64,000 nt of DNA from Nocardia salmonicida NBRC 13393 (GTDB lineage Bacteria; Actinomycetota; Actinomycetes; Mycobacteriales; Mycobacteriaceae), in the NCBI RefSeq assembly GCF_001613085.1, contig NZ_BDBR01000023.1, positions 62,001-126,000 on the forward strand. Reading direction: 5' to 3'. The notes beneath the pieces were generated by a model. It did not search any database and was not told the DNA's origin. It was given only the letters and a program-made list of their open reading frames with translations. Both the position numbers and the translations under genes were made by a program. Below, in pieces: positions 1 to 64,000 of the stretch (positions are counted from its first letter, which is position 1; every line of letters begins with the position of its first letter).

Positions 1-3000
1 AGGGGCCCCTCGAAGTGGCCCTGTTCAACAGGGCAGTGCACGAGGCGTGCGAAGAGACCGAGTCGCTCATGGTGCGGGTGGTCGAGGTGGAAGGGCGTCC
101 CTACCAGGTCGTCGACCGCGGCATCACGTTCAACGAACTCGTGCTCGATCTCGGCACGCACGGCGATCCGATGTCAGCGGCGCTGGAATGGATGCGCAAC
201 GATTACACGCGACCGGTCGACCTCACCCAGCACCAACTCGCGATCACTCGACTGATCAGAATCAGTGACGACCTGCACCTGTGGTACGCGCGTGCGCACC
301 ATCTCGTCATCGACGGGTACGGCGCGTTCAACGTGTTGAGCAGGGTCGCCGAGCACTACAACGCGATGTTGGAAGGCAGGCCGCCGGCGCGGCTGATGGC
401 GGTTCCCCTGCGTGACATCGCCGCGGAGGAGCAGGCCTATCGGGCGGGTTCACGGTTCGAGGCCGATCGCCGGTACTGGCTGGACAAGGTCGTCGATCTG
501 CCCGCGCCGACCGGGTTGTCCGGTCGTTCGGCGCGCGCGGGAACCGTGGACGAGGTTGCCGCACGCGAACTTCCGGCTGAGCTGTGGACGCTGCTCGATC
601 GCCGCTCGGCCGAGCTCGACGCGTCGGCCGCACAGGTCGTCGTCGCGGCGTTCGCGGCCTTCTTCACGCGGATGACCGGTGCCGACGAAGTGGTGCTCTC
701 TGTCCCGATGAGCGCCAGGGTCACCGTGAAGCTGCGCAATGCCGCGGCGATGCTGGCCAATATGGTGCCGATCCGCTTCGCGATCGACGACGCGACCACC
801 GTGGCGCAGTTGGTCAAGGCCTCGATCGCCGAGCTGATCTCCGCGTTGCGTCATCAGCGTTACCGCTTCGAGGACCTGCGCCGCGAGTCGCCCGCGATCG
901 ACAACTCCGCCAACACTTTCGGGCCCGTCCTCAACATCTTGTTCTTCGACTCCGAGATCCGCCTCGGCGACGCCGTCGGTCGCTACCACGCGCTCACTTC
1001 GGGCGCGCTCGAAGACCTTCAGATCAACCTCTACCGGACCGGGCCGAACGCACCGCTGCTCATCGAGCTGCACGGCAACGGCAATCTCTACAGCAAGCGC
1101 GATATCGACGCCCACGCCGATCGCTTCATCGAATTCCTGCGCCGCTTCATCGGGGCCGACTCCGACGAGCGTGTGGTGGAACTACCGTTGGTGTCGTCCG
1201 CGCAGGAGGACGCGATCGTCGACGAGTCGGCCGGTGTCGAGGGCATCGCCCCTGCTGAGACCTTGGTGGATTCGCTGGCGCGACAGGCTGATTCGACCCC
1301 GCTCGCGGAGGCGGTCACCGCCGACGGCGAGACGATCACCTATCGCGACCTCGATGAGCGTTCCACTCGGCTCGCCCGGCGTTTGATCGCCCGCGGCGCC
1401 GGTCCGGGTGCGCTGGTCGCCCTCGCCCTGCCGCGCGGTACCCGGCTGATCGTCGCGATGCTCGCGGTCCTGAAATCCGGTGCCGCGTATCTGCCCTTGG
1501 ACCTCGGTCATCCATCCGAACGACTGGAATACATTGTCGGTCAGGCGGATCCGACGGTTGTCATCGTCGAGGACTCCGCGCTGGCTGTGGGCGGCGATCG
1601 GCTGGTTCTCGAGCCCGGCGACGACCTCGACGGTGCCGCTGACCCGATCACCGATGAGGACCGCACCGCGCCACTGCGACCCGACGATGCCGCGTACGTC
1701 ATCTTCACCTCCGGGTCTACGGGTCGGCCCAAGGGCGTGGTGATCAGCCACCGTTCGGCTGTCACCTACCTGGCGAATGCGTGTGCCGCTCTGGATATTC
1801 GGGCCGACGACGTGTGGACTTGGCTGCATTCGGTGGCCTTCGACTACTCGATCTGGGAGGTCTTCGGACCGCTGGTCACCGGCGGTCGCGTGGTGGTCGT
1901 CGATACGCTGACAGCGCGCGCTCCTGATGAACTGGTGCGGCTGACCGCCCGTGAAGGCGTTACCGTGTTCAGCCAAACTCCCTCGGCGTTCTATCAATTC
2001 GCCGCGGCTCGCCGACGGCACCTCGCGGCCGAGACCCCCGATGGGGAGCTGGCACTGCGGGTGGTCGTGCTGTCCGGTGAGGGTCTGGACCCGGCGGCGT
2101 TGGCGCCCTGGTACCAGGACAACCCGGCCGGACCGGTCCTGGTCAACAGCTACGGCATCACCGAGACCACCGTGTTCGTCACCCGCACCGAGATGAGTGC
2201 CGACCTGGCCGTACCCGGCGCACCCAGTGTGATCGGCACGGCCCTGCCCGGCCTGCGCACCTACGTGCTCGATCGGCGCCTGCGGCCGACGCCGGTGGGC
2301 GCATGGGGTGAGATCTACGTAGCGGGAACGCAATTGGCCCGCGGCTACCTCGGTCAGCCCGCACTGAGCGCGGGCCGGTTCGTCGCCGACCCGTGGGGTG
2401 CGCCGGGGGAGCGGATGTACCGAAGCGGAGATGTGGCCCGCCGCAATCACGACGGCGAGCTCGAATACCGTGGCCGCGCGGATCAGCAGGTGCAGCTGCG
2501 CGGGTTCCGCATCGAACTCGACGAGGTCCGTGCCGCGCTGCTGGCCCATCCGGCGGTGGCTTCGGCCGCAGTGGTGGTGCATCGCGCCGATACCGACGCG
2601 GCACGTCTGGTGGGCTACGTCGTGGTGACCGGTACCGACTGTGATGTCGATGCCGTTGTCGCCCAGGCGGGTTCGTTGCTGCCGGACTACATGATCCCGA
2701 ATGTCGTCATGGTCGTGGACGAACTGCCGTTGACGGTCAACGGCAAGCTCGACCTGCGCGCCCTGCCCGAACCGGCAGCGGCGGCCACAGCGAGCTATGT
2801 CGCGCCGCGGACCGAGGCCGAAGAGACTGTCGCGCAGGTCTTCGCCGAGGTGCTCGGTGTGGAACGGATCGGCGCGTTCGACAGCTTCTTCGAGGTGGGC
2901 GGCAACTCGCTCACCGCGGCGGGCGCCGTCGTGCGGGTCGCCGATGCCACCGAATGCGAACTGTCGGTGCGTGATCTGTTCGCCAACCCGACCGTGGCCG

Positions 3001-3030
3001 GATTCGCCGAGTACGTCGGCCGGGCGCGGC
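1..3030 (+). other. NRPS module 1: C-A-PCP, Thr-like
   Basis: The C domain (HHLVIDG at about nt 298) is cut by the window edge. It resembles first-module C domains that accept an acyl starter, in the style of EntF, rather than the internal C domains of this protein. The A domain has [10 protein letters not shown] near nt 1708. Aligned to GrsA positions 235, 236, 239, 278, 299, 301, 322, 330, 331, its pocket reads D-Y-W-S-V-S-S-V-F, a variant of the threonine-type D-F-W-x-x-G-M-V-H. The carrier domain has a normal GGNSL serine motif near nt 2900. Starter acylation and threonine are inferences. Further modules in an upstream gene cannot be excluded. Confidence 0.75.
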
Positions 3031-6000
3031 GCCGGGTGCGGCCCGCCCTGGCACCGATCGCGCGGGACGGACTGCTGCCGTTGGCTCCCGCACAGCACCG
3101 GATGTGGTTGATCAACCGCGTCGACCCGGAGTCTGCCGCCTACAACATTCCCCTGGTCCTGCGGCTGTCCGGCCGGCTCGACTCCGCTGCCTTGCGCGCG
3201 GCGCTGGGCGACGTTCTCGATCGCCACGAGTCGCTGCGGACCCGCTACCCCGCCCACGACGGCCACGGCACACAGGAGATCCTGTCGACCGAGGCGACCC
3301 TGACCGAATTTTCCTGCGTCCCGGAACACGTCGAGGAACAGCGGCTCGCCGACCGGCTTCGCGAGCTGACCGCCGACGGCTTCGACGTCTGCGCCCGACC
3401 ACCGCTGCGCGCGGTCCTGCTCACGACCGGCCACGACAGTCACGTGCTGGTCCTGGTCCTGCATCACATCTGCTGTGACGGTGCGTCGCTGGCACCGCTG
3501 GCCGTCGACTTCGCCACCGCCTACGCTGCGCGGTCGCAACAGATCGCTCCGGACCAGCTGCCTCCGAGGGTGCAGTACGCCGACTACGCGGACTGGCACC
3601 GTCGCCTGCTCGGCGACGAAACCGATCCGGACTCGCTCGCCGCGGACCAATTGCAGTACTGGACAACTCAATTGGCAGATGCGCCCGCAGTGCTCGAGCT
3701 GCCGTCGGACCGGCCGCGGCCTGATCGCCGTTCGATGCGCGGCGGGGTCGTCGCCACCACGCTTCCCGCACGGACCTATGCCGACATCGAGCGACTCGCC
3801 CGCGCCGCGGACCTCACCCCGTTCATGGTCGTCCACGCCGCACTCGCCGTCCTGCTGGCTCGGCTGTCGGGCACCGGCGACATCGTCATCGGCGCCCCGC
3901 TGGCCGGTCGCGGCGAGCCGGACCTCGCGCCGCTGGTGGGAATGTTCGTCAACACCGTGGCGCTGCGCACGCCGGTTCGCGGCGACGAATCGTTCGCCGG
4001 CTTCCTCGAACGCGTCAAGGACATCGACATCGACGCTTTCGCGCACGGCGACCTGCCGTACGACCGGGTCGTGGAAGAGCTCGATCCGCGCCGCTCGGGG
4101 GCCTATGCGCCCGTGTGTCAGGTGTATCTGTCCTTCGACAACACCGAACTGCCCCGCCTGACCCTGCCCGGCCTCACGGTGGACGTCCTCGATCCGGGCG
4201 CCGAACCCGCGAAGGTCGACCTCGTCGTCACCATCGACGCGAACGCCGCGCACACCGGCGACGTCGCGCTGCGCATCAACTACGCGACCGACCTGTTCGA
4301 CCCCGCCACCGTCGAGCAGATGGCCGCACGGCTGCGCCGCATCCTCGACGCGGTGGTCGCGAACCCCTCCGTGCCGGTCGGCGATGTGGAGTTGCTGTCC
4401 ACCGCCGAACGTGGCGCGCTGCAACCTGTTCAGGGTGCGGACGCGGTACCCGGCGTACCGCTGGCGGATCTGCTGGCTCGTGGCGCCGCGATCTCGCCGG
4501 ACGGTCCGGCGGTCGTCTCCGGCACCGAACAGCTGGACTTCACGGAGCTGGACGCGCTGTCGAACCGGTTCGCCCGCCGGCTGCTCGACGAAGGCGCCAG
4601 ACCCGGCGAGGTGGTGGCGATGGTCCTGCCGCGCTCGCTCGATTTCGTGGTGGCGGTGTGGTCCGTCGCCAAAACGGGCGCGGCCCTGGTGCTGATCGAC
4701 CCGCGCAATCCGCAGGACCGGATCCGCTCGATGCTCGCCGACAGCGCACCCAGGGTGGTCTTGACCAGCGCCGAGGTCGAGGGCGCTGCGCCCGAGGGGC
4801 CGTGGGCGTTGCTGGTGGTAGTTGATCCCGTCTCGCGCGCCGTCACCGCCGGGTACTCCTCGGCGCCGGTAACCGATATCGATCGAGGCAGGCCGGTGCA
4901 CCCCGGCGACGTGGCGTACGTGATCTACACCTCCGGCACGACCGGTGTTCCGAAGGGCGTCGAGGTCACCAACCAGGGGCTGGCGAACTTCGCCGCCGAA
5001 CAGCAGGACCGCTATGACGTCGAGCCCACCGTGCGGGTCCTGCAGGCCGCGGGTCCGGGGTTCGACGCGGTGATGCTGGAGATTCTGCTCGCCCACCCCG
5101 GTGGCGCCGCACTGATCGTGTCCCCGCCCGAGATCTACGCGGGCGCGGAACTGGCGGAACTCATTCGTGCACAAGGGGTTACCCATGCCTTCCTGACGCC
5201 GACCGTCCTCGGCTCGATGTCACCGGAGAACCTGGAGTGCCTGCGGGTGCTGGTCTCCGGTGGCGAAGCCTTGACGGCCGACCTCGGCGCGACCTGGGCG
5301 CCGGGGCGTCGGCTGTTCAACGGCTACGGCCCCACCGAAACGACGATCATGGTCGCGATCAGCGACCCGATCTCCCCGCAGGGTCCGATCACCATCGGCG
5401 GACCTATTCGCGGCATCTCCGCGCAGGTCCTCGACGCCCGGATGCAGCCGGTGCCGGTCGGTACGGCGGGCGAACTCTACGTCGGTGGCGTGCAATTGGC
5501 GCGCGGCTACCTCGGTCGGCCCACGGTGACAGCGGCCAGTTTCGTCGCCGACCCCCGCGGTGCGGGCACCCGGATGTATCGCACAGGCGATCTGGTCCGG
5601 TGGACCTCGGAGCAGACCCTGCAATACCTGGGCCGCGCCGACCATCAGGTGAAGATCCGCGGGCAGCGCACCGAACTGGGGGAGATCGAAGCGGTACTCG
5701 CACAGGACCCCTCGGTGACCCACGCCGTCGTGGTGATCCACGACAGCACAGGCGCCGACCGCCTCGTCGGCTATCTGGTCGGCGCGGGCATCGACGCGGA
5801 GCGGGTACGCGCGACCGCGCGCGACCGGCTTCCCGCGCACATGGTGCCCGATGTGTGCATGGTGCTCGACCGGTTCCCGCTGACCGCCAGCGGCAAGCTC
5901 GATCGTGTGATGCTGCCGGAGCCGGTGTTCCCGCACACGGCTGCCGACATCGCGCCGCGCACACCCGCCGAACAACTCGTCGCCGATGTCTACCGCGAGG

Positions 6001-9000
6001 TGCTCGGCGCGACGCGGGTGAGCGCGCTCGACAACTTCTTCGACCTGGGCGGAAACTCGCTCACCGCGACCAAGGTCGCGGCTCGCCTGTCCGACGCGTT
6101 CGGCACCGACGTCGCGGTGCGAGCGCTGTTCGAGACGCCCACCGTCGACGCGCTCGCCCGCGAGCTGGCTTCGATCGGCCCGCAGGCCGGTCCGGGTACG
6201 GGCCACCGCCGTCTGGTACCCCAGCAGCGGCCGGATCGGATTCCGCTCTCGCCCGCGCAGGCCCGGATGTGGTTCCTCAACCAGTTCGACACCTCGGCGG
6301 CGGTCTACAACGTGCCGGTTGTCGTGCGGATCTCCGGACCACTCGATGTCGACGCGCTGCGGTCAGCGCTCGCCGATGTGATCGACAGGCACGAGACGCT
6401 GCGCACCCGGTACCCCGACAGCGACAGCGGACCGTGGCAGGAAATCCTGGCACCGCACTCGGAACCGCGGCTCACGTGCGCCGAGGTCACCGAGGCCGAG
6501 ATCGCGGACCGGATCGCGCACGAGACCGCCCTCGGATTCGACGTGAGCACGGAGGTGCCGTTCCGGGTCGCGTTGCTGCGCACCGCGGCCGAGGAGTGGA
6601 CGGTGGTGCTCACCGTGCACCACATCGCCATCGACGGATCCTCGCTCGCGCCGCTGGCCGCCGACCTGGCCGTGGCCTACCGGGCCCGGATGGCAGGCGA
6701 GACACCGGCTTTGACGCCGCTGCCGGTCCAATACGCCGATTACACGCTGTGGCAACGGCGAAACCTCGGCACTCAGGACGACCCGGCGAGCGTGACCGCC
6801 GACCAGATCCGGTACTGGGTCGCGGCGCTGGCCGACCTGCCGCAGATGCTCGATCTGCCGACCGACCGCCCCCGACCCGCGCGACAGTCCTACCGTGGCG
6901 CGACCATGTCGGCCACGATTCCCGCCGACCTGCATCGCGACATCATCGCCCTCGCACGTCGCCACGACTCGACGCTGTTCATGGTGACCCATGCGGCGTT
7001 CGCGGTCCTGCTGGCACGGCTGTCTGGTACCGAGGACATCGCGGTCGGCACCCCGGTCGCCGGGCGCGGCGAACCCGCCCTCGACCCGCTGATCGGCATG
7101 TTCGTCAACACGCTGGTGTTGCGCGTGCGGGTAGATCCCGCGGCGCCGTTCACCCAGGTGCTCGACCGCGCCCGCGAATGCGATCTCGGCGCGTTCGACA
7201 ACGCGGGCATCCCGTTCGAACAACTGGTGGAGGTCCTCAATCCACCGCGAAGCACCGCGCACGAGCCGTTGACCCAGGTCGGCTTCTCGTTCCAGAACAT
7301 CGACATCCCGACGCTGCAACTCGGCGGCCTCACGGTGGCCGCTGATCTCGTCGAACCGGGTGTCGCCAAGTACGACCTGCACCTGACCCTGGTCGACACG
7401 ATGGACTCGAACGGCGCCCCCGGCGACATGCAGGTCGAATTCGGTTATGCGACCGATCTTTTCGACGAATCCACGATCGCGCCGATCTTCGAGCGGTTCC
7501 TCGCGATCCTGCGTGGTGTCGTCGCCGATCCCGGCTTGCCCGTGGGCGACCTGCCGCTGCTCAGCCCGCGTGAACTCGACGAACTGTCGCTGCGGGAATC
7601 CGGTCCGGACGCTCCCACGGACGGCTCGACGATCGCGGACCTGTTCGCGAAGCAGGTCACGGCGACACCGGAACGCACGGCGGTCATCGACGGCGACAGC
7701 GATGACGTGCTCACCTACGCGGCGTTCGCCGCCGAGGTGAACGCGCTGGCGCGAGTGCTGATCGGCCACGGTATCGGGCCGGGAAGTCTGGTGGCCGTGG
7801 CAATGCGCCGTTCGGTCGATCTGCTCACCGCGCTCTACGCCATCCACGCGACCGGCGCCGCCTACCTCCCGCTGGATCCGGACCACCCCGTCGACCGGCT
7901 GCGCACCGTGCTCACCGCCGCACGACCTGACGGTGTGCTGATCCGTGACGACATCGACCTGCCGACGCGGGCGCCGGTCTGGCGGTTGTCGGACCTCAGC
8001 CCGGCCGCGACCGATACCTCGCCGGTCACCGATGCCGATCGGATCAGGCCACTGCGCCCGAACGATCTGGCCTACGTCATCTTCACCTCCGGGTCGACCG
8101 GGGTTCCGAAGGGTGTCGCGCTCACCCACGAGGCGGTTGTCAACCAACTCCGTTGGCTCACAGCGCATTACCGTATCGGCGTCGGCGACGTGCTGCTCCT
8201 GCGCACCCCCGCCACTTTCGACCTGTCGGTGTGGGAGTTGTTCACCGCCCCCACCTCCGGGGCCGCGTTGGTCGTCGCCGGGCGCGAGGATCACATCGAT
8301 CCCGCTGCCGTAGCCGGACTGATCGCCCGTCACGACGTGACCGTGGTCGATTTCGTGCCCTCGCTGCTGTCGGCGTTCCTCGACCTCGCGAGCCCCGACG
8401 ACCTCGCCACGATCCGCCAAGTGCTGTGCATCGGTGAGGCTTTGGACTCCGAGACCGTTGCCCGGTTCCGCGAGGTCAGCCAGGCGCGCATCGACAACCT
8501 GTACGGCCCGACGGAAGCGGCCGTCAGCGTCACCGCCTATGAAATCGGCGAGCTCGACGGACCCGTCGTGGCGATCGGCACGCCCGAAGCGAATGTCGTC
8601 GCGCACGTCCTCGACGCCCGACTGCGCCCCGTGCCCTCCGGCGTCACCGGTGAGCTCTATCTCGGTGGCATCCAACTCGCCCGCGGCTACCACGACCGCG
8701 CGGACCTCACAGCCGCTGCCTTCGTGGCCGACCCGTTCGGCTCGGTGCCGGGCGCTCGCCTCTATCGCACCGGCGACCTGGTCCGCTGGGACACGACTGG
8801 CCGGCTGCGCTACGTCGGCCGCCGCGATTCCCAGGTGAAGATCCGCGGCCTGCGCGTCGAACTCGGCGATATCGAAGCCGCGTTCCGCGCACACGACCAG
8901 ATCGGCGCCGCGATCGTTCGAGTCCATCAGGTCGCCGACGGGCAGGTGCTGGTGGCCTACACGGTGAGCGACGAGGCGATCGCCCCCGACTCGCTGCGGA

Positions 9001-12000
9001 CGTATCTGCTGGGACGCCTGCCCGCGTATATGGTGCCCGCCCAAATGATTCGGATCGACGCGGTGCCGCTCACGCCCAACGGCAAGATCGACTACCGCGC
9101 CCTCCCCGCTCCGGACACCCGCGTCGGCTCGACCCGGTACCGGGCTCCCAGCGGGATCGTCGAGGAAACGATCGCCGGTGTGATCGGTGAACTGGTGCAG
9201 ACACCGTGGATCGGCGCCGACGAGAATTTCTTCACCCTCGGCGGCAATTCGCTGTTGGCGACCCGAGTGCTCAGCCGCATCGGCGAAGTCCTCGGCGTGA
9301 CGATTCCCGTGCGCGCCATCTTCGAAGCCCCGACCGTGGCCGAGCTGGCTCGGTGGGTCGAACGTCAGCGCGCGGTCGGTGATGTCGCTGGCCCGGTGGC
9401 GGCGGTGCGGCCCGAGCGCATCCCGCTCTCGCCCGCGCAGAGCCGGATGTGGCTGCTCAACCAGTTGGACCCCGAGTCCGCGAGTTACGTGGTGCCACTG
9501 TCGATCAGCCTCGACGGTGACCTCGATACCGAGGCCATGCGGGCCGCGCTGCACGATGTGATCGAACGACACGAGATCCTGCGCACCACCTATCCGGCCC
9601 ACGACGGCACCCCCGCGCAGGTCGTGCTGAGTGCCGAGGAAGTCGTCGCGTCCTGCGATCTCGCCGTGCGCCCGGTGTCGACGGATGTCCTGATCGAGGA
9701 GCTGACGCGGTTCTTCGGCGTCGGATTCGATGTCGCGGTGGGCGCCCCGCTGCGGGTGGCGCTGTTCCGAATCACCGAAACCGCGCACGCACTGGCACTC
9801 TCGGTGCACCACATCAATTGCGACGGCTATTCGGTAGCGCCGCTGGCCGCCGATATCATCGAGGCCTACCGCGCACGCAGAGTCGGCGCGGCACCCGAAT
9901 GGGCTCCGCTGCCAGTGCAATTCGCTGATTACGCCCTGTGGCAGCGCGAACTGCTCGCCACACCCGACTCCGCGCCGGGCCGCGACCTACTGTATTGGCG
10001 CACCCAGCTCGCGGGGCTCCCGGATGTGCTCGCGCTGCCCACCGATCGCCCGCGCCCGCTCGAACAGTCCCATCGCGGGGCGACGGTCCACGCAGAGGTA
10101 CCCGCTCACGTCGCCGAAGCCGTGGCGGCGTCGGCGCGGCGCGACGGGGTGACCCCGTTCATGGTGGCGCACACCGCCTTGGCCGTCCTGCTGGCGCAGT
10201 TGTCGAGTAGCGACGACATCGCCATCGGGATCCCGTACGCGGGTCGCGGCGACCGCTCGCTGGACCACCTCGTCGGCATGTTCGTCAACACGCTCGTCCT
10301 GCGTACCCGGGTCCGCCCGGAGCAGCGGTTCGCCGACCTGATCGAACTGACCAGGCGCACCGATATCGAGGCCTTCGATCACGCCGCTGTTCCGTTCGAA
10401 CAGCTGGTGGAAGTGCTGAATCCGGCTCGCTCGACCGCACATTCACCGTTGTTCCAGGTGATGCTCGCCTACCAGAACATGGCGCCCGCCCAGCTCGACG
10501 TGCCGGGGCTCGAGATCGCGGGCATCGATGTCGGCGCCGACGCGGCGATCTGCGATCTGCTGCTGATGATCACCGAGGACCGAGGCCCGCACAACGAGAT
10601 CACGGGCATGAATCTGCGCCTGACCTACGCCACCGATCTGTTCGACGACACCACCGCACGCCGGTTCACCGAACAGCTCGTCCGCGTGCTGGACGCTGTC
10701 ACCGCCGACGCCCAGACCGTCGTCGGCGAGATCGACCTCGCCGACGAAACGACCCGCACCCGTCTGCTGCGCCCGCACGACGCACCACTGGTGAGCCCGC
10801 ACCGCACGCTCGTCGACGCCTTCGACGAGCAGGTAGCACGCACCCCGGACGCCCCCGCCATCCGAGTGCCCGGCGGTCGCGTCCTCACCTACCGTGAGTT
10901 CGACGCGGACGTGAACCGTCTCGCTCGTCACCTCATCGATCTCGGCGCGGGCCCCGAAACCACCGTGGCGGTGGCGATTCACCGTTCGATCGACATGGTC
11001 ACCGCCGTCTATGCCGTTGTGAAGTCCGGTGCCGCCTTCGTTCCGCTCGATCCCGACTACCCGACCGCACGGCTGGCCCACGTCGTGGCGGTCGCCCAAC
11101 CGCTGCTGGTCGTCACCGTCACCGGCGACGAGAGCTCCCTTCCCGACGAGCTGTCTCGAGTCCGGCTCGACGAGCTCGACCTGAGCACACAACCCGCCGG
11201 ACCCGTCGGCAACGACGAACGCCGCGCACCACTGCGCGCAGACAACACCGCCTATGTGCTGTTCACCTCCGGCTCGACCGGTGCGCCGAAGGGCGTGGCG
11301 CTCTCCCATGCCGCCACCACCCACCAGTTGGCTTGGGCCCAAGCCGAATTCCCGCACGACGCCTCGGATGTGGTGCTGCACAAGACCCCGATCACCTTCG
11401 ACATCGCGGTGTGGGAGTTGTTCTGGCCGTTGCAGACCGGCGCGCAGATCGTCGTCGCCGAACCCGGCGGCCACCGTGATCCCGGCTACCTGGCCCAGGT
11501 CATCGCGGACGAGCGGGTGAGCACCGTGCACTTCGTCCCGTCGATGCTCGATGTGCTGCTCGAGCACCCGGGCACGACCCAGCTGTCCTCGGTTCGCTAC
11601 CTCTTCCCGGCGGGCGAGGCGTTGGCCCAGCGCACCGCTGAACGCGCCGGGCAGGTTTTCGATCGGGCCGAGGTGGTCAACTGGTACGGACCCGCAGAAG
11701 CCGAGGTCGTGACGGCCTACCGATGCACGACAGATCCCGCTGCGCCGCAGAGCGTTCCGATCGGGTATCCGGTCACGGGGATGTCCGCCTATGTCCTGAA
11801 CGCACGACTGCGGCCGGTCCCCGCCGGTGTCGTCGGCGACCTGTACGTCTCGGGCGCCCAGCTGGCCCGCGGCTACCAGGACCGCCCCGATCTCACCTGT
11901 GGGGTATTCCTCGCCGACCCGTTCGGCGCGCCGGGGGAGCGCCTCTACCGCACCGGCGACCTGGTCCGCTGGACGCCCACCGGCGCCCTGGAGTTCTTCG

Positions 12001-15000
12001 GCCGTAGCGACTTCCAGGTGAAGTACCACGGCCAGCGCGTCGAGCCCGGCGACATCGAAGCTGCCATGCACTCGATCGATGCGGTCGCCCGCGCGGTCGC
12101 GATCGTCACCGAGGACCGGATCACCGCCTATGTCACGCCGATGCCGGGTGCGGCACTCGACGGGCTGGAGGTGCGCCGTGCGCTCACCCGGCTACTGCCG
12201 TCCTACTTGGTTCCTGGCGCGGTGCTGGTGCTCGACACCTTGCCGCTCAATGCGAACGGCAAGCTGGACCGCGCCGCGCTGCCCCATCCGGACATCGACG
12301 ACGCGGACGAATTCCTCGCCCCGCGCACCGACCGGGAAGCCGTGCTGGCCAAGATCGTCGCCGAGATCGTCGGCGCCGACCGGGTCAGCGTCGGCGCCGA
12401 CCTGTTCGACATCGGCGTGAACTCGCTGTCGGCGGCCCAGATCGCGGCCAGGGCCGAAGCCGCCCTGCGGGTTCGGGTCGGTGTTCGCGACATCTTCGAG
12501 GCCCTCACCATCGCGGCGCTGGCCGAACGGATCGCGGTGCGCGACCGCTACGCCGGCGTGCCGCTGGTGCACCGCAACGAGCTCGCCGAGATTCCGTTGG
12601 CGGCGGCGCAGCGGCGCATCTGGATCCTCAACCAGCTCGACCCCGCCTCCGGTGCGTACAACATCGGATTCGCGGCCCGGCTGACCGGACCGCTCGACGT
12701 AGTGGCGCTGCGTGCGGCGATGACGGATGTGATCACCCGCCACGAGACCCTGCGCACGATCTATCCCGCGGTGGGCGGGCAACCGCACCAGCTCGTCCAG
12801 GACGGCACGGTCGGCGCCACGGATATCGAACTCGCCTCCCTCGACGATCCGGCGCTGCTGGCAGATCGCCTGCGCGATGCGGTGCAGTCGGGCTTCGACA
12901 TCGCCACCGACACGCCGGTCCGCGTGCGGCTCTATCGCACGGATGCCGATGAACACGTCCTGATCCTGGTGGTGCACCACATCGCCGCAGATGGTGCGTC
13001 GATGGCGCCGCTGGCCCGAGATGTGTTCGCCGCCTACCGGTCTCGTCGCACCGACACGCCACCGCTGTGGCCGGCGTTGTCCGTCGACTACGCCGACTAC
13101 GCGGTCTGGCAGCGTGAGCTGCTCGGTGCCGAGGACGACCCCACATCCCTGGCGGGGCGCCAAATCACCTACTGGCAGCGAATTCTCGCCGACGCCCCTG
13201 AACTGCTCGCCCTGCCGACCGACCGTCCACGGCCCGCGGTGCTGACGATGGACGGCGGCAGTGTCGGGTTCACCGTCGAGCCGGCGTTGCACGAGGCTGT
13301 CGTCGACCTCGCTCGCCGTGAGGGCGCCACGGTGTTCATGGTTCTGCACGCCGCGCTGGCGATCCTGCTCTCGCGCACCGCCCACACCGACGACGTCACG
13401 ATCGGCACCCCGGTGAGCGGTCGCGGACGCCCCGAACTCGACGATCTGGTCGGGATGTTCGTCAACACGGTGGTCCTGCGCACTCGCGTCGCCGAGCGAC
13501 TGTCGTTCCGGGAATTCCTGACGGAGGTGCGCGGCACGGATCTGGAGGGGCTCGCGCACGCGGACGTGCCGTTCGAGCGTCTGGTCGAGGTGCTCGACCG
13601 GGCCGGGTCGACCGCGTACTCACCGCTGTTTCAGGTGATGCTCGGCTTCCGCAATGCCGATCCCACGCGTTTCGAACTCGACGATATCGACGTCGAGGTG
13701 CTCGATCCCGATGTGGCGCAGGCCAAAACCGACCTCACGGTGTTGCTGAACGAGCGCGCCGACGGAGCGGGCATCGACGGCGAGATCGTCTACGCCGCCG
13801 ACCTGTTCACCGAGGCCACCGCGACTCGATTCGCCGAGCGCCTCCTGCGCGTTCTCGCCACGATCACCACAGAGCCGGACGTGACCCTCGAGGCCATCGA
13901 CCTGCTGAGCCCCGAGGAGACCGCACAGCTGCTGCCCGCCGGGCGCGAGACAGCGGTGGCGCCGAAGACGCTGCCCGCGCTGCTCGCCGCCGCTGCCGCC
14001 GACCCGATGGCGACCGCGCTGATCGGTGACGACGAAACCCTGACCTACGGCGAACTCGACCTGCGATCCGACCGGCTCGCCGTGCTGCTCGCCCGGGCGG
14101 GTGCGATGCCGGGAACCTATGTCGCCCTGGCTGTCCCGCGGTCGGTGGCCTTCCACGTGGTGCTGTGGGCAATCGCGAAAACCGGTGCGGCGTTCGTGCC
14201 GATGGATCTGCGTTATCCCGCGGATCGGTTCGCGCACATGGCCCAGGACTCCGGGGTCACGCTCGGGGTGACACTGAGCGCGGCGCGTTCGTCGCTGCCC
14301 GACACCGTCGACTGGGTGTGCCTCGACGACGAGCAGGTGATCTCCGAACTGTCCACCGCGTCACCGGATCACCACTTCGCGGCGGCGCGCCTGGATGATG
14401 CCGCCTACCTGGTGTACACCTCCGGCTCGACGGGCAAGCCGAAGGGTGTGGTCGTCACGCACGGGGGTCTGTCGGCCTTCGCGGCGGCGAAGCACCAGCA
14501 CTATCAGGTGGATAGAGCGTCGAGGGTCCTGCAGGTCTCCGCGCCCGCGTTCGACGCGGTGATGATGGAAACGCTGATGGCCTATGACGCGGGTGCCGCC
14601 CTGGTCATCTCGCCCGCCGAGGTGTTCGCCGGTGCGGAACTGACCGAACTGATTCGTACGCACCGGGTTTCGCACACGTTCATGACACCCAGCGTGCTGG
14701 CGACCTTGCGGCCCGAGGGCCTCGACGCGCTGGAGATGCTGACGATCGGCGGCGAAGCGCTCTCCGCCGAACTCGTCGCCGCGTGGGCGCCGGGCCGTCG
14801 CTTCCACAATGTGTACGGACCGACCGAGACCACGATCGCGGTCTGTGTCAGCTCCGAGTTGGCACCGGGTGATCCGATCACCATCGGCACCCCGATCCCC
14901 GGGGTGCGCGCCGTCGTGCTCGACGCTCGGTTGCGACCGGTACCGGTGGGCGTGGTCGGTGAGTTGTATCTGTCGGGTAAGGCGCTGGCGCGTGGATACC

Positions 15001-18000
15001 TGAATCGGCCGGGGGCGAGCGCTGCCGCGTTCGTGGCCGACCCGTACGGTGCGCAGGGCACCCGGATGTATCGCACCGGTGACCTGGTGCGCTGGAGCGC
15101 TGAGCACACCATCGAATACGTGGGTCGCGCCGACTTCCAGGTCAAGATCCGCGGTCAGCGCGTGGAACTCGGTGAGATCGACGCGGCGCTGGTGGCCTGC
15201 CCGAACGTCGCCACCGCGGTCACCGTGAGCAGGCGCGGCAACGCGGGACAACCGCTGTTGGCCGCCTATCTGGTGGCTGACGAGGGTCGAACGATCGATA
15301 CGGCCGCGATCCGCGAGCAGATCTCGGGCGCGCTGCCCGAACACATGGTGCCCGCCGTGTTCACGGTTCTCGATGAGATGCCGGTGTCGTCGACAGGCAA
15401 GGTGAACCGGCGCGCACTGCCCGAACCCGATGTCGAGGTGCCGGATTCGGTGGTCACGGCCGCGGCGACCGAACTGGAAGCGACCATCGCGGGGATCTTC
15501 GCCGAGGTGCTCGGTGTGGCCTCGGTGGGGGCCGACGAGTCGTTCTTCGCACGCGGCGGTGACTCGATCATGTCGATCCAGCTGGCATCGCGATTGAAGA
15601 CGGCCGGCGTGGTCGTGACGGCACGAGACATCTTCGAGCACCGGACTGTTCGCGGACTGGCCGTCGTGGCCGAGGACGCGGGACGGGTGACCCTGGAAGA
15701 ACTGCCCGGTGGTGGCATCGGGGAGGTAGCGCGGACCCCGATCGTTTCCTGGTATCTGGATCGTCCGGCCGGTGACCGGTTCGCGCAATCGTTGCTGGTC
15801 GAGTTGCCCGGCGACGCACGGGAGACCGACGTGGTCGCCACGGTCGGCGCCGTGCTCGACCGACACGACATGCTGCGCGCACGACTGAGTGGCACGGAGG
15901 TCGACGCGCACCTCGAGGTCTTGCCGCGCGGCGCGATCGATGCCCAGCGGGTGGTGTCGGTGCGTACCTTCGGGACCGAGAACATGCCTGGCAGCATGGG
16001 GTTCACGGCGCTCGTCGAGGACGCGCTCGAGGAAGCGTCGGCCCGACTGAGTCCCGTCGATGCAGCGATGATGCAGGTCGTCTGTCTGGTGCCGGACCCC
16101 GGCGTGGCGTCGCCGGGGCGCGCGCTGATCGTGATCCACCACCTGGTGGTCGACGGTGTGTCCTGGCGCATCCTGATCCCCGACTTCGTCTCCGCGTGGC
16201 AGCAGCTCGGCGAGGGCCGAGCGGTCGAGCTGCCCGAAGTCGGCACATCGATGCGCCGCTGGGCGCAGGCCGTGACGTCGGCAGCCGACAGCCGTGTCGA
16301 CGAGCTCGCACTATGGCAGCGAATGGGGTCCCGTCCCGAACCGCTGCTCGGGCGGGCCGCACTCGACCCGACTGTCGACGTGCACGCCACGGTCGAGCGG
16401 ATGACGCTGATCCTTCCTGTCGCCCTGACTACCGCCCTGATGGGTGCGGTGCCACGTGCCGCGCATGCCACCACCGACGACGCCCTGCTGGCGGGTCTCC
16501 TGCTGGCACTGGGTCGTTGGCGCGCCGAACGCGGCGTCGAGCACCGTGGTGCGCGGATCCTGCTCGAAAGCCACGGGCGCGCGGAACAGCTCGCCCCTGG
16601 CGCCGACCTCTCGCGCACCGTCGGCTGGTTCACCAGCGCCTACCCGGTGGACCTCGACATCGACGGCACCGATCCGCGCGCCGCCGTGAAGGCGGTCAAG
16701 GAACAGTTGCGGGCCGTGCCCGACAAGGGCATCGGCTACGGCATGCTGCGGTACCTCCACGCGGCGACGGCCCCGCAACTGGCGGCGTCGGCCGAACCGC
16801 AGATCAGTTTCAACAACCTGGGCCGTGCGGGCGTCGATCTCGCGGCGCTGTCCGGTGTCGCGTGGATTCCCGCCGGGGAGGACTTCGACCACCAGGCGGC
16901 CTTCGACCCCGACATGCCCGCCGCGGCGACACTGTCCATCGATACCAGCATCGTCGACACCCCCGACGGTCCGGTTCTGTCCGCGCAGATCGGTTACGCC
17001 ACAAGGCTTCTCGATGACAGCGAGGTCCGCGAACTGCTCGACGAGTGGGCCGCCGCACTGCGTGAGATCGCGGAAATATCGGCACGAGAACATGATTGGG
17101 GTCTGTCCCCGTCCGATACACCGTTGGTCGCGCTGACCCAACAGGACCTGGACATCTTCACCGAACGCTACGGGCCGATCGAGGCAGTCTGGTCGTTGGC
17201 GCCCTTGCAGGCGGGACTGCTGTTCCATGCCGAGCTGGCCGTGGGCGAACTCGATGTGTACACGGCGCAGTCGGAGATGACCCTCACCGGGCCGGTCGAC
17301 GAGGCCCGGCTTCGGCAGGCCGCGACGGACCTGCTGCGGCGGCATCCGAACCTGCGAGCCGCGTTCACCCGAACGATCGATGGTGCTGTCGCGCAAGTTG
17401 TTCCGGTGGATGCCACCGTGCACTGGCGCACCGTCGCGGCTGCTGAGGCGACGCTGCCGGAGATCCTCGCGTCCGAACGCGAGCGGACTTTCGACCCCGC
17501 CGATCCGCCACTGGTGCGATTCGTGCTCGTCCGGGTCGCGCCCGCCGAGTTCCGGCTGATTCTGACCGCGCATCACCTGCTGCTCGACGGTTGGTCACTG
17601 CCGTTGCTGCTGCGCGATCTGGTCGGGCTCTACGCGGCCGGTGCCGACGCGAGCCTGCTGCCTCCGGCGCCGTCCTACGGCGACTACCTGGGCTGGCTGG
17701 ACCGGCGCGACACCACCGCCGGGTTCGAGATCTGGCGCGAGACGATGGCGGGCTTCACCGAACCCAGCCTGATCGCCGAAACGGTCGGCGAGGCCACCGT
17801 CGAGGTACCGACCGACCTGACCATCGATCTCGACGACGACATCACCACCGCCCTGACCGAACTCGCTCGCGCATGCGGCGCCACGATGTCGACGATCGTG
17901 CAGTTCGCCTGGGCGACGGTGCTGGCCAACCAACTCGGTCGCGAGCGGATCGTGTTCGGCGAGACGGTCTCCGGCAGGCCGGCCGAGGTGCCGGGCATCG

Positions 18001-21000
18001 AGTCGATGATCGGGCTGTTCATCAACACGCTCCCGGTCCCGGTCCATGTACAGGGTGACCGGACCATCACGGCCGCGCTGGAACAGTTGCAGGCGAACAA
18101 GACCCGGCTGCTCGATCACCATCACATCGAACTGTCCGGCATCATGGCCGCGGTCGGCGGCGGACAACTGTTCGACACCCTGGTGGCGTTTGAGTCCTAC
18201 CCGGTCGACAGCAGCGGACTCGGCGACGCCGACATCGACGGGGTCCGGGTCACCGACGTGGTCGGCACCGATGCCGCGCACTACCCGATCACCGTGCAGG
18301 CCCACCACACCGACACCTTGCACATCCGGGTGCGGTACCAGGCGGCTCGGGTCGACGGCGCGACCGCGGCCGGGCTGGCCGACCGTATCGAGCGCGTGCT
18401 GCGCGCCGTCGCCGCCGACCCGAGCGGGCGCGTCGGCGACATCGACCTGCTGTCGGCGGCCGAGCGCGCGGCGCTGGTTCCGGCCAGAGGCTCGGAGGGG
18501 GTGGCGCCCGAGGCGTTGACGGAGCTCTTGCGGCACGGCGCGACCCGGCACCCGGACGGTGTGGCGGTGATGAGCGGGTTCGAGACGGTGAGCTTCGCCG
18601 AGCTGGATATTCGCGCGCATCGGTTGGCGCACTGGCTGATTCAGCGCGGCGTCGACACGGGCGACACCGTCGGCGTGGTCATGCCGCGTTCGACCTCGTT
18701 GATCACGACGATCTGGGCGCTGGCCGAGGTCGGGGCCGCGAGTGCGCTGCTCGATCCGCGCAACCCGGATGAGCGGCTCGCGGTCATGCTGTCCGACTGC
18801 GGCGCCCGCGTCGTGTTGACCGTCGACGAGGTGAGCGACGGAGTGCCGGAAGGGGAGTGGGCACGGTTGGTCGTCGACGATCCGGCCGCGTTGCGCCAGA
18901 TCGCGGACCAACCGGCGCGCGCTGTCGCGCGCACGGTCCGCGACACCGACTTGGCCTATGTCATCTACACCTCCGGAACCACCGGCAGGCCCAAGGGGGT
19001 AGCGGTCACCCAGGCTGGCATGGCGAATTTCGCCACCGAGCAGCGGGATCGGTACCAGGTGACCCCGGAATCGCGGGTGCTGCAGTGTGCCGCACCAGGA
19101 TTCGACGCGGTCATGCTCGAAGTCCTGATGGCCCACCCACACGGCGCTACGCTGGTCATCTCACCGCCCGACACCTACGCGGGCACCGAGTTGGCCGGCA
19201 TCATCCGGGACAACGCGGTCACCCACGCCTTCCTCACACCGACCGTGCTCGCGACCATGTCACCGAACGGGCTCGACAGCCTCGCGGTACTGGTCGCCGG
19301 TGGTGAGGCGGTACCGGCCGAACTCGCCGCCCTCTGGGCGCCGGGACGCCGACTGTTCAACGGCTACGGACCCACCGAGACCACCATCATGGTCGCGATC
19401 AGCGAGCCCCTTTCGCCTCCCGCGCCCATCACCCTGGGCGGCCCGATTCGCGGGACCTCCACCGTGGTGCTGGATTCGCACCTGCGGCCCGTGCCGATCG
19501 GGGTGACCGGCGAGCTCTACGTCAGCGGTATCCAGCTGGCGCGCGGATACCTCGGCCGGCCGGCCGCCACCGCCACGACATTTCTCGCCAACCCCTACGC
19601 CCCGGGCACCCGGATGTACCGGACGGGCGACCGCGTTCGCTGGACGGCCGACCACACGCTCGACTACGTCGGCCGTGTCGACCATCAGGTCAAGATCCGT
19701 GGCCAGCGGATCGAACTCGGCGAGATCGAGGCCGTCCTCGCCGAACATCCCGCCGTCGCCCACGCGGTAGTGCTGCTGCGTACCGACGACCACGGCACGG
19801 ACCGGCTCGTGGGCTACCTCATCGGTGACGCCGTCGACCCCGAGCAGGTGCGCGCCTCGGCCCGCCGCCGACTGCCCGCCCACATGGTTCCCGACATCTG
19901 CGTGGTGCTGGGGCAGCTGCCACTGACCACCACCGGAAAGCTCGACCGTGGCGCTCTACCGATGCCGGCCTTCGCCGCCGTCGGCTACCTGGCGCCGAGC
20001 GATCCGACCGAGCGCCTCGTCGCCGAGGTCTGCGCCGAAGTGCTCGACCTACCCCGAGTCGGCATGCGGGACAACTTCTTCGACCTCGGCGGCAACTCGC
20101 TGACCGCGACGAGGCTGACCGCGCGACTGAGCTCGGCACTGGGCATCCGGGTGTCGGTGCGCGACCTGTTCGAGTACCCGAGAATGGTCGACCTCGCCGC
20201 CCGGCTCACCGGCCACGACCACGTCGAACGTCCCGCACTGACCCGGCGGCCCGACAGCGGCCCGGTGCCGCTCTCACCCGCCCAGCAGCGGATGTGGTTC
20301 CTCAACCAGCTCGACGCCTCCGTGGGTGCCTACAACGTGCCCTTGGTGATTCGGCTGAGCGGAGGGCTCGACATCTCGGCGCTGCGCACTGCCTGCGCGA
20401 TGGTGATCGGGCGACACGAATCTTTGCGCACGAAATTCCCTGTGGTAGAAGGTATTCCGCAACAGGTGATCGTCGACGCTGACGAGGTCGTGCCCGACCT
20501 GATCCCGGTCGCCATCGAGGAATCGGTGCTGCCGAAGGCCGCCACGGCAGTGCTGTCGGCCAGCTTCCAGGTCACCGCGGCTCCGCCGGTGCGGGCCGAA
20601 CTGTTCGACCTCGGGTCAGACGAGTACGTGCTGGTGATCGCCATACACCACATCTGCGCGGACGGCCTTTCGATGATTCCCCTGGCTCGCGACGTCGCGG
20701 CCGCTTATCACGCCGTGACCACCGCGAGCTCGCCCGCATGGCCACCGCTCACCGTGCAGTACCCCGATTACGCACTGTGGCAGCATGCTCTGCTCGGCGA
20801 CGAGCACGATCCGGAGTCGCTGCTGTCGCGGCAGCTGGACTTCTGGCGAGACACGCTCGCAGGGCTGCCGGAACTGCTCGAGCTGCCCACCGATATGCCC
20901 CGCCCGTCGGTCGCGTCCATGCGGGGCCGGATCGTCGACTTCGCCATCGAGGCACGGCTGCAGGAGCGCATCGGCGCGGTCGCGCGGGCGGCCGGCGCGA

Positions 21001-24000
21001 CGCCGTTCATGGTGGCGCACGCCGCGTTGACCGTGCTGCTCGCGCGGCTGGCGGGCACCGGCGATATCGCGGTCGGCACACCGGTGTCCGGGCGCGGGGA
21101 ACGCGAACTCGACGATCTGATCGGCATGTTCGTCAACACTGTCGTCCTGCGTACAGCGGTGTCGGCCGATCAGCCCTTCGACGCGCTCCTGGCCGACGTC
21201 ATGGCCGCCGACCTGGCAGCGCTCGCGCACGCGGAGGTCTCCTTCGAACAGGTCGTGGAGGCGCTGAACCCGACGCGTTCGACCGCGCACCTGCCGCTCT
21301 ATCAGGTGACGATCGATTACCAGAACCTCGATCAGGTGGTCCTCGAACTGCCGGGGATCACGGTGGAACCGGTCGAGGACTACATCGAACAAGCACAGTC
21401 CGATCTCAACGTGAAGCTGGTCGAACGCTTCGACGCCGACGGCAACCCGCTGGGCACACTCGGCCGATTGACCTACGCCACCGACCTTTTCGTCGAAGAA
21501 TCGATGGAGCGGTTCGCGCAGTGGTATGTGCGGATCCTGGAGGCGGTGACCGCGGACCCGCAGGCCGTGATCGGCGACATCGAGTTCATGGAACCGGCGC
21601 AGCGCCACGAGGTTCTCGATGCGGCAGGTGTGGCGGGCGCGCAGGTTCCTGAGGAAACGATCGGTGGTCTGTTCGCACGACGGGTGGCTGTCGCCCCGGA
21701 TTCGGTCGCGGTGACCGATGGGACGACTGTTCTGACCTACGCGGAACTGAATCGGCGCGCCGAGGCCGTCGCCGCCCGGCTGATCGCGGCGGGCGCCGGT
21801 CCCGAAACGCTGGTGGCCGTGGCGTTGCCGCGCACCGCTGATCTGGCGGTCGGACTGTTGGCCGTGGTCATGTCGGGTGCGGGCTATCTGCCCCTGGATG
21901 TGGCGTATCCGGCCGAGCGGCTGCGCTTCGTGCTCGACGACGCGCGACCGGTGGCGATGCTGACCACCGCGACGATGTCTTCGCAGGTGCCCGAATTCAG
22001 CGGGCCGATACTGCTTCTGGACGACGACGCGGTCGCCGAGAGCGGGCACGACGGTGCCGCGCGCCCGGACAATGTCGCCTACATGATCTATACCTCCGGC
22101 TCCACCGGTCGGCCGAAGGGTGTCGCGGTCACCCACCGCGACGTGGTCACCCTGCTCACGAACGCCGCGGAGAATTTCGACGTCGGGGCCGACGATGTGT
22201 GGACGCTGTTCCATTCCTACGCTTTCGATTTCGCAGTCTGGGAGATGTGGGGCGCACTGCTCTCAGGTGGGCGTCTGGTGGTCGTCGATTACGACACCAC
22301 CCGCACACCCGACGCCTTCGTCGAGCTCGTGGCGCGCGAACAGGTCACCGTGCTGAGCCAGACGCCGTCGGCGTTCTACGGATTCGTCGACGCGGAGCGC
22401 CGCTACCGTGGCGCGGACGGCGACGAGCTGGCGTTGCGCTACATCGTGTTCGGCGGCGAAGCGCTCGACCAGGCCCGGCTGACCGGCTGGTTGCTCGCCC
22501 ACCCGGCGGGCTCGCCGCGACTGGTGAACATGTACGGCATCACCGAGACGACGGTCCACGTCAGCTATGCCGAAGTCGATCAGGCCGGTACCAGCGGGAT
22601 CGGCCGTGCTTTGCCCGGTATGGCGGTGTACGTGCTCGACGAGCGGTTGCGGCCGGTGCCTGCCGGTGTCGCCGGTGACCTCTATGTCGGCGGCGGACAG
22701 CTCTCGCGCGGCTACCACGGCCAGGGCGCGCTCACCGCGGGCCGATTCGTCGCCGATCCGTTCGGCACGCCGGGTAGCCGCCTGTACCGGACCGGTGACG
22801 TCGGCCGGTGGCGTCGCGGCGAACACCGACTGGAACTGGACTACCTCGGACGCGCCGACGCGCAGATCCAATTGCGCGGTTTCCGCATCGAATTGGGTGA
22901 GGTGGAATCGGCGCTGCTCGGCCATCCCGGCGTTGCCCAGGCGGCTGCCGCGGTGCACCGACACGCCAAGGACGTCGACCAGCTGATCGGGTATGTCGTG
23001 CCCGTCGACGGGCAGGAACTGGACCCGGCGCAGGTTCGTGACACCGCCGCGAGGCTGCTCACCGGTTACATGGTGCCCTCGGCCATCGTGGTGCTGCCGG
23101 CGCTGCCGGTGACGGTCAACGGCAAGCTCGACCGAAACGCCCTGCCCGCGCCCGACTTCGAACCGTCCGAACGCGAATACGACGAGCCGCGAACACAGTC
23201 CGAGATCGCGATCGCCGAGGTGTTCGCGCACACCCTGAACGTGGCCAGGGTCGGGGCCGCGGACGGATTCTTCGACCTCGGCGGCAACTCGCTGCTGGCG
23301 ACCATGGCCGTGGCAGAACTCCACGGCCGTGGAGTCCGGATCGAGCTGCCGTGGATGTTCGACGACGCGACACCGCGGGCACTGGCCCGCAGAGTCGACG
23401 AAGCCGAGGGCGGATCGGGCATGCAGGTGCTGCTGCCGCTGCGGCCCGCGGGTGATGCCGCACCACTGTTCGCGATCCACCCGGCGGGCGGGCTCGCCTG
23501 GTTCTACGGCGGACTCGTGGGGCATCTGCGCGGCGACCGGCCGGTATTCGGCTTGCAGGACCCGCACGTCGTCACCGACGAACCCGGCGCCACCTCGATC
23601 GATGAGCTCGCACACCGCTACGTCGACGAGATCCGCCGAACCCAGTCCAGCGGGCCCTACCACCTGCTCGGCTGGTCGCTGGGCGGCGAGATCGCCCATG
23701 CGGTGGCGACTCGACTACAGGAGCAGGGCGAACAGGTCGCGCTGTTGGCGATGATGGACAGCGCGGTCGGCGCCCCGCCGATCACGCCCGACACCGGTTC
23801 CGCACCGGGCGAGTTGATGGCTGATCTGCTGGGTGGCTGGCGGGAACTGTTCGACCTCGGCGACACCGTCACCGCGAGCACCACCGAGCAGGCCTGGCAG
23901 GTGGTCCGCGATCAGATCACCGGCACCGGTTTGTTCACCGCCGACCAGATCGACCGGGTGATGGAAAGCTTCTCCACCGCAGGCGAACTCGCCGACGCCT

Positions 24001-24203
24001 ACCGGCCCCGGACCTTCGACGGTGACCTGATCTTCTTCACCGCGGGCAAGGATCGTGACGACACCGAAGCCGTCGCCCAGACGTGGCGACCCCATGTCAC
24101 GGGCCGCATTCACAACACCGTTCTCGACGCACGCCATCTCGAGCTGACCCACCCCTCCGCGCTGGCCGTGATCGGCCCGATCCTCGAAGGATTCATGCAC
24201 TGA
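1..24203 (+). CDS. Seven-module non-ribosomal peptide synthetase, 5' end outside the window
   Basis: Assembly-line enzyme that selects, activates and joins amino acids into a peptide and releases it through a C-terminal thioesterase. The frame is open from the window edge, and the first visible residues already lie inside a condensation (C) domain, so the true start is upstream. Counting residues from position 15, the order is C 1-410, A 418-925, PCP ~960; C 1018, A 1475, PCP ~2013; C 2070, A 2535, PCP ~3076; C 4th 3130, A 3590, PCP ~4135; C 4190, A 4650, PCP ~5182, E 5235-5690; C 5710, A 6165, PCP ~6692; C 6745, A 7210, PCP ~7756; TE 7805-8062. Every C domain keeps an intact HHxxxDG motif. 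A MbtH partner is not visible here. The stop codon overlaps the next start (TGATG), so the methyltransferase is probably co-translated. Domain order is certain; substrates are inferred. Confidence 0.97.
3060..6190 (+). other. NRPS module 2: C-A-PCP, Val-like
   Basis: The C domain opens with the LAPAQHRMW core and has HHICCDG near nt 3461. The A domain pocket reads D-A-L-F-V-G-G-I-M, which keeps the D-A-L/F-x-x-G-G frame of valine-type pockets. The carrier has GGNSL near nt 6050. The pocket is the same as in module 6, and the C-terminal half of the A domain is also very similar there, so both modules probably load the same aliphatic residue. Confidence 0.75.
6225..9380 (+). other. NRPS module 3: C-A-PCP, substrate unclear
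   Basis: The C domain has HHIAIDG near nt 6619. The A domain belongs to the clade with a TFDxxVWELF stretch followed by FVPSxL. Its pocket reads D-L-W-D-L-I-L-V-S, with an aspartate at 278 and isoleucine at 301 that match no signature I know. The carrier has GGNSL near nt 9240. No epimerase follows, and the next C domain (HHINCDG) shows no extra dual C/E histidine motif. A D-residue here would therefore need direct loading of a D-amino acid or a partner racemase. Confidence 0.7.
9405..12540 (+). other. NRPS module 4: C-A-PCP with altered core motifs
   Basis: The C domain has HHINCDG near nt 9808. The A domain pocket reads D-I-W-H-F-A-W-V-V. The alanine at 301 and the V-V pair recall proline pockets (D-V-Q-x-x-A-H-V-V), but tryptophan at 239 does not. 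Two core motifs depart from the other six modules: the A5 motif reads GPAEAE instead of GPTE (near nt 11690), and the carrier reads GVNSL instead of GGNSL (near nt 12415). The phosphopantetheine serine is kept, so the carrier may still work. Substrate not assigned. Confidence 0.7.
12575..17090 (+). other. NRPS module 5: C-A-PCP-E, D-Ile-like
   Basis: The C domain has HHIAADG near nt 12976. The A domain pocket reads D-A-M-F-T-G-V-I-A, close to isoleucine-type pockets. The carrier is of the GGDSI type (near nt 15558) that typically precedes an epimerase. The epimerase follows with [10 protein letters not shown] (near nt 16138), an [14 protein letters not shown] stretch and GIGYG, all intact. 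It is the only epimerase in the visible protein. Epimerising L-Ile at the alpha carbon would give D-allo-Ile. Confidence 0.8.
17140..20215 (+). other. NRPS module 6: D-accepting C-A-PCP, Val-like
   Basis: This C domain starts with [11 protein letters not shown] and has HHLLLDGWS near nt 17571, the form expected of a DCL domain that accepts a D-configured donor, which fits the epimerase just before it. The A domain pocket reads D-A-L-F-V-G-G-I-M, identical to module 2. The carrier has GGNSL near nt 20088. Confidence 0.8.
20255..24203 (+). other. NRPS module 7 with terminal thioesterase, Thr-like
   Basis: The C domain has HHICADG near nt 20647. The A domain pocket reads D-F-W-S-V-G-M-V-H, a clear threonine-type signature with the usual [11 protein letters not shown] context. 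The carrier has GGNSL near nt 23280. The type I thioesterase carries GWSLGG (nucleophile serine near nt 23680) and a late histidine in ARHLELTH. A terminal TE of this kind releases the chain by hydrolysis or macrolactonisation; which one cannot be read from the sequence. Confidence 0.85.
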
Positions 24204-24979
24204 TGACGACCACACCGCAGCAATTGCGCCTCGACGACGGCCGCACCGTCACCTGCACCAGCCCCGCCGAAGCACGCATGCTCTGGAACGAGATGATCGC
24301 CGATGGGTACTACCGCCGAGCCGCCGCCACCCTGCGACCCGGTGACCTCGTCGTCGACGTCGGCGCCAATATCGGACTCAGCGCGATGGTGTTCGCCGAA
24401 ACGCACCCCGGCGTGCGGGTGATCGCGGCCGAACCCGCCCCCGCCACGTACGAGTGTCTGCACCGGAATATGTCGGCGCACGTGCCCGACGGTGTCGCCC
24501 TCGAGGTCGCGGTGGGTGCCGCACCCGGTGTGCTGCCGTTCACCTGGTACCCCCGAGCCACCGCGAACTCGAGCCTGTACGCCGATCGGGAGGCCGACGA
24601 CGACGCGACGAAAACCTTCCTGCGCAACAGCGGTCTGCCCGACGACGCGATCACCCTCATCACCCGCGGCCTGCACGACGGCGAGCAGATCGATGTCGAG
24701 GTCACCACGGTGTCGGCGATCCTGGCGCAGGAGGACCCCGCCGCCGAGATCGGTGTACTCAAGATCGACGTCGAACGAGCCGAATTCGATGTCCTGCTCG
24801 GCATCACCGAATCCGACTGGTCCCGGATCCGCTCCGTCGTCGCCGAGGTACACGACCACGAGGGCCGCCTCGCCGAATTCTGCGAGGTCCTCGAACTCCA
24901 CGGCCTCACCCCACGAAGTCGCCAGGATTCGTCGTTGGCAGGCACCGAACTACACGAGGTGTACGCCGTTCGGGTATGA
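24203..24979 (+). CDS. FkbM-family SAM-dependent methyltransferase
   Basis: Predicted 258-residue O-methyltransferase. The SAM-binding loop is VVDVGANIGLSAMVF near residues 49-63, followed by the acidic AAEPAPATYE and the family's KIDVERAEFDVL near residues 190-201, as in FkbM proteins. I chose the ATG at 24203 because it overlaps the NRPS stop as TGATG, a common sign of translational coupling; a longer in-frame reading to 24083 would sit inside the NRPS. Its position makes it the best candidate for tailoring the NRPS product, for example by methylating a hydroxyl or carboxyl group. The target is unknown. Family assignment is firm, role inferred. Confidence 0.88.
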   Translation: MTTTPQQLRLDDGRTVTCTSPAEARMLWNEMIADGYYRRAAATLRPGDLVVDVGANIGLSAMVFAETHPGVRVIAAEPAPATYECLHRNMSAHVPDGVALEVAVGAAPGVLPFTWYPRATANSSLYADREADDDATKTFLRNSGLPDDAITLITRGLHDGEQIDVEVTTVSAILAQEDPAAEIGVLKIDVERAEFDVLLGITESDWSRIRSVVAEVHDHEGRLAEFCEVLELHGLTPRSRQDSSLAGTELHEVYAVRV

Positions 24980-24991
24980 CCACAGGCTGAT

Positions 24992-25576
24992 TCAAGCGTC
25001 TGTTCTCGCGACAGTGGCCGCGATATCCGCGGCTCGGCGTGCCTGCTCGACAGTGACCGGTTCGTGGGTGATGAACAGCCGGTGGAACAGCGGTGCGATG
25101 GCCAGCCGGATGATCTCGGTCGCGTCGATGTCGGGCGCGACCTCGCCACGGACGATCGCCCGCCGCACGATCTGCGCCGCCTCGTCGTGACGCGCGGCAT
25201 AGAAGCCGCGCAGCGCGGCGGCGGCATCGGGGTGCTGCATGCCCGCCGCGACGAAAGCTGCTGCCACCGTGCCGGATTCGGGATCGGCGAAGCTCGCGCG
25301 CACCAGTTCGGTGAGTGCGCGCAGATCACCGACGAGGGAGCCGGTGTCCGGGATCGGCAACGACTGTTCCGCGGCGCGTTCCAGCGCGTCGGCGACCAAG
25401 CCCTCCGGGCCGCGCCAGCGCCGGTAGACGGTGGTCTTGTGGACCCCCGCTCGCTGAGCGACCGCGTCCACGGTGAGGCCCTGATAGCCCTGCTCGGCGA
25501 GTTCGGCCGTCGTCGCGTCGAGAACAGCCTCCCTGACCCGGGCACTCCGTCCGCCGGGGCGTCGTTGCGGTTCCAA
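24992..25576 (-). CDS. TetR-family transcriptional regulator
   Basis: A 194-residue repressor-type protein. The N-terminal helix-turn-helix spans about residues 14-60 (AVAQRAGVHKTTVYRRW), followed by an all-helical ligand-binding domain of the TetR_C_11 type. The start appears to be TTG at 25576, with GGGAG six bases upstream. It converges on the NRPS-FkbM genes and is divergent from the propeller gene at 25747. An inverted repeat TGTAG-N7-CTACA lies between them at 25610, a plausible binding site. It may control the propeller gene, itself, or the NRPS locus; the ligand is unknown. Confidence 0.85.
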   Translation of the reverse strand: MEPQRRPGGRSARVREAVLDATTAELAEQGYQGLTVDAVAQRAGVHKTTVYRRWRGPEGLVADALERAAEQSLPIPDTGSLVGDLRALTELVRASFADPESGTVAAAFVAAGMQHPDAAAALRGFYAARHDEAAQIVRRAIVRGEVAPDIDATEIIRLAIAPLFHRLFITHEPVTVEQARRAADIAATVARTDA

Positions 25577-25609
25577 AAACTACTCCCGTTGCGTTAGTCG
25601 GCTCGGTTT

Positions 25610-25626
25610 TGTAGGTTAAAGCTACA
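25610..25626. promoter_or_regulatory. Inverted repeat, candidate TetR operator
   Basis: TGTAG (25610-25614) and CTACA (25622-25626) are perfect inverted arms around a 7-base spacer. The repeat lies in the gap between the TetR gene (start 25576) and the divergent propeller gene (start about 25747). Position and symmetry suggest autoregulation, but no binding data are available. Confidence 0.4.
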
Positions 25627-25746
25627 TGAGTTGCGATTGGAGCATTGTTCGACCACTCGACGACTACCGCAGTGCGGTGTTCGTGGTGTCGCACGATCGG
25701 GCGTTGCGCCGTCGTTTCCGGGGAATACAGAAGGGAATTGAGGATC

Positions 25747-26592
25747 TTGGCTGAGATCGTGCAAGTGATCGCGGTGCCCGGCGCGCCTTACGGAATCACA
25801 GTCGGGCCCGATGGGGCGCTGTGGTTCACGCTGGTCGCGCAGGGCGTGATCGGACGATTCGCCGACGGGCTCGTTCGGACCTATCCGCTCGAGCAGTCCG
25901 ACGGACAACCCACGGTGATCGTGGCCGGGGCCGGTAATACCTTGTGGTTCACCGAGTTCCACGGTGGTCGACTCGGCCGCATCACCGTCGACGGTGCGGT
26001 GACGAGCCAGTCCATGGAAGGCCCCTACGGTGCGTGCGTCGGGTCGGACGGGGCACTGTGGTTCACCGAGTTGCAGGCGGGTCGGGTCGGGCGACTCGGC
26101 GCGGACGGCGCCATCACCCGGGTCGAGGTCGACGGCATGCCCTCGATGATCACACCGGGGCCCGATGGGGCCGTGTGGCTCACGGTGAACCAGGGCAACG
26201 CCATCGCCCGGATCGACAACGACCTCGCGCTCCGGGTCCACCCGCTGCCCACGCCCGCGGCCGCACCGGTCGGCATCACCGCAGGTCCCGACAAGGCACT
26301 GTGGTTCACCGAGATCGGCGCAGGTGCCATCGGCCGGATCGACCTCGACGGCACCGTCAGCGAGTTCACCCTCCCGGACACCGAGGCTCGCCCGCACGCG
26401 ATCGTGGCAGGCCGCGACGGTGCCCTGTGGTTCACCGAGTGGGCGAGCTGCCGTCTCGGCCGGATCACCACCGACGGCGAGATCACCCACCTCGACCTAC
26501 CCGGCGCCGAACCGCACGGACTCACGGTCGACGCGGCCGGAGACCTCTGGGTAGCGATGGAATCCGGTGCGCTGGTGCAGGTTTCGCCGTGA
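25747..26592 (+). CDS. Streptogramin B lyase-like seven-bladed beta-propeller
   Basis: About 281 residues built of seven repeats of the form (G/D)xLWFTExxxxxIGRI, which make a seven-bladed propeller of the virginiamycin B lyase (Vgb) family. Vgb linearises cyclic depsipeptide antibiotics by eliminating the lactone ester at threonine, without hydrolysis. Blade 6 has a histidine 14 residues before a glutamate (PHAIVA...WFTEW), reminiscent of the catalytic region, but the last blade is less like Vgb, so activity is unproven. I chose the TTG at 25747, with AAGGGA 10 bases and GAGGA 2 bases upstream; GTG at 25759 is an alternative. No signal peptide is seen, so it is probably cytoplasmic. It sits less than 1 kb from an NRPS that may make a lactone, which suggests self-protection or product turnover. 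Confidence 0.8.
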   Translation: MAEIVQVIAVPGAPYGITVGPDGALWFTLVAQGVIGRFADGLVRTYPLEQSDGQPTVIVAGAGNTLWFTEFHGGRLGRITVDGAVTSQSMEGPYGACVGSDGALWFTELQAGRVGRLGADGAITRVEVDGMPSMITPGPDGAVWLTVNQGNAIARIDNDLALRVHPLPTPAAAPVGITAGPDKALWFTEIGAGAIGRIDLDGTVSEFTLPDTEARPHAIVAGRDGALWFTEWASCRLGRITTDGEITHLDLPGAEPHGLTVDAAGDLWVAMESGALVQVSP

Positions 26593-26607
26593 CGGCGGCG
26601 TCGAAAC

Positions 26608-28275
26608 CTAGGGCGTGGTGAGCGCCTTGACCACCGCGGTGCCGAAGCCGAGGTCGTTGCTCGTCGGCATGCGGGTGTAGGTGCCGCCCGTCTGATCGGC
26701 GAGGGTCTGCAGGGTCTGGGTGCCCTGGCCGCCGATCACCACGACGTCGATGCGGATGGGTTTGCTCGAGGTGGTCGCCGCAGTGATCTGCTCGACCAGC
26801 GCGGTGCCGGTCAGCGTCGAGTCGTCGTCGGGGCCGTCGGTGATCAGCAGGATCGAGTTCGTGCGACCGGGGGAGTAACCGGCCACCGCGGCGCGGTAGG
26901 CGGCGAGCAGGCTCGGATAGGCCTGATCGGCGGTGAGCTGGCTCGGTTTCACCGCGGTGACCGCCGAGCCGACCGCGTTGCGTTGGGCGTCGGTGAGCAG
27001 ATCGGTGGCCACCTGCGCCTTGTACGGGGTGGTGCCGTCGATGTTCTTGCCGAACGTCCACAGGCCGAGCCCGAAGTCGGGCGGCATCACCTGCAGTGTC
27101 GAGGCGACGGCGGCTATCGCGTTCGACAGGCGGGTGGTCGACCCCTCCGCGGTGCCCATCGACGACGACACATCGAGCAGGACCGTGGCGTTCACGCCGA
27201 GGACCGGATTCGTCAGCGTCGACTGCACCTTCGCCAACGCCGCGCGCGCCGGATTCGCCGGTGCCGAGCCGATGGCGGGCCCGAAGCCCTCGGTGGCAAG
27301 CGCGCCCGCCTGCTCCGGTGCGCGCAGGAAGTCGATGAACCGCGACGCGATCAGATTCTGGGTCTTGTCGACCCACGGACCCGACACCAGCGCCGCGGGG
27401 TAGTCGGCCAGCGGCGCGATGCCGATCGGCCGGAACGCGGTGAGCCCGCCGGTGCCGAGCTGCTGCTGGGTCGCGGCGACCGCGTGCACCTCGTCGTCGG
27501 TGGGATTCGCGCTGATCGCCGACATGGCGGTCGTCAGATCGGCCGGTGCCTGCGCGTCGGCGGCGAGCCCGGAGATCGCGGCAACGACCTGACCGGACCC
27601 GGCGGCCTGCTCGGTCAACGGCTCGGTCCCCGAGACCGAGGAACCGATCGCCGCCGCGGCGGCGGTCGTCGCGTCACCGGCGGGCAGCGCCATCCGCAGC
27701 CCGCCCCACCCGGTCAAACCGACTTCGTCGAGCGAGCCCTGCTGCAATCGCGGCAGGTCGGCCCAGGCGATCTGGTGCTGTTCGAGCGCCTGGCGCAGGG
27801 CATCGGGCACGGCGAGGACAATCGGGCTGGTAGCGATGGAGGCGGGCGTGCCCTCGATGAGACCGGGCACCCGGACGAGTTCGACCGACCGGCTCGAGTC
27901 GGCGATCCACAGCCCCGGCTTCGGCCCGAGCGCCGGATCCCACGCCGCGACATCGGCCAGACCGGCGCCTACGGCGGTCGATGGGCGCGCCGACACTTCC
28001 ACCCGCGCGCAGTGGTCACGCACCCGCGGCTTGCTCGCGTTGTACCGTTCGGCCGCGGCGCGAACCGGACCTGCGATGGCCGGATCGACCGTGACGTCGA
28101 GCGACGCGGCCCCTTCGACGCACTCGGCAGCGGCGGCGACGTCTGTCGAATCGGCGCGATCGCTGAGTTGGAACCAGGCGAACACGGCCACGATCACCAG
28201 GACGAGAGCCGATGCCGCGATAACCGGACCCTTGCTGATACTTCGAGAACTGGTCCCGTTGCGATGCGTACCCAC
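26608..28275 (-). CDS. Membrane-anchored solute-binding / von Willebrand A domain protein
   Basis: A 555-residue protein starting at GTG 28275. A hydrophobic segment at about residues 17-35 should act as an uncleaved signal anchor with the rest outside the membrane. Residues ~45-335 resemble a periplasmic solute-binding protein. Residues ~360-555 form a VWA domain with the metal-binding DVSSSMG (MIDAS) near residue 366 and a later ITDGPDDDS. This SBP-plus-VWA arrangement is common in actinobacteria and of unknown function; metal-dependent adhesion or complex assembly is possible. It is convergent with the propeller gene, 15 bases apart, and shows no clear ribosome-binding site. Confidence 0.85.
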   Translation of the reverse strand: MGTHRNGTSSRSISKGPVIAASALVLVIVAVFAWFQLSDRADSTDVAAAAECVEGAASLDVTVDPAIAGPVRAAAERYNASKPRVRDHCARVEVSARPSTAVGAGLADVAAWDPALGPKPGLWIADSSRSVELVRVPGLIEGTPASIATSPIVLAVPDALRQALEQHQIAWADLPRLQQGSLDEVGLTGWGGLRMALPAGDATTAAAAAIGSSVSGTEPLTEQAAGSGQVVAAISGLAADAQAPADLTTAMSAISANPTDDEVHAVAATQQQLGTGGLTAFRPIGIAPLADYPAALVSGPWVDKTQNLIASRFIDFLRAPEQAGALATEGFGPAIGSAPANPARAALAKVQSTLTNPVLGVNATVLLDVSSSMGTAEGSTTRLSNAIAAVASTLQVMPPDFGLGLWTFGKNIDGTTPYKAQVATDLLTDAQRNAVGSAVTAVKPSQLTADQAYPSLLAAYRAAVAGYSPGRTNSILLITDGPDDDSTLTGTALVEQITAATTSSKPIRIDVVVIGGQGTQTLQTLADQTGGTYTRMPTSNDLGFGTAVVKALTTP

Positions 28276-28379
28276 GCGGCAAGTTTAAGGACACCACGCG
28301 ACAACACGGCACAGCGCATACCCGTCTGCATCACCCCAGGTCACGGCCTCGGTAAGAGCCCGACATGCCGAACGGACAC

Positions 28380-28409
28380 GGGGCCGGGTGTCAGGCGACA
28401 CCCGGCCCC
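28380..28409 (-). terminator. Strong hairpin terminator for the WhiB gene
   Basis: A perfect 13-base stem (28380-28392 with 28397-28409) closes a 4-base AGGC loop. It lies 6 bases beyond the WhiB stop codon. There is no long T run, as is usual for actinobacterial terminators. Confidence 0.75.
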
Positions 28410-28415
28410 GGCCGG

Positions 28416-28670
28416 TCATGGACGAATCACGCGACCACGGTCGTATTCACGACCGCCCCACACCCCCGACTGGCCGGTCTGGGCCGCGTACTCGGCGCAC
28501 CCCGCGAGCAACGGGCAACCGGCGCAGATCCGGCGGGCGTAGTCGAAGTCCTGCGACGGGTACGGAAACCACGCCTCATGGTTGGGGTCGCCGCGGCAGG
28601 CAGCGCGGTGCCACTGCCCCGAATCGGACAGGGTCAGCAGTTCGGTCAGTGCGAGGTCGGTGGTGGTCAC
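28416..28670 (-). CDS. WhiB-family iron-sulfur transcriptional regulator
   Basis: An 84-residue redox-sensing regulator. The four iron-sulfur cysteines are in place: AACRGD near residue 23, then the CAGCPLLAGC block (CxxC-x5-C) near residues 46-55, followed by the GVWGG turn and a basic tail (REYDRGRVIRP) that contacts DNA. I chose the GTG at 28670 because it overlaps the HNH gene stop as GTGA, the length matches the family, and the upstream in-frame residues are the shadow of the HNH gene. WhiB proteins bind a [4Fe-4S] cluster and usually act with the main sigma factor; this member's targets are unknown. Confidence 0.93.
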   Translation of the reverse strand: MTTTDLALTELLTLSDSGQWHRAACRGDPNHEAWFPYPSQDFDYARRICAGCPLLAGCAEYAAQTGQSGVWGGREYDRGRVIRP

Positions 28671-29221
28671 GGCGCGTACTCCTTCCAGATCCGGCGCTGC
28701 TTGCGGGCGAGCGGGTCGGGAGCCTTGGGCTCCCACAGCAGCCGCATTCCCGCCTCTTCCGGGGTGCGGTCGGCCTTGCCCGCATTGCACCGTGCGCAGC
28801 AGGCGACGAGATTGCTCCAGGTATTCGGTCCGCCCCGGCTGCGTGGGCGGATGTGGTCGACGGTGTGGGCCCAGTCGGCGCAGTAACCGCACCGGTGCTT
28901 GTCGCGACGCAGCACCCCGGCCAGCGTGGCGCGGCTGTCGTCACCGATCGGCGCCACGTGCGCCAGGTAGACGTAGCGCACCAACCGGATCGTCTCCGGC
29001 AACGCGATGACCAGATGCTGCGACCGGATCGGAAACCGCGGCGCCCGCTCGATCACGGTCTCGGCGGCGCCGCTGATCAGCAATGTCACGGCGCGGTCGG
29101 CGGTGATTTCGTCGAGGGCCTCGTAGCTGGCGTTCAGCACGAGCACCCTCGTGTGTATCCAGGTGTCGGAAGCGGGGGCCGTCGGGTCGACGGCATGACG
29201 AATCATCATGGGAATCACCAT
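28667..29221 (-). CDS. HNH endonuclease family protein
   Basis: A 184-residue protein if it starts at ATG 29221; ATG 29209, ATG 29206 and the longer ATG 29299 are alternatives, and none has a clear ribosome-binding site. The HNH nuclease core is in the C-terminal half: HRCGYC, TVDHIRPRSRGG and CCARCNAGKADR provide the two zinc-binding Cys pairs and the catalytic His. The N-terminal part (LVLNASYEALDEI) is the segment typically found before HNH in this actinobacterial family. It is translationally coupled to the WhiB gene by a GTGA overlap. DNA cleavage is likely, biological role unknown. Confidence 0.88.
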   Translation of the reverse strand: MVIPMMIRHAVDPTAPASDTWIHTRVLVLNASYEALDEITADRAVTLLISGAAETVIERAPRFPIRSQHLVIALPETIRLVRYVYLAHVAPIGDDSRATLAGVLRRDKHRCGYCADWAHTVDHIRPRSRGGPNTWSNLVACCARCNAGKADRTPEEAGMRLLWEPKAPDPLARKQRRIWKEYAP

Positions 29222-29267
29222 GTTTCGAGGAGAACGAACGTCAGGAGCAGAAAGAGGAACGGGCCGG

Positions 29268-29384
29268 TCAGGCCGCGAACAGGAGACGGCCGGAGCCATC
29301 GATACCCAGGCGCATGGCGCTGTGGGCCGAATTCGCGCGGCGATAGGTATGTTCCGAATCTTGCTGTGGCGCTTGCTGTTTCAC
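29268..29384 (-). CDS. Putative 38-residue leader peptide
   Basis: A short reading frame starting at GTG 29384 behind a strong purine-rich site (GAGAGGAGGAG, about 6 bases of spacing) and ending at TGA 29268. The product is hydrophilic, rich in Gln, Arg and Ser (begins MKQQAPQQDSEHTYRR), and resembles nothing I know. It lies just upstream of the HNH-WhiB genes on the same strand, and the HNH gene has no good ribosome-binding site, so this frame could couple translation into HNH or be a small gene of its own. Confidence 0.4.
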   Translation of the reverse strand: MKQQAPQQDSEHTYRRANSAHSAMRLGIDGSGRLLFAA

Positions 29385-29484
29385 GGCCGTCTCCTCCTCT
29401 CGATGCTGCTCGTCGGTTCCTCGCCCGATGCGAATCACCTGCGTGAAATCATGGTGGCATACCGCGTCCGAAATGTCGGCTGAT

Positions 29485-31038
29485 TTATTTTTGGTCGGCG
29501 GCGACGAGTTCGGCGCAGCGCTCGCCGACGAGCATCACGGTGATGTTGGGGTTGACCGTGGTGTGCGCGGGGAACACCGAGGCGTCGGCTACGCGCAGAC
29601 CGTCGACGCCCTTGACCCGCAGCTCGGGGTCGAGGGGACTCATCGGGTCGTCGACCGGACCCATGCGGACCGTGCCCACCGGGTGATAGACGGTGTTGTG
29701 GGTCAGGCGGACGTAGTCGGCCAGTTCGGCATCGGTCCGCACGTCCGGCCCCGGATACAGCTCACGCCGCACCCAGTCCGACAGTGGCGCTGTCGCGGCG
29801 ATCTCGCGCGCCTTGCGCAGACCGGCGATCATCACCCGCATGTCGTGGCCGTCGGGATCGGTGAAGTAGCGCGGGTCCACCTTCGGCTTGTCCCGGAAGT
29901 CGCGCGAGCGCAACCGCACGGTGCCGCGTGAGCGGGCATGGGTGACGTTCGGGGTCAGGCAGAAGGTGTTCTCGGCGGTCGGGTAGCCCTGTCGCAGCGT
30001 GTGCATGTCGAAGGGGACGCTGCCGTAGTGCATCATCAGGTCGGGCCGGTCGAGGCCGTCTTCGGTCGTGGTGAAGATGCCCGCCTCCCACCATTGGGTG
30101 GAGCTGTCCACCATCGGTCGCGTCGTCTCGAAACCGATCACGCCCTCCGGGTGGTCCTGCAGGTTCGCGCCGACACCGGGAGAGTCGACGATCACCTCGA
30201 TGCCGTTCTCGCGCAGGTGAACCGTGGGTCCGATGCCCGAGAGCATCAGCAGCTTCGGTGAGTCGATGGCGCCGGCGGAGACGATCACCTCATGGTTGGC
30301 GGTGATCCGGGTGGTGCGGCCGAACGCGTTGTCGGTGATGTCGACCCCGACGGCCCGCCCGTTCTCGATCACGATCTTCTTGGCCCAGGCGCCGGTCCGG
30401 ACGGTGAGGTTCGGCCGGTCCAGATTCGGGTGCAGGTAGCTGACCGACGACGACGATCGCGTGCCATCGGAACGGCGGTTGATCTGAAAGAAGTTGGCGC
30501 CGTTGACAACTGTGTGCCCGGAGTTGAACTCGGCGCGCGGGATACCGGCCGCCTCGCACGCGTCGAGCAAGGCCACACCGCACGGATCGTTGGGCGGCAC
30601 CGTCATGATGTTCACCGGGCCGCCGCGGCCGTGGTGCTCGCCGGGAGCGTCGTTGGTCTCGATCCGCGGATACAGCCGGTACACCGAATCGGCGCCCCAG
30701 CCGGTGGCGCCGTGCTCGCGTTCCCAGGAGTCGAGATCCTCGCGCGGAGCCCAGAACGCGATGCAGCTGTTGTGCGAGGAGCAGCCGCCGAGCACCTTGG
30801 CGCGGGCATGGCGCATGAACGAATTGCCGTTCTCCTGTGGCTCGATCGGGTAGTCCCAGTCGTAGCCCGATTCCAGCAGTTCCATCCAGCGATCGAGTCG
30901 CAGGATGGCCGGGTCGTCGACATCGGAGGGTCCCGCCTCGAGCAGACAGACGGTCACCGACGGGTCTTCCGACAGCCGCGACGCGACGGCCGCCCCCGCG
31001 GAACCGCCGCCGACAATCACGTAATCGTATGTGGTCAC
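29485..31038 (-). CDS. betA: Choline dehydrogenase, GMC flavoprotein oxidoreductase
   Basis: A 517-residue FAD enzyme of the glucose-methanol-choline family, expected to oxidise choline to betaine aldehyde. Visible features are the FAD loop YVIVGGGSAGAAVASRL at residues ~5-21, the first GMC signature at AKVLGGCSSHNS, the second at GAIDSPKLLMLSGIGP, and the C-terminal catalytic His pair region (HNTVYHPVGTVRMG, NPNITVMLVGERC). I chose the GTG at 31038 because GGAGG lies about 7 bases upstream and it overlaps the stop of the aldehyde dehydrogenase gene as GTGA. Last gene of the betT-betB-betA set. Substrate follows from that context; GMC enzymes vary widely. Confidence 0.88.
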   Translation of the reverse strand: MTTYDYVIVGGGSAGAAVASRLSEDPSVTVCLLEAGPSDVDDPAILRLDRWMELLESGYDWDYPIEPQENGNSFMRHARAKVLGGCSSHNSCIAFWAPREDLDSWEREHGATGWGADSVYRLYPRIETNDAPGEHHGRGGPVNIMTVPPNDPCGVALLDACEAAGIPRAEFNSGHTVVNGANFFQINRRSDGTRSSSSVSYLHPNLDRPNLTVRTGAWAKKIVIENGRAVGVDITDNAFGRTTRITANHEVIVSAGAIDSPKLLMLSGIGPTVHLRENGIEVIVDSPGVGANLQDHPEGVIGFETTRPMVDSSTQWWEAGIFTTTEDGLDRPDLMMHYGSVPFDMHTLRQGYPTAENTFCLTPNVTHARSRGTVRLRSRDFRDKPKVDPRYFTDPDGHDMRVMIAGLRKAREIAATAPLSDWVRRELYPGPDVRTDAELADYVRLTHNTVYHPVGTVRMGPVDDPMSPLDPELRVKGVDGLRVADASVFPAHTTVNPNITVMLVGERCAELVAADQK

Positions 31039-32549
31039 CGCTGTTCCTCCCGATCGGCGAACCAGCCGGTGACGCCCGGCCGGAGATTCTCGTAGACGTG
31101 CTTGGCCTCGCGATACTCGTGCAGCCCGGAAGGACCGAGCTCGCGGCCGACCCCCGAGCGGCCGAAACCACCCCACTCGGCCTGCGGCAGATACGGCCCG
31201 AAGTCGTTGACCCACACGGTGCCGTGCCGCAACCGGGCCGCGACGCGACGTGCGCGTGCGGCGTCACCGGACCACACCGCGCCCGCGAGACCGTACTCGG
31301 TGTCGTTGGCGATGGTGACGGCCTCGTCCTCGGTGGTGAAGGTTTCCACGGTCACGGTGGGCCCGAACGCCTCGTCGTGCACACACGCCATCGCGCGGGT
31401 GGCGCCGTCGATGACGGTCGGCAGGTAGAAATACCCGTTGTCGAGGTTGCCGGAGCCCGCGTCGCCGGTGGCGAAGGCGCCACCGGTGCGGATGACGGCA
31501 CCCTCGGCGCGGGCCTGGTCTACATAGGCGTTCACCTTGTCGCGGTGGGCCGCCGAGATCAGCGGCCCGGTCTCGGTGCCCTCGGCGAACGGCAACCCGA
31601 GCCGGATCTGCTCGGCGCGGCGCACCAACTCGTCGACGAAGCGGTCGTGCGCCGATTCCTCGATCACCAGGCGAGCGCCCGCCGAACACACTTGGCCGGA
31701 GTGCAGGAACGCGGCGTTGAGTGCATTGTCGACGCTAGCGGCGAGCCGCTCATCGGTGTCGCAGGCGTCGGCGAAGACGACATTCGGATTCTTGCCGCCC
31801 AGCTCGAGCGCTACTTTTTTGACCGTGGCGGCCGCCTCGCGCGCGATGATCTTGCCGGTGGCCAGCCCGCCGGTGAACGAGACCAGGTCGACATCGGGAT
31901 GCTCCGACAGCGGCGCACCCGCGCCGGCGCCCGCACCGAGCACCAGATTCGCTACCCCGGCGGGCACGTCGAGATCGTCGAGCACCTGCATCAACAGAAT
32001 CGCGGTGTGGGGAGTCAGCTCGGCTGGTTTGAGTACGAACGTATTGCCGGCCGCCAATGCCGGGGCGACCTTCCAGGCCGCCTGCAACAGGGGGTAGTTC
32101 CAGGGTGTGATCAATCCGCAGACACCGACCGGCTCGTAGACCACGCGGGAGTCGATGTCGGGCGTGCCCGCGTCGACGACGCGGCCCGCGTCGTCGGCGG
32201 CGAGCTTGCCGAAATACCGGAAGCAGTTGGCGATATCGGACATGTCGATATCGGACTCGTAGGGTCGCTTGCCGGTGTCGAGGGTTTCGGCGCGCGCGAA
32301 CTCGGCCCGCCTGTCGTCGATGGCGTCGGCGACGCGCAGCAGTAGGTCGCCTCGTTCGGCGGCGGTGGTCTTGCGCCACGGCCCGTCGTCGAAGGCCCGG
32401 CGGGCCGCGGCGATCGCGGCGACGGTGTCGCCTCGGTCTGCCTCTGCGACGATGCCGACGAGGGAATCGTCTGCTGGACAACGGATCTCGCGTGTCTGCC
32501 CGGACGCCGACGGTCGCCAGGAGCCGTCGATATAGAGGGTTTCGCTCAT
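31035..32549 (-). CDS. betB: Betaine aldehyde dehydrogenase
   Basis: A 504-residue NAD(P)-dependent aldehyde dehydrogenase, expected to convert betaine aldehyde to the osmoprotectant glycine betaine. The catalytic cysteine sits in HSGQVCSAG, the general-base glutamate in LELGGKNPN, and the oxyanion asparagine in PWNYPL. I chose ATG 32549 (MSETLYIDGSW) over ATG 32564 because GAAGGGA lies about 8 bases upstream and the family starts there. It begins 11 bases after the transporter gene and overlaps the dehydrogenase gene, so the three are almost certainly one transcript. Confidence 0.92.
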   Translation of the reverse strand: MSETLYIDGSWRPSASGQTREIRCPADDSLVGIVAEADRGDTVAAIAAARRAFDDGPWRKTTAAERGDLLLRVADAIDDRRAEFARAETLDTGKRPYESDIDMSDIANCFRYFGKLAADDAGRVVDAGTPDIDSRVVYEPVGVCGLITPWNYPLLQAAWKVAPALAAGNTFVLKPAELTPHTAILLMQVLDDLDVPAGVANLVLGAGAGAGAPLSEHPDVDLVSFTGGLATGKIIAREAAATVKKVALELGGKNPNVVFADACDTDERLAASVDNALNAAFLHSGQVCSAGARLVIEESAHDRFVDELVRRAEQIRLGLPFAEGTETGPLISAAHRDKVNAYVDQARAEGAVIRTGGAFATGDAGSGNLDNGYFYLPTVIDGATRAMACVHDEAFGPTVTVETFTTEDEAVTIANDTEYGLAGAVWSGDAARARRVAARLRHGTVWVNDFGPYLPQAEWGGFGRSGVGRELGPSGLHEYREAKHVYENLRPGVTGWFADREEQR

Positions 32550-32560
32550 GATGGATCCCT

Positions 32561-34708
32561 TCACAGATCGCTGTCGGTGCTGTCGCCGGCTTCGGGCTCG
32601 TGGTGATCTGTCGCCGAGCGGCGCAGGTGCAGGTAACCCAGGTGGCGCTCGTATTGGTCGAGAATGTCGCCGATGATCTGCTCGCGGCTGTAGCCGTTGA
32701 GGGAGTAGCCCTGCGATCCCTCGGCGAGGTAGACCTCACAGCGGAAGTAGCGATCGTCGGACCGCTGGGCGAGCACGGCGTAGGTCGGGGCCGGTGCCGA
32801 AACCGGCCAGATGCCGTACTCGAAGCGGGGCTCACTGGCCTGATCGACCAGCAGACGCGGCGACGGCAGACCCTCATTCGATTGGGAATCGTCGATGGTC
32901 GCCGTCATGCCCATGTGCTCGAATTCCGCTGCGACATCGTGCATCGCCGGATCGACGGTGCCGGTGATGAATTTGCGCGTCGCGGCGGCTCCCGGGTAGT
33001 TGATGGTCGAGAGCAACCGGCGACGCCAACTGCTGAGTTCGGCCGGGCCACGGCCCGCGGCGAATGCCTTGGGCAGCGAGGTGCGGTAGCTGTCGAGCTT
33101 GAAGGACTCGTTGTGGACAGCGCGCAACAACGCGATGCCGATCAGCGCCAAGACGAACGAGAACGGCAACCCCATGATGATGGTGGCGTTCTGCAGGGTC
33201 GTGATGGACCCGCCCGCACCGGCGAACAGCATCGACAAGGTGAGCACACCGATCGCGGCCGACCAGAAGATCCGGGTGCCGGTGGCGCAGTCGGCCATCG
33301 GATCGGGCAGTTTCGAGGTGAAATTGCCCATGACCAGTGACCCCGAATCGGCAGTTGTCACATAGAAGAGCAGCCCGGTGATGGTCGCGATGCCGAACAA
33401 CAGCGTCGCGCCGGGATATTTCTCGAGCAGGGAGTAGAAGCCGAGCTCGGCTTGGGCCGCGGTCTTCTCGGCGAAGGCGGTGTCGTCCCTGGCGGCCTCG
33501 AGTGCGCTGTTGCCGAAGATCGAGATCCACATCAGGGTGAAGCTGAACGGCACCACGAGCACCCCGAAGATGAACTGGCGCAGCGTGCGCCCGCGCGAGA
33601 TGCGCGCCAGGAACAGGCCGACGAACGGGGCCCAGGCCACCCACCAAGCCCAGAAGAACAACGTCCAGCTGTCCAGCCAGGTCGTCGGCGTGTTCGCCGT
33701 CTCCGGATTGCGTTCCCAGGCGAAGGTGTCGAGGGTGCGGTCGGGGAAGGTCGACAGGTAGTCGCCCGCGTTCTGGGCCAAGCCGTTGAGCAGGAAAGAG
33801 GTATTGCCCGCCACCAGGATATAGATCAGCAGCGCGATCGCCATGATGACATTGAGCTCCGACAATCGCCGGATGCCCTTGTCGACTCCGGTGGTAGCCG
33901 AGATCGTGGTGATGGCGACCGACAGCGCGATGAGCCCGATCTGGGCGGCCTTGCCCTGGGAAATCCCGAACAGCTGGTTCAGGCCGTAGTTGAGCTGCAC
34001 GATGCCGATACCGAGCGAGGTGGCGATGCCGAAGATGGTACCGAGCACCGCGGCCACGTCGATCGCGTCGCCCCACCGGCCGTGTACCCGCTTGCCGAAG
34101 ATCGGATAGAGCGCGGCACGGATCGTCAACGGCAGGTTGTGCCGAAACGCGAAGTAGGCGAGCGCGCCGCCCATCAGCGCGTACATCGCCCAGCCGGTGA
34201 TGCCGTAGTGGAAGATCGTCCAGGCCACCGCGTTGCGGGCGGTCGCGTTGGTGGCGGGCTCGCCGAGCGGGGGATGCAGGTAGTTGTAGACCGGCTCGGC
34301 GACCGAGAAGAACATCAGGTCGATGCCGATACCGGCCGCGAACAGCATCGACGTCCAGGAGAACAGGCTGTACTCCGGCCGCGATTCCTCCGGCCCCAGC
34401 CGATACCGGCCGTACCGGCTGGCGCCGAGGAAAACGACGAGGCCGAGGATGGCCGTGGCGAGCACGAAGTACCACCAGCCGAACCAGGTGGAGATGAAGG
34501 TCTTGACCGTGCCGACAACAGTCTCGGCGCTCTCCGGTGCGGCCAACGCCCAGATCCCGAAGGCGAGCACGGTGCCGGCCGCGAGCCCGAAGACCGGTTT
34601 GTTGACCGAGCGCTGCCCGGCTACGGGATGTACCGGGACCACGTCCTGCGCGGTCCCGGTAGGTGGAAGTTCAGTGCCGTTGCCTCCGGGTTTGCTGACA
34701 CCGCCCAT
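32561..34708 (-). CDS. betT: BCCT-family choline / glycine betaine transporter
   Basis: A 715-residue secondary transporter with about twelve membrane segments between residues ~37 and ~530. The BCCT core is clear (WTIFHYGITGWAMYALMGG, then LGIGIVQLNYGLNQLFG). The roughly 180-residue cytoplasmic C-terminal domain is of the type that senses osmotic stress in E. coli BetT. Followed by betB and betA, it is most likely the choline importer feeding glycine betaine synthesis. The start at 34708 lies 10 bases after the MFS gene stop. Choline is inferred from the neighbours; BCCT members also carry betaine or carnitine. Confidence 0.92.
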   Translation of the reverse strand: MGGVSKPGGNGTELPPTGTAQDVVPVHPVAGQRSVNKPVFGLAAGTVLAFGIWALAAPESAETVVGTVKTFISTWFGWWYFVLATAILGLVVFLGASRYGRYRLGPEESRPEYSLFSWTSMLFAAGIGIDLMFFSVAEPVYNYLHPPLGEPATNATARNAVAWTIFHYGITGWAMYALMGGALAYFAFRHNLPLTIRAALYPIFGKRVHGRWGDAIDVAAVLGTIFGIATSLGIGIVQLNYGLNQLFGISQGKAAQIGLIALSVAITTISATTGVDKGIRRLSELNVIMAIALLIYILVAGNTSFLLNGLAQNAGDYLSTFPDRTLDTFAWERNPETANTPTTWLDSWTLFFWAWWVAWAPFVGLFLARISRGRTLRQFIFGVLVVPFSFTLMWISIFGNSALEAARDDTAFAEKTAAQAELGFYSLLEKYPGATLLFGIATITGLLFYVTTADSGSLVMGNFTSKLPDPMADCATGTRIFWSAAIGVLTLSMLFAGAGGSITTLQNATIIMGLPFSFVLALIGIALLRAVHNESFKLDSYRTSLPKAFAAGRGPAELSSWRRRLLSTINYPGAAATRKFITGTVDPAMHDVAAEFEHMGMTATIDDSQSNEGLPSPRLLVDQASEPRFEYGIWPVSAPAPTYAVLAQRSDDRYFRCEVYLAEGSQGYSLNGYSREQIIGDILDQYERHLGYLHLRRSATDHHEPEAGDSTDSDL

Positions 34709-34718
34709 GCGAGGCAGG

Positions 34719-35930
34719 CTAGTTCGTTCTCGCCCGTAGATCGGGGACCTTCACCGGTTGCCGACCTCGTGTTCCAGCCCTCGCGAAAGCCCACACGACG
34801 AGACCGGCCACGGCGTAGACCGCGCCGGTCACGCAGGAGGCCCACCACCCCCACGAGGTGTACGACCACGCGGTCGTGATCGCGCCGAGGGCCGAACCGA
34901 GGGAGTAGCAGGCCATGTAGGCGCCGATGACGCTGCCCGCGCGGTCGGGGTGCGCGGTGGTCAGCAGATGCTGGCTGCTCACGTGCACCGCTTGGACGGC
35001 GAAGTCGAGCACGATGATGCCGATGACCAGCGATGCCAGGCTCGGACCGGTCCGAGCGATCAGCAGCCAGGATACGGCGAGCGAGAGCAGCGACCACCCG
35101 GTAACCGACGGGGCGCGACCGGCATCTGCCCATCTACCGGCTCGTCCCGCGCCGAGAGCTCCCGCGAGTCCCACCACTCCGAACAACCCGATCTCGGTGG
35201 TGCCGAAAGTCCAGGGTTCGGCGCCGAGCGGGAGCGCCAGGCCACTCCAGAGGGTGCCGAAGGAAGCGAACAGGAAAAAGGTGATCAGGCCCCGGCTCAG
35301 GAACAGTCGATCCGTCGCCACGAGGTGTCCCATCGACCGCAGAATCTGGGTGTATCGCTGGCCGGATGTTCTGACGTCGGGGTCCAGGCCACCTCGGGTG
35401 GCGAGTGCGAGCGTCGCGCAGAGCACGGCGAGCAGCACATAGACGGATCGCCAGCCGAGCGTGTCACCCAAAACTCCCGCGACGACCCGGGCGCCGAGGA
35501 TGCCGATCACCACACCTGATGTGACGGCGCCGATATTGCGGCCGCGTTCACCCGGCGCCGACGCGGCGGCGACATAGGCCACCGTCACCTGCACGACAAC
35601 CGCGAAGAATCCGGCGATGGCGAGCCCTGCCACCGCGCAAATGCCGTTCGGCGCGGCTGCGGTGATCGTGGCCCCTACCGCAGTGAGCGCCAGCATTCCG
35701 CCGATGAGCCGACGCCGATTCACCACATCGCCCAGCGGTACCAGCAGAATCAGCCCCGCGAAGTACCCGATCTGCCCAGCGGCGACCAACAGCCCCGATG
35801 ACCCCGGTGACAGCCCGAGTTCGGCGCCCGCCGGCTCGAGGACCGGCTGGATCGCGTAGATCGTCGACACCGCCACGGCGCAGACCGACGCCAGCACCAA
35901 CCGCTGTGTTCGCGTGACTCCCGATGCCAT
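34719..35930 (-). CDS. MFS transporter
   Basis: A 403-residue major facilitator protein with about twelve membrane segments. The loop-2/3 motif GDVVNRRRL (variant of GxLaDrxGrr) lies near residue 73, and the sequence is typical of Bcr/AraJ-like drug or sugar efflux proteins. I chose ATG 35930, which has GGAGGA just upstream, over the TTG at 35951. It is divergent from an HxlR regulator, a common arrangement for an efflux pump and its repressor. It ends only 10 bases before betT, so read-through into the choline genes is possible. Substrate unknown. Confidence 0.88.
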   Translation of the reverse strand: MASGVTRTQRLVLASVCAVAVSTIYAIQPVLEPAGAELGLSPGSSGLLVAAGQIGYFAGLILLVPLGDVVNRRRLIGGMLALTAVGATITAAAPNGICAVAGLAIAGFFAVVVQVTVAYVAAASAPGERGRNIGAVTSGVVIGILGARVVAGVLGDTLGWRSVYVLLAVLCATLALATRGGLDPDVRTSGQRYTQILRSMGHLVATDRLFLSRGLITFFLFASFGTLWSGLALPLGAEPWTFGTTEIGLFGVVGLAGALGAGRAGRWADAGRAPSVTGWSLLSLAVSWLLIARTGPSLASLVIGIIVLDFAVQAVHVSSQHLLTTAHPDRAGSVIGAYMACYSLGSALGAITTAWSYTSWGWWASCVTGAVYAVAGLVVWAFARAGTRGRQPVKVPDLRARTN

Positions 35931-35954
35931 CCGTCCTCCGCTTGGTAGCAATAT

Positions 35955-35986
35955 GAAACCAATTCACGGTAAGGCAGAATGGTTTC
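35955..35986. promoter_or_regulatory. Inverted repeat between MFS and HxlR genes, candidate HxlR operator
   Basis: The arms GAAACCA-ATTC (35955-35965) and GAA-TGGTTTC (35977-35986) are inverted copies apart from one base. They are centred in the 82-base divergent gap between the transporter and the regulator. The placement fits a site that could control both genes. Confidence 0.55.
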
Positions 35987-36012
35987 GAATTGCAACCCAC
36001 AAGGAGGTGGCC

Positions 36013-36465
36013 ATGGCACCGGCATCGGGCGCCGAACGTGAATGGACCGACCCCACCTGCCCGGTCGCCAGAACCGTCGACCTGGTGGGCGACCGGTGGA
36101 GCCTGCTCATCGTGCGTGACGCCATGAACGGACCGGCTTCGTTCACCGAGTTCCGGCAGCGGCTCGGCATCGCGCGCAACATCCTCGCCGACCGACTCCG
36201 CCGACTCGTCGAGGACGACATCCTCCGCACCAGCGCCACCCCGAGCGGCAAGCGTCACGTCTACGAGCTGACTCGCGCCGGGCAGGACCTGTTCACCACC
36301 ATCGTCGCGCTACGGCAGTGGGGCGAACGCCATGCCTTCGCCGAGGACGAACCCCGCTCGACGCTGGTGGACCGTGACGGGAGACAGCTCGCCGAGCTGT
36401 CTCCCCGCGATCGGTCCGGTGCGGTGGTCACCGCCGACACCACCGGTGTGCGCCGAGTGGACTGA
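36013..36465 (+). CDS. HxlR-family winged-helix regulator
   Basis: A 150-residue regulator. The HxlR signature CPVARTVDLVGDRWSLLIVR at residues ~17-36 includes the conserved N-terminal cysteine used for redox or aldehyde sensing in some members, and is followed by the winged helix (FRQRLGIARNILADRLRRL). I chose ATG 36013 because AAGGAGG sits 6 bases upstream; the longer in-frame reading has no such site. It is divergent from the MFS gene across a palindrome and probably represses it and perhaps the bet genes beyond. Confidence 0.9.
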   Translation: MAPASGAEREWTDPTCPVARTVDLVGDRWSLLIVRDAMNGPASFTEFRQRLGIARNILADRLRRLVEDDILRTSATPSGKRHVYELTRAGQDLFTTIVALRQWGERHAFAEDEPRSTLVDRDGRQLAELSPRDRSGAVVTADTTGVRRVD

Positions 36466-36518
36466 GTCCACGCCTCGACCCTCGCCGGTGACCGTCCGAA
36501 CTTCTCAGTGGCCCACGA

Positions 36519-37808
36519 TCAGAGGTTGCCGACCTCACGTTCGAGGCGGCGGGCGACGAGGTCGCGAGCTTCTTCGATGAGCTTGGGTCGGAAGCCGCTG
36601 GGGTACACCGGATCCGCCGGTGTGTAATTCTTGAGCACTTCCTTGGCGAGGGTGATCTTGTGGACCTCGGTCGGGCCGTCGGCGATGGCCATGACCTCGG
36701 CGTAGGTGGTCATGTCGAGGAAGGGCAGGTCGGTGCTCACGCCCATCGCGCCGTGCAGATGCAGTGCGCGGCGGGCGATGTCGTTCATGACGGTCGGCAT
36801 GGCGATTTTGATGGCGGCGATGTCCTTGCGAACGGCGCGGTAGTCCTGGGCCTGGTCGATGCGCCAGGCGGTGCGCAGGACCAGCAGCCGGAACTGCTCC
36901 ATCTGGATCCAGCTGTCGGCGATGCGCTCCTGGGTCATCTGGAAGCCACCGAGCACGCCCTTGCGGGCCGGGCGTGAGACCGCGCGCTCGCACATCATGT
37001 CGAAGGCCTTGCGTACCAACGCGACCGTGCGCATCGCGTGGTGCACCCGGCCGCCGCCCAGGCGGGTCTGCGCGACGACGAACCCCGCGCCTTCGGCGCC
37101 GAGCAGATGATCGGCGGGCACCCGGACATCGGTGAATCGCAGGTGTGCTTCGTGTTCGCTGAACCCGGGCACGGTGAAGTTGCGCACCAGTTCCAGGCCG
37201 GGTGCGTCGGCGGGGACGATGAACATCGACAACCGCTGGTGCGGTTCGGCCTCGGGATCGGTCACCACCATCACGATGTGGAAGGTGGCGAACTCGGCGG
37301 CGGAGTTGAACCACTTCTCGCCGTTGATCACCCACTCGTCACCGTCACGCACCGCGGTGGTCCGGAACGCGGTCGGGTCCGAGCCGCCGGTGGGCTCGGT
37401 CATCGCGTAGCAGGAGCCGATCTCGCCGTCGAGCAAGGGCTGCAGATATTTCGCCTTCTGCTCCTCGGTGCCGAAATGGGCCAGGATCTCGGCGTTACCG
37501 GAATCCGGTGCCTGACAACCGAAGACGAGTGGTGCCCACATCGAGGTGCCGAGTACTTCGTTGAGCAGCGCCAGCTTGAGCTGACCGAATCCGGGCCCGC
37601 CGAGCTCGGGACCGAGATGGCAGGCCCACAGGCCAGCGTCCTTGACCTGCTGTTGCAGTGGCCGCATCAGCGCCCGGATCTCGGGGTCGTTCCGGTCGTA
37701 GGGGTTGGGGTAGAGCAGATCCAGGGGCTCGACCTCGGTGCGGACGAACTCCGCCACCCAGTCGAGCTTGCGCTGGTACTCCGGATCGGTCTCGAAATCC
37801 CAAGCCAT
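36519..37808 (-). CDS. Acyl-CoA dehydrogenase (ACAD10/11-like)
   Basis: A 429-residue flavoenzyme for alpha,beta-desaturation of an acyl-CoA. The FAD/substrate motif YAMTEPTGGSDPTAFRT sits near residue 135, WVINGEKWFNS follows, and the stretch GGGRVHHAMRTV is typical of the ACAD10/11 subgroup. C-terminal LHGAMGVSTDLP and DGPTEVHK complete the fold. I chose ATG 37808, with AAAGG upstream; the longer frame overlaps the regulator. It begins 2 bases after the TetR gene stop, so the two form an operon. Its chain-length preference is unknown. Confidence 0.93.
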   Translation of the reverse strand: MAWDFETDPEYQRKLDWVAEFVRTEVEPLDLLYPNPYDRNDPEIRALMRPLQQQVKDAGLWACHLGPELGGPGFGQLKLALLNEVLGTSMWAPLVFGCQAPDSGNAEILAHFGTEEQKAKYLQPLLDGEIGSCYAMTEPTGGSDPTAFRTTAVRDGDEWVINGEKWFNSAAEFATFHIVMVVTDPEAEPHQRLSMFIVPADAPGLELVRNFTVPGFSEHEAHLRFTDVRVPADHLLGAEGAGFVVAQTRLGGGRVHHAMRTVALVRKAFDMMCERAVSRPARKGVLGGFQMTQERIADSWIQMEQFRLLVLRTAWRIDQAQDYRAVRKDIAAIKIAMPTVMNDIARRALHLHGAMGVSTDLPFLDMTTYAEVMAIADGPTEVHKITLAKEVLKNYTPADPVYPSGFRPKLIEEARDLVARRLEREVGNL

Positions 37809-37810
37809 GG

Positions 37811-38452
37811 TCAGCCTTTCGTGTTGTCGCCTGTGGCATGTAGCCCGGACAGGACGGTGTCGGTGAGGATGTCGGCGATCTCGGCAGGGGAGTGGGTGCC
37901 GCGCTCGCGGTACCAGTAGCCGAGGGAATTGAGCATGCCGAGCATGCCGTTGGTGACGATGTGGTCGGCGGTGCGCAGTTGCCCGGCCGTGTGGCCCGCG
38001 TCGATGACGTCTTGCCAATGGCGTTGTAATCGGTCGCGCAGTTGCTGGAGAACGACCGCGTGTTCGTGGGTCAGCGCGTCGGCGTCGCGCAGGTGCACGG
38101 CCACCGCGCGCCGATGGGTGACGATCAGCTCGACGTGACTGCGAATCAGCCGGCGCAGGGTTTCGACAGGGTCGGCCCCGACTTCGACGATGCGTTCGGC
38201 GTCGGCGAGCAGCAGCCGGGTGTAGTCGCGCAGGATCGCCCACAGCAGGTCTTCCTTCGAGCCGATGTGGTAGTACAGCGCACCCCGCTGGACGTCGGCT
38301 TTCGCACCGATCTCGGCGACCCCGGTGGCATGGAAACCGCGTTCGGCGAACAGCTCGAGTGCCGCGTCGTGGATCCGCTCCCGGGTGTCCGCGCGCTCGG
38401 TGGCCCGGGGACGTCCGCGACGACGCATGGGGGATACCGGTTCGGTTGTCAC
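37811..38452 (-). CDS. TetR-family regulator of the acyl-CoA dehydrogenase operon
   Basis: A 213-residue TetR/AcrR protein. The DNA-binding part (residues ~22-68) reads AALELFAERGFHATGVAEIG then RGALYYHIGSKEDLLW, the YYHxxSKE form common in fatty-acid and sterol catabolism regulators. The GTG start at 38452 has GGAGG 4 bases upstream; ATG 38428 is an alternative. The acyl-CoA dehydrogenase gene follows after 2 bases. A near-perfect 24-base palindrome 29 bases upstream is the likely operator. An acyl-CoA is a plausible ligand by analogy with such pairs. Confidence 0.9.
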   Translation of the reverse strand: MTTEPVSPMRRRGRPRATERADTRERIHDAALELFAERGFHATGVAEIGAKADVQRGALYYHIGSKEDLLWAILRDYTRLLLADAERIVEVGADPVETLRRLIRSHVELIVTHRRAVAVHLRDADALTHEHAVVLQQLRDRLQRHWQDVIDAGHTAGQLRTADHIVTNGMLGMLNSLGYWYRERGTHSPAEIADILTDTVLSGLHATGDNTKG

Positions 38453-38480
38453 GGCGCCTCCGTTCGGTCCGGCTCCCGAC

Positions 38481-38504
38481 TTAATGTTCCGATCAGTACA
38501 TTAA
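38481..38504. promoter_or_regulatory. 24-base palindrome, candidate TetR operator
   Basis: Arms TTAATGT (38481-38487) and ACATTAA (38498-38504) are exact inverted copies, and the centre GATC is itself palindromic. The site is AT-rich in a GC-rich setting and lies just upstream of the TetR-acyl-CoA dehydrogenase operon. Size and symmetry are those of a TetR dimer-pair site. Confidence 0.65.
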
Positions 38505-38686
38505 TTGTCCCCGCACCTACAATCAAGGGGTGATCCGCCGCGCCCATGCCCCCGACCTCGGCGGCTCGGCGTGGCGGAATGGACGAAGCCCGCAGGGCGT
38601 TCGAACCCACACGAGGTGTCACCTCTACCCACGGGTAACATGACATCGACTTATCCCACCCGGTTTTCACCAAAGTGAGGCAGTAG

Positions 38687-40864
38687 ATGACAGAGCGGAT
38701 TCAGGTCGGCGGGCTCCAGGTGGCGAGCGTTCTTCACGATTTCATCGAGAACGAGGCGCTCCCCGGTACCGGCGTAGATTCCGCCGCGTTCTGGGCCGGT
38801 GCCGAGCAGATCATCAACGACCTCGCCCCGCGTAACCGCGCTCTGCTCGCTGAGCGCGACGAGTTCCAGGGCAAGCTCGATGCTTGGCACGGCGAGAACC
38901 CGGGCACCGGCTACGACAAGGCCGCCTACAAGCAGTTCCTGACCGAGATCGGTTACCTGCGGCCCGAGCCCGCGCCGTTCCAGATCGGCACCAGCAACGT
39001 CGACACCGAGATCGCCACCACCGCGGGCCCGCAGCTCGTGGTGCCGGTGATGAACGCGCGCTTCGCGATCAACGCCGCCAACGCGCGCTGGGGCTCGCTC
39101 TACGACGCGCTCTACGGCACCGACGCCATCCCCGAGGCCAACGGCGCGGAGAAGGGCAGCGGCTACAACCGCGTGCGCGGCGACAAGGTGATCGAGTGGG
39201 GCCGTAACTTCCTCGACGACGCCGTCACCCTGATCACCGGTTCGCACATCGGTTCGTCGTACTACAAGATCGTCGACGGCGAGCTCGAGATCGGCCTGGA
39301 AGACGGCACCGACATCGGCCTGGCCGACCCGTCGCAGCTCGTCGGCTACCTGGGCGATCCTGAGGCCCCGACCTCGATCCTGCTCAAGCACAACGGGCTG
39401 CACATCGAGATCCAGGTCGACGCCGACTCGCCGATCGGCTCCACCGACACCGCCGGTGTCAAGGACATCGTCCTGGAGTCCGCGCTCACCACGATCATGG
39501 ACTTCGAGGACTCGGTCGCCGCGGTCGACGCCGACGACAAGGTCGTCTGTTACCGCAACTGGCTCGGCCTGATGAAGGGCGACCTGGCCGAGGAAGTCTC
39601 CAAGGGCGGCAAGACCTTCACCCGCACCATGAACCCCGACCGCGTGTTCACCGCGCTCGACGGCTCCGAGCTGGTCCTGCACGGTCGTTCGCTGCTGTTC
39701 GTGCGCAACGTGGGCCACCTGATGACCTCCGACGCGATCATCGACGCCGAGGGCAACGAGGTCCCCGAGGGCATCCTGGACGGCCTGATCACCTCGCTGA
39801 TCGCCGTGCACTCGCTCAACGGTGACAACACTCGCCTCAACTCGCGCACCGGCTCGGTTTACGTCGTGAAGCCGAAGATGCACGGCCCCGACGAGGCCGC
39901 GTTCACCAACGAGCTGTTCGGCCGGATCGAGGACGTCCTCGGCCTGACCCGCAACACCCTCAAGGTCGGCATCATGGACGAGGAGCGCCGCACCACGGTC
40001 AACCTCGCCGGCTCCATCGAGGCCGCCAAGGACCGCGTGGTGTTCATCAACACAGGCTTCCTCGACCGCACCGGCGACGAGATCCACACCTCCATGGAGG
40101 CCGGGCCGATGGTCCGCAAGGCCGAGATGAAGGCACAGACCTGGATCACCTCCTACGAGGACTGGAACGTCGACACCGGCCTGGCCAAGGGGCTGCCCGG
40201 CAAGGCGCAGATCGGCAAGGGCATGTGGGCCATGCCCGACCTGATGGCAGGCATGCTCGAGCAGAAGATCGGCCACCCCAAGGCCGGCGCCAACACCGCG
40301 TGGGTGCCCTCGCCGACCGCCGCCACCCTGCACGCCACCCACTACCACCTGGTGGACGTGTTCAAGCAGCAGTCGCAGATCGCCAAGGGTGGCCCCCGCG
40401 CCACCGTCGACCAGATCCTCGAGATCCCCCTCGCCCAGTCCACCGACTGGACCGACGAGGAGAAGCGTCAGGAACTGGACAACAACTCCCAGGGCATCCT
40501 GGGCTACGTGGTCCGCTGGATCGATCACGGTGTCGGCTGCTCCAAGGTGCCCGACATCAACGACATCGGCCTGATGGAAGACCGTGCCACCCTGCGCATC
40601 TCGAGCCAGCTGGTCGCCAACTGGCTGCGCCACGGCATCGTCACCGAGGCCGACGTGATCGCCAGCCTCGAGCGGATGGCCCCGGTCGTCGACCGCCAGA
40701 ACGCGAACGACAAGACCTACCGCCCGCTGGCCCCGAACTTCGATGACAACATCGCGTTCCAGGCCGCCAAGGAACTGGTCCTGGAAGGCACCACGCAGCC
40801 CAACGGCTACACCGAGCCGATCCTGCACCGGCGTCGTCGTGAGTTCAAGGCCGCGCAGAAGTAG
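38687..40864 (+). CDS. glcB: Malate synthase G
   Basis: A 725-residue enzyme of the glyoxylate shunt that joins glyoxylate and acetyl-CoA to give malate and CoA. It aligns end to end with the single-chain G-type enzymes of mycobacteria. Landmarks are [20 protein letters not shown] near residue 117, the metal-binding [15 protein letters not shown] near residue 272, and the C-terminal [13 protein letters not shown] holding the conserved cysteine. The ATG at 38687 follows GTGAGG. It is needed for growth on fatty acids, acetate or sterol-derived two-carbon units. Two hairpins follow the stop. The last part of the gene recurs at 43346-43573. Confidence 0.97.
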
Positions 40865-40880
40865 TGGTGTCGAGTCCTTG

Positions 40881-40905
40881 AAAAGTAGCTCGTAGCAGCT
40901 CTTTT
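40881..40905 (+). terminator. First hairpin after glcB
   Basis: Imperfect stem pairing AAAAGtAGCT (40881-40890) with AGCTcTTTT (ending 40905), followed by CGTTT. It lies between the glcB stop and the stronger GC-rich hairpin and is absent from copy 2 at 43500. Confidence 0.45.
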
Positions 40906-40910
40906 CGTTT

Positions 40911-40946
40911 GAGGCCCCGCGTCGGAGACATCCGAGGCGGGGCCTC
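40911..40946 (+). terminator. Main glcB terminator
   Basis: A perfect 10-base GC-rich stem, GAGGCCCCGC (40911-40920) with GCGGGGCCTC (40937-40946), and a 16-base loop. It closes the glcB transcription unit. Confidence 0.8.
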
Positions 40947-41076
40947 TGCCGTCACCGGAGATCACCTCAGCTACCGGCTCGTCACGCTCAAAACGGTCAC
41001 AAAGACGGTCACAGACCGTTGGATCTCGGCGCCTTGCTCAGAGTGCTTTTCGCGGGACTCTGCAGGATACTGAGGT

Positions 41077-41562
41077 ATGTCTACGGTCGGCGGGTTGCCC
41101 GCGCACGTCCTGTTCGTCCATTTCATCGTGGTCTTGGCTCCGTTGACCGCTGGCCTGCTCGCCGTATGCAGCGTGTGGCCCGCGGCCCGGCGTCGTCTCG
41201 TGTGGCCTGTACTCGTCCTCGCCAGTGCGATCGCGGTACTGACTCCGGTGACCACCGAAGCTGGAGAATGGCTCGAAGACCACGTGGATCGCTCGGCTGC
41301 GGTGCACACCCATACTGAACTCGGCGACACGATGATCTACTTTTCCGCCGCCCTTCTCTTGGCGGCAGTGGGCGTGACGATATTGCATCTGAGGGAACGG
41401 ACGAGACCGTCGTCTCGTGTGCTCACGTTTATCGTGGCCGGCCTGGTAATCGTCGTAGCCGTAGCAACGAGCGTGCAGGTCTACCGCATCGGCGAATCGG
41501 GTTCGCGGGCTGTGTGGGGCGACTCCGTGTCGGCAGCCTTTGCGTCGCAGTCAGTGTTTTGA
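41077..41562 (+). CDS. DUF2231-type membrane protein
   Basis: A 161-residue protein with four predicted membrane segments (about residues 10-32, 40-60, 85-103 and 113-132). The opening GLPAHVLFVHFIVVLAPLT and the HTHTELGD stretch fit the DUF2231 family, whose function is not established. It lies between the two copies of the glcB 3' end with no obvious ribosome-binding site. It precedes the WS/DGAT gene by 214 bases, in which I see no gene. Family call is moderate; role unknown. Confidence 0.7.
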   Translation: MSTVGGLPAHVLFVHFIVVLAPLTAGLLAVCSVWPAARRRLVWPVLVLASAIAVLTPVTTEAGEWLEDHVDRSAAVHTHTELGDTMIYFSAALLLAAVGVTILHLRERTRPSSRVLTFIVAGLVIVVAVATSVQVYRIGESGSRAVWGDSVSAAFASQSVF

Positions 41563-41776
41563 GGTCCGAAATGGTCGAAAGACACTGTGAAAAATCCGTC
41601 GCGGAGGCAGATACTGGATGTAGTACAGCGGATCACCTCGATGATGCCGCTGACCAGGAATGAGGAGGCCGTCGCGTTCTGGAGACTGCTGATCGTGGGC
41701 ATAATCCCGGACAACCTCGTGAGGTGGACTGGGGCAGCGCGACGATAATCCGACAGCAGGCCCATCGAGGAACGAG

Positions 41777-43195
41777 TTGACCGATGTGAGCAACACGAAT
41801 CAGAGATATATGAGCCAGACCGATTTCATGTCGTGGCGGATGGAGGAAGATCCGATTCTCCGCTCGACCATCGTCGCGGTCGCGTTGCTCGACCGCAGTC
41901 CCGATCAGGCCCGATTCGTCGACATGATGCACCGGGCGGTCGACCTGGTTCCTCTCTTCAGGCGAAAGGTGGAGGACTCGAAAGGCCTTGCCCCGCCGAG
42001 GTGGGTGGACGATCAGGATTTCGATCTCAGTTGGCACCTTCGCCGCTACACCCTGACCGAACCCGGTACGTGGGATATGGTTCTCGACTTCGTCCGTACA
42101 GCCGAGATGGCCGCGTTCGACAAGGATCGCCCGCTCTGGGAGTTCACGATTCTCGATGGACTGCACGAAGGGAGGTCCGCCCTGGTGATGAAAGTGCATC
42201 ACTCGCTCACCGACGGTGTCGGGGGTATGCAGATTGCCCGGGAGATCGTGGATCTGACCCGGGAGGGGGTCCGGAGCGCGGGCGATGGGTTCCCTGAGTC
42301 GCCGCTGGCACACCGTGATTCGTTGCCTTCGCCGCCTCGCCTCTCCTGGTATCGGTCGACAGTGGAAGATGTGACCCGGAGGGCGGCGAACGCATTGGGC
42401 CGCAACAGTGTTCGGGTGATACGCGAGCCGGGTTCCGCGTGTCGTGCGGCCTCGGCGGTTGCCGGCTCAACGGTGCGCCTTGCGCGTCCTGTCGTCTCGA
42501 CGCTGTCGCCTGTGATGACAGAACGCAGCACGCGGCGCCATTGCGCGGTACTCGACGTGCCGGTGGGGGCGGTGGCTCAGGCGGCCGCAGCCGCCGCCGG
42601 CTCGATCAACGACGCGTTTCTGGCTGCCGTCCTGCTGGGAATGGCGAAGTATCACCGACATCACAGCACCGAGATCAGCGAACTGCGGGTGACGCTGCCG
42701 ATCAGCCTACGTGCCGAGACGGACCCGCTGGGTGGCAACCGCATCAGCTTGGCACGATTTGCGCTCCCTGCCGACATCGCTGACCCCGGTGAGCTGGTAC
42801 GCAGAGTGCATTCCACCACCGAGACGTGGCGCAACGAGCCTGCGATCGCGTTTTCACCGATAATCGCCGGTGCATTGAATCTTCTTCCGGCTTCGATACT
42901 CGGGAGCATGCTCAAACACGTCGACTTCGTCGGCTCGAACGTCATCGGATCCCCAGTGCCACTGTTCGTCGCAGGGGCGGAGATTCTGCGTTACTACGCC
43001 TTCAGTCCGACACTCGGGTCGGCATTCAACATCACCCTGCTGTCCTACGCAACGCGATGCTGCGTCGGGATCAATGCCGATGTCGAAGCGGTCCCGGATC
43101 TTGCTGCCATGACCGGCTCGATAGCGGAAGGATTTCGCGCAATCCTCGGCCTGTGCCCGAATGTAACCGATACGAATGTGGTTGTGACTCTGTGA
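41777..43195 (+). CDS. WS/DGAT-family wax ester synthase / diacylglycerol acyltransferase
   Basis: A 472-residue acyltransferase of the bifunctional wax synthase / triacylglycerol synthase family, which transfers an acyl-CoA to a fatty alcohol or diacylglycerol at the membrane to build storage lipid. The catalytic motif is intact as HHSLTDGVGG near residue 139, and the family's late motifs are present (PLGGNRISLARFALP; VGSNVIGSPVPLFV; ITLLSYATRCCVGIN). I take the TTG at 41777 with GAGGAA about 5 bases upstream; ATG 41810 is an alternative. Its base composition looks less GC-rich than glcB, and it sits between direct repeats, which suggests later arrival. Confidence 0.87.
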   Translation: MTDVSNTNQRYMSQTDFMSWRMEEDPILRSTIVAVALLDRSPDQARFVDMMHRAVDLVPLFRRKVEDSKGLAPPRWVDDQDFDLSWHLRRYTLTEPGTWDMVLDFVRTAEMAAFDKDRPLWEFTILDGLHEGRSALVMKVHHSLTDGVGGMQIAREIVDLTREGVRSAGDGFPESPLAHRDSLPSPPRLSWYRSTVEDVTRRAANALGRNSVRVIREPGSACRAASAVAGSTVRLARPVVSTLSPVMTERSTRRHCAVLDVPVGAVAQAAAAAAGSINDAFLAAVLLGMAKYHRHHSTEISELRVTLPISLRAETDPLGGNRISLARFALPADIADPGELVRRVHSTTETWRNEPAIAFSPIIAGALNLLPASILGSMLKHVDFVGSNVIGSPVPLFVAGAEILRYYAFSPTLGSAFNITLLSYATRCCVGINADVEAVPDLAAMTGSIAEGFRAILGLCPNVTDTNVVVTL

Positions 43196-43354
43196 TCGCC
43201 CCCAGCTTCACGCTTTCGCCGCAACGCTGTCTCGCAGAGACGTCCCTTCGACGGCTGCCCAGCCGAGCGGCATGGGCCGGAGTGGCAGCATGAGCGAGCG
43301 CGAATTACTTTATGACACAACGCATTCCGATCCGTCGAATTCGGACTCGAGCGG

Positions 43355-43492
43355 ATGGCCCCGAACTTCGATGACAACATCGCGTTCCAGGCCGCCAAGG
43401 AACTGGTCCTGGAAGGCACCACGCAGCCCAACGGCTACACCGAGCCGATCCTGCACCGGCGTCGTCGTGAGTTCAAGGCCGCGCAGAAGTAG
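43355..43492 (+). pseudogene. glcB C-terminal fragment
   Basis: Reading from the ATG at 43355 in the glcB frame gives 45 residues that match the malate synthase C-terminus (begins [16 protein letters not shown], ends EFKAAQK) with 17 residues lost in frame. It has no catalytic part and cannot be a working enzyme. It appears to be a leftover of the event that duplicated the glcB 3' end. Confidence 0.85.
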
Positions 43493-43505
43493 TGATGTCG
43501 AGTTG

Positions 43506-43539
43506 AGGCCCCGCGTCGGAGACATCCGAGGCGGGGCCT
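43506..43539 (+). terminator. Second copy of the glcB terminator
   Basis: The stem AGGCCCCGC (43506-43514) with GCGGGGCCT (43531-43539) is the same hairpin as at 40911 with one changed base at the foot. It may now terminate transcription arriving from the WS/DGAT gene. Confidence 0.7.
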
Positions 43540-43854
43540 TTGCCGTCACCCGAGATCACCTTGGATACCGGCTGCCAATCAGATAGGACATCCTCGGACG
43601 AGCAGTATCTTCATCGGCAAACAGGAGTCATTGGGAGTCGTCTTGCGGGCGCACATTAGCTTGCATCAAGCCTGTGCGCGGCCGATTACCCAATCGCGAA
43701 CGCCCCGAACTCGCCTCTGGCGAGCGCGAGACGTTCGGTGGTGGCTGTTGGTGAGGCCGGATCGCAGAGGATCGAATGTTCACGGAGGGGCGCCAGTCGG
43801 TGGCCTGACGTCCATAAGTACGTCCTACTGGTGGTCAGCGTCGGGTGCTCCCTC

Positions 43855-43884
43855 TTGACTGTGGGGCCAAAGCGTATATGTATA
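43855..43884 (+). promoter_or_regulatory. Candidate sigma-70 type promoter
   Basis: TTGACT at 43855-43860 is followed after 16 bases by TATGTA (43877-43882) in a locally AT-rich patch. It would drive the small membrane-protein gene at 43950. Confidence 0.35.
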
Positions 43885-43910
43885 CACCTTTGACACCTGG
43901 GGGGATGCGG

Positions 43911-43931
43911 CGTTGACTGGATGCGTCAACG
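43911..43931. promoter_or_regulatory. Perfect inverted repeat before a ribosome-binding site
   Basis: CGTTGAC (43911-43917) and GTCAACG (43925-43931) form exact inverted arms around 7 bases, 9 bases upstream of GGAGG (43940). It could be an operator or an RNA hairpin that affects translation. Confidence 0.4.
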
Positions 43932-43949
43932 TGGCCCTTGGAGGCCGTC

Positions 43950-44271
43950 ATGATCATCATCTTGGGACGTGATCGTCCTGCTCGCCGCCGTGATCGTCGG
44001 ACTTGCTGGCGTGCTGAGCAACAGCGGGGACACGCACGAACTGACAAGTGGTTTTGCGGTGTTCGAATATCACGTCACCGGTTCCACCGGAACGCTGTTT
44101 CTCTACGGCATCGTCGTCGGCGCGGTCGGCATCGTCGGGCTCATCCTGCTGCTGGCTGGCGCCCGGCGTACCGCCCGGCACGGCCGCCGCGCCCGCCGCG
44201 ACCTGAAAGAATCCCGTCGAGAAACTGGCGGCACCCGTTCGGCCACTGGCCGCGCGGGCCCGCCAGGGTGA
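43950..44271 (+). pseudogene. Small two-helix membrane protein, apparently frameshifted near its start
   Basis: The main frame (43969-44271) encodes about 100 residues with two membrane segments and the stretch HVTGSTGTLFLYGIVVGAVG, which I recognise from a family of small membrane proteins in nocardiae and mycobacteria. The expected beginning, ATG at 43950 behind GGAGG and reading MIIILG, lies in another frame: one base too many around 43962-43968 separates it from GTG 43969. Either the gene is broken, there is a sequencing error, or GTG 43969 is used without a good ribosome-binding site. Function unknown. Confidence 0.6.
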
Positions 44272-44356
44272 TTGCCTGACCGGCGTCCCGGCGCTGAATT
44301 GTCCGCACGCCCGGCGCGTCCGCGTCGGCGAAAACACCAGAGGAAGAAGCCCCGTC

Positions 44357-44461
44357 ATGAGTCTGGGTAACCGCAGCCTCGAGGCCAAAGGCCGAGTCGG
44401 TCAAGCCAAGGGCAACCTCGAGCAGTCCGGCGCCAAGGCCAAGGACGCTTTCAAACCCTAG
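44357..44461 (+). CDS. Short CsbD-like protein
   Basis: A 34-residue frame starting at ATG 44357 with AGAGGAAG upstream. The product (begins MSLGNRSLEAKGRVGQAKGN, ends KAKDAFKP) matches the second half of CsbD-like stress proteins, which are usually about 60 residues and have this Lys/Ala/Gly-rich helical pattern. It is either a short family member or a remnant. CsbD-like proteins are induced by general stress, with no known activity. Confidence 0.6.
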   Translation: MSLGNRSLEAKGRVGQAKGNLEQSGAKAKDAFKP

Positions 44462-44591
44462 ATCCCGCACGTCGATGTGCTGTGCGCAACCCGCATGGCA
44501 CACCGGACATACCCGCAGTACCACCCAGAAATGAGCTCGTTCCGGCTGGGTCCGCGCTGAACTGCAATCTCGGTGCTCTCGTTGATGCCGG

Positions 44592-44792
44592 TCAGGGGCT
44601 GGGTTGTGGCACATGGCAGTCGGTCACCTTGGGATTGACCCCGACATAGTTCAGTGGTCCCGCGATCACGGTCACCGCAATCGTCCCGACACTGGCGCAG
44701 TTCTGTTCTGCGTCGGTGAAATATCCGCGTTGCCCGGCCGCGATCGCGCCGATGATCAGCCAGACGAGCACGAGCAAGGTGATCAAACGCAT
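44592..44792 (-). CDS. Small single-helix membrane or secreted protein
   Basis: A 66-residue protein from ATG 44792, which has a very good site (GGAGGAGG) 6 bases upstream. The N-terminus MRLITLLVLVWLIIGAIAAG is a membrane helix or signal anchor. The outer part has two cysteines (NCASV, TDCHVP) that could pair. I recognise the pattern from small nocardial and mycobacterial proteins of unknown function. The same frame continues upstream without a stop into the next small gene. Confidence 0.65.
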   Translation of the reverse strand: MRLITLLVLVWLIIGAIAAGQRGYFTDAEQNCASVGTIAVTVIAGPLNYVGVNPKVTDCHVPQPSP

Positions 44793-45026
44793 CACACACC
44801 TCCTCCGTATTCGAGGGACGGACCGGAGACCGAGCCCCTCGCGGGTTTCCTCACGTTCGTTCTGATCGCTCGAGTGTGCTTCGATCCGTTGCCGATCTGA
44901 TCGTAGATCCGGACCGGCGGTCAACCCACCGACGGCGCGGCCCGTCGCCCCCAATGCTACTAGCACCAGACCAATGATGAGGACCACGATCCCGATGGCC
45001 CAGAGGATCTGGTCGAGGTTGTTCAT
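44592..45026 (-). CDS. Possible fused small membrane protein (DUF6131-like head)
   Basis: From ATG 45026 the frame reads a single hydrophobic helix (MNNLDQILWAIGIVVLIIGL) and then LGATGRAVGG, the usual end of short DUF6131-like proteins. Instead of stopping, it runs on for about 44 hydrophilic residues straight into the 66-residue protein starting at 44792. A shift of one base after AVGG would give a stop at once. I think two small genes were joined by a frameshift, or the head gene is decayed; a genuine 144-residue fusion cannot be ruled out. Confidence 0.4.
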   Translation of the reverse strand: MNNLDQILWAIGIVVLIIGLVLVALGATGRAVGGLTAGPDLRSDRQRIEAHSSDQNEREETREGLGLRSVPRIRRRCVMRLITLLVLVWLIIGAIAAGQRGYFTDAEQNCASVGTIAVTVIAGPLNYVGVNPKVTDCHVPQPSP

Positions 45027-45182
45027 TCCGCCGGAAGGCTCCCACCTGTGTGCGAGGGGGGCGATCGATATGGCATGGATGCCGCTACCGTCATCATGCC
45101 CCGATGCTGTGCGTATGAGCTGGTAGGCCCCTGATCGCGTCGGCTAGACGGGCTTCGACGAATCAGACGAACGACAGACAGG

Positions 45183-45335
45183 TCAGTCGGGTGGTGCTTG
45201 TGGGTCTTCTGGCTCGCTCAACTCTGGGGCTACTTCCCGTGTTGCCATCCCTCCCTGGCGACCCTGATCGGTAGATCCGGGCCTTCGGCCTTTCGGCTCG
45301 TCGGCTTCGTCATCGGTGTCGCTGGTTCTCGGCAT
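45183..45335 (-). CDS. Putative small hydrophilic protein
   Basis: A 50-residue frame from ATG 45335, with AGAGGA about 6 bases upstream. It overlaps the end of the permease frame by 26 bases. The product is charged and low in hydrophobic residues (begins MPRTSDTDDEADEPKGR). No family recognised. The ribosome-binding site and position after the permease are the only support. Confidence 0.35.
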   Translation of the reverse strand: MPRTSDTDDEADEPKGRRPGSTDQGRQGGMATREVAPELSEPEDPQAPPD

Positions 45336-46515
45336 GAGAATCCTCTTTCGTCGTCGTTTCGCCATACCCGTTCGTTCGGTCTGCCTCGATCACGCCGTTT
45401 CGGCGGGCCCGGATCCCGTTGACGAGGGCTAGCACGACGCCGAAGGCGACGAGCACGAGTCCGCGCATCCACACCTCACCGTCGATCCGGGTGAACAAGA
45501 ATAGGCAAGAAGCCAAGCCCAGCCACGGAAAGATGGTCGGAATTCGGAAGTGGTCGGGTTCGCCGTTGTCTCGGCGCAAGACCAGCACTGCCGCGTTGAC
45601 ACTTGTGAAGACGAACAGCAGCAACAGCACCAATGTGGCGGCCAACGAGTCGACTTCGCCGGTCAACGCCAGGATCAGCGACACGGTCGACGTCGCGAGA
45701 ATCGCCACCCATGGTGTGCGCCAACTCGCCAGGATCCGGCCCAGAACCGGCGGTAGCAGCCCGTCGTTGGCCATCCCGTAGGCCAACCGTAACGACATGA
45801 TGCCGGTGAGCAGCGCGCCGTTGGCGACGGCGACCAGTGCGATCACGCTGAAGAGCCAGTCGGGGACGCCACCGGCGGCGCGAACGACCTCGAGCAGCGG
45901 CCCGCTGGACTGCGCCAGTTGACCGGTGGGTACGCAAGCGCTGGCGACCACACCGACCAGCACGTACACCACTCCCGCGGTAAGTAATGCCCCGAAAAGC
46001 GCTGTGGGATAGGACCGCCGCGGATCCTTGACCTCCTCAGCCAGATTCACGGAGGTCTCGAACCCGACGAACGAGTAGAACGCCAGCACCGAGCCCACCA
46101 GCACCGCGCCGATGGCGCCGTGATCGGCGGTGCCCACCTGGGTGAGCCGGCCCAGATCCGCGTCACCGCGCAGTATCAGCCAGACGCCCAAGGCGATGAT
46201 CAGCAGCAGACCGCCGACTTCCACCAGCGTGGCCACCGCATTCGCACCGAGGGACTGCTTGATCCCGCGGATATTGAGTGCGGCGAGCAGTGCCAGGAAG
46301 ACGACGACGACCATAAGAGTCGGTAACGCGATCAACGATTGCAAGTAGTCTCCGGCGAACGCCCTGGCCAGCGCGCCCACCGAGACGATGCCCGCAGCGA
46401 GCATGCAGAAACCGACGAACGAACCAGCTGCGGGACCGAACGCGGTGGTGACGTAGTGGGCCGATCCGCCTGCTCGCGGGTACTTGGTGGCCAGCGCCTT
46501 GGACCAGCAGATGTC
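45310..46515 (-). pseudogene. APC-family amino acid permease, 5'-truncated
   Basis: From ATG 46404 there are 364 residues with about ten membrane segments typical of APC permeases (ALNIRGIKQS, FVGFETSVNLAEEVKDPRRS, RTPWVAILATS). The same frame continues upstream to about 46515 with clear permease sequence (ALATKYPRAGGSAHYV, then TTAFGPAAGSFVGF) but has no start codon before a stop near 46615. The first two or so membrane segments (the GxGIxxG substrate-binding helix) are missing. It is most likely inactive after loss of its 5' end. Confidence 0.7.
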
Positions 46516-46673
46516 ACGCGCCCGGGTCGCCCTGGAATACCTCGCGGCCCATGTCGACCAGTCGTCGATCGGCCCACAGGTGTTGGTAGCGGTGGATCGT
46601 GATCGTTATGACGTCGTGCGCGCCGATCCTCGAGCAGCAACCGGTTCAGGGATTCGGTAGGGCCGCTTGGTTT
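46516..46673. other. Junction sequence before the truncated permease
   Basis: No intact gene. On the minus strand a 30-odd-residue open stretch ending QGDPGA at about 46513 stops inside the permease junction and looks like the tail of an unrelated gene, which supports a rearrangement here. Confidence 0.4.
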
Positions 46674-47714
46674 TCAGCATCGCGTAGCGGACGTCGACCG
46701 AAACGATCGCGGTGTCATATCTCGCCATCGCTTGAACGCCCGAATAAAGTTCGCCGAATCCGTGTACCCGAGACGATTCGCTATCTGGGCTGTAGTCAGC
46801 GGTGAGTTCCGCAGCAATTCCTCGGCCAACGCCTGGCGCAGCTCATCGACCAGTGTGCGAAACGACGCACCTTCGTCGGTGAGACGCCGCGCCAGCGTGC
46901 GTGGACTCACGTTCAGTACATCGGCCACCTCGGCGAGTGGTGGGATCCGGCCGGGTTCGCGCGTGAGGACATCGCGCACCGCACCGGCGAAACCGGTTCG
47001 GGCACGGCGCTTGCCGAGCAGGTCGCGACACGCGGCTTCGTAGCCACGCCGGACCAGTTCATTGGCCTGCGGAAGGGGAGTGTCGAGCCAGGACGAGTCG
47101 CCGACCATCTCGTTGCGATCGGCATCGAAAGACGGTTCTGTTCCGAACGCGTCGACGTAGCGGCTGGTGTTCGATGGCGCGGAGTGCCGGAAGCGCACCG
47201 AGGATGCCGGCACGCCGGTATTGGTCAGGTCGCGCAGGATCGAAGTGATCGCCGCCGAAATCCGTTCCACCAGAATCGAAGCCACATCCGGTGGTAGATC
47301 GCTGCTGTCGATGGTGATACCGACCTCGTCGGTGTCCACATATTCGGTGACTGTGATCGTGGTGAACACCCAGGCGAGTTCGACGAACTCCGTGGTCAAC
47401 TCGATGGCATCTCGCAGCGACCGGCTGGTGAGCAGTGCCATTCCCCACGAGCCGTGCATCCCCGCGTGATAGTTCGTCCCCACCTCGACCCAGAATCCGG
47501 GCTCGCCGCACCGCAACTCGTCGAGATTGCGCATCACGTCGAATTCTTGACGGGCGGTGATCTCAGCGAACGGATCATCGAGCGCACCAGGGTCGATGCC
47601 CGAACCGGCGAGGCACTCGTCCGCGGACCATCCACGACGCGCGGCGAGTTGGACCATGAGCTGGACACTGGCCGCACTGATCGGCAGGTGCTGATCGAAC
47701 TCGAAACGCGCCAC
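46674..47714 (-). CDS. AraC-family transcriptional regulator
   Basis: A 346-residue regulator. Residues ~15-205 form the helical 'arabinose-binding' type N-terminal domain common in actinobacterial AraC proteins. The C-terminal ~100 residues hold the two helix-turn-helices (LAEVADVLNVSPRTLARRL and TTAQIANRLGYTDSANFIRAFKRW), with the AraC signature ending in TPRSFR. The start is GTG 47714 with a weak GTAGG site. It is divergent from the cholesterol oxidase gene, 124 bases apart, and may control it; the inducer is unknown. Confidence 0.9.
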   Translation of the reverse strand: MARFEFDQHLPISAASVQLMVQLAARRGWSADECLAGSGIDPGALDDPFAEITARQEFDVMRNLDELRCGEPGFWVEVGTNYHAGMHGSWGMALLTSRSLRDAIELTTEFVELAWVFTTITVTEYVDTDEVGITIDSSDLPPDVASILVERISAAITSILRDLTNTGVPASSVRFRHSAPSNTSRYVDAFGTEPSFDADRNEMVGDSSWLDTPLPQANELVRRGYEAACRDLLGKRRARTGFAGAVRDVLTREPGRIPPLAEVADVLNVSPRTLARRLTDEGASFRTLVDELRQALAEELLRNSPLTTAQIANRLGYTDSANFIRAFKRWRDMTPRSFRSTSATRC

Positions 47715-47838
47715 GCGACGAACCTACCCACGGATGGCAGAAAATGACAGTCATGTGGCGCCGATAGCCCTATGGTCGGCGACACCGCCTTCGTAACGTG
47801 GTGAGCTCGCGCATATCACGGCAGGAGCCTTCCAGCAC

Positions 47839-49590
47839 ATGAGTTCCGACTACGACGTCGTTGTCATCGGCAGTGGTTTCGGTGGCAGTGTCTCGGCGCT
47901 GAGGTTGACCGAGAAGGGATACCGGGTCGCGGTACTCGAGGCAGGTCGCCGATTCGCCGACGAGGATTTCCCTCGGACATCGTGGGATATTCGCAAATTT
48001 CTGTGGGCGCCCAAGCTCGGGTGTAAAGGGATCCAACGTGTCCATGTGCTGCCCGATGTCGTAGTATTGGCGGGGTCCGGTGTCGGCGGTGGTTCGCTCG
48101 TCTACGCGAACACCCTCTACGAGCCCAAGTCGAGCAACTTCTACGATGACCGCCAGTGGGCGCACATCACCGACTGGCGCGCGGAGCTCGCCCCCTATTA
48201 CGACCAGGCCAAGCGCATGCTGGGCGTCCGGCCGAATCCCACGCTCACACCCGCCGACGAGCTGATGCGAGAGGTCGCCGACGACATGGGGGTCGGCGAT
48301 ACCTTTTCCATGGCACCGCTCGGCGTGTTCTTCGGTCGCGGTGACGCGAAAGAACCATCGGTGACGGTCGCGGATCCGTATTTCGGCGGCGCCGGACCCG
48401 CTCGAACCGGCTGTATCGAATGCGGAGGCTGCCTCACCGGGTGCCGCTACGGCGCCAAGAACACCCTCGTCAAGAATTATCTCTACCTCGCCGAACAAGC
48501 TGGGACCGCGGTGTATCCGGAACGGACCGTGACCCGTGTGAAGCCCTTGCCCCAGGGCGGCTATGAAGTGACCGCCGTGGAAACCGGTGCGTGGTTGTCC
48601 GAGCGCACTGCCATCACGTTCACCGCGGATCAGGTGATCTTCGCCGCGGGCACCTGGGGCACACAACAATTGCTGCACCGTCTCAAGAACGATGGAACGC
48701 TGCCGGGCATCTCGGATCGGCTGGGGACGCTGACCCGTACCAATTCCGAAGCGCTCGTCGGTGTGACGACCAAAATGCGTAACCGCAAGAAATACGACTT
48801 CACCCGAGGCGTCACGATCACCTCGTCCATCCACCCGGACGAGCACACCCACATCGAACCCAATCGCTACGCCAAAGGCTCCAACGCCGTGGCATTGATG
48901 GCGACAGTGATGACCGACGGAGGGGGCCGATTCCCCCGCTGGGTGACCTGGGTCGGACAGGTACTGCGTCACCCCGGCCACCTCGCCTCGCTCTATCTCG
49001 GGATCCGCCACATGTCGGAACGCTCGATCATCGCGCTGGTCATGCAGACCCACGACAACTCTCTGACGCTCTACACCAAGAAGCGTTTCGGCCGGACCCG
49101 GGTCACGTCGCGACAGGGCCACGGCGAACCGAACCCGACTTGGATTCCGGTCGCCAACGATGTGATGCGACGCGCGGCCGAAAAGATCGACGGGTTTCCG
49201 ATGGGCACGGTCGGCGAGATCTTCGACATTCCAGTCACGGCCCATTTTCTCGGCGGTTGCATCATCGGCGAGTCTCCCGAAGACGGCGTTATCGACCCCT
49301 ACCACCGCGTCTACGGCCATCCCGGTCTGCATGTGGTGGACGGTGCGGCGGTATCGGCGAACATCGGCGTCAATCCGTCGTTGACCATCACCGCACAGGC
49401 CGAACGCGCAATGTCGTTGTGGCCCAACAAAGGCGAGACCGACAGCCGCCCGCGCCTCGGCTCGCCCTACCAGCGGCTCGTCGCGGTGACCCCCACCGCC
49501 GCGACCGTGCCGACCCGTTCGCCCGCCGCGCTGCGACTACCCATCACCGCGGTCGGCGTCGAATCCCCTTGTCACCAGGAGCAGAACTGA
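47839..49590 (+). CDS. choD: GMC oxidoreductase, ChoD-type cholesterol oxidase
   Basis: A 583-residue FAD enzyme resembling M. tuberculosis ChoD in length and sequence. The FAD loop VVVIGSGFGGSVSALRL is at residues ~6-22, and GSGVGGGSLVYANTLYEP is the GMC contact with FAD. The cysteine-rich CIECGGCLTGCRYGAKNTL near residue 194 is characteristic of this branch. The C-terminal HFLGGC and GVNPSLTITAQAERA complete it. The family is annotated as oxidising 3-beta-hydroxysterols to 3-keto products, though whether ChoD-type enzymes really act on cholesterol is debated. There is no signal peptide, so it is probably intracellular. It is translationally coupled (TGATG) to the next gene. Confidence 0.9.
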   Translation: MSSDYDVVVIGSGFGGSVSALRLTEKGYRVAVLEAGRRFADEDFPRTSWDIRKFLWAPKLGCKGIQRVHVLPDVVVLAGSGVGGGSLVYANTLYEPKSSNFYDDRQWAHITDWRAELAPYYDQAKRMLGVRPNPTLTPADELMREVADDMGVGDTFSMAPLGVFFGRGDAKEPSVTVADPYFGGAGPARTGCIECGGCLTGCRYGAKNTLVKNYLYLAEQAGTAVYPERTVTRVKPLPQGGYEVTAVETGAWLSERTAITFTADQVIFAAGTWGTQQLLHRLKNDGTLPGISDRLGTLTRTNSEALVGVTTKMRNRKKYDFTRGVTITSSIHPDEHTHIEPNRYAKGSNAVALMATVMTDGGGRFPRWVTWVGQVLRHPGHLASLYLGIRHMSERSIIALVMQTHDNSLTLYTKKRFGRTRVTSRQGHGEPNPTWIPVANDVMRRAAEKIDGFPMGTVGEIFDIPVTAHFLGGCIIGESPEDGVIDPYHRVYGHPGLHVVDGAAVSANIGVNPSLTITAQAERAMSLWPNKGETDSRPRLGSPYQRLVAVTPTAATVPTRSPAALRLPITAVGVESPCHQEQN

Positions 49591-50072
49591 TGTCCACGTC
49601 CCCCGATGTGAACGCCCGCGGCAAACTGCACACTGTGTATGCCGCGTTCCGCGCCGCCCCCGAACCAAGGCTGTCCGACCTTGTCGGCGATCACAAAGGA
49701 CAATTCGCCGGACCCCTCTGGTTGCGCGGTTGCGGACCGTTGACCGTAGCGGTGACAGGAATGCGAGGGTGGTGCGGTAAGTCCTTCACCGAACCGGATG
49801 ATTCCGACGCCTATCTGCGCGGCGTGAACCTGGTACGCCGTCGCGGCACTGTCGAGCCATCTATCCCGATCACCGCGCAGATCGGCTCCTCACGCGTCGA
49901 CGGCGAGCCGGCGTTGATCGTCAGCTACCCCGCGACCGCACGGTTTCCCTGGAACCGCGTCACCGACGAACTCCGTCCTTTCGGCTCCCGAGGGCTACTG
50001 GGGCTGACATTCGGCATTCCGGGAGGCCCGTCCACCGGCGCGCCGTTCGTCCTCCACCGACGGATCCGCTGA
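49590..50072 (+). CDS. Conserved hypothetical protein coupled to choD
   Basis: A 160-residue soluble protein whose ATG 49590 overlaps the choD stop as TGATG. Conserved-looking stretches are LHTVYAAFRAAPEPRLSDL, GMRGWCGKSF, SDAYLRGVNLVRR and YPATARFPWNRVTDELR. I recall similar actinobacterial proteins of unknown function. The coupling suggests it acts with ChoD in lipid or sterol metabolism. No catalytic motif is evident. Confidence 0.8.
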   Translation: MSTSPDVNARGKLHTVYAAFRAAPEPRLSDLVGDHKGQFAGPLWLRGCGPLTVAVTGMRGWCGKSFTEPDDSDAYLRGVNLVRRRGTVEPSIPITAQIGSSRVDGEPALIVSYPATARFPWNRVTDELRPFGSRGLLGLTFGIPGGPSTGAPFVLHRRIR

Positions 50073-50268
50073 TTCATGACAGTTTCCGTGCAGTGGTGCC
50101 AGGTGTTCTCGTGATGCTCGTCGAACCTGCAGGGAATCGGCGTCGAGCATCCACTCGGCATGCCCGGCGTCACCTCGATGGGTATCGCGGATCCCGGAAG
50201 CCTCGCGGTTCGACTGGAGCGAAAGACATGTTGGACAGGGTTACCGTTCACTTCGAGACCGCGCCGCG
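50073..50268 (+). other. Short possibly degraded coding sequence before the MarR gene
   Basis: Fragments in different frames read like pieces of one small protein: MTVSVQWCQVFS then stop, GMPGVTSMGIADPGSLAVRL, and MLDRVTVHFETAPR ending at TGA 50271. The last overlaps the MarR start as ATGA. It may be the remains of a VOC/glyoxalase-type gene once co-transcribed with the regulator. Weak evidence. Confidence 0.25.
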
Positions 50269-50721
50269 ATGAGCCGACCCCTGACAGACGACGAAGTCGA
50301 CGCCTGGAATTCCTTGGCCAGCGTAGTGGCATTGATGGCACCTGAGCTCGAAACACGGCTGCGACGAAAGTGCGGGCTCAACCACATCCAATACCGTGTT
50401 CTGGAACTGCTGTACGCCCAACCTGGACGACGCCAGCGCATGATCCTGTTAGCAGAAGCAACCGATGCGTCGATCTCGCGAATGTCGCACGTCGTCGCCA
50501 AACTCGAACGGGCTGGACTGCTGACCCGCGGCAACGATACCGGCAGGTACGTCGGGCTTACCGACGCCGGTCTCGACGCATTTACCGACGCGGTACCGCA
50601 TTACATCATCGCTGTGCGTCAACTGCTGCTCGACGCCTGGTCAACACCTGAACTCACGCGCCAGTTCGCGGCCATGACGGCTGACCTCGCACGCCACCTC
50701 AAATCACGCAACCCGAGTTGA
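50269..50721 (+). CDS. MarR-family transcriptional regulator
   Basis: A 150-residue regulator with the MarR winged helix: QYRVLELLYAQPGRRQRMILLAEATDASISRMSHVVAKLERAGLL at residues ~41-85, then the wing (RGNDTGRYVGLTDAG) and a C-terminal dimerisation helix. The ATG at 50269 overlaps a short upstream frame as ATGA and has no obvious ribosome-binding site of its own, so it may be translated by coupling. The neighbour it controls is not clear because the surrounding genes are degraded. Confidence 0.88.
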   Translation: MSRPLTDDEVDAWNSLASVVALMAPELETRLRRKCGLNHIQYRVLELLYAQPGRRQRMILLAEATDASISRMSHVVAKLERAGLLTRGNDTGRYVGLTDAGLDAFTDAVPHYIIAVRQLLLDAWSTPELTRQFAAMTADLARHLKSRNPS

Positions 50722-51060
50722 GAACACCGAGCGGGCGCGCATCGGACACCTTTCGTGCTCCGAGGGCTCCGAATTCCAGTGATGTCCAAGCCGTGACGTC
50801 GAGTTGACGGCATCGAAGTCCTGCCACTGACTGAGACCGGCCACCTGGTCAGACCTGGATATCCATGAAGCGAGTCGTCCTACATGTCTTGCGACTATCT
50901 TCGGCCGGTACCACGGCTGCGGTCACGATGTCTTGTGGTGGCTCGCCCGCACCATCAGTTCGATGTGGTCTCCCAGCTGGCTGGGCCGGCGTTTGGAGTA
51001 ACTGCTGGCGACGACCGAACTCATCGACGGTCGCCGGGCGTCTACCGCGGACCGAGATCG
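50722..51060. other. Non-coding or degraded stretch
   Basis: No gene I can support in these 339 bases on either strand, and no strong hairpin. It lies between the MarR gene and a truncated methyltransferase and may be decayed sequence. Confidence 0.4.
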
Positions 51061-51593
51061 TCAGTCGCGCACAGCGTGGAGGATGTGCAGGCCGGAAGGT
51101 GTTGTGTCGCAATGGCGCACGGCGAGGCCCGCCCTGTGGCACTGGTCGATCAGCCACTGCTGCGGCAGGCGAAGTTTTGGGTAGCACCCGGTGGTCAGCT
51201 GCCAGGCGCCCGCACGGCGGGTATGTAGGAGGTCGTGAACCATCACCGTGCTCTCATCGATGTAGTCGAGAAAACAAGTGAGTATCCGGTCGTCGGTCTC
51301 GCGGACCGGAACGAAGCGGTCCAGGCCGCGCCGTTCCCCGCTCAGGTCGCGGTAGGTGACCACGAAACTCCCGCCCGGGTGCAGGGCCCCAGCGACGTCG
51401 GTGATCAGCTGCCGCACGTCGGCCCGGTTCGGCAGGTGAGGCAGGGTGTCACCCATACAGACCACGGCGGTGACTGTGCCGGGATCGACGAGGCGGGGCA
51501 GGGCATCGCGGAGATCGGCATGGACGGTGCGGATGGAGTGGCCCACGCCATGGCGGCCGGCGTGGTCTCGCAGCTCGTTCAGGAGATCGATGG
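51061..51593 (-). pseudogene. Class I SAM methyltransferase, 5'-truncated
   Basis: The C-terminal two thirds of a small methyltransferase is clear: VHADLRDALPRL, VVCMGDTLPHL, DVAGALHPGGSFVVTYRDL and a 60-residue C-terminal part to LHILHAVRD. The SAM-binding motif I (D-x-G-x-G) that should come first is missing. The frame shows homology up to SIDLLNELRDH at about 51593 and then runs into a regulator on the other strand. The only start codon left is GTG 51546, so no working enzyme is expected. Confidence 0.7.
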
Positions 51594-52202
51594 ACCCTGC
51601 CGCTGGTGCGCGAGCTGTTGCTCGGGTCGCATCGGTTCAACGACATTCATCGCGGGCTGCCCGGCATCAGCCGCACCCTGCTGTCTGCCCGGCTGCGTCG
51701 GTTGCAGGGCATCGGGCTGGTAACCCGGATGGCCGACGCCGACGGGCGACCCGAGTATCGGCTCACTCAGGCCGGAGCCGCGCTCGAACCCTTGATATGG
51801 CAGCTCGGTGATTGGGCGCGACGATGGCATTTCGGGGACCCTCGGCCCGAGCAACTCGACACCGGCTGGGTACTGTGGCGACTGCGGCAGTTCGTTCGCA
51901 CCGAATACCTTCCCGCCCAGCGTGTTTCGATCGAGTTCATCCTCGACGATCCCAGCGGGGCCGAGGAACACGGCTGGCTGGTACTCGCTCGGCATGATGT
52001 CAGCGCCTGCTTGCGCCACCCCGGGTACGACACCGATCTGTGGGTTACCACCGAACTCGGTGAGTTGCACCGCTTGGTGGCCGGGACCTCCAGCCTCGAT
52101 GACGCTTTCCGCACGGGCCGTTTCCGCATACACGGCGAGCCCGGTCTCGTTGCCGGATTCTCCAGCTGGTTCGATTGGCGCACAACGATATCCGATGCGT
52201 AG
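51585..52202 (+). pseudogene. HxlR-type regulator with SCP2-like domain, 5'-truncated
   Basis: The frame matches HxlR proteins from GDRWTLPLVRELLLG (51585 onward) through the winged helix (FNDIHRGLPGISRTLLSARLRRL) and into a C-terminal SCP2-like domain of ~110 residues, a combination known in actinobacteria. The first ~20-25 residues, including the HxlR cysteine, are absent. The first start codons in frame (GTG 51606 and later) lie inside the DNA-binding domain. It is joined head-to-head with the truncated methyltransferase. Confidence 0.7.
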
Positions 52203-52363
52203 GAAGCTGGCAGGACAGTCCGACGATAGCTGCGCGAGAGCGGTCAGTCCTGCGATTCGCATGGTCCGGTGGTCCTTGCATCGGTGTGGTCAGTCCCGGC
52301 ACTCGACCGGGAACCGCGTGAAGCGGTAGCGTTCCACAGTTTCCGCGGGGCCGGTACCCCGAA

Positions 52364-52386
52364 AACCCAGGGCTTGACCCTGGGTT
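52364..52386. repeat. Perfect 9-base inverted repeat
   Basis: AACCCAGGG (52364-52372), a 5-base loop and CCCTGGGTT (52378-52386) form a perfect hairpin with no T run. It lies within the minus-strand frame described for this gap. Confidence 0.6.
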
Positions 52387-52564
52387 CCCGCAGCGGCGTA
52401 CTCCGCGTAGGCGGGTGGCAATGATCGCCGGACCCTACTCCGGCCGCGTCGGGTCCGGGGTACTCCTTCCTCTTCCTTGCCGAGCACGCCGCACCCCACC
52501 ACGTCCGCACCATGCCCCCGGTTCAGCCACAGGATGCAACAACGGCTGATCGCACGACGATTCG

Positions 52565-52608
52565 AACGAAAGCTCCTGGGAGCCTTCGGGTTCCCGGGAG
52601 ATTTCGTT
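52565..52608. terminator. Long stem-loop with UUCG loop
   Basis: Two 20-base arms (52565-52584 and 52589-52608) pair at 17 positions around TTCG, giving the exceptionally stable C-UUCG-G tetraloop in RNA. It is probably a terminator for one of the flanking transcripts, or a structured element of its own. Confidence 0.55.
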
Positions 52609-52647
52609 GTCGGTGGGTTTGGTTGATCGGCGCAGTAGGCTCCGTGC

Positions 52648-53057
52648 ATGCTCGACGAAACCGACTCCCCGAGAACCGAGTTGGAGCATCGATTGCGGCT
52701 CGCGCTGACCAGTCACCCGACCTTCGAGGTCCGGTCGGTCGGGCAGCGTGAACTTTGTATCGCCCGGCCGTACACCAGGAACGAACTCCCTATTCCTTCA
52801 CCGTGATCCTCGAGGAGAAGCGCCGCTTCGCCCGAACCTTCGAACACTGGTGGCCAACCGAAGGTGGTACGCCGTTTCGACGCGATCAGGATCGAGAACA
52901 GCCGGTGCGGGACCTCATCGCGGCTGAATTGGCAGAGTTGGGCTGGAAGCCGGGGCGTAGCGCTGTGGGATGGATGATCGCGGTGCTGTCGCAAGCCGCT
53001 TGGGCCGTCTTGTTTCTGGTTGTGTCCACGGTGGCGCTGATCTACTTCACTCACTGA
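52648..53057 (+). pseudogene. Hypothetical protein with C-terminal membrane helix, frameshifted
   Basis: From ATG 52648 the frame reads MLDETDSPRTELEHRLRLAL to about RPYTRNELP and stops at 52801. The frame shifted by one base continues smoothly with PYSFTVILEEKRRF and ends at 53057 in a membrane helix (AVLFLVVSTVALIYF). Joined, they make about 136 residues with a charged soluble part and a tail anchor. A single-base change around 52782-52795 is the simplest explanation. Family not recognised. Confidence 0.55.
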
Positions 53058-53218
53058 CCTCCTGAAGTGGCGGCGCCAAGAGGGCACATTCGACAAACGC
53101 GGGGTTTGTCGGTCCAGCGTTCGCGTGGTCTGGGCGCTGATCAATGGTGTACCAAGGGCGCGGCGCTGTGACCTGCGGCGTGTCGAGTATCCGGCTGATC
53201 GCCAGGTACCGTTGGGCG

Positions 53219-54022
53219 GTGAACCCAGCTGATGTGCGACTCCTGAAAGACGGCGATCTCGAGACCCGCGAGGACAATCTGCGGCTCCTGCTCGTGCGGG
53301 CTGAGGACGGCGACACATCCGCCAAGGAGACATTGCGCGCGCTCGTGCGTGACTATCCCGATTACCACCGGTCGCTCTACAGCAGGGCATTGAACCGGGC
53401 GGAGGTCTTCGGTGACGACACCCTGCGCGAGCCTCTGCTCGCGTCCCTCGCCGACACCCGCTACAACTGCCAGGCGTGGGCCGCGATGGGCTGCGCGGCC
53501 CTCGGCATCCAGGAGGCGGTTCCCGGCTTGGTCGCGATGCTGGATCACCCACAGGACATTGCCCGAGACCAGGCGGTGATCGCCCTCGGCGTACTCGGCG
53601 ACGAATCGGTGGTCCCGGTGCTCGCGCCCCTGCTGCAGGACTCGATCAGCGGAATGCGCGAGCGCGCCGCCGAAGCGCTCGGCATGATCGGCGGCGACGC
53701 GGCGCTGGCCGCACTCTGGGACGAATTCGAGAATCGCCGCTACTACCGCATCGGCTACATCGCCAGCGCGTTGTCGGAATTCGCCCCGGACATCATCCCG
53801 AGGCTGATCGAGGCGGCCGCGGGCGACGATCCCGACAAGCGCTACTGGGCGGCCGTCGCCCTCGGTTCGACCGGCGACGATCGCGCCGTGCCGACACTGG
53901 AACGACTGATGGCCAACGATCGTGGCTCCACCGTCTTCGACGGCATGGTCAGCGTCGCCGCGAAGAAGGGCCTGCGCACGCTACGCCGCATCCAAGCCGC
54001 GATCGCGGCCCGCGAATCCTGA
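53219..54022 (+). CDS. HEAT-repeat protein
   Basis: A 267-residue all-helical repeat protein if it starts at GTG 53219; an upstream ATG at 53144 would add 25 less typical residues. From about residue 75 it is built of HEAT/PBS-lyase type repeats such as IARDQAVIALGVLGDESVV and GMRERAAEALGMIGGDAAL, spaced about 30 residues apart. Such proteins act as binding scaffolds. Partner and role are unknown, and no membrane segment or catalytic motif is seen. It may be grouped with the two small genes downstream. Confidence 0.85.
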   Translation: MNPADVRLLKDGDLETREDNLRLLLVRAEDGDTSAKETLRALVRDYPDYHRSLYSRALNRAEVFGDDTLREPLLASLADTRYNCQAWAAMGCAALGIQEAVPGLVAMLDHPQDIARDQAVIALGVLGDESVVPVLAPLLQDSISGMRERAAEALGMIGGDAALAALWDEFENRRYYRIGYIASALSEFAPDIIPRLIEAAAGDDPDKRYWAAVALGSTGDDRAVPTLERLMANDRGSTVFDGMVSVAAKKGLRTLRRIQAAIAARES

Positions 54023-54069
54023 GCGCGCAGCCCGGGAGAGTTGTCGGTGCCTGACGATAGTCTCGTCCG

Positions 54070-54372
54070 GTGTCAGTGAATATCGATGTCGCCCTGACTG
54101 TTCGGGGGCTCGCGAACGAACGCGAGTGGGTGGGGATGACCGACTTGCTCGTCGAGGTCTTCAAGGACGAGCGACTCGAGGACGAGGTCTTCGTCTGGAT
54201 GGAGGAGACCGCGGACGGTCTGTTCGTCCGCGCGAAATCGGACTACCCGGTGATCTTCAGCGGATTCTTCCGCTGGAGTGGGGCTTTCGAAGATCGCCTC
54301 ACCCGCCGGGTGGCAGCACTCGTCCCGCAGGCCCGCGTGGCTTTCGACTGGGGGTATCCGGATGAAGAGTGA
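54070..54372 (+). CDS. Small acidic hypothetical protein
   Basis: A 100-residue soluble acidic protein from GTG 54070 with no strong ribosome-binding site. It begins MSVNIDVALTVRGLANEREW and ends in RVAFDWGYPDEE. No family recognised. Its size, acidity and the overlapping partner gene resemble immunity-protein or small stress-protein pairs, but no toxin gene is nearby. It overlaps the next gene by 11 bases, so the two are co-translated. Confidence 0.65.
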   Translation: MSVNIDVALTVRGLANEREWVGMTDLLVEVFKDERLEDEVFVWMEETADGLFVRAKSDYPVIFSGFFRWSGAFEDRLTRRVAALVPQARVAFDWGYPDEE

Positions 54373-54748
54373 CGAAACCGGCCGCGAGTGGACCGACGTA
54401 CTACCGGACACAGCGCCGACGATCCACCGAAACCTGGACGTGACGGTCGGTGAGCGCACCCTGACCACACTCACCCGCACCCAACTCGGCTATTGGATCA
54501 GCAAACTGAAATACAGTCGCGGCGGCTCGTTCATGACGGTATCCCGTCCCGACCACCCCGAATTCATCCAGACCTACCGTCACAGCGACACCGACTACTA
54601 CCTCGAGATCCGCTCACCCGATTCCCTCGACGAGTTGGCATCAACGACCGTGCGAGACGGTGAAACGGTCGCTGACTTCATCTGGGAGTGGTTGGAGCGC
54701 AAGGGAAATCGCCTGGACGCGCTGCAATGGGAGCGGCGCACGATCTAG
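54362..54748 (+). CDS. Hypothetical protein, possibly immunity-type
   Basis: A 128-residue soluble protein from ATG 54362, inside the end of the previous gene. The middle (YSRGGSFMTVSRPDHPEFIQT, then SDTDYYLEIRSPDSLDELAS) recalls the layout of Imm1-like immunity proteins, with a strand-rich core and a C-terminal helix that ends in tryptophans (FIWEWLERKGNRLDALQWER). I am not certain of this. It is coupled with the 100-residue gene before it. Confidence 0.65.
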   Translation: MKSDETGREWTDVLPDTAPTIHRNLDVTVGERTLTTLTRTQLGYWISKLKYSRGGSFMTVSRPDHPEFIQTYRHSDTDYYLEIRSPDSLDELASTTVRDGETVADFIWEWLERKGNRLDALQWERRTI

Positions 54749-54854
54749 GAAATCGCGCGGTATGTCCGCGAGAACGGCACTCGGCGTCCGTCCTGAACAG
54801 GTGACTCGCGGTGCTGGTGGCCGAAACCGCGACGTGCTCTCGTACGGTGGTGGC

Positions 54855-56228
54855 ATGGGCGGACGGATGGTGGTTGTCGGTGCGGATGCGACAGGGATGG
54901 CGGCGGCGTCGCAGGCGCGGAGGTTGCGCGATGTCGGTGAGCTCGAGATCGTGGTGTTCGAGAAGGGCAACCACTCCTCGTACTCGGCGTGCGGGATTCC
55001 GTACTGGGTGGCCGGGGATGTTCCCGGTGCCGATGATCTGATCGCGCGGTCGGTGGCCGAACACCGCGCTCGTGATATCGATCTGCGGATGCGGACCGAG
55101 GTGACCGAGATCGACCCGGTGGGGCGACGGGTGCTTTCTCGCGATCTCGACACCGGTGCGCAGGGGTGGACGGGTTACGACCAGCTCGTGCTGGCCACCG
55201 GTGCGACGCCGGTTCGCCCGCCACTACCCGGTATCGACGCCGAGGGCGTGTACGGCGTGCAGACCCTCGATGACGGGCAGGCGCTCATCGACGGGCTGGA
55301 GTCGGCGACCGGACGGGAAGCCGTCGTGGTGGGTGCGGGGTATATCGGTGTCGAGATGGCTGAGGCGTTGGTGCGTCGGGGATTCGAGGTCACCATGATC
55401 ACCCGAGCCGCTGAACCCATGTCCACGCTGGACTCGGACATGGGCGCGCTCGTGCGAAAAGCCATGGAGGGGATGGGAATACGGATCATCCGTGACGTCG
55501 AGGTGACCGGCATGCGGACGGCCGCGGATGGCAAGGTCTGTGCGGTCACCACCGCCGATACCGAGTACCCGGCCGCTGTGGTCGTGCTGGGGATCGGCGT
55601 ACGTCCGGCGACTGATCTCGCCCGTCAGGCAGGGCTTCCGCTGGGCGAGAGCGATGGTCTGCTCACCGATCTCGCCCAGCGCGTGCGTGGGTACGACGAC
55701 ATCTGGGCCGGTGGTGATTGTGTGGAGGTACTGGACCTGGTGTCGGGCACGCTCCGTCACATCCCGCTCGGGACCCACGCCAACAAGCACGGGCAGGTGA
55801 TCGGATCGGGCGTCGGTGGCGGTTATGCCACCTTCCCAGGTGTGGTCGGCACGGCGGTGAGCAAAGTGTGTGACCTGGAGGTGGCTCGAACCGGTTTGGG
55901 GGAGAAGGACGCTCGGCGTGCCGGGTTGCAGTTCCACTGCGTCACCATCGAATCCACCGGCCGCGCGGGGTATTTCCCCGGCGCGGAGCCCATGACGGTG
56001 AAGATGCTCGCCGAACGTCGCACCGGTCGCCTGCTCGGTGTGCAGATCGTCGGTCGCGATGGCGCCGCCAAGCGCATCGACATCGCGGCGGTGGCACTCA
56101 CCGCGAGAATGACGGTGGAACAGGTCACCGCCCTCGATCTCGGCTACGCACCACCGTTTTCCCCGGTGTGGGACCCCGTCCTCGTCGCCGCCAGAGCAGC
56201 GGTCCGTGCGGTGGCAGAGGGGCGATGA
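54855..56228 (+). CDS. CoA-disulfide reductase-like FAD/NAD(P) oxidoreductase
   Basis: A 457-residue flavoprotein of the pyridine nucleotide-disulfide family. Near the N-terminus is the FAD loop VVVGADATGMAAASQAR. The single redox cysteine is in SSYSACGIPYWVAG near residue 44, as in CoA-disulfide reductases and NADH oxidases. The NAD(P) loop AVVVGAGYIGVEMAEALVRRG follows near residue 156, and GYDDIWAGGDC binds the FAD ribityl chain. It probably reduces CoA disulfide, another low-molecular-weight disulfide or a persulfide. I chose ATG 54855 because the family starts here and the frame upstream overlaps the previous gene. Confidence 0.88.
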   Translation: MGGRMVVVGADATGMAAASQARRLRDVGELEIVVFEKGNHSSYSACGIPYWVAGDVPGADDLIARSVAEHRARDIDLRMRTEVTEIDPVGRRVLSRDLDTGAQGWTGYDQLVLATGATPVRPPLPGIDAEGVYGVQTLDDGQALIDGLESATGREAVVVGAGYIGVEMAEALVRRGFEVTMITRAAEPMSTLDSDMGALVRKAMEGMGIRIIRDVEVTGMRTAADGKVCAVTTADTEYPAAVVVLGIGVRPATDLARQAGLPLGESDGLLTDLAQRVRGYDDIWAGGDCVEVLDLVSGTLRHIPLGTHANKHGQVIGSGVGGGYATFPGVVGTAVSKVCDLEVARTGLGEKDARRAGLQFHCVTIESTGRAGYFPGAEPMTVKMLAERRTGRLLGVQIVGRDGAAKRIDIAAVALTARMTVEQVTALDLGYAPPFSPVWDPVLVAARAAVRAVAEGR

Positions 56229-56240
56229 CCACCTCGAAAG

Positions 56241-57611
56241 TCACCAGAAGCTGGGTGTGAGGCTCCACGACTCGAACTCTGCCGACAACAGCTCGCGCAG
56301 GGCAGCCCGGGTGGGGAAGCGGTCGGGGTCAGCGCCGGTGACCGCCAAGGTGACCATGTGGCCGTCGGTGGAGAAGGACAGGTTCACGCCTACCTCGACT
56401 CGGCGGAACATGGTGGTGTCGTTGGTGCAGACGACCGGGCGCATGAGTACGGCGGAGGCGTGCTGGCCCGCGAAATCCGCTACGCCGCTGGCAGTTTCAC
56501 CGAGGTTGGTGCACAGGCATTCCGGGGCTTTGGCGGTGCGGGCGAAATGGCGCAGGACGAAGCGGGGGAGGATCATCTGCAACGGTTGTAGGTGTTGCGG
56601 GGCGGGTGTGGTGGCAGGGTCTCGGTAGGCGGTGGCGGCGCGCTTCACGGCGGAGCGGACAGCGGCGAGGTCGATGCGTTCGCCGGTGCGGTAGGTGACC
56701 GAGATCGGCAGACCGGTGGTGGCGTTGGCGCGGGGGTCGTCGGGCGTGCGCATCGAATGGGGGATGTCCACGCGGATGTCGGCGGTGTCGCCGACGCGCC
56801 CGCTGCGACCGAGAATGCCGGCGCCCAGCGCGATCAGGAGCCCGTTCGTGGTGCCGGAATGCCGTGTGGCGGTGGCGTTCCACTCGGCGAGGTCGAGCTG
56901 AACCACCAGGTCGGCCGGTGACCAGTGGGTCGGAAGGGGGAGCGCTGGGAGTGCGGGACGGACGGTGCGGTCCGGCTCGGTGACGCCACGGGTGGCGATC
57001 GCCGCGCGAATTCCCTTCGCGACCGCACGCAGCTGTTTGCCGGCATCGATCACGTTCGCGCTCAACGAGTTCTGCGGTGGTTTGCCCACCAGCTGGCCCG
57101 AACCGGTTGTGAAGTCAGGGCTCTCATCGAGTCGGGCCAGGGCGTCGCCCACGGCGAACAGCACCGCGCCGCCGTCGGATGCCACATGCGAGGTCACCAG
57201 CGACACCAGCGTCCCACCCGCCGTGGTCGGCGCCGCGGACAGCCGCCACACCTGTCCTGTCTCGGGATCGAAGTCGACTCGGCTCTGCGCGAAATACCAG
57301 TCGAGGATCTCCTCGTCGGCGACGGGCACCGGATCCCAGCCCAGCGGCAGCGATTCCGTCGCTGGGAGCCAGTAGGGACGGGCGAACGGAACCCGGGTCG
57401 GTTGCACACGGCGGGCCAGGAAACCCCGGGCCAAGTGGGCGTGGAAGCGGGCGAGCAGCTCGGGGGCCAGTGGCTCGTCGAACCGCCAGGCGAGCTGATT
57501 GACCAGTGCGTTGCCGTAGAGGCTGTGCAGCTTGAGGAACAGGTCGTCGTCGGCGGTGAGCCGGTTGACCGCGACGGGCGCGGTGACGATGGCCGGGGCG
57601 GTGAGCGTCAT
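56241..57611 (-). CDS. Condensation/WS-DGAT-like acyltransferase
   Basis: A 456-residue acyltransferase of the CoA-dependent acyltransferase superfamily. The active-site motif reads SHVASDGG near residue 143: the catalytic His and Asp of H-x3-D-G are present but the usual preceding His is Ser. Late motifs such as CTNLGE and the channel strand VEVGVNLSFSTDG fit condensation/PapA-like folds. It is the last gene of a five-gene block (acyltransferase, glycosyltransferase, ABC ATPase, ABC permease, this), 9 bases after the permease. It probably adds an acyl chain to a sugar or lipid hydroxyl; donor and acceptor are unknown. Confidence 0.82.
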   Translation of the reverse strand: MTLTAPAIVTAPVAVNRLTADDDLFLKLHSLYGNALVNQLAWRFDEPLAPELLARFHAHLARGFLARRVQPTRVPFARPYWLPATESLPLGWDPVPVADEEILDWYFAQSRVDFDPETGQVWRLSAAPTTAGGTLVSLVTSHVASDGGAVLFAVGDALARLDESPDFTTGSGQLVGKPPQNSLSANVIDAGKQLRAVAKGIRAAIATRGVTEPDRTVRPALPALPLPTHWSPADLVVQLDLAEWNATATRHSGTTNGLLIALGAGILGRSGRVGDTADIRVDIPHSMRTPDDPRANATTGLPISVTYRTGERIDLAAVRSAVKRAATAYRDPATTPAPQHLQPLQMILPRFVLRHFARTAKAPECLCTNLGETASGVADFAGQHASAVLMRPVVCTNDTTMFRRVEVGVNLSFSTDGHMVTLAVTGADPDRFPTRAALRELLSAEFESWSLTPSFW

Positions 57612-57620
57612 CAGAACTCC

Positions 57621-58457
57621 TCAGCGAGCACGCAGGGTGCGGACGGTCAGTGGCGCGAAGACGGCGGCGATCACGAGCGAGGCCACCACCGACCAGAGCG
57701 CGTCGGTGCCGACGACACCGTCCTCGGCGAGCCCGCGCACCGCGGACACGAGGTAGGACACCGGGTTGTAGTCGGAGACGTAGCCAAGCCAGGTCGGCAT
57801 CGCCGACTCGGGCACCAGCGCGTTGGAAGCGAAACTCAAGAAGGTGAGCACCAGCATCGACATGCCCTGCACCGCGGCGGGTCTCGACACGATGACTCCG
57901 ATGAACGCGAACAACCAGCTGATCGCGATGGTGGCGAGGACCACGAGCACCGCACCGGCGACGAATCCGACCGGATGATCCGGGCGATAACCCATCGCGA
58001 ACCCGACGATCACCACCGTGGTCGCGGCGATGACATACCGGGTGGCCCCGGCCAGCAGCGCCCCGGCGACCGGCGCCGACCGGGCGATCGGCATGGCGAC
58101 GAACCGATCGAAGACCCCGCACCGAATGTCTTCGGACAGTTGCACTCCGGTGGCGACCGACGAGGTGAGCACGATCTGCACCAGCACGCCGGGAATCAGA
58201 ATCGGCAGGTACGCCTGCGTACTACCCGCGATGGCCGTGCCGAAAATGCTGCCGAACAGCAGCGGCCCCACGATCGGCAGCAGCAGCGCGTCGTAGAGCA
58301 ACTGCGGGCTGTGCCGGAAGGTGAGCAGACCTCGCCACGCCATCATCAGCGACTGGAACAGCGAGGCGCGCATGCTGACATGGGTGATGCGGGGACGGCG
58401 GTCGATCATCGGAGGCGCGGTGTGTTCCACGGCGATCTCGGTGATGGTGGCAGTCAT
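57621..58457 (-). CDS. ABC-2 type transporter permease, DrrB-like
   Basis: A 278-residue membrane protein with six predicted helices and the ABC-2 layout of DrrB proteins, which export daunorubicin in Streptomyces and complex lipids such as phthiocerol dimycocerosate in mycobacteria. The stretch LSEDIRCGVFDRFVAMPIARS is the conserved cytoplasmic loop that contacts the ATPase. It starts 20 bases after the ATPase gene. Its setting among acyltransferase and glycosyltransferase genes points to export of a glycolipid. Confidence 0.92.
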   Translation of the reverse strand: MTATITEIAVEHTAPPMIDRRPRITHVSMRASLFQSLMMAWRGLLTFRHSPQLLYDALLLPIVGPLLFGSIFGTAIAGSTQAYLPILIPGVLVQIVLTSSVATGVQLSEDIRCGVFDRFVAMPIARSAPVAGALLAGATRYVIAATTVVIVGFAMGYRPDHPVGFVAGAVLVVLATIAISWLFAFIGVIVSRPAAVQGMSMLVLTFLSFASNALVPESAMPTWLGYVSDYNPVSYLVSAVRGLAEDGVVGTDALWSVVASLVIAAVFAPLTVRTLRAR

Positions 58458-58477
58458 GGTGGCCTCGGTCTTTCGGA

Positions 58478-59425
58478 TCAGGCGGCGACGCGGTCGGTGC
58501 CGGTCAGAGCGAGGAATACTTCGTTGAGATCGGGACGGTCGACAGCGAAACCGCGCAGCGCGATGCCCGCGGCGCGGCAGGCGGCGACGATATCGGCGGC
58601 GGTGCCGGCATCGGTGAGCGCGACGGTGAGCATGCCCGCCGAAGACCCTTCGGGTACCTCACCGGTGAGCTCGACGACGATGGCCTCCGCATGGGCGGAC
58701 TGGGCGGCATCGGCGAGTTCCAGGCGCAGCACCTGGTCGCCGATCGAGGACTTCAGCTGCGCCGCCGTGCCCTCGGCGACGATCGTCCCGCGATCGATGA
58801 CGGCGATCCGGTCGGCCAATGCGTCGGCTTCTTCGAGGTATTGCGTGTTGAGCAGGACGGTCGCGCCACGGGCGACGAGCCGGCGGATCACGCCCCACAT
58901 CTTCTCGCGGGTATGCGGGTCGAGGCCGGTGGTCGGCTCGTCGAGGAAGATCAGCGGCGGGTCGGTGATCAGGGTGGCCGCCAGATCGAGCCGCCGCCGC
59001 ATGCCGCCGGAGAACTGATTCACCGGCCGGTCGGTGACCTTCGACAGTTCGAACTCCTCCAGAAGTTCGACACTGCGGCGCGCGGCATCACGGCGGGAGA
59101 GCCCGAGCAGACGGCCGAACAGTCGCAAATTCTCACCGGCGGTGAGAGTTTCGTCGACCGATGCGTACTGGCCGGTGAGCCCGATCATCGATCGCACGGC
59201 GGTGGCGTCGCGCGCGATGTCGTAGCCGAAGATCTCGGCGGTGCCGCGATCGGGACGGACCAGGGTCGCGAGCATGCGGACGGTGGTGGTCTTGCCCGCG
59301 CCGTTGGGGCCGAGCAGGGCGAAGACGGTGCCCGCCGCGATGGCGAGATCGACGCTGCCGACGGCGGTGAAATCACCGTAGGACTTGCCGAGACCGGTGG
59401 TGCGGATGGCGATATCGGTATTCAC
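58478..59425 (-). CDS. ABC transporter ATP-binding protein, DrrA-like
   Basis: A 315-residue ATPase. The Walker A motif GPNGAGKTTT is near residue 39, the Q-loop in GLTGQYASVDE, the signature FSGGMRRRLDLA near residue 139, and Walker B IFLDEPTTGLDP near residue 160, all intact. The C-terminal ~90 residues are the DrrA-type extension ending in PDLNEVFLALTG. ATG 59425 overlaps the glycosyltransferase stop as ATGA. It powers the DrrB-like permease next to it. Confidence 0.95.
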   Translation of the reverse strand: MNTDIAIRTTGLGKSYGDFTAVGSVDLAIAAGTVFALLGPNGAGKTTTVRMLATLVRPDRGTAEIFGYDIARDATAVRSMIGLTGQYASVDETLTAGENLRLFGRLLGLSRRDAARRSVELLEEFELSKVTDRPVNQFSGGMRRRLDLAATLITDPPLIFLDEPTTGLDPHTREKMWGVIRRLVARGATVLLNTQYLEEADALADRIAVIDRGTIVAEGTAAQLKSSIGDQVLRLELADAAQSAHAEAIVVELTGEVPEGSSAGMLTVALTDAGTAADIVAACRAAGIALRGFAVDRPDLNEVFLALTGTDRVAA

Positions 59426-60684
59426 AGTTGCCTCCCGGCGGAGTGGAGCAGGTCAGCGGGGACCGGCGAACCCACCAGCGCCTCGACGACATCGGCGCCT
59501 CGCTCGACACCGTCGGTGGCGAAATCGGCGGAATAGGATGCCGCGCGTAGGACCACGTCGGGACGCGAGACCAGATCGAGTAGTGCGTCGAGGCGTTCGC
59601 CGGTGAGCTTCTTCGCGGGAATCGTGGCCGCGAGGCCGAGTCGCCGCAACGCCTGGCCCCAGTAGGGCTGGTCTGCCTGGACCGAGCAGATCACTTGCGG
59701 CACACCCGCTCTCAGCGCGGCCGCGGTCGTCCCGGCGCCGCCGTGGTGCACGGCCGCGACACAACGAGGCAGCACCCGGGCGTGATCGACCTGACCGACG
59801 ATCGCGACGGCGTCTTCGAACCCCGGACCGATCGTCGCCCAGCCCGACGCGAGCAGCAGCCGACGACCTCGCCGGGCACACACCTCGCGCAGGGTCGCGA
59901 CGAACGCGGCCGGATCGCCGACATCCATGGAGCCGAATCCGACGTAGATCGGCGCGGATCCTTCATCCAGCCACGAATCCAGACTCGGTGACGACATCGG
60001 GGGCTCGGAAACCTCTGCACTGCTGAGGAATCCGTTCGAATCGACCGGAAACCCGACGAACGGCCCTGGCAACTGTTCGTCTACACCAGGGAACAACCGC
60101 GGGTCATAGGCCTGAATTCGCACGCTCGCTACAGTCGGCGCGGCAGTGACCGGCAGGACCGGGGCGAGGGCTGCGGCTCGTGCGCGGGCCAACACCGACC
60201 AACCCCATCGGTGCGCGAACCCGGGGAGGTGGGCAGCCCAGCGCACCGGCGCGACAGGGACCGCGCTGTTGGGCTGGATCGGGAAGAAGTGCACGGCCGC
60301 GAACGGCAGTCCGACCGCCCGCGCCACCGACTCGGCGGCTTCCTCACCCGCCATTCCCGCGACCACCACATCGTGTCCGGGTGCCAGCGCGCGCAGGTCC
60401 TCGATCTGTTCGGGCACTCCACGTCGCTGCAGGTCGAACAGTGCCCGCAGCCGGGCGCGTGGATCGCGGCTGGTGAAGCGTCGGTCGGTGCGCTGCGCGT
60501 GCAGGAGATCGGCGGTATCGCGGCCGAACGGAACCGCGGGAACGCCGTGGTCATGGGCGAAGGTGACGAGGTTCGGCGCGAGCGCCAACGTCACGTCGTG
60601 ACCGCGCTCGCGCAGCGCACGGGCCAGCAGGATGCCGGGCTGGGCGTCTCCGCGGCTGCCGGTGAAAGCCAACAGTGACCGCAT
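59422..60684 (-). CDS. GT1-family glycosyltransferase (UGT/GtfA type)
   Basis: A 420-residue enzyme with the two-Rossmann GT-B fold. The N-terminus MRSLLAFTGSRGDAQPGILLARAL is typical of sterol- and glycopeptidolipid-type glycosyltransferases. The nucleotide-sugar site near residues 300-345 reads HHGGAGTTAAALRAGVPQV and then ADQPYWGQAL, the UGT signature. It should transfer a sugar, probably a deoxyhexose or hexose, to a hydroxyl of a lipid or peptide. ATG 60684 lies 4 bases after the PapA-like gene stop; the longer frame to 60738 would overlap that gene. Donor and acceptor cannot be read from sequence. Confidence 0.9.
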   Translation of the reverse strand: MRSLLAFTGSRGDAQPGILLARALRERGHDVTLALAPNLVTFAHDHGVPAVPFGRDTADLLHAQRTDRRFTSRDPRARLRALFDLQRRGVPEQIEDLRALAPGHDVVVAGMAGEEAAESVARAVGLPFAAVHFFPIQPNSAVPVAPVRWAAHLPGFAHRWGWSVLARARAAALAPVLPVTAAPTVASVRIQAYDPRLFPGVDEQLPGPFVGFPVDSNGFLSSAEVSEPPMSSPSLDSWLDEGSAPIYVGFGSMDVGDPAAFVATLREVCARRGRRLLLASGWATIGPGFEDAVAIVGQVDHARVLPRCVAAVHHGGAGTTAAALRAGVPQVICSVQADQPYWGQALRRLGLAATIPAKKLTGERLDALLDLVSRPDVVLRAASYSADFATDGVERGADVVEALVGSPVPADLLHSAGRQL

Positions 60685-60688
60685 CCGC

Positions 60689-62101
60689 TCATCCCGCCTG
60701 CACGGCGACACGGAGCGCGTCGGCAGCGGGACCCGCATGCACCGCGGCGGTGATCGATGACAATGCCTGCCCGAACGCGGTCAGGAATTCGTCCATCACC
60801 TCGGCGGGGAACCCCGCCGGGTACCGGGTCGACACGTACAGCCCGTCGGCCGCGCGCACCACCCACAGGAACACCTCGTCGGGTGAGTACGACTCCGCGC
60901 GCAAGGTCCGCCCACGCAGGTCGGCGACCAACTCGTAGCCCGGCAGGACCCGGATGTCGAGGAACGAGATGCCGAACCGCGGTGTCTCGGTGACATCGAG
61001 TAGGCCGAGCACTCGCGACCAGGAGGCGTCGTTGGCGGTGCGCGAACGACGTAACGCGGCACGTGCGAGGTCCATGGCCTCGGCGATGCCCGAACCGGTG
61101 GGCAGGGCGATATCGACCGGCACCACATTGACGAACCAGCCCATCGATTCCACCCAGCGCAGGTCGGGGCGGGTCGCGATCGGCATCACGGTGCGCATCC
61201 GGTTCGCGCCGAATCGCTGCTGGTTGGCCACGGCCAACGCGGCGAACACCGCTACCGACATCCGGTGTCGCACCTGGTCGAGGATCGCTTCGATCTGCTC
61301 GAGTTCGCCGAGATCGAGCAGCCGTCGCGACACGCTGGGCTGGGGTAGATCCGCGGGAGCGGGCCGCTGGGCATGCGGGGCGAAGCGCGGCATCGCACCG
61401 TCGGCGAGGAACTCGCGCCAGGTGGCGACCGCGGGGCAGGCCGGATCCAGTTCGGCCGCGCTCGCCCGTTCCAGGACGGCGAAGTCGGCCGCGCTGCCGA
61501 AAGTGACGGACTCGCGCGCCTGGTCGCCCACCGCGACCTCGCGGTAGAGCGTGCGTAGCTCGAGGATCAGAATGGCTTGGGAATAGGCGTCCATCACGGA
61601 GTGATCGGCGGCGACGAGCACCGTGAAATCTCCGGTGTCGGTGTGCTCGATCGTGGCCGCGAGGCAGTGTGGCCACACCAGTGGCGACAGACGCTCTTCG
61701 AGCGTGCCACGAAGGAATTCGTTGATCCGGGTGCCGTCGGTGAGTTCGGCTACCGGCTGCTCGGCGATGCCGACGGTGGCGGGTGCGGCGACGAGTCTGC
61801 GCGGTTCGCCCGAGGCCGCGGTGCTCACTGTGGTGCGCAGGCCCTCGTGCCTGGCGTGCCAGCGCCGCAGCGTCTCGCGCCAGGTGGGGGCGTCGAGCGG
61901 GGCGTCCATCTCGAAGACGGTGCCGATCCAGCGGCCGCGCCCGGGCAGTGGATCGGCGGGATCGACGCTCGCGCAGTAATCGGCGTGCACGCTGGTCAGC
62001 GGACGATCGTCGAGCCGCCATGCGTCGGCGGCGAGTTCGGGCGTCCACATCGACAAAACGCCTGAACGGATTTCGAATTCGGACAGGTGGGTGTATTCCA
62101 T
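60689..62101 (-). CDS. PapA-like acyltransferase
   Basis: A 470-residue condensation-fold acyltransferase resembling mycobacterial PapA enzymes that esterify sulfolipid, trehalose or phthiocerol lipids. The typical opening (VLSMWTPEL, SVHADYCAS) and the late VESMGWFVNVVPVDI are present. The active-site motif reads DHSVMDAYS near residue 171: His and Asp of H-x3-D are kept, the preceding His is Asp and the following Gly is Ala. I chose ATG 62101, which has GAGGTG about 9 bases upstream. It is the first gene of the five-gene block and follows an AT-richer control region. Confidence 0.85.
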   Translation of the reverse strand: MEYTHLSEFEIRSGVLSMWTPELAADAWRLDDRPLTSVHADYCASVDPADPLPGRGRWIGTVFEMDAPLDAPTWRETLRRWHARHEGLRTTVSTAASGEPRRLVAAPATVGIAEQPVAELTDGTRINEFLRGTLEERLSPLVWPHCLAATIEHTDTGDFTVLVAADHSVMDAYSQAILILELRTLYREVAVGDQARESVTFGSAADFAVLERASAAELDPACPAVATWREFLADGAMPRFAPHAQRPAPADLPQPSVSRRLLDLGELEQIEAILDQVRHRMSVAVFAALAVANQQRFGANRMRTVMPIATRPDLRWVESMGWFVNVVPVDIALPTGSGIAEAMDLARAALRRSRTANDASWSRVLGLLDVTETPRFGISFLDIRVLPGYELVADLRGRTLRAESYSPDEVFLWVVRAADGLYVSTRYPAGFPAEVMDEFLTAFGQALSSITAAVHAGPAADALRVAVQAG

Positions 62102-62631
62102 GACCGGTTCACCTCGTGACGAATGCATGCCGAAGCGGCGGAAGGGTGGGATTCGGGAGAACACCGCACTGTGTCACCTGATGCGTCGAACTTCGGCGGT
62201 AATACATTTCCGTGAAGCCTCGGCGTGAGTGATCGTATATGTGATTCTGCTGAGAGGAAGACGGTGACGGGCACCACGGTTTCACTGAACAAAAGTCTGT
62301 CGCCTGCTGTTTTATGTCATCGCGTGACGGGTTCTCTTGTCGTGCTTCAGTGTTGGAAGTAGGCGCATTCGGGTACGTGATTGTCTCCAGATATTTTGTT
62401 CATTCCGGATGAGATGATCCTTGTATGCACGATCACACTCGCGGGGGCGGTCGTCCGAGTTTGTTTCCCTTGCGTTCACCTGCCGCGATTCATATATGTC
62501 GTTCGTTATATGACGATCGGTGCACCCGCGGATTGTCGGCCGGATATATCCGTGGCGCGGAGGTCGGTGACCGGTATGGGGTCGTTGTCGGAAACCAGTG
62601 CGGGCGTCGTCATCTGTCTGTTATCACAACG
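62102..62631. other. AT-richer intergenic control region
   Basis: About 530 bases clearly less GC-rich than the surroundings, with no convincing gene on either strand. It separates the minus-strand glycolipid block from the plus-strand genes and must carry promoters for at least one of them. A palindrome at 62490 is listed separately. AT-rich islands like this are typical targets of Lsr2-type silencers. Confidence 0.5.
62490..62513. promoter_or_regulatory. AT-rich inverted repeat, candidate operator
   Basis: TCATATA (62490-62496) and TATATGA (62507-62513) are exact inverted arms around 10 bases, inside the AT-richer control region upstream of the PapA-like operon. It could bind a dimeric regulator encoded elsewhere. 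Confidence 0.4.
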
Positions 62632-62659
62632 TTGCTCACTCGAGGCCGGTTGCTATGGT
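62632..62659 (+). promoter_or_regulatory. Promoter of the 33-residue peptide gene
   Basis: TTGCTC (62632-62637), a 16-base spacer and TATGGT (62654-62659) make a reasonable housekeeping-type promoter. Transcription would start near 62666, about 32 bases before the ATG of the small peptide. Confidence 0.5.
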
Positions 62660-62697
62660 GAAGGCGCGAAGTGTTCGTCCGAATGTGAAGGAAGACA

Positions 62698-62799
62698 ATG
62701 GGAAGCACTGTCCTCGACATCATGGCGTTGGTCCTCAACCGCGTCACCGAGTTCTGGAACTGGATGGCGACCGGATCGTCGGGATTCCCGCCACTGTGA
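62698..62799 (+). CDS. 33-residue amphipathic peptide
   Basis: A tiny gene with full signals: promoter at 62632, AAGGAAG about 5 bases before ATG 62698, stop at 62799 and a terminator 25 bases later. The product begins MGSTVLDIMALVLNRVTEFW and ends in SGFPPL. The first 24 residues can form an amphipathic, Trp-rich helix. Size and character recall small secreted channel or surface-active peptides of mycolic-acid bacteria, but I recognise no specific family. Confidence 0.6.
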   Translation: MGSTVLDIMALVLNRVTEFWNWMATGSSGFPPL

Positions 62800-62824
62800 T
62801 CGGCTGAGATCACGCTGTTTCTGT

Positions 62825-62859
62825 GAAACCCCTGGAGGCCGTTGGCTTTCGGGGGTTTC
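62825..62859 (+). terminator. Terminator after the small peptide gene
   Basis: GAAACCCC (62825-62832) pairs with GGGGTTTC (62852-62859), with a smaller GC helix possible in the loop. It sits 25 bases after the peptide stop and just before the next gene. Confidence 0.65.
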
Positions 62860-62898
62860 GCCGTTCCTCGGCGGGCGAGCCGATCGTAGAGTGGGCTG

Positions 62899-63474
62899 AT
62901 GACGACGGTGGGGACGCGCACGACAGATCAGGCGCCACGGCGATGGTCGGTGGCAATGTGGGTCACCACCGGGTTCGCGACGGTGGCGATCGCGGTGACG
63001 CTCGTGGTCGATGCCACCCACATCGACCTTCTCGGCTGGGTTGTCGCGGTAGTGATGCTGCTGGCCTGCGGGGTGTCCTGGATGATCCTGGCGCCGATCG
63101 GGTGTGCTCGGTATCGGGAGTATCGGGCCGTCGTCGTCGCCCCGGTGGTGGTGATCGTCGGGCTGGGCCTGGTGTGGTTCGGGGTACCGGACAAAGTGGG
63201 ATGGTGGCTGTCATCGGCGGCGATGACCGATGCCGCGCGGAATTGCCGGGAATCGGAGGGTCAGTGGTTCGGTGTCATTCGGGCCACTGGCGTCAGGCCC
63301 GACGACGGGGGATGCCAGTTCACTATCGATGACATGGCGATTGTCGGCGGTTTGGCCTACTTTCCGCCGGGAACTCCGCCGCCGGATCACGGCGGTGCGG
63401 GATATCAGCCCGTCTATACGCCCTATGACGGAAATTGGTACCGATTCGCGGTGACGCTGCACGAGCACCCCTGA
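62899..63474 (+). CDS. Hypothetical membrane protein
   Basis: A 191-residue protein with three predicted membrane helices in the first ~100 residues (about 20-40, 44-66 and 76-97), followed by an outer domain of ~90 residues with two cysteines (NCRES, GCQFTI) that may form a disulfide. It is rich in Pro/Gly toward the end (FPPGTPPPDHGG). No family recognised. A start at 62899 is plausible but has no strong ribosome-binding site. Confidence 0.7.
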   Translation: MTTVGTRTTDQAPRRWSVAMWVTTGFATVAIAVTLVVDATHIDLLGWVVAVVMLLACGVSWMILAPIGCARYREYRAVVVAPVVVIVGLGLVWFGVPDKVGWWLSSAAMTDAARNCRESEGQWFGVIRATGVRPDDGGCQFTIDDMAIVGGLAYFPPGTPPPDHGGAGYQPVYTPYDGNWYRFAVTLHEHP

Positions 63475-63552
63475 CCGCCGTGCCGCGTGCCCGATTCGTG
63501 TCGTACCCCGGCGTTACCGTTGTCGCACAACCCGAGTCGAGGGAGGGTGGCG

Positions 63553-63954
63553 ATGGCCGAGAATGTGCGAGAACGTGCGCAGCGCCCGGAAGATCTGAGC
63601 CGGCTGGTGGTCGAGCGATTGAACGCCGGTGATGTGGACGGACTCGTCGAGCTGTACGAGTCCGACGCGGTGCTCGCACTGCCGGATGGGGTCGTCGCGA
63701 CCGGGGTGGACGAGATCAGGGCAGCCTATACGCGACTGGTCGCCGATCGACCCGTGTTCCAACCCGGTCACCAGGCGCCCGCCTTACTCGCGGGTGATCT
63801 GGCGCTGACATCGTCGCGTCTGCCCGGTGGCCCCGGCGCGACCGTGGAGGTGGCACGCAGGCAGCCCGACGGCAGCTGGCGCTGGATCCTCGATCAACCG
63901 AACGCGCCCTGGGTGGTCAGTGCACCGGCAGTTCGGTCGAACGTGCCCGGCTGA
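63553..63954 (+). CDS. SnoaL / NTF2-like protein
   Basis: A 133-residue protein with the cone-shaped NTF2-like fold: the helical start LSRLVVERLNAGDVDGLVELYESDAVLALPDG, then GVDEIRAAYTRLV and strands ending in PDGSWRWILDQPN. This family includes ketosteroid isomerases, polyketide cyclases and many small enzymes of unknown substrate. I chose ATG 63553 because GGGAGG lies about 6 bases upstream. Substrate unknown. Confidence 0.85.
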   Translation: MAENVRERAQRPEDLSRLVVERLNAGDVDGLVELYESDAVLALPDGVVATGVDEIRAAYTRLVADRPVFQPGHQAPALLAGDLALTSSRLPGGPGATVEVARRQPDGSWRWILDQPNAPWVVSAPAVRSNVPG

Positions 63955-64000
63955 TCAGTTCGGGTTCAGGCCGGTGGCGAAGACGACGACGACCTTGTCG
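63955..64000 (-). CDS. C-terminal end of an unidentified gene
   Basis: Reading the minus strand from the window edge, the last 14 codons encode DKVVVVFATGLNPN and then TGA at 63957-63955. The stop lies right after the SnoaL-like gene stop, a convergent arrangement. Too little is visible to name a family. Confidence 0.5.
   Translation of the reverse strand, partial: DKVVVVFATGLNPN

What the first reader, a model, noticed from the sequence alone, without database searches (positions are those of the whole stretch)
1..24203. Seven-module NRPS whose predicted peptide resembles the peptidolipin family
The modules and pocket residues give Thr-like, Val-like, unknown, unknown, D-Ile-like (only epimerase), Val-like, Thr-like, then a thioesterase. 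From memory, peptidolipin NA of Nocardia is a fatty-acylated cyclic heptapeptide L-Thr, L-Val, D-Ala, L-Pro, D-allo-Ile, L-Ala, L-Thr, with a known Val-6 analogue. Five of seven positions and the placement of the epimerase agree. The first C domain looks like a starter type that could take a 3-hydroxy fatty acid. I do not know of a firmly assigned gene cluster for these lipopeptides.
Basis: partly seen in the sequence, partly recalled or inferred. Interest (0 to 1): 0.82.

Follow-up and report, generated by a model that had tools for sequence, protein, structure and literature searches.

The report
Likely peptidolipin synthetase of Nocardia
A single giant bacterial enzyme here very probably builds a fatty seven-residue ring peptide of the peptidolipin type, compounds described in 1966 for which I found no assigned genes, and a small linked methylating enzyme suggests that this strain may make a methylated version.

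Summary
Positions 1-24203 are one complete seven-module peptide synthetase (8,110 aa; its first 130 bases lie before the window), no module upstream: starter-type C, seven A-T units, one epimerase (module 5), thioesterase. Module 7 carries a published Thr code; A-domain kinship groups modules {1,7}, {2,5,6}, {3,4}, as expected for Thr/Thr, Val/Ile/(Ala or Val), Ala/Pro.

The family is widespread: at least 62 of 148 genus genomes. All 37 complete genes read share the layout. One is in Nocardia arthritidis NBRC 100137, type strain of a species reported to make peptidolipin NA and its Val6 analogue; no other ORF there has seven A domains. Likely, not proven: no product was seen.

Two additions. 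(1) Peptidolipin NA is recalled to hold D-Ala3, yet module 3 lacks an epimerase in 37 of 37 genes. (2) An FkbM methyltransferase gene overlaps the synthetase stop codon; an intact homologue occurs in 47 of 62 synthetase-bearing genomes and 0 of 86 others; N. arthritidis keeps a remnant. The window strain may make an O-methylated Val6 peptidolipin.

The parts
1..24203 (+). Seven-module NRPS, whole gene except its first 130 bases (full gene C23:61871-86203, 8,110 aa)
1..1190 (+). C1, starter (lipo-initiation) type condensation domain, approximate bounds
   Evidence: best PDB matches CDA-C1 (4jn3, 5du9) and the 7c1k group; groups with 4 C domains at NRPS starts of N. arthritidis
1224..3020 (+). 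A1-T1, code DYWSVSSVFK, nearest to A7 (Thr); approximate bounds
3093..6170 (+). C2-A2-T2, code DALFVGGIMK, aliphatic (Val-like); approximate bounds
6243..9365 (+). C3-A3-T3, code DLWDLILVSK (invariant in 37 of 37); Ala expected at this position; no epimerase; approximate bounds
9423..12536 (+). C4-A4-T4, code DIWHFAWVVK; Pro expected; C4 of L-type; approximate bounds
12603..15680 (+). C5-A5-T5, code DAMFTGVIAK (Ile-like), T5 motif GGDSI typical of a carrier before an epimerase (recalled); approximate bounds
15723..17000 (+). Epimerase of module 5, the only one; approximate bounds
   Evidence: PDB matches PvdL 98-476, TycB, TycA and GrsA stretches; separate clade; same place in 37 of 37 genes
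17133..20210 (+). C6-A6-T6; C6 of the after-epimerase type; A6 code DALFVGGIMK, same ten letters as A2; approximate bounds
20268..23405 (+). C7-A7-T7, code DFWSVGMVHK, a Thr/Dhb code in print; approximate bounds
23463..24203 (+). C-terminal thioesterase, expected to close the lactone; approximate start
   Evidence: PF00975; GWSLG
24203..24979 (+). FkbM-family methyltransferase, 258 aa; its ATG shares one base with the NRPS stop codon
   Evidence: PF05050 and TIGR01444 over cut-off; conservation and co-occurrence

Best explanation
The gene is the synthetase of a peptidolipin-type cyclic lipoheptapeptide. Proposed steps: a starter C domain puts a 3-hydroxy fatty acyl group (from acyl-CoA) on residue 1; seven modules add Thr-like, Val, Ala, Pro, Ile, Val, Thr; the epimerase turns residue 5 into the D-form (D-allo-Ile) and C6 accepts it; the thioesterase closes the C-terminal Thr onto the fatty-acid hydroxyl. 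Shown: module number and order, single epimerase, starter-type C1, TE, Thr code of module 7, kinship groups of the A domains, the same synthetase in a species reported to produce peptidolipins. Inferred: residues 1 to 6, the fatty acid, the ring. In this strain A6 has the same pocket letters as the Val-like A2, so Val6 is expected, and the coupled FkbM methyltransferase probably adds an O-methyl to the lipid or a Thr hydroxyl.
For: Complete gene, seven modules, nothing upstream. Starter-type C1. E only at module 5 and C6 of the after-epimerase type. A7 = published Thr/Dhb code. A-domain identities in the window gene: 1-7 52%, 2-6 62%, 2-5 50%, 5-6 49%, 3-4 47%, all others 36-42%; a labelled 2-3-2 split of seven positions has 210 arrangements (arithmetic). 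Same layout, five of seven codes identical, in N. arthritidis NBRC 100137, a species from whose type strain IFM 10035 peptidolipin NA and its Val6 analogue were isolated (PMC11364655 passages; NBRC 100137 is called type strain in a PMC7600791 passage). Of 56 A domains over cut-off in that genome, no other ORF holds seven.
Against: No product, expression or mutant was seen. A3 and A4 codes are not canonical for Ala or Pro (recalled tables), and the codes of A1 to A6 were found in no held paper (main texts only). Module 3 lacks an epimerase although peptidolipin NA is recalled to have D-Ala3. The N. arthritidis genome is a draft with other NRPS pieces at contig ends, one carrying DALFVGGIMK, an E-type carrier and DIWHFAWV, so another assembly line there is not wholly excluded. 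No N. asteroides or N. mangyaensis locus, the other species reported to make peptidolipins, was among the 80 loci kept; that search can leave out records near the window genome and needs exact patterns, so this is not proof of absence. The peptide sequence of peptidolipin NA is recalled, not read.
Confidence: 0.75

Rival explanations
1. A related but different lipoheptapeptide: same architecture and acyl start, but residues 3 and 4 (and perhaps 1) are not Ala, Pro and Thr; peptidolipin in N. arthritidis would then come from another, fragmented synthetase.
For: A1, A3 and A4 codes are non-canonical and not in held papers. N. arthritidis has other NRPS pieces at contig ends with aliphatic and A4-like codes. 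No E domain for D-Ala3.
Against: No other ORF in that genome has seven A domains; the Thr/aliphatic grouping fits; among the other ORFs read there (45 of 49 further A domains) I saw none with an epimerase-bearing fifth module and a final Thr code.
Confidence: 0.16
2. A linear lipopeptide acid: the thioesterase hydrolyses rather than cyclises, and the methyltransferase caps the lipid hydroxyl, as the fmt product does for mycobacterial glycopeptidolipids.
For: A coupled gene of a methyltransferase family known for O-methylation (the chemistry is recalled); fmt is listed as fatty acid O-methyltransferase in the glycopeptidolipid locus (PMC1885439 passages). A methylated 3-hydroxyl could not form the lactone.
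Against: The synthetase is also kept where no intact methyltransferase is found, and N. arthritidis, one of the species with reported products, makes peptidolipin NA (that it is a lactone is recalled).
Confidence: 0.06

Closest known systems
Peptidolipin NA and L-Val6 peptidolipin NA (N. asteroides ATCC 9969, N. arthritidis IFM 10035)
   Same: Seven residues, acylated N-terminus, Thr-like first and last, aliphatic 2, 5, 6, D at 5 (structure recalled); the gene family is present in the N. arthritidis type strain
   Different: No epimerase for the recalled D-Ala3; this strain keeps a coupled methyltransferase of which N. arthritidis has only a remnant; A5 and A6 codes differ from N. arthritidis
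Peptidolipins B-F (ascidian-derived Nocardia sp., Wyche 2012; seen only through passages of reviews)
   Same: Same compound class; Val6-like by recall
   Different: Residue list and configuration not read here; producer genome not identified
Mycobacterial glycopeptidolipid locus (mps1, mps2, fmt)
   Same: Lipopeptide NRPS with a lipid O-methyltransferase gene in the same locus (PMC1885439 passages)
   Different: Tripeptide-aminoalcohol core, glycosylated, several D residues; no single seven-module synthetase
CDA-C1 and 7c1k-type starter C domains
   Same: C1 is closest to these among solved structures (that 7c1k is a starter domain is recalled)
   Different: 188 bits at best; the acyl chain is not predictable

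Membership tests
Peptidolipin synthetase | Exactly seven modules in one line, none upstream | tested here: met
   seven A domains in 37 of 37 complete genes read
Peptidolipin synthetase | Acyl start (starter C domain) | tested here: met
   type of domain only; the acyl group itself is untested
Peptidolipin synthetase | Thr at residue 7 | tested here: met
   code DFWSVGMVHK, listed under Thr/Dhb-activating domains, where it is said also to take a modified Thr; no assay
Peptidolipin synthetase | Thr at residue 1 | tested here: inconclusive
   DYWSVSSVFK, not found in held papers; nearest to A7, 52%
Peptidolipin synthetase | Val2, Ile5, Val/Ala6 | tested here: inconclusive
   one kinship group; codes not found in held papers
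Peptidolipin synthetase | D-residue at 5 by an epimerase | tested here: met
Peptidolipin synthetase | D-Ala at 3, L-Pro at 4 | tested here: inconclusive
   no epimerase in module 3 in 37 of 37 genes, N. arthritidis included; A3 and A4 codes not decisive; residues recalled
Peptidolipin synthetase | Present in a known producer and best candidate there | tested here: met
   N. arthritidis NBRC 100137; draft genome, other pieces exist; N. asteroides and N. mangyaensis not reached
Peptidolipin synthetase | Product seen and lost on gene removal | not testable with these tools
   needs LC-MS and a mutant
FkbM methyltransferase | Match over curated cut-off | tested here: met
   PF05050 56.2 bits (cut-off 22.7); TIGR01444 111.1 bits (cut-off 37.7)

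The most novel reading that the evidence does not exclude
A genus-wide peptidolipin synthetase family whose products are diversified by a dedicated, repeatedly lost FkbM O-methyltransferase and by swapping of A domains inside the gene: the window strain makes an undescribed O-methylated Val6 peptidolipin, N. aurantiaca a Thr4 peptidolipin, and D-Ala3 is set by an A domain that picks D-Ala directly, not by an epimerase.
Probability: 0.3. Interest if true: 0.66.

Novelty: new member of a known kind. Interest (0 to 1): 0.52.

Why it matters
Peptidolipins are cited from 1966 on (reference list seen) and are reported as moderately antibacterial and weakly cytotoxic, but no gene cluster was named for them in the papers I could search (open-licence papers only, no MIBiG or web). 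A concrete gene, present in at least 62 of 148 genus genomes, makes their biosynthesis directly testable and predicts which species should make them, which should carry a methyl group, and one with a changed residue. The missing epimerase at residue 3 gives a clean biochemical question about how a D-residue is placed.

Tried and rejected
Extra modules upstream: rejected. The 3-module NRPS with TE that lies 3.3 kb upstream in N. arthritidis, with similar ORFs on the same contig in several kin: not at the window locus, so not taken as part. Virginiamycin-B-lyase-like gene at 25645-26592 as an immunity or ring-opening enzyme: found near the synthetase in 3 of 12 relatives examined, all three of the window's own clade, so read as local context. 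A6 as a recent copy of A2: rejected, only 62% identical although the ten pocket letters agree. Published codes as a key: of six codes searched, one was found (partial strings added none). Nearest solved structure for the methyltransferase: none at E 0.001. Glycopeptidolipid paper with A-domain signatures: none found. Primary paper on peptidolipins B-F not held; reviews used (one search showed only a reference). Structure prediction was not used: it would not settle substrate choice.

Rows dropped before counts: of 55 named Nocardia loci with 57% or more C1 identity, 35 were completed into whole genes from 33 genomes (the others end at contig edges, are further strains or copies, or were not asked for; L071 not held, L047 truncated); with the window and unnamed G114 this makes 37. 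Of the 49 A domains over cut-off outside this gene in N. arthritidis, 45 were read for codes. The layout count rests on segment lengths (958-1111 aa between A5 and A6 against 488-660 for the other stretches between A domains) with two H-motifs there; 5 of 37 genes showed one extra H-motif in a segment of ordinary length, read as chance. In one search G055 was counted as methyltransferase without synthetase; one search shows synthetase fragments there (TE pieces 64-65% identical, the methyltransferase following directly on C640), so I give 47 of 62 and 0 of 86; the other 86 genomes were not looked at for fragments. Partial or weaker methyltransferase matches (one of 65% over 116 residues, two of 42%, the rest about 30-36%, besides short remnants) are not counted as intact.
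Full report
WHAT IS THERE. The window lies at G000:C23:62001-126000 of an 8.25 Mb genome in 99 contigs; all named loci with 57% or more C1 identity are Nocardia, the next is an Aldersonia at 43%. The frame 3-24203 (+) has no stop. With the upstream stretch the gene is C23:61871-86203, 8,110 aa, and its C-domain core motif starts at residue 13. So the synthetase is complete; only its first 130 bases are outside the window. The next gene upstream is gcvP, glycine dehydrogenase.

LAYOUT. Motifs and Pfam give C-A-T five times, an epimerase, C-A-T twice and a thioesterase. Active-site motifs of the C, E and TE domains are present. By sequence match to solved structures, C1 is nearest to CDA-C1 and the 7c1k group, C4 to 5u89, the extra domain after T5 to PvdL 98-476 and to tyrocidine and gramicidin epimerases, and C6 to C domains of PvdL, microcystin, bacitracin, surfactin and tyrocidine synthetases; which subtype each of these is (starter, L-type, epimerase, after-epimerase) is recalled. 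A tree of 99 C and E domains from eight family members and N. arthritidis places C1 with four C domains at NRPS starts, C6 in a group of 11 with the one C domain after an epimerase, E5 apart, and C2, C3, C4, C5, C7 among L-type domains (quick method, many open forks; three N. arthritidis 'start' rows and one other, on long branches, fall elsewhere, two of them in the C6 group).

RESIDUES. Ten-letter codes are given under the observation check. DFWSVGMVHK (A7) stands in print in a section on Thr/Dhb-activating domains, whose codes vary at positions 278 and 299, and is said there also to take a modified Thr (PMC12283262, passage); the positions agree with my reading of the code. The other distinct codes of the gene are in no held paper (main texts). 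A-domain identities group 1 with 7, 2 with 5 and 6, and 3 with 4.

THE FAMILY. A C1 search of 148 genus genomes gives 64 matches of 59-100% identity in 61 genomes, clearly apart from the next ones at 49% and below (counted); one search adds fragments of the family in a 62nd (G055). Whole genes were read for 37: all have seven A domains and the epimerase at module 5 alone, T5 GGDSI and T3 GGNSL in 37 of 37. The commonest code is shared by 37 of 37 at A3, 36 at A7, 35 at A2, 34 at A4, but by 20 at A1, 26 at A5 and only 9 at A6 (the window has the A5 code of 5 genes, itself included). One of the 37 is N. arthritidis NBRC 100137. The species' type strain (IFM 10035) gave peptidolipin NA and L-Val6 peptidolipin NA in co-culture with macrophage-like cells (PMC11364655, passages); NBRC 100137 is called type strain in PMC7600791 (passage). 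Among 56 A domains over cut-off in that genome, no other ORF has seven. Its A6 code, DVLFMGGILK, differs from its A2 code; in the window strain A6 and A2 have the same code, so Val6 is the likelier product here (inference).

AN INTERNAL SWAP. In N. aurantiaca the module 4 code is DFWSVGMVHK, and that A4 is 91% identical to its own A7 against 84% at most to any other A domain in the set. This looks like copying of A7 into module 4 and predicts Thr4.

THE METHYLTRANSFERASE. A 258-aa FkbM-family gene starts on the last base of the NRPS stop codon. Directly downstream it is intact in 21 of 37, a remnant in 4, not found within the 1,397-1,547 bases held in 12. Of these 16, five have an intact copy elsewhere (takedensis, aurea, bovistercoris, arizonensis on other contigs; aurantiaca about 7 kb downstream); eight have none intact (arthritidis and exalbida remnants only; gamkensis, abscessus, nova, fusca, paucivorans, australiensis no match at E 1e-10); stercoris2, elegans and mikamii1 were not searched for that copy, though the stercoris and mikamii genomes have one beside their other synthetase copy. 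In N. arthritidis only the first fifth and a piece of the tail remain. On a tree of the 37 genes the state changes at least 8 times (FastTree, three joined regions). Over 148 genomes, 47 of 62 with the synthetase have an intact homologue of 63% or more identity, 0 of 86 without (Fisher p 6e-24 for the uncorrected table; physical linkage and shared descent inflate this). In mycobacteria a lipid O-methyltransferase gene, fmt, sits in the glycopeptidolipid locus (PMC1885439, passages); whether fmt is of the FkbM family is recalled. Peptidolipin NA carries no O-methyl by recall. So a species reported to make it has lost the gene, and the window strain keeps it: a methylated product is predicted here.

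THE D-ALA PROBLEM. If residue 3 is D-Ala, nothing in the gene is seen to make it: no E domain in module 3, a GGNSL carrier motif, an L-type C4, also in N. arthritidis (C4 of the window). Either A3 takes D-Ala directly, or a racemase acts in trans, or the old assignment needs another look. This is the main point against a full match.

PRIOR WORK. Komaki 2014 (PMC4035055: abstract, results parts 1-2 of 3 and the last results section; its cluster table is a figure, not seen) and the 2020 and 2025 Nocardia surveys (PMC7413640, PMC12153302, passages) were consulted. The first two describe conserved four-, three- and 7-13-module NRPS families, but in what I read none of the three names this one or links any to peptidolipins; searches found no assigned cluster. 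N. mangyaensis NH1 is reported by spectral matching to make peptidolipins (PMC10920908, passages); neither it nor N. asteroides was among the 80 loci kept, which is not proof that they lack the gene.

VERDICT. A real, complete peptidolipin-type synthetase, a new member of a known kind; the assignment is likely but unproven. On rechecking I lowered its confidence from 0.76 to 0.75 because two reported producer species were not reached.

Noticed in passing
window 25645-26592 (+): Virginiamycin B lyase-like beta-propeller (PF24684, 351 bits) close to a depsipeptide-type synthetase; found near it in 3 of 12 relatives examined, all of the window's own clade.
   Followed up: partly
L068/L141 (N. aurantiaca): A domain of module 4 is a 91% copy of the same gene's A7, an apparent intragenic swap to a Thr code.
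   Followed up: yes
L041 and L050 (N. stercoris); L061 and L090 (N. mikamii): Two diverged copies of the seven-module synthetase in one genome, with different A6 codes and, in N. stercoris, different A5 codes.
   Followed up: partly
G050, G100, G093, G120, G127, G073, G107, G106, G141, G070, G019 (places): Stretches about 30-33% identical to the FkbM methyltransferase lie inside open frames of about 9,400-11,100 aa, an NRPS-like size, in other genus members; the rest of these frames was not looked at.
   Followed up: no
L042/L124 (N. camponoti): Family member of 8,672 aa, about 500 aa longer than the rest; the stretches before A1, A1-A2, A5-A6 and A6-A7 are each longer.
   Followed up: no
L172 (N. 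arthritidis C3:153000-168500): A separate three-module NRPS with its own TE 3.3 kb upstream of the seven-module gene, same strand; similar ORFs of about 3,040 aa on the same contig in several kin.
   Followed up: partly
L166 (N. arthritidis C53): NRPS piece at a contig end with code DALFVGGIMK, an E-type carrier, then DIWHFAWV, echoing A2 and A4 of this family.
   Followed up: partly
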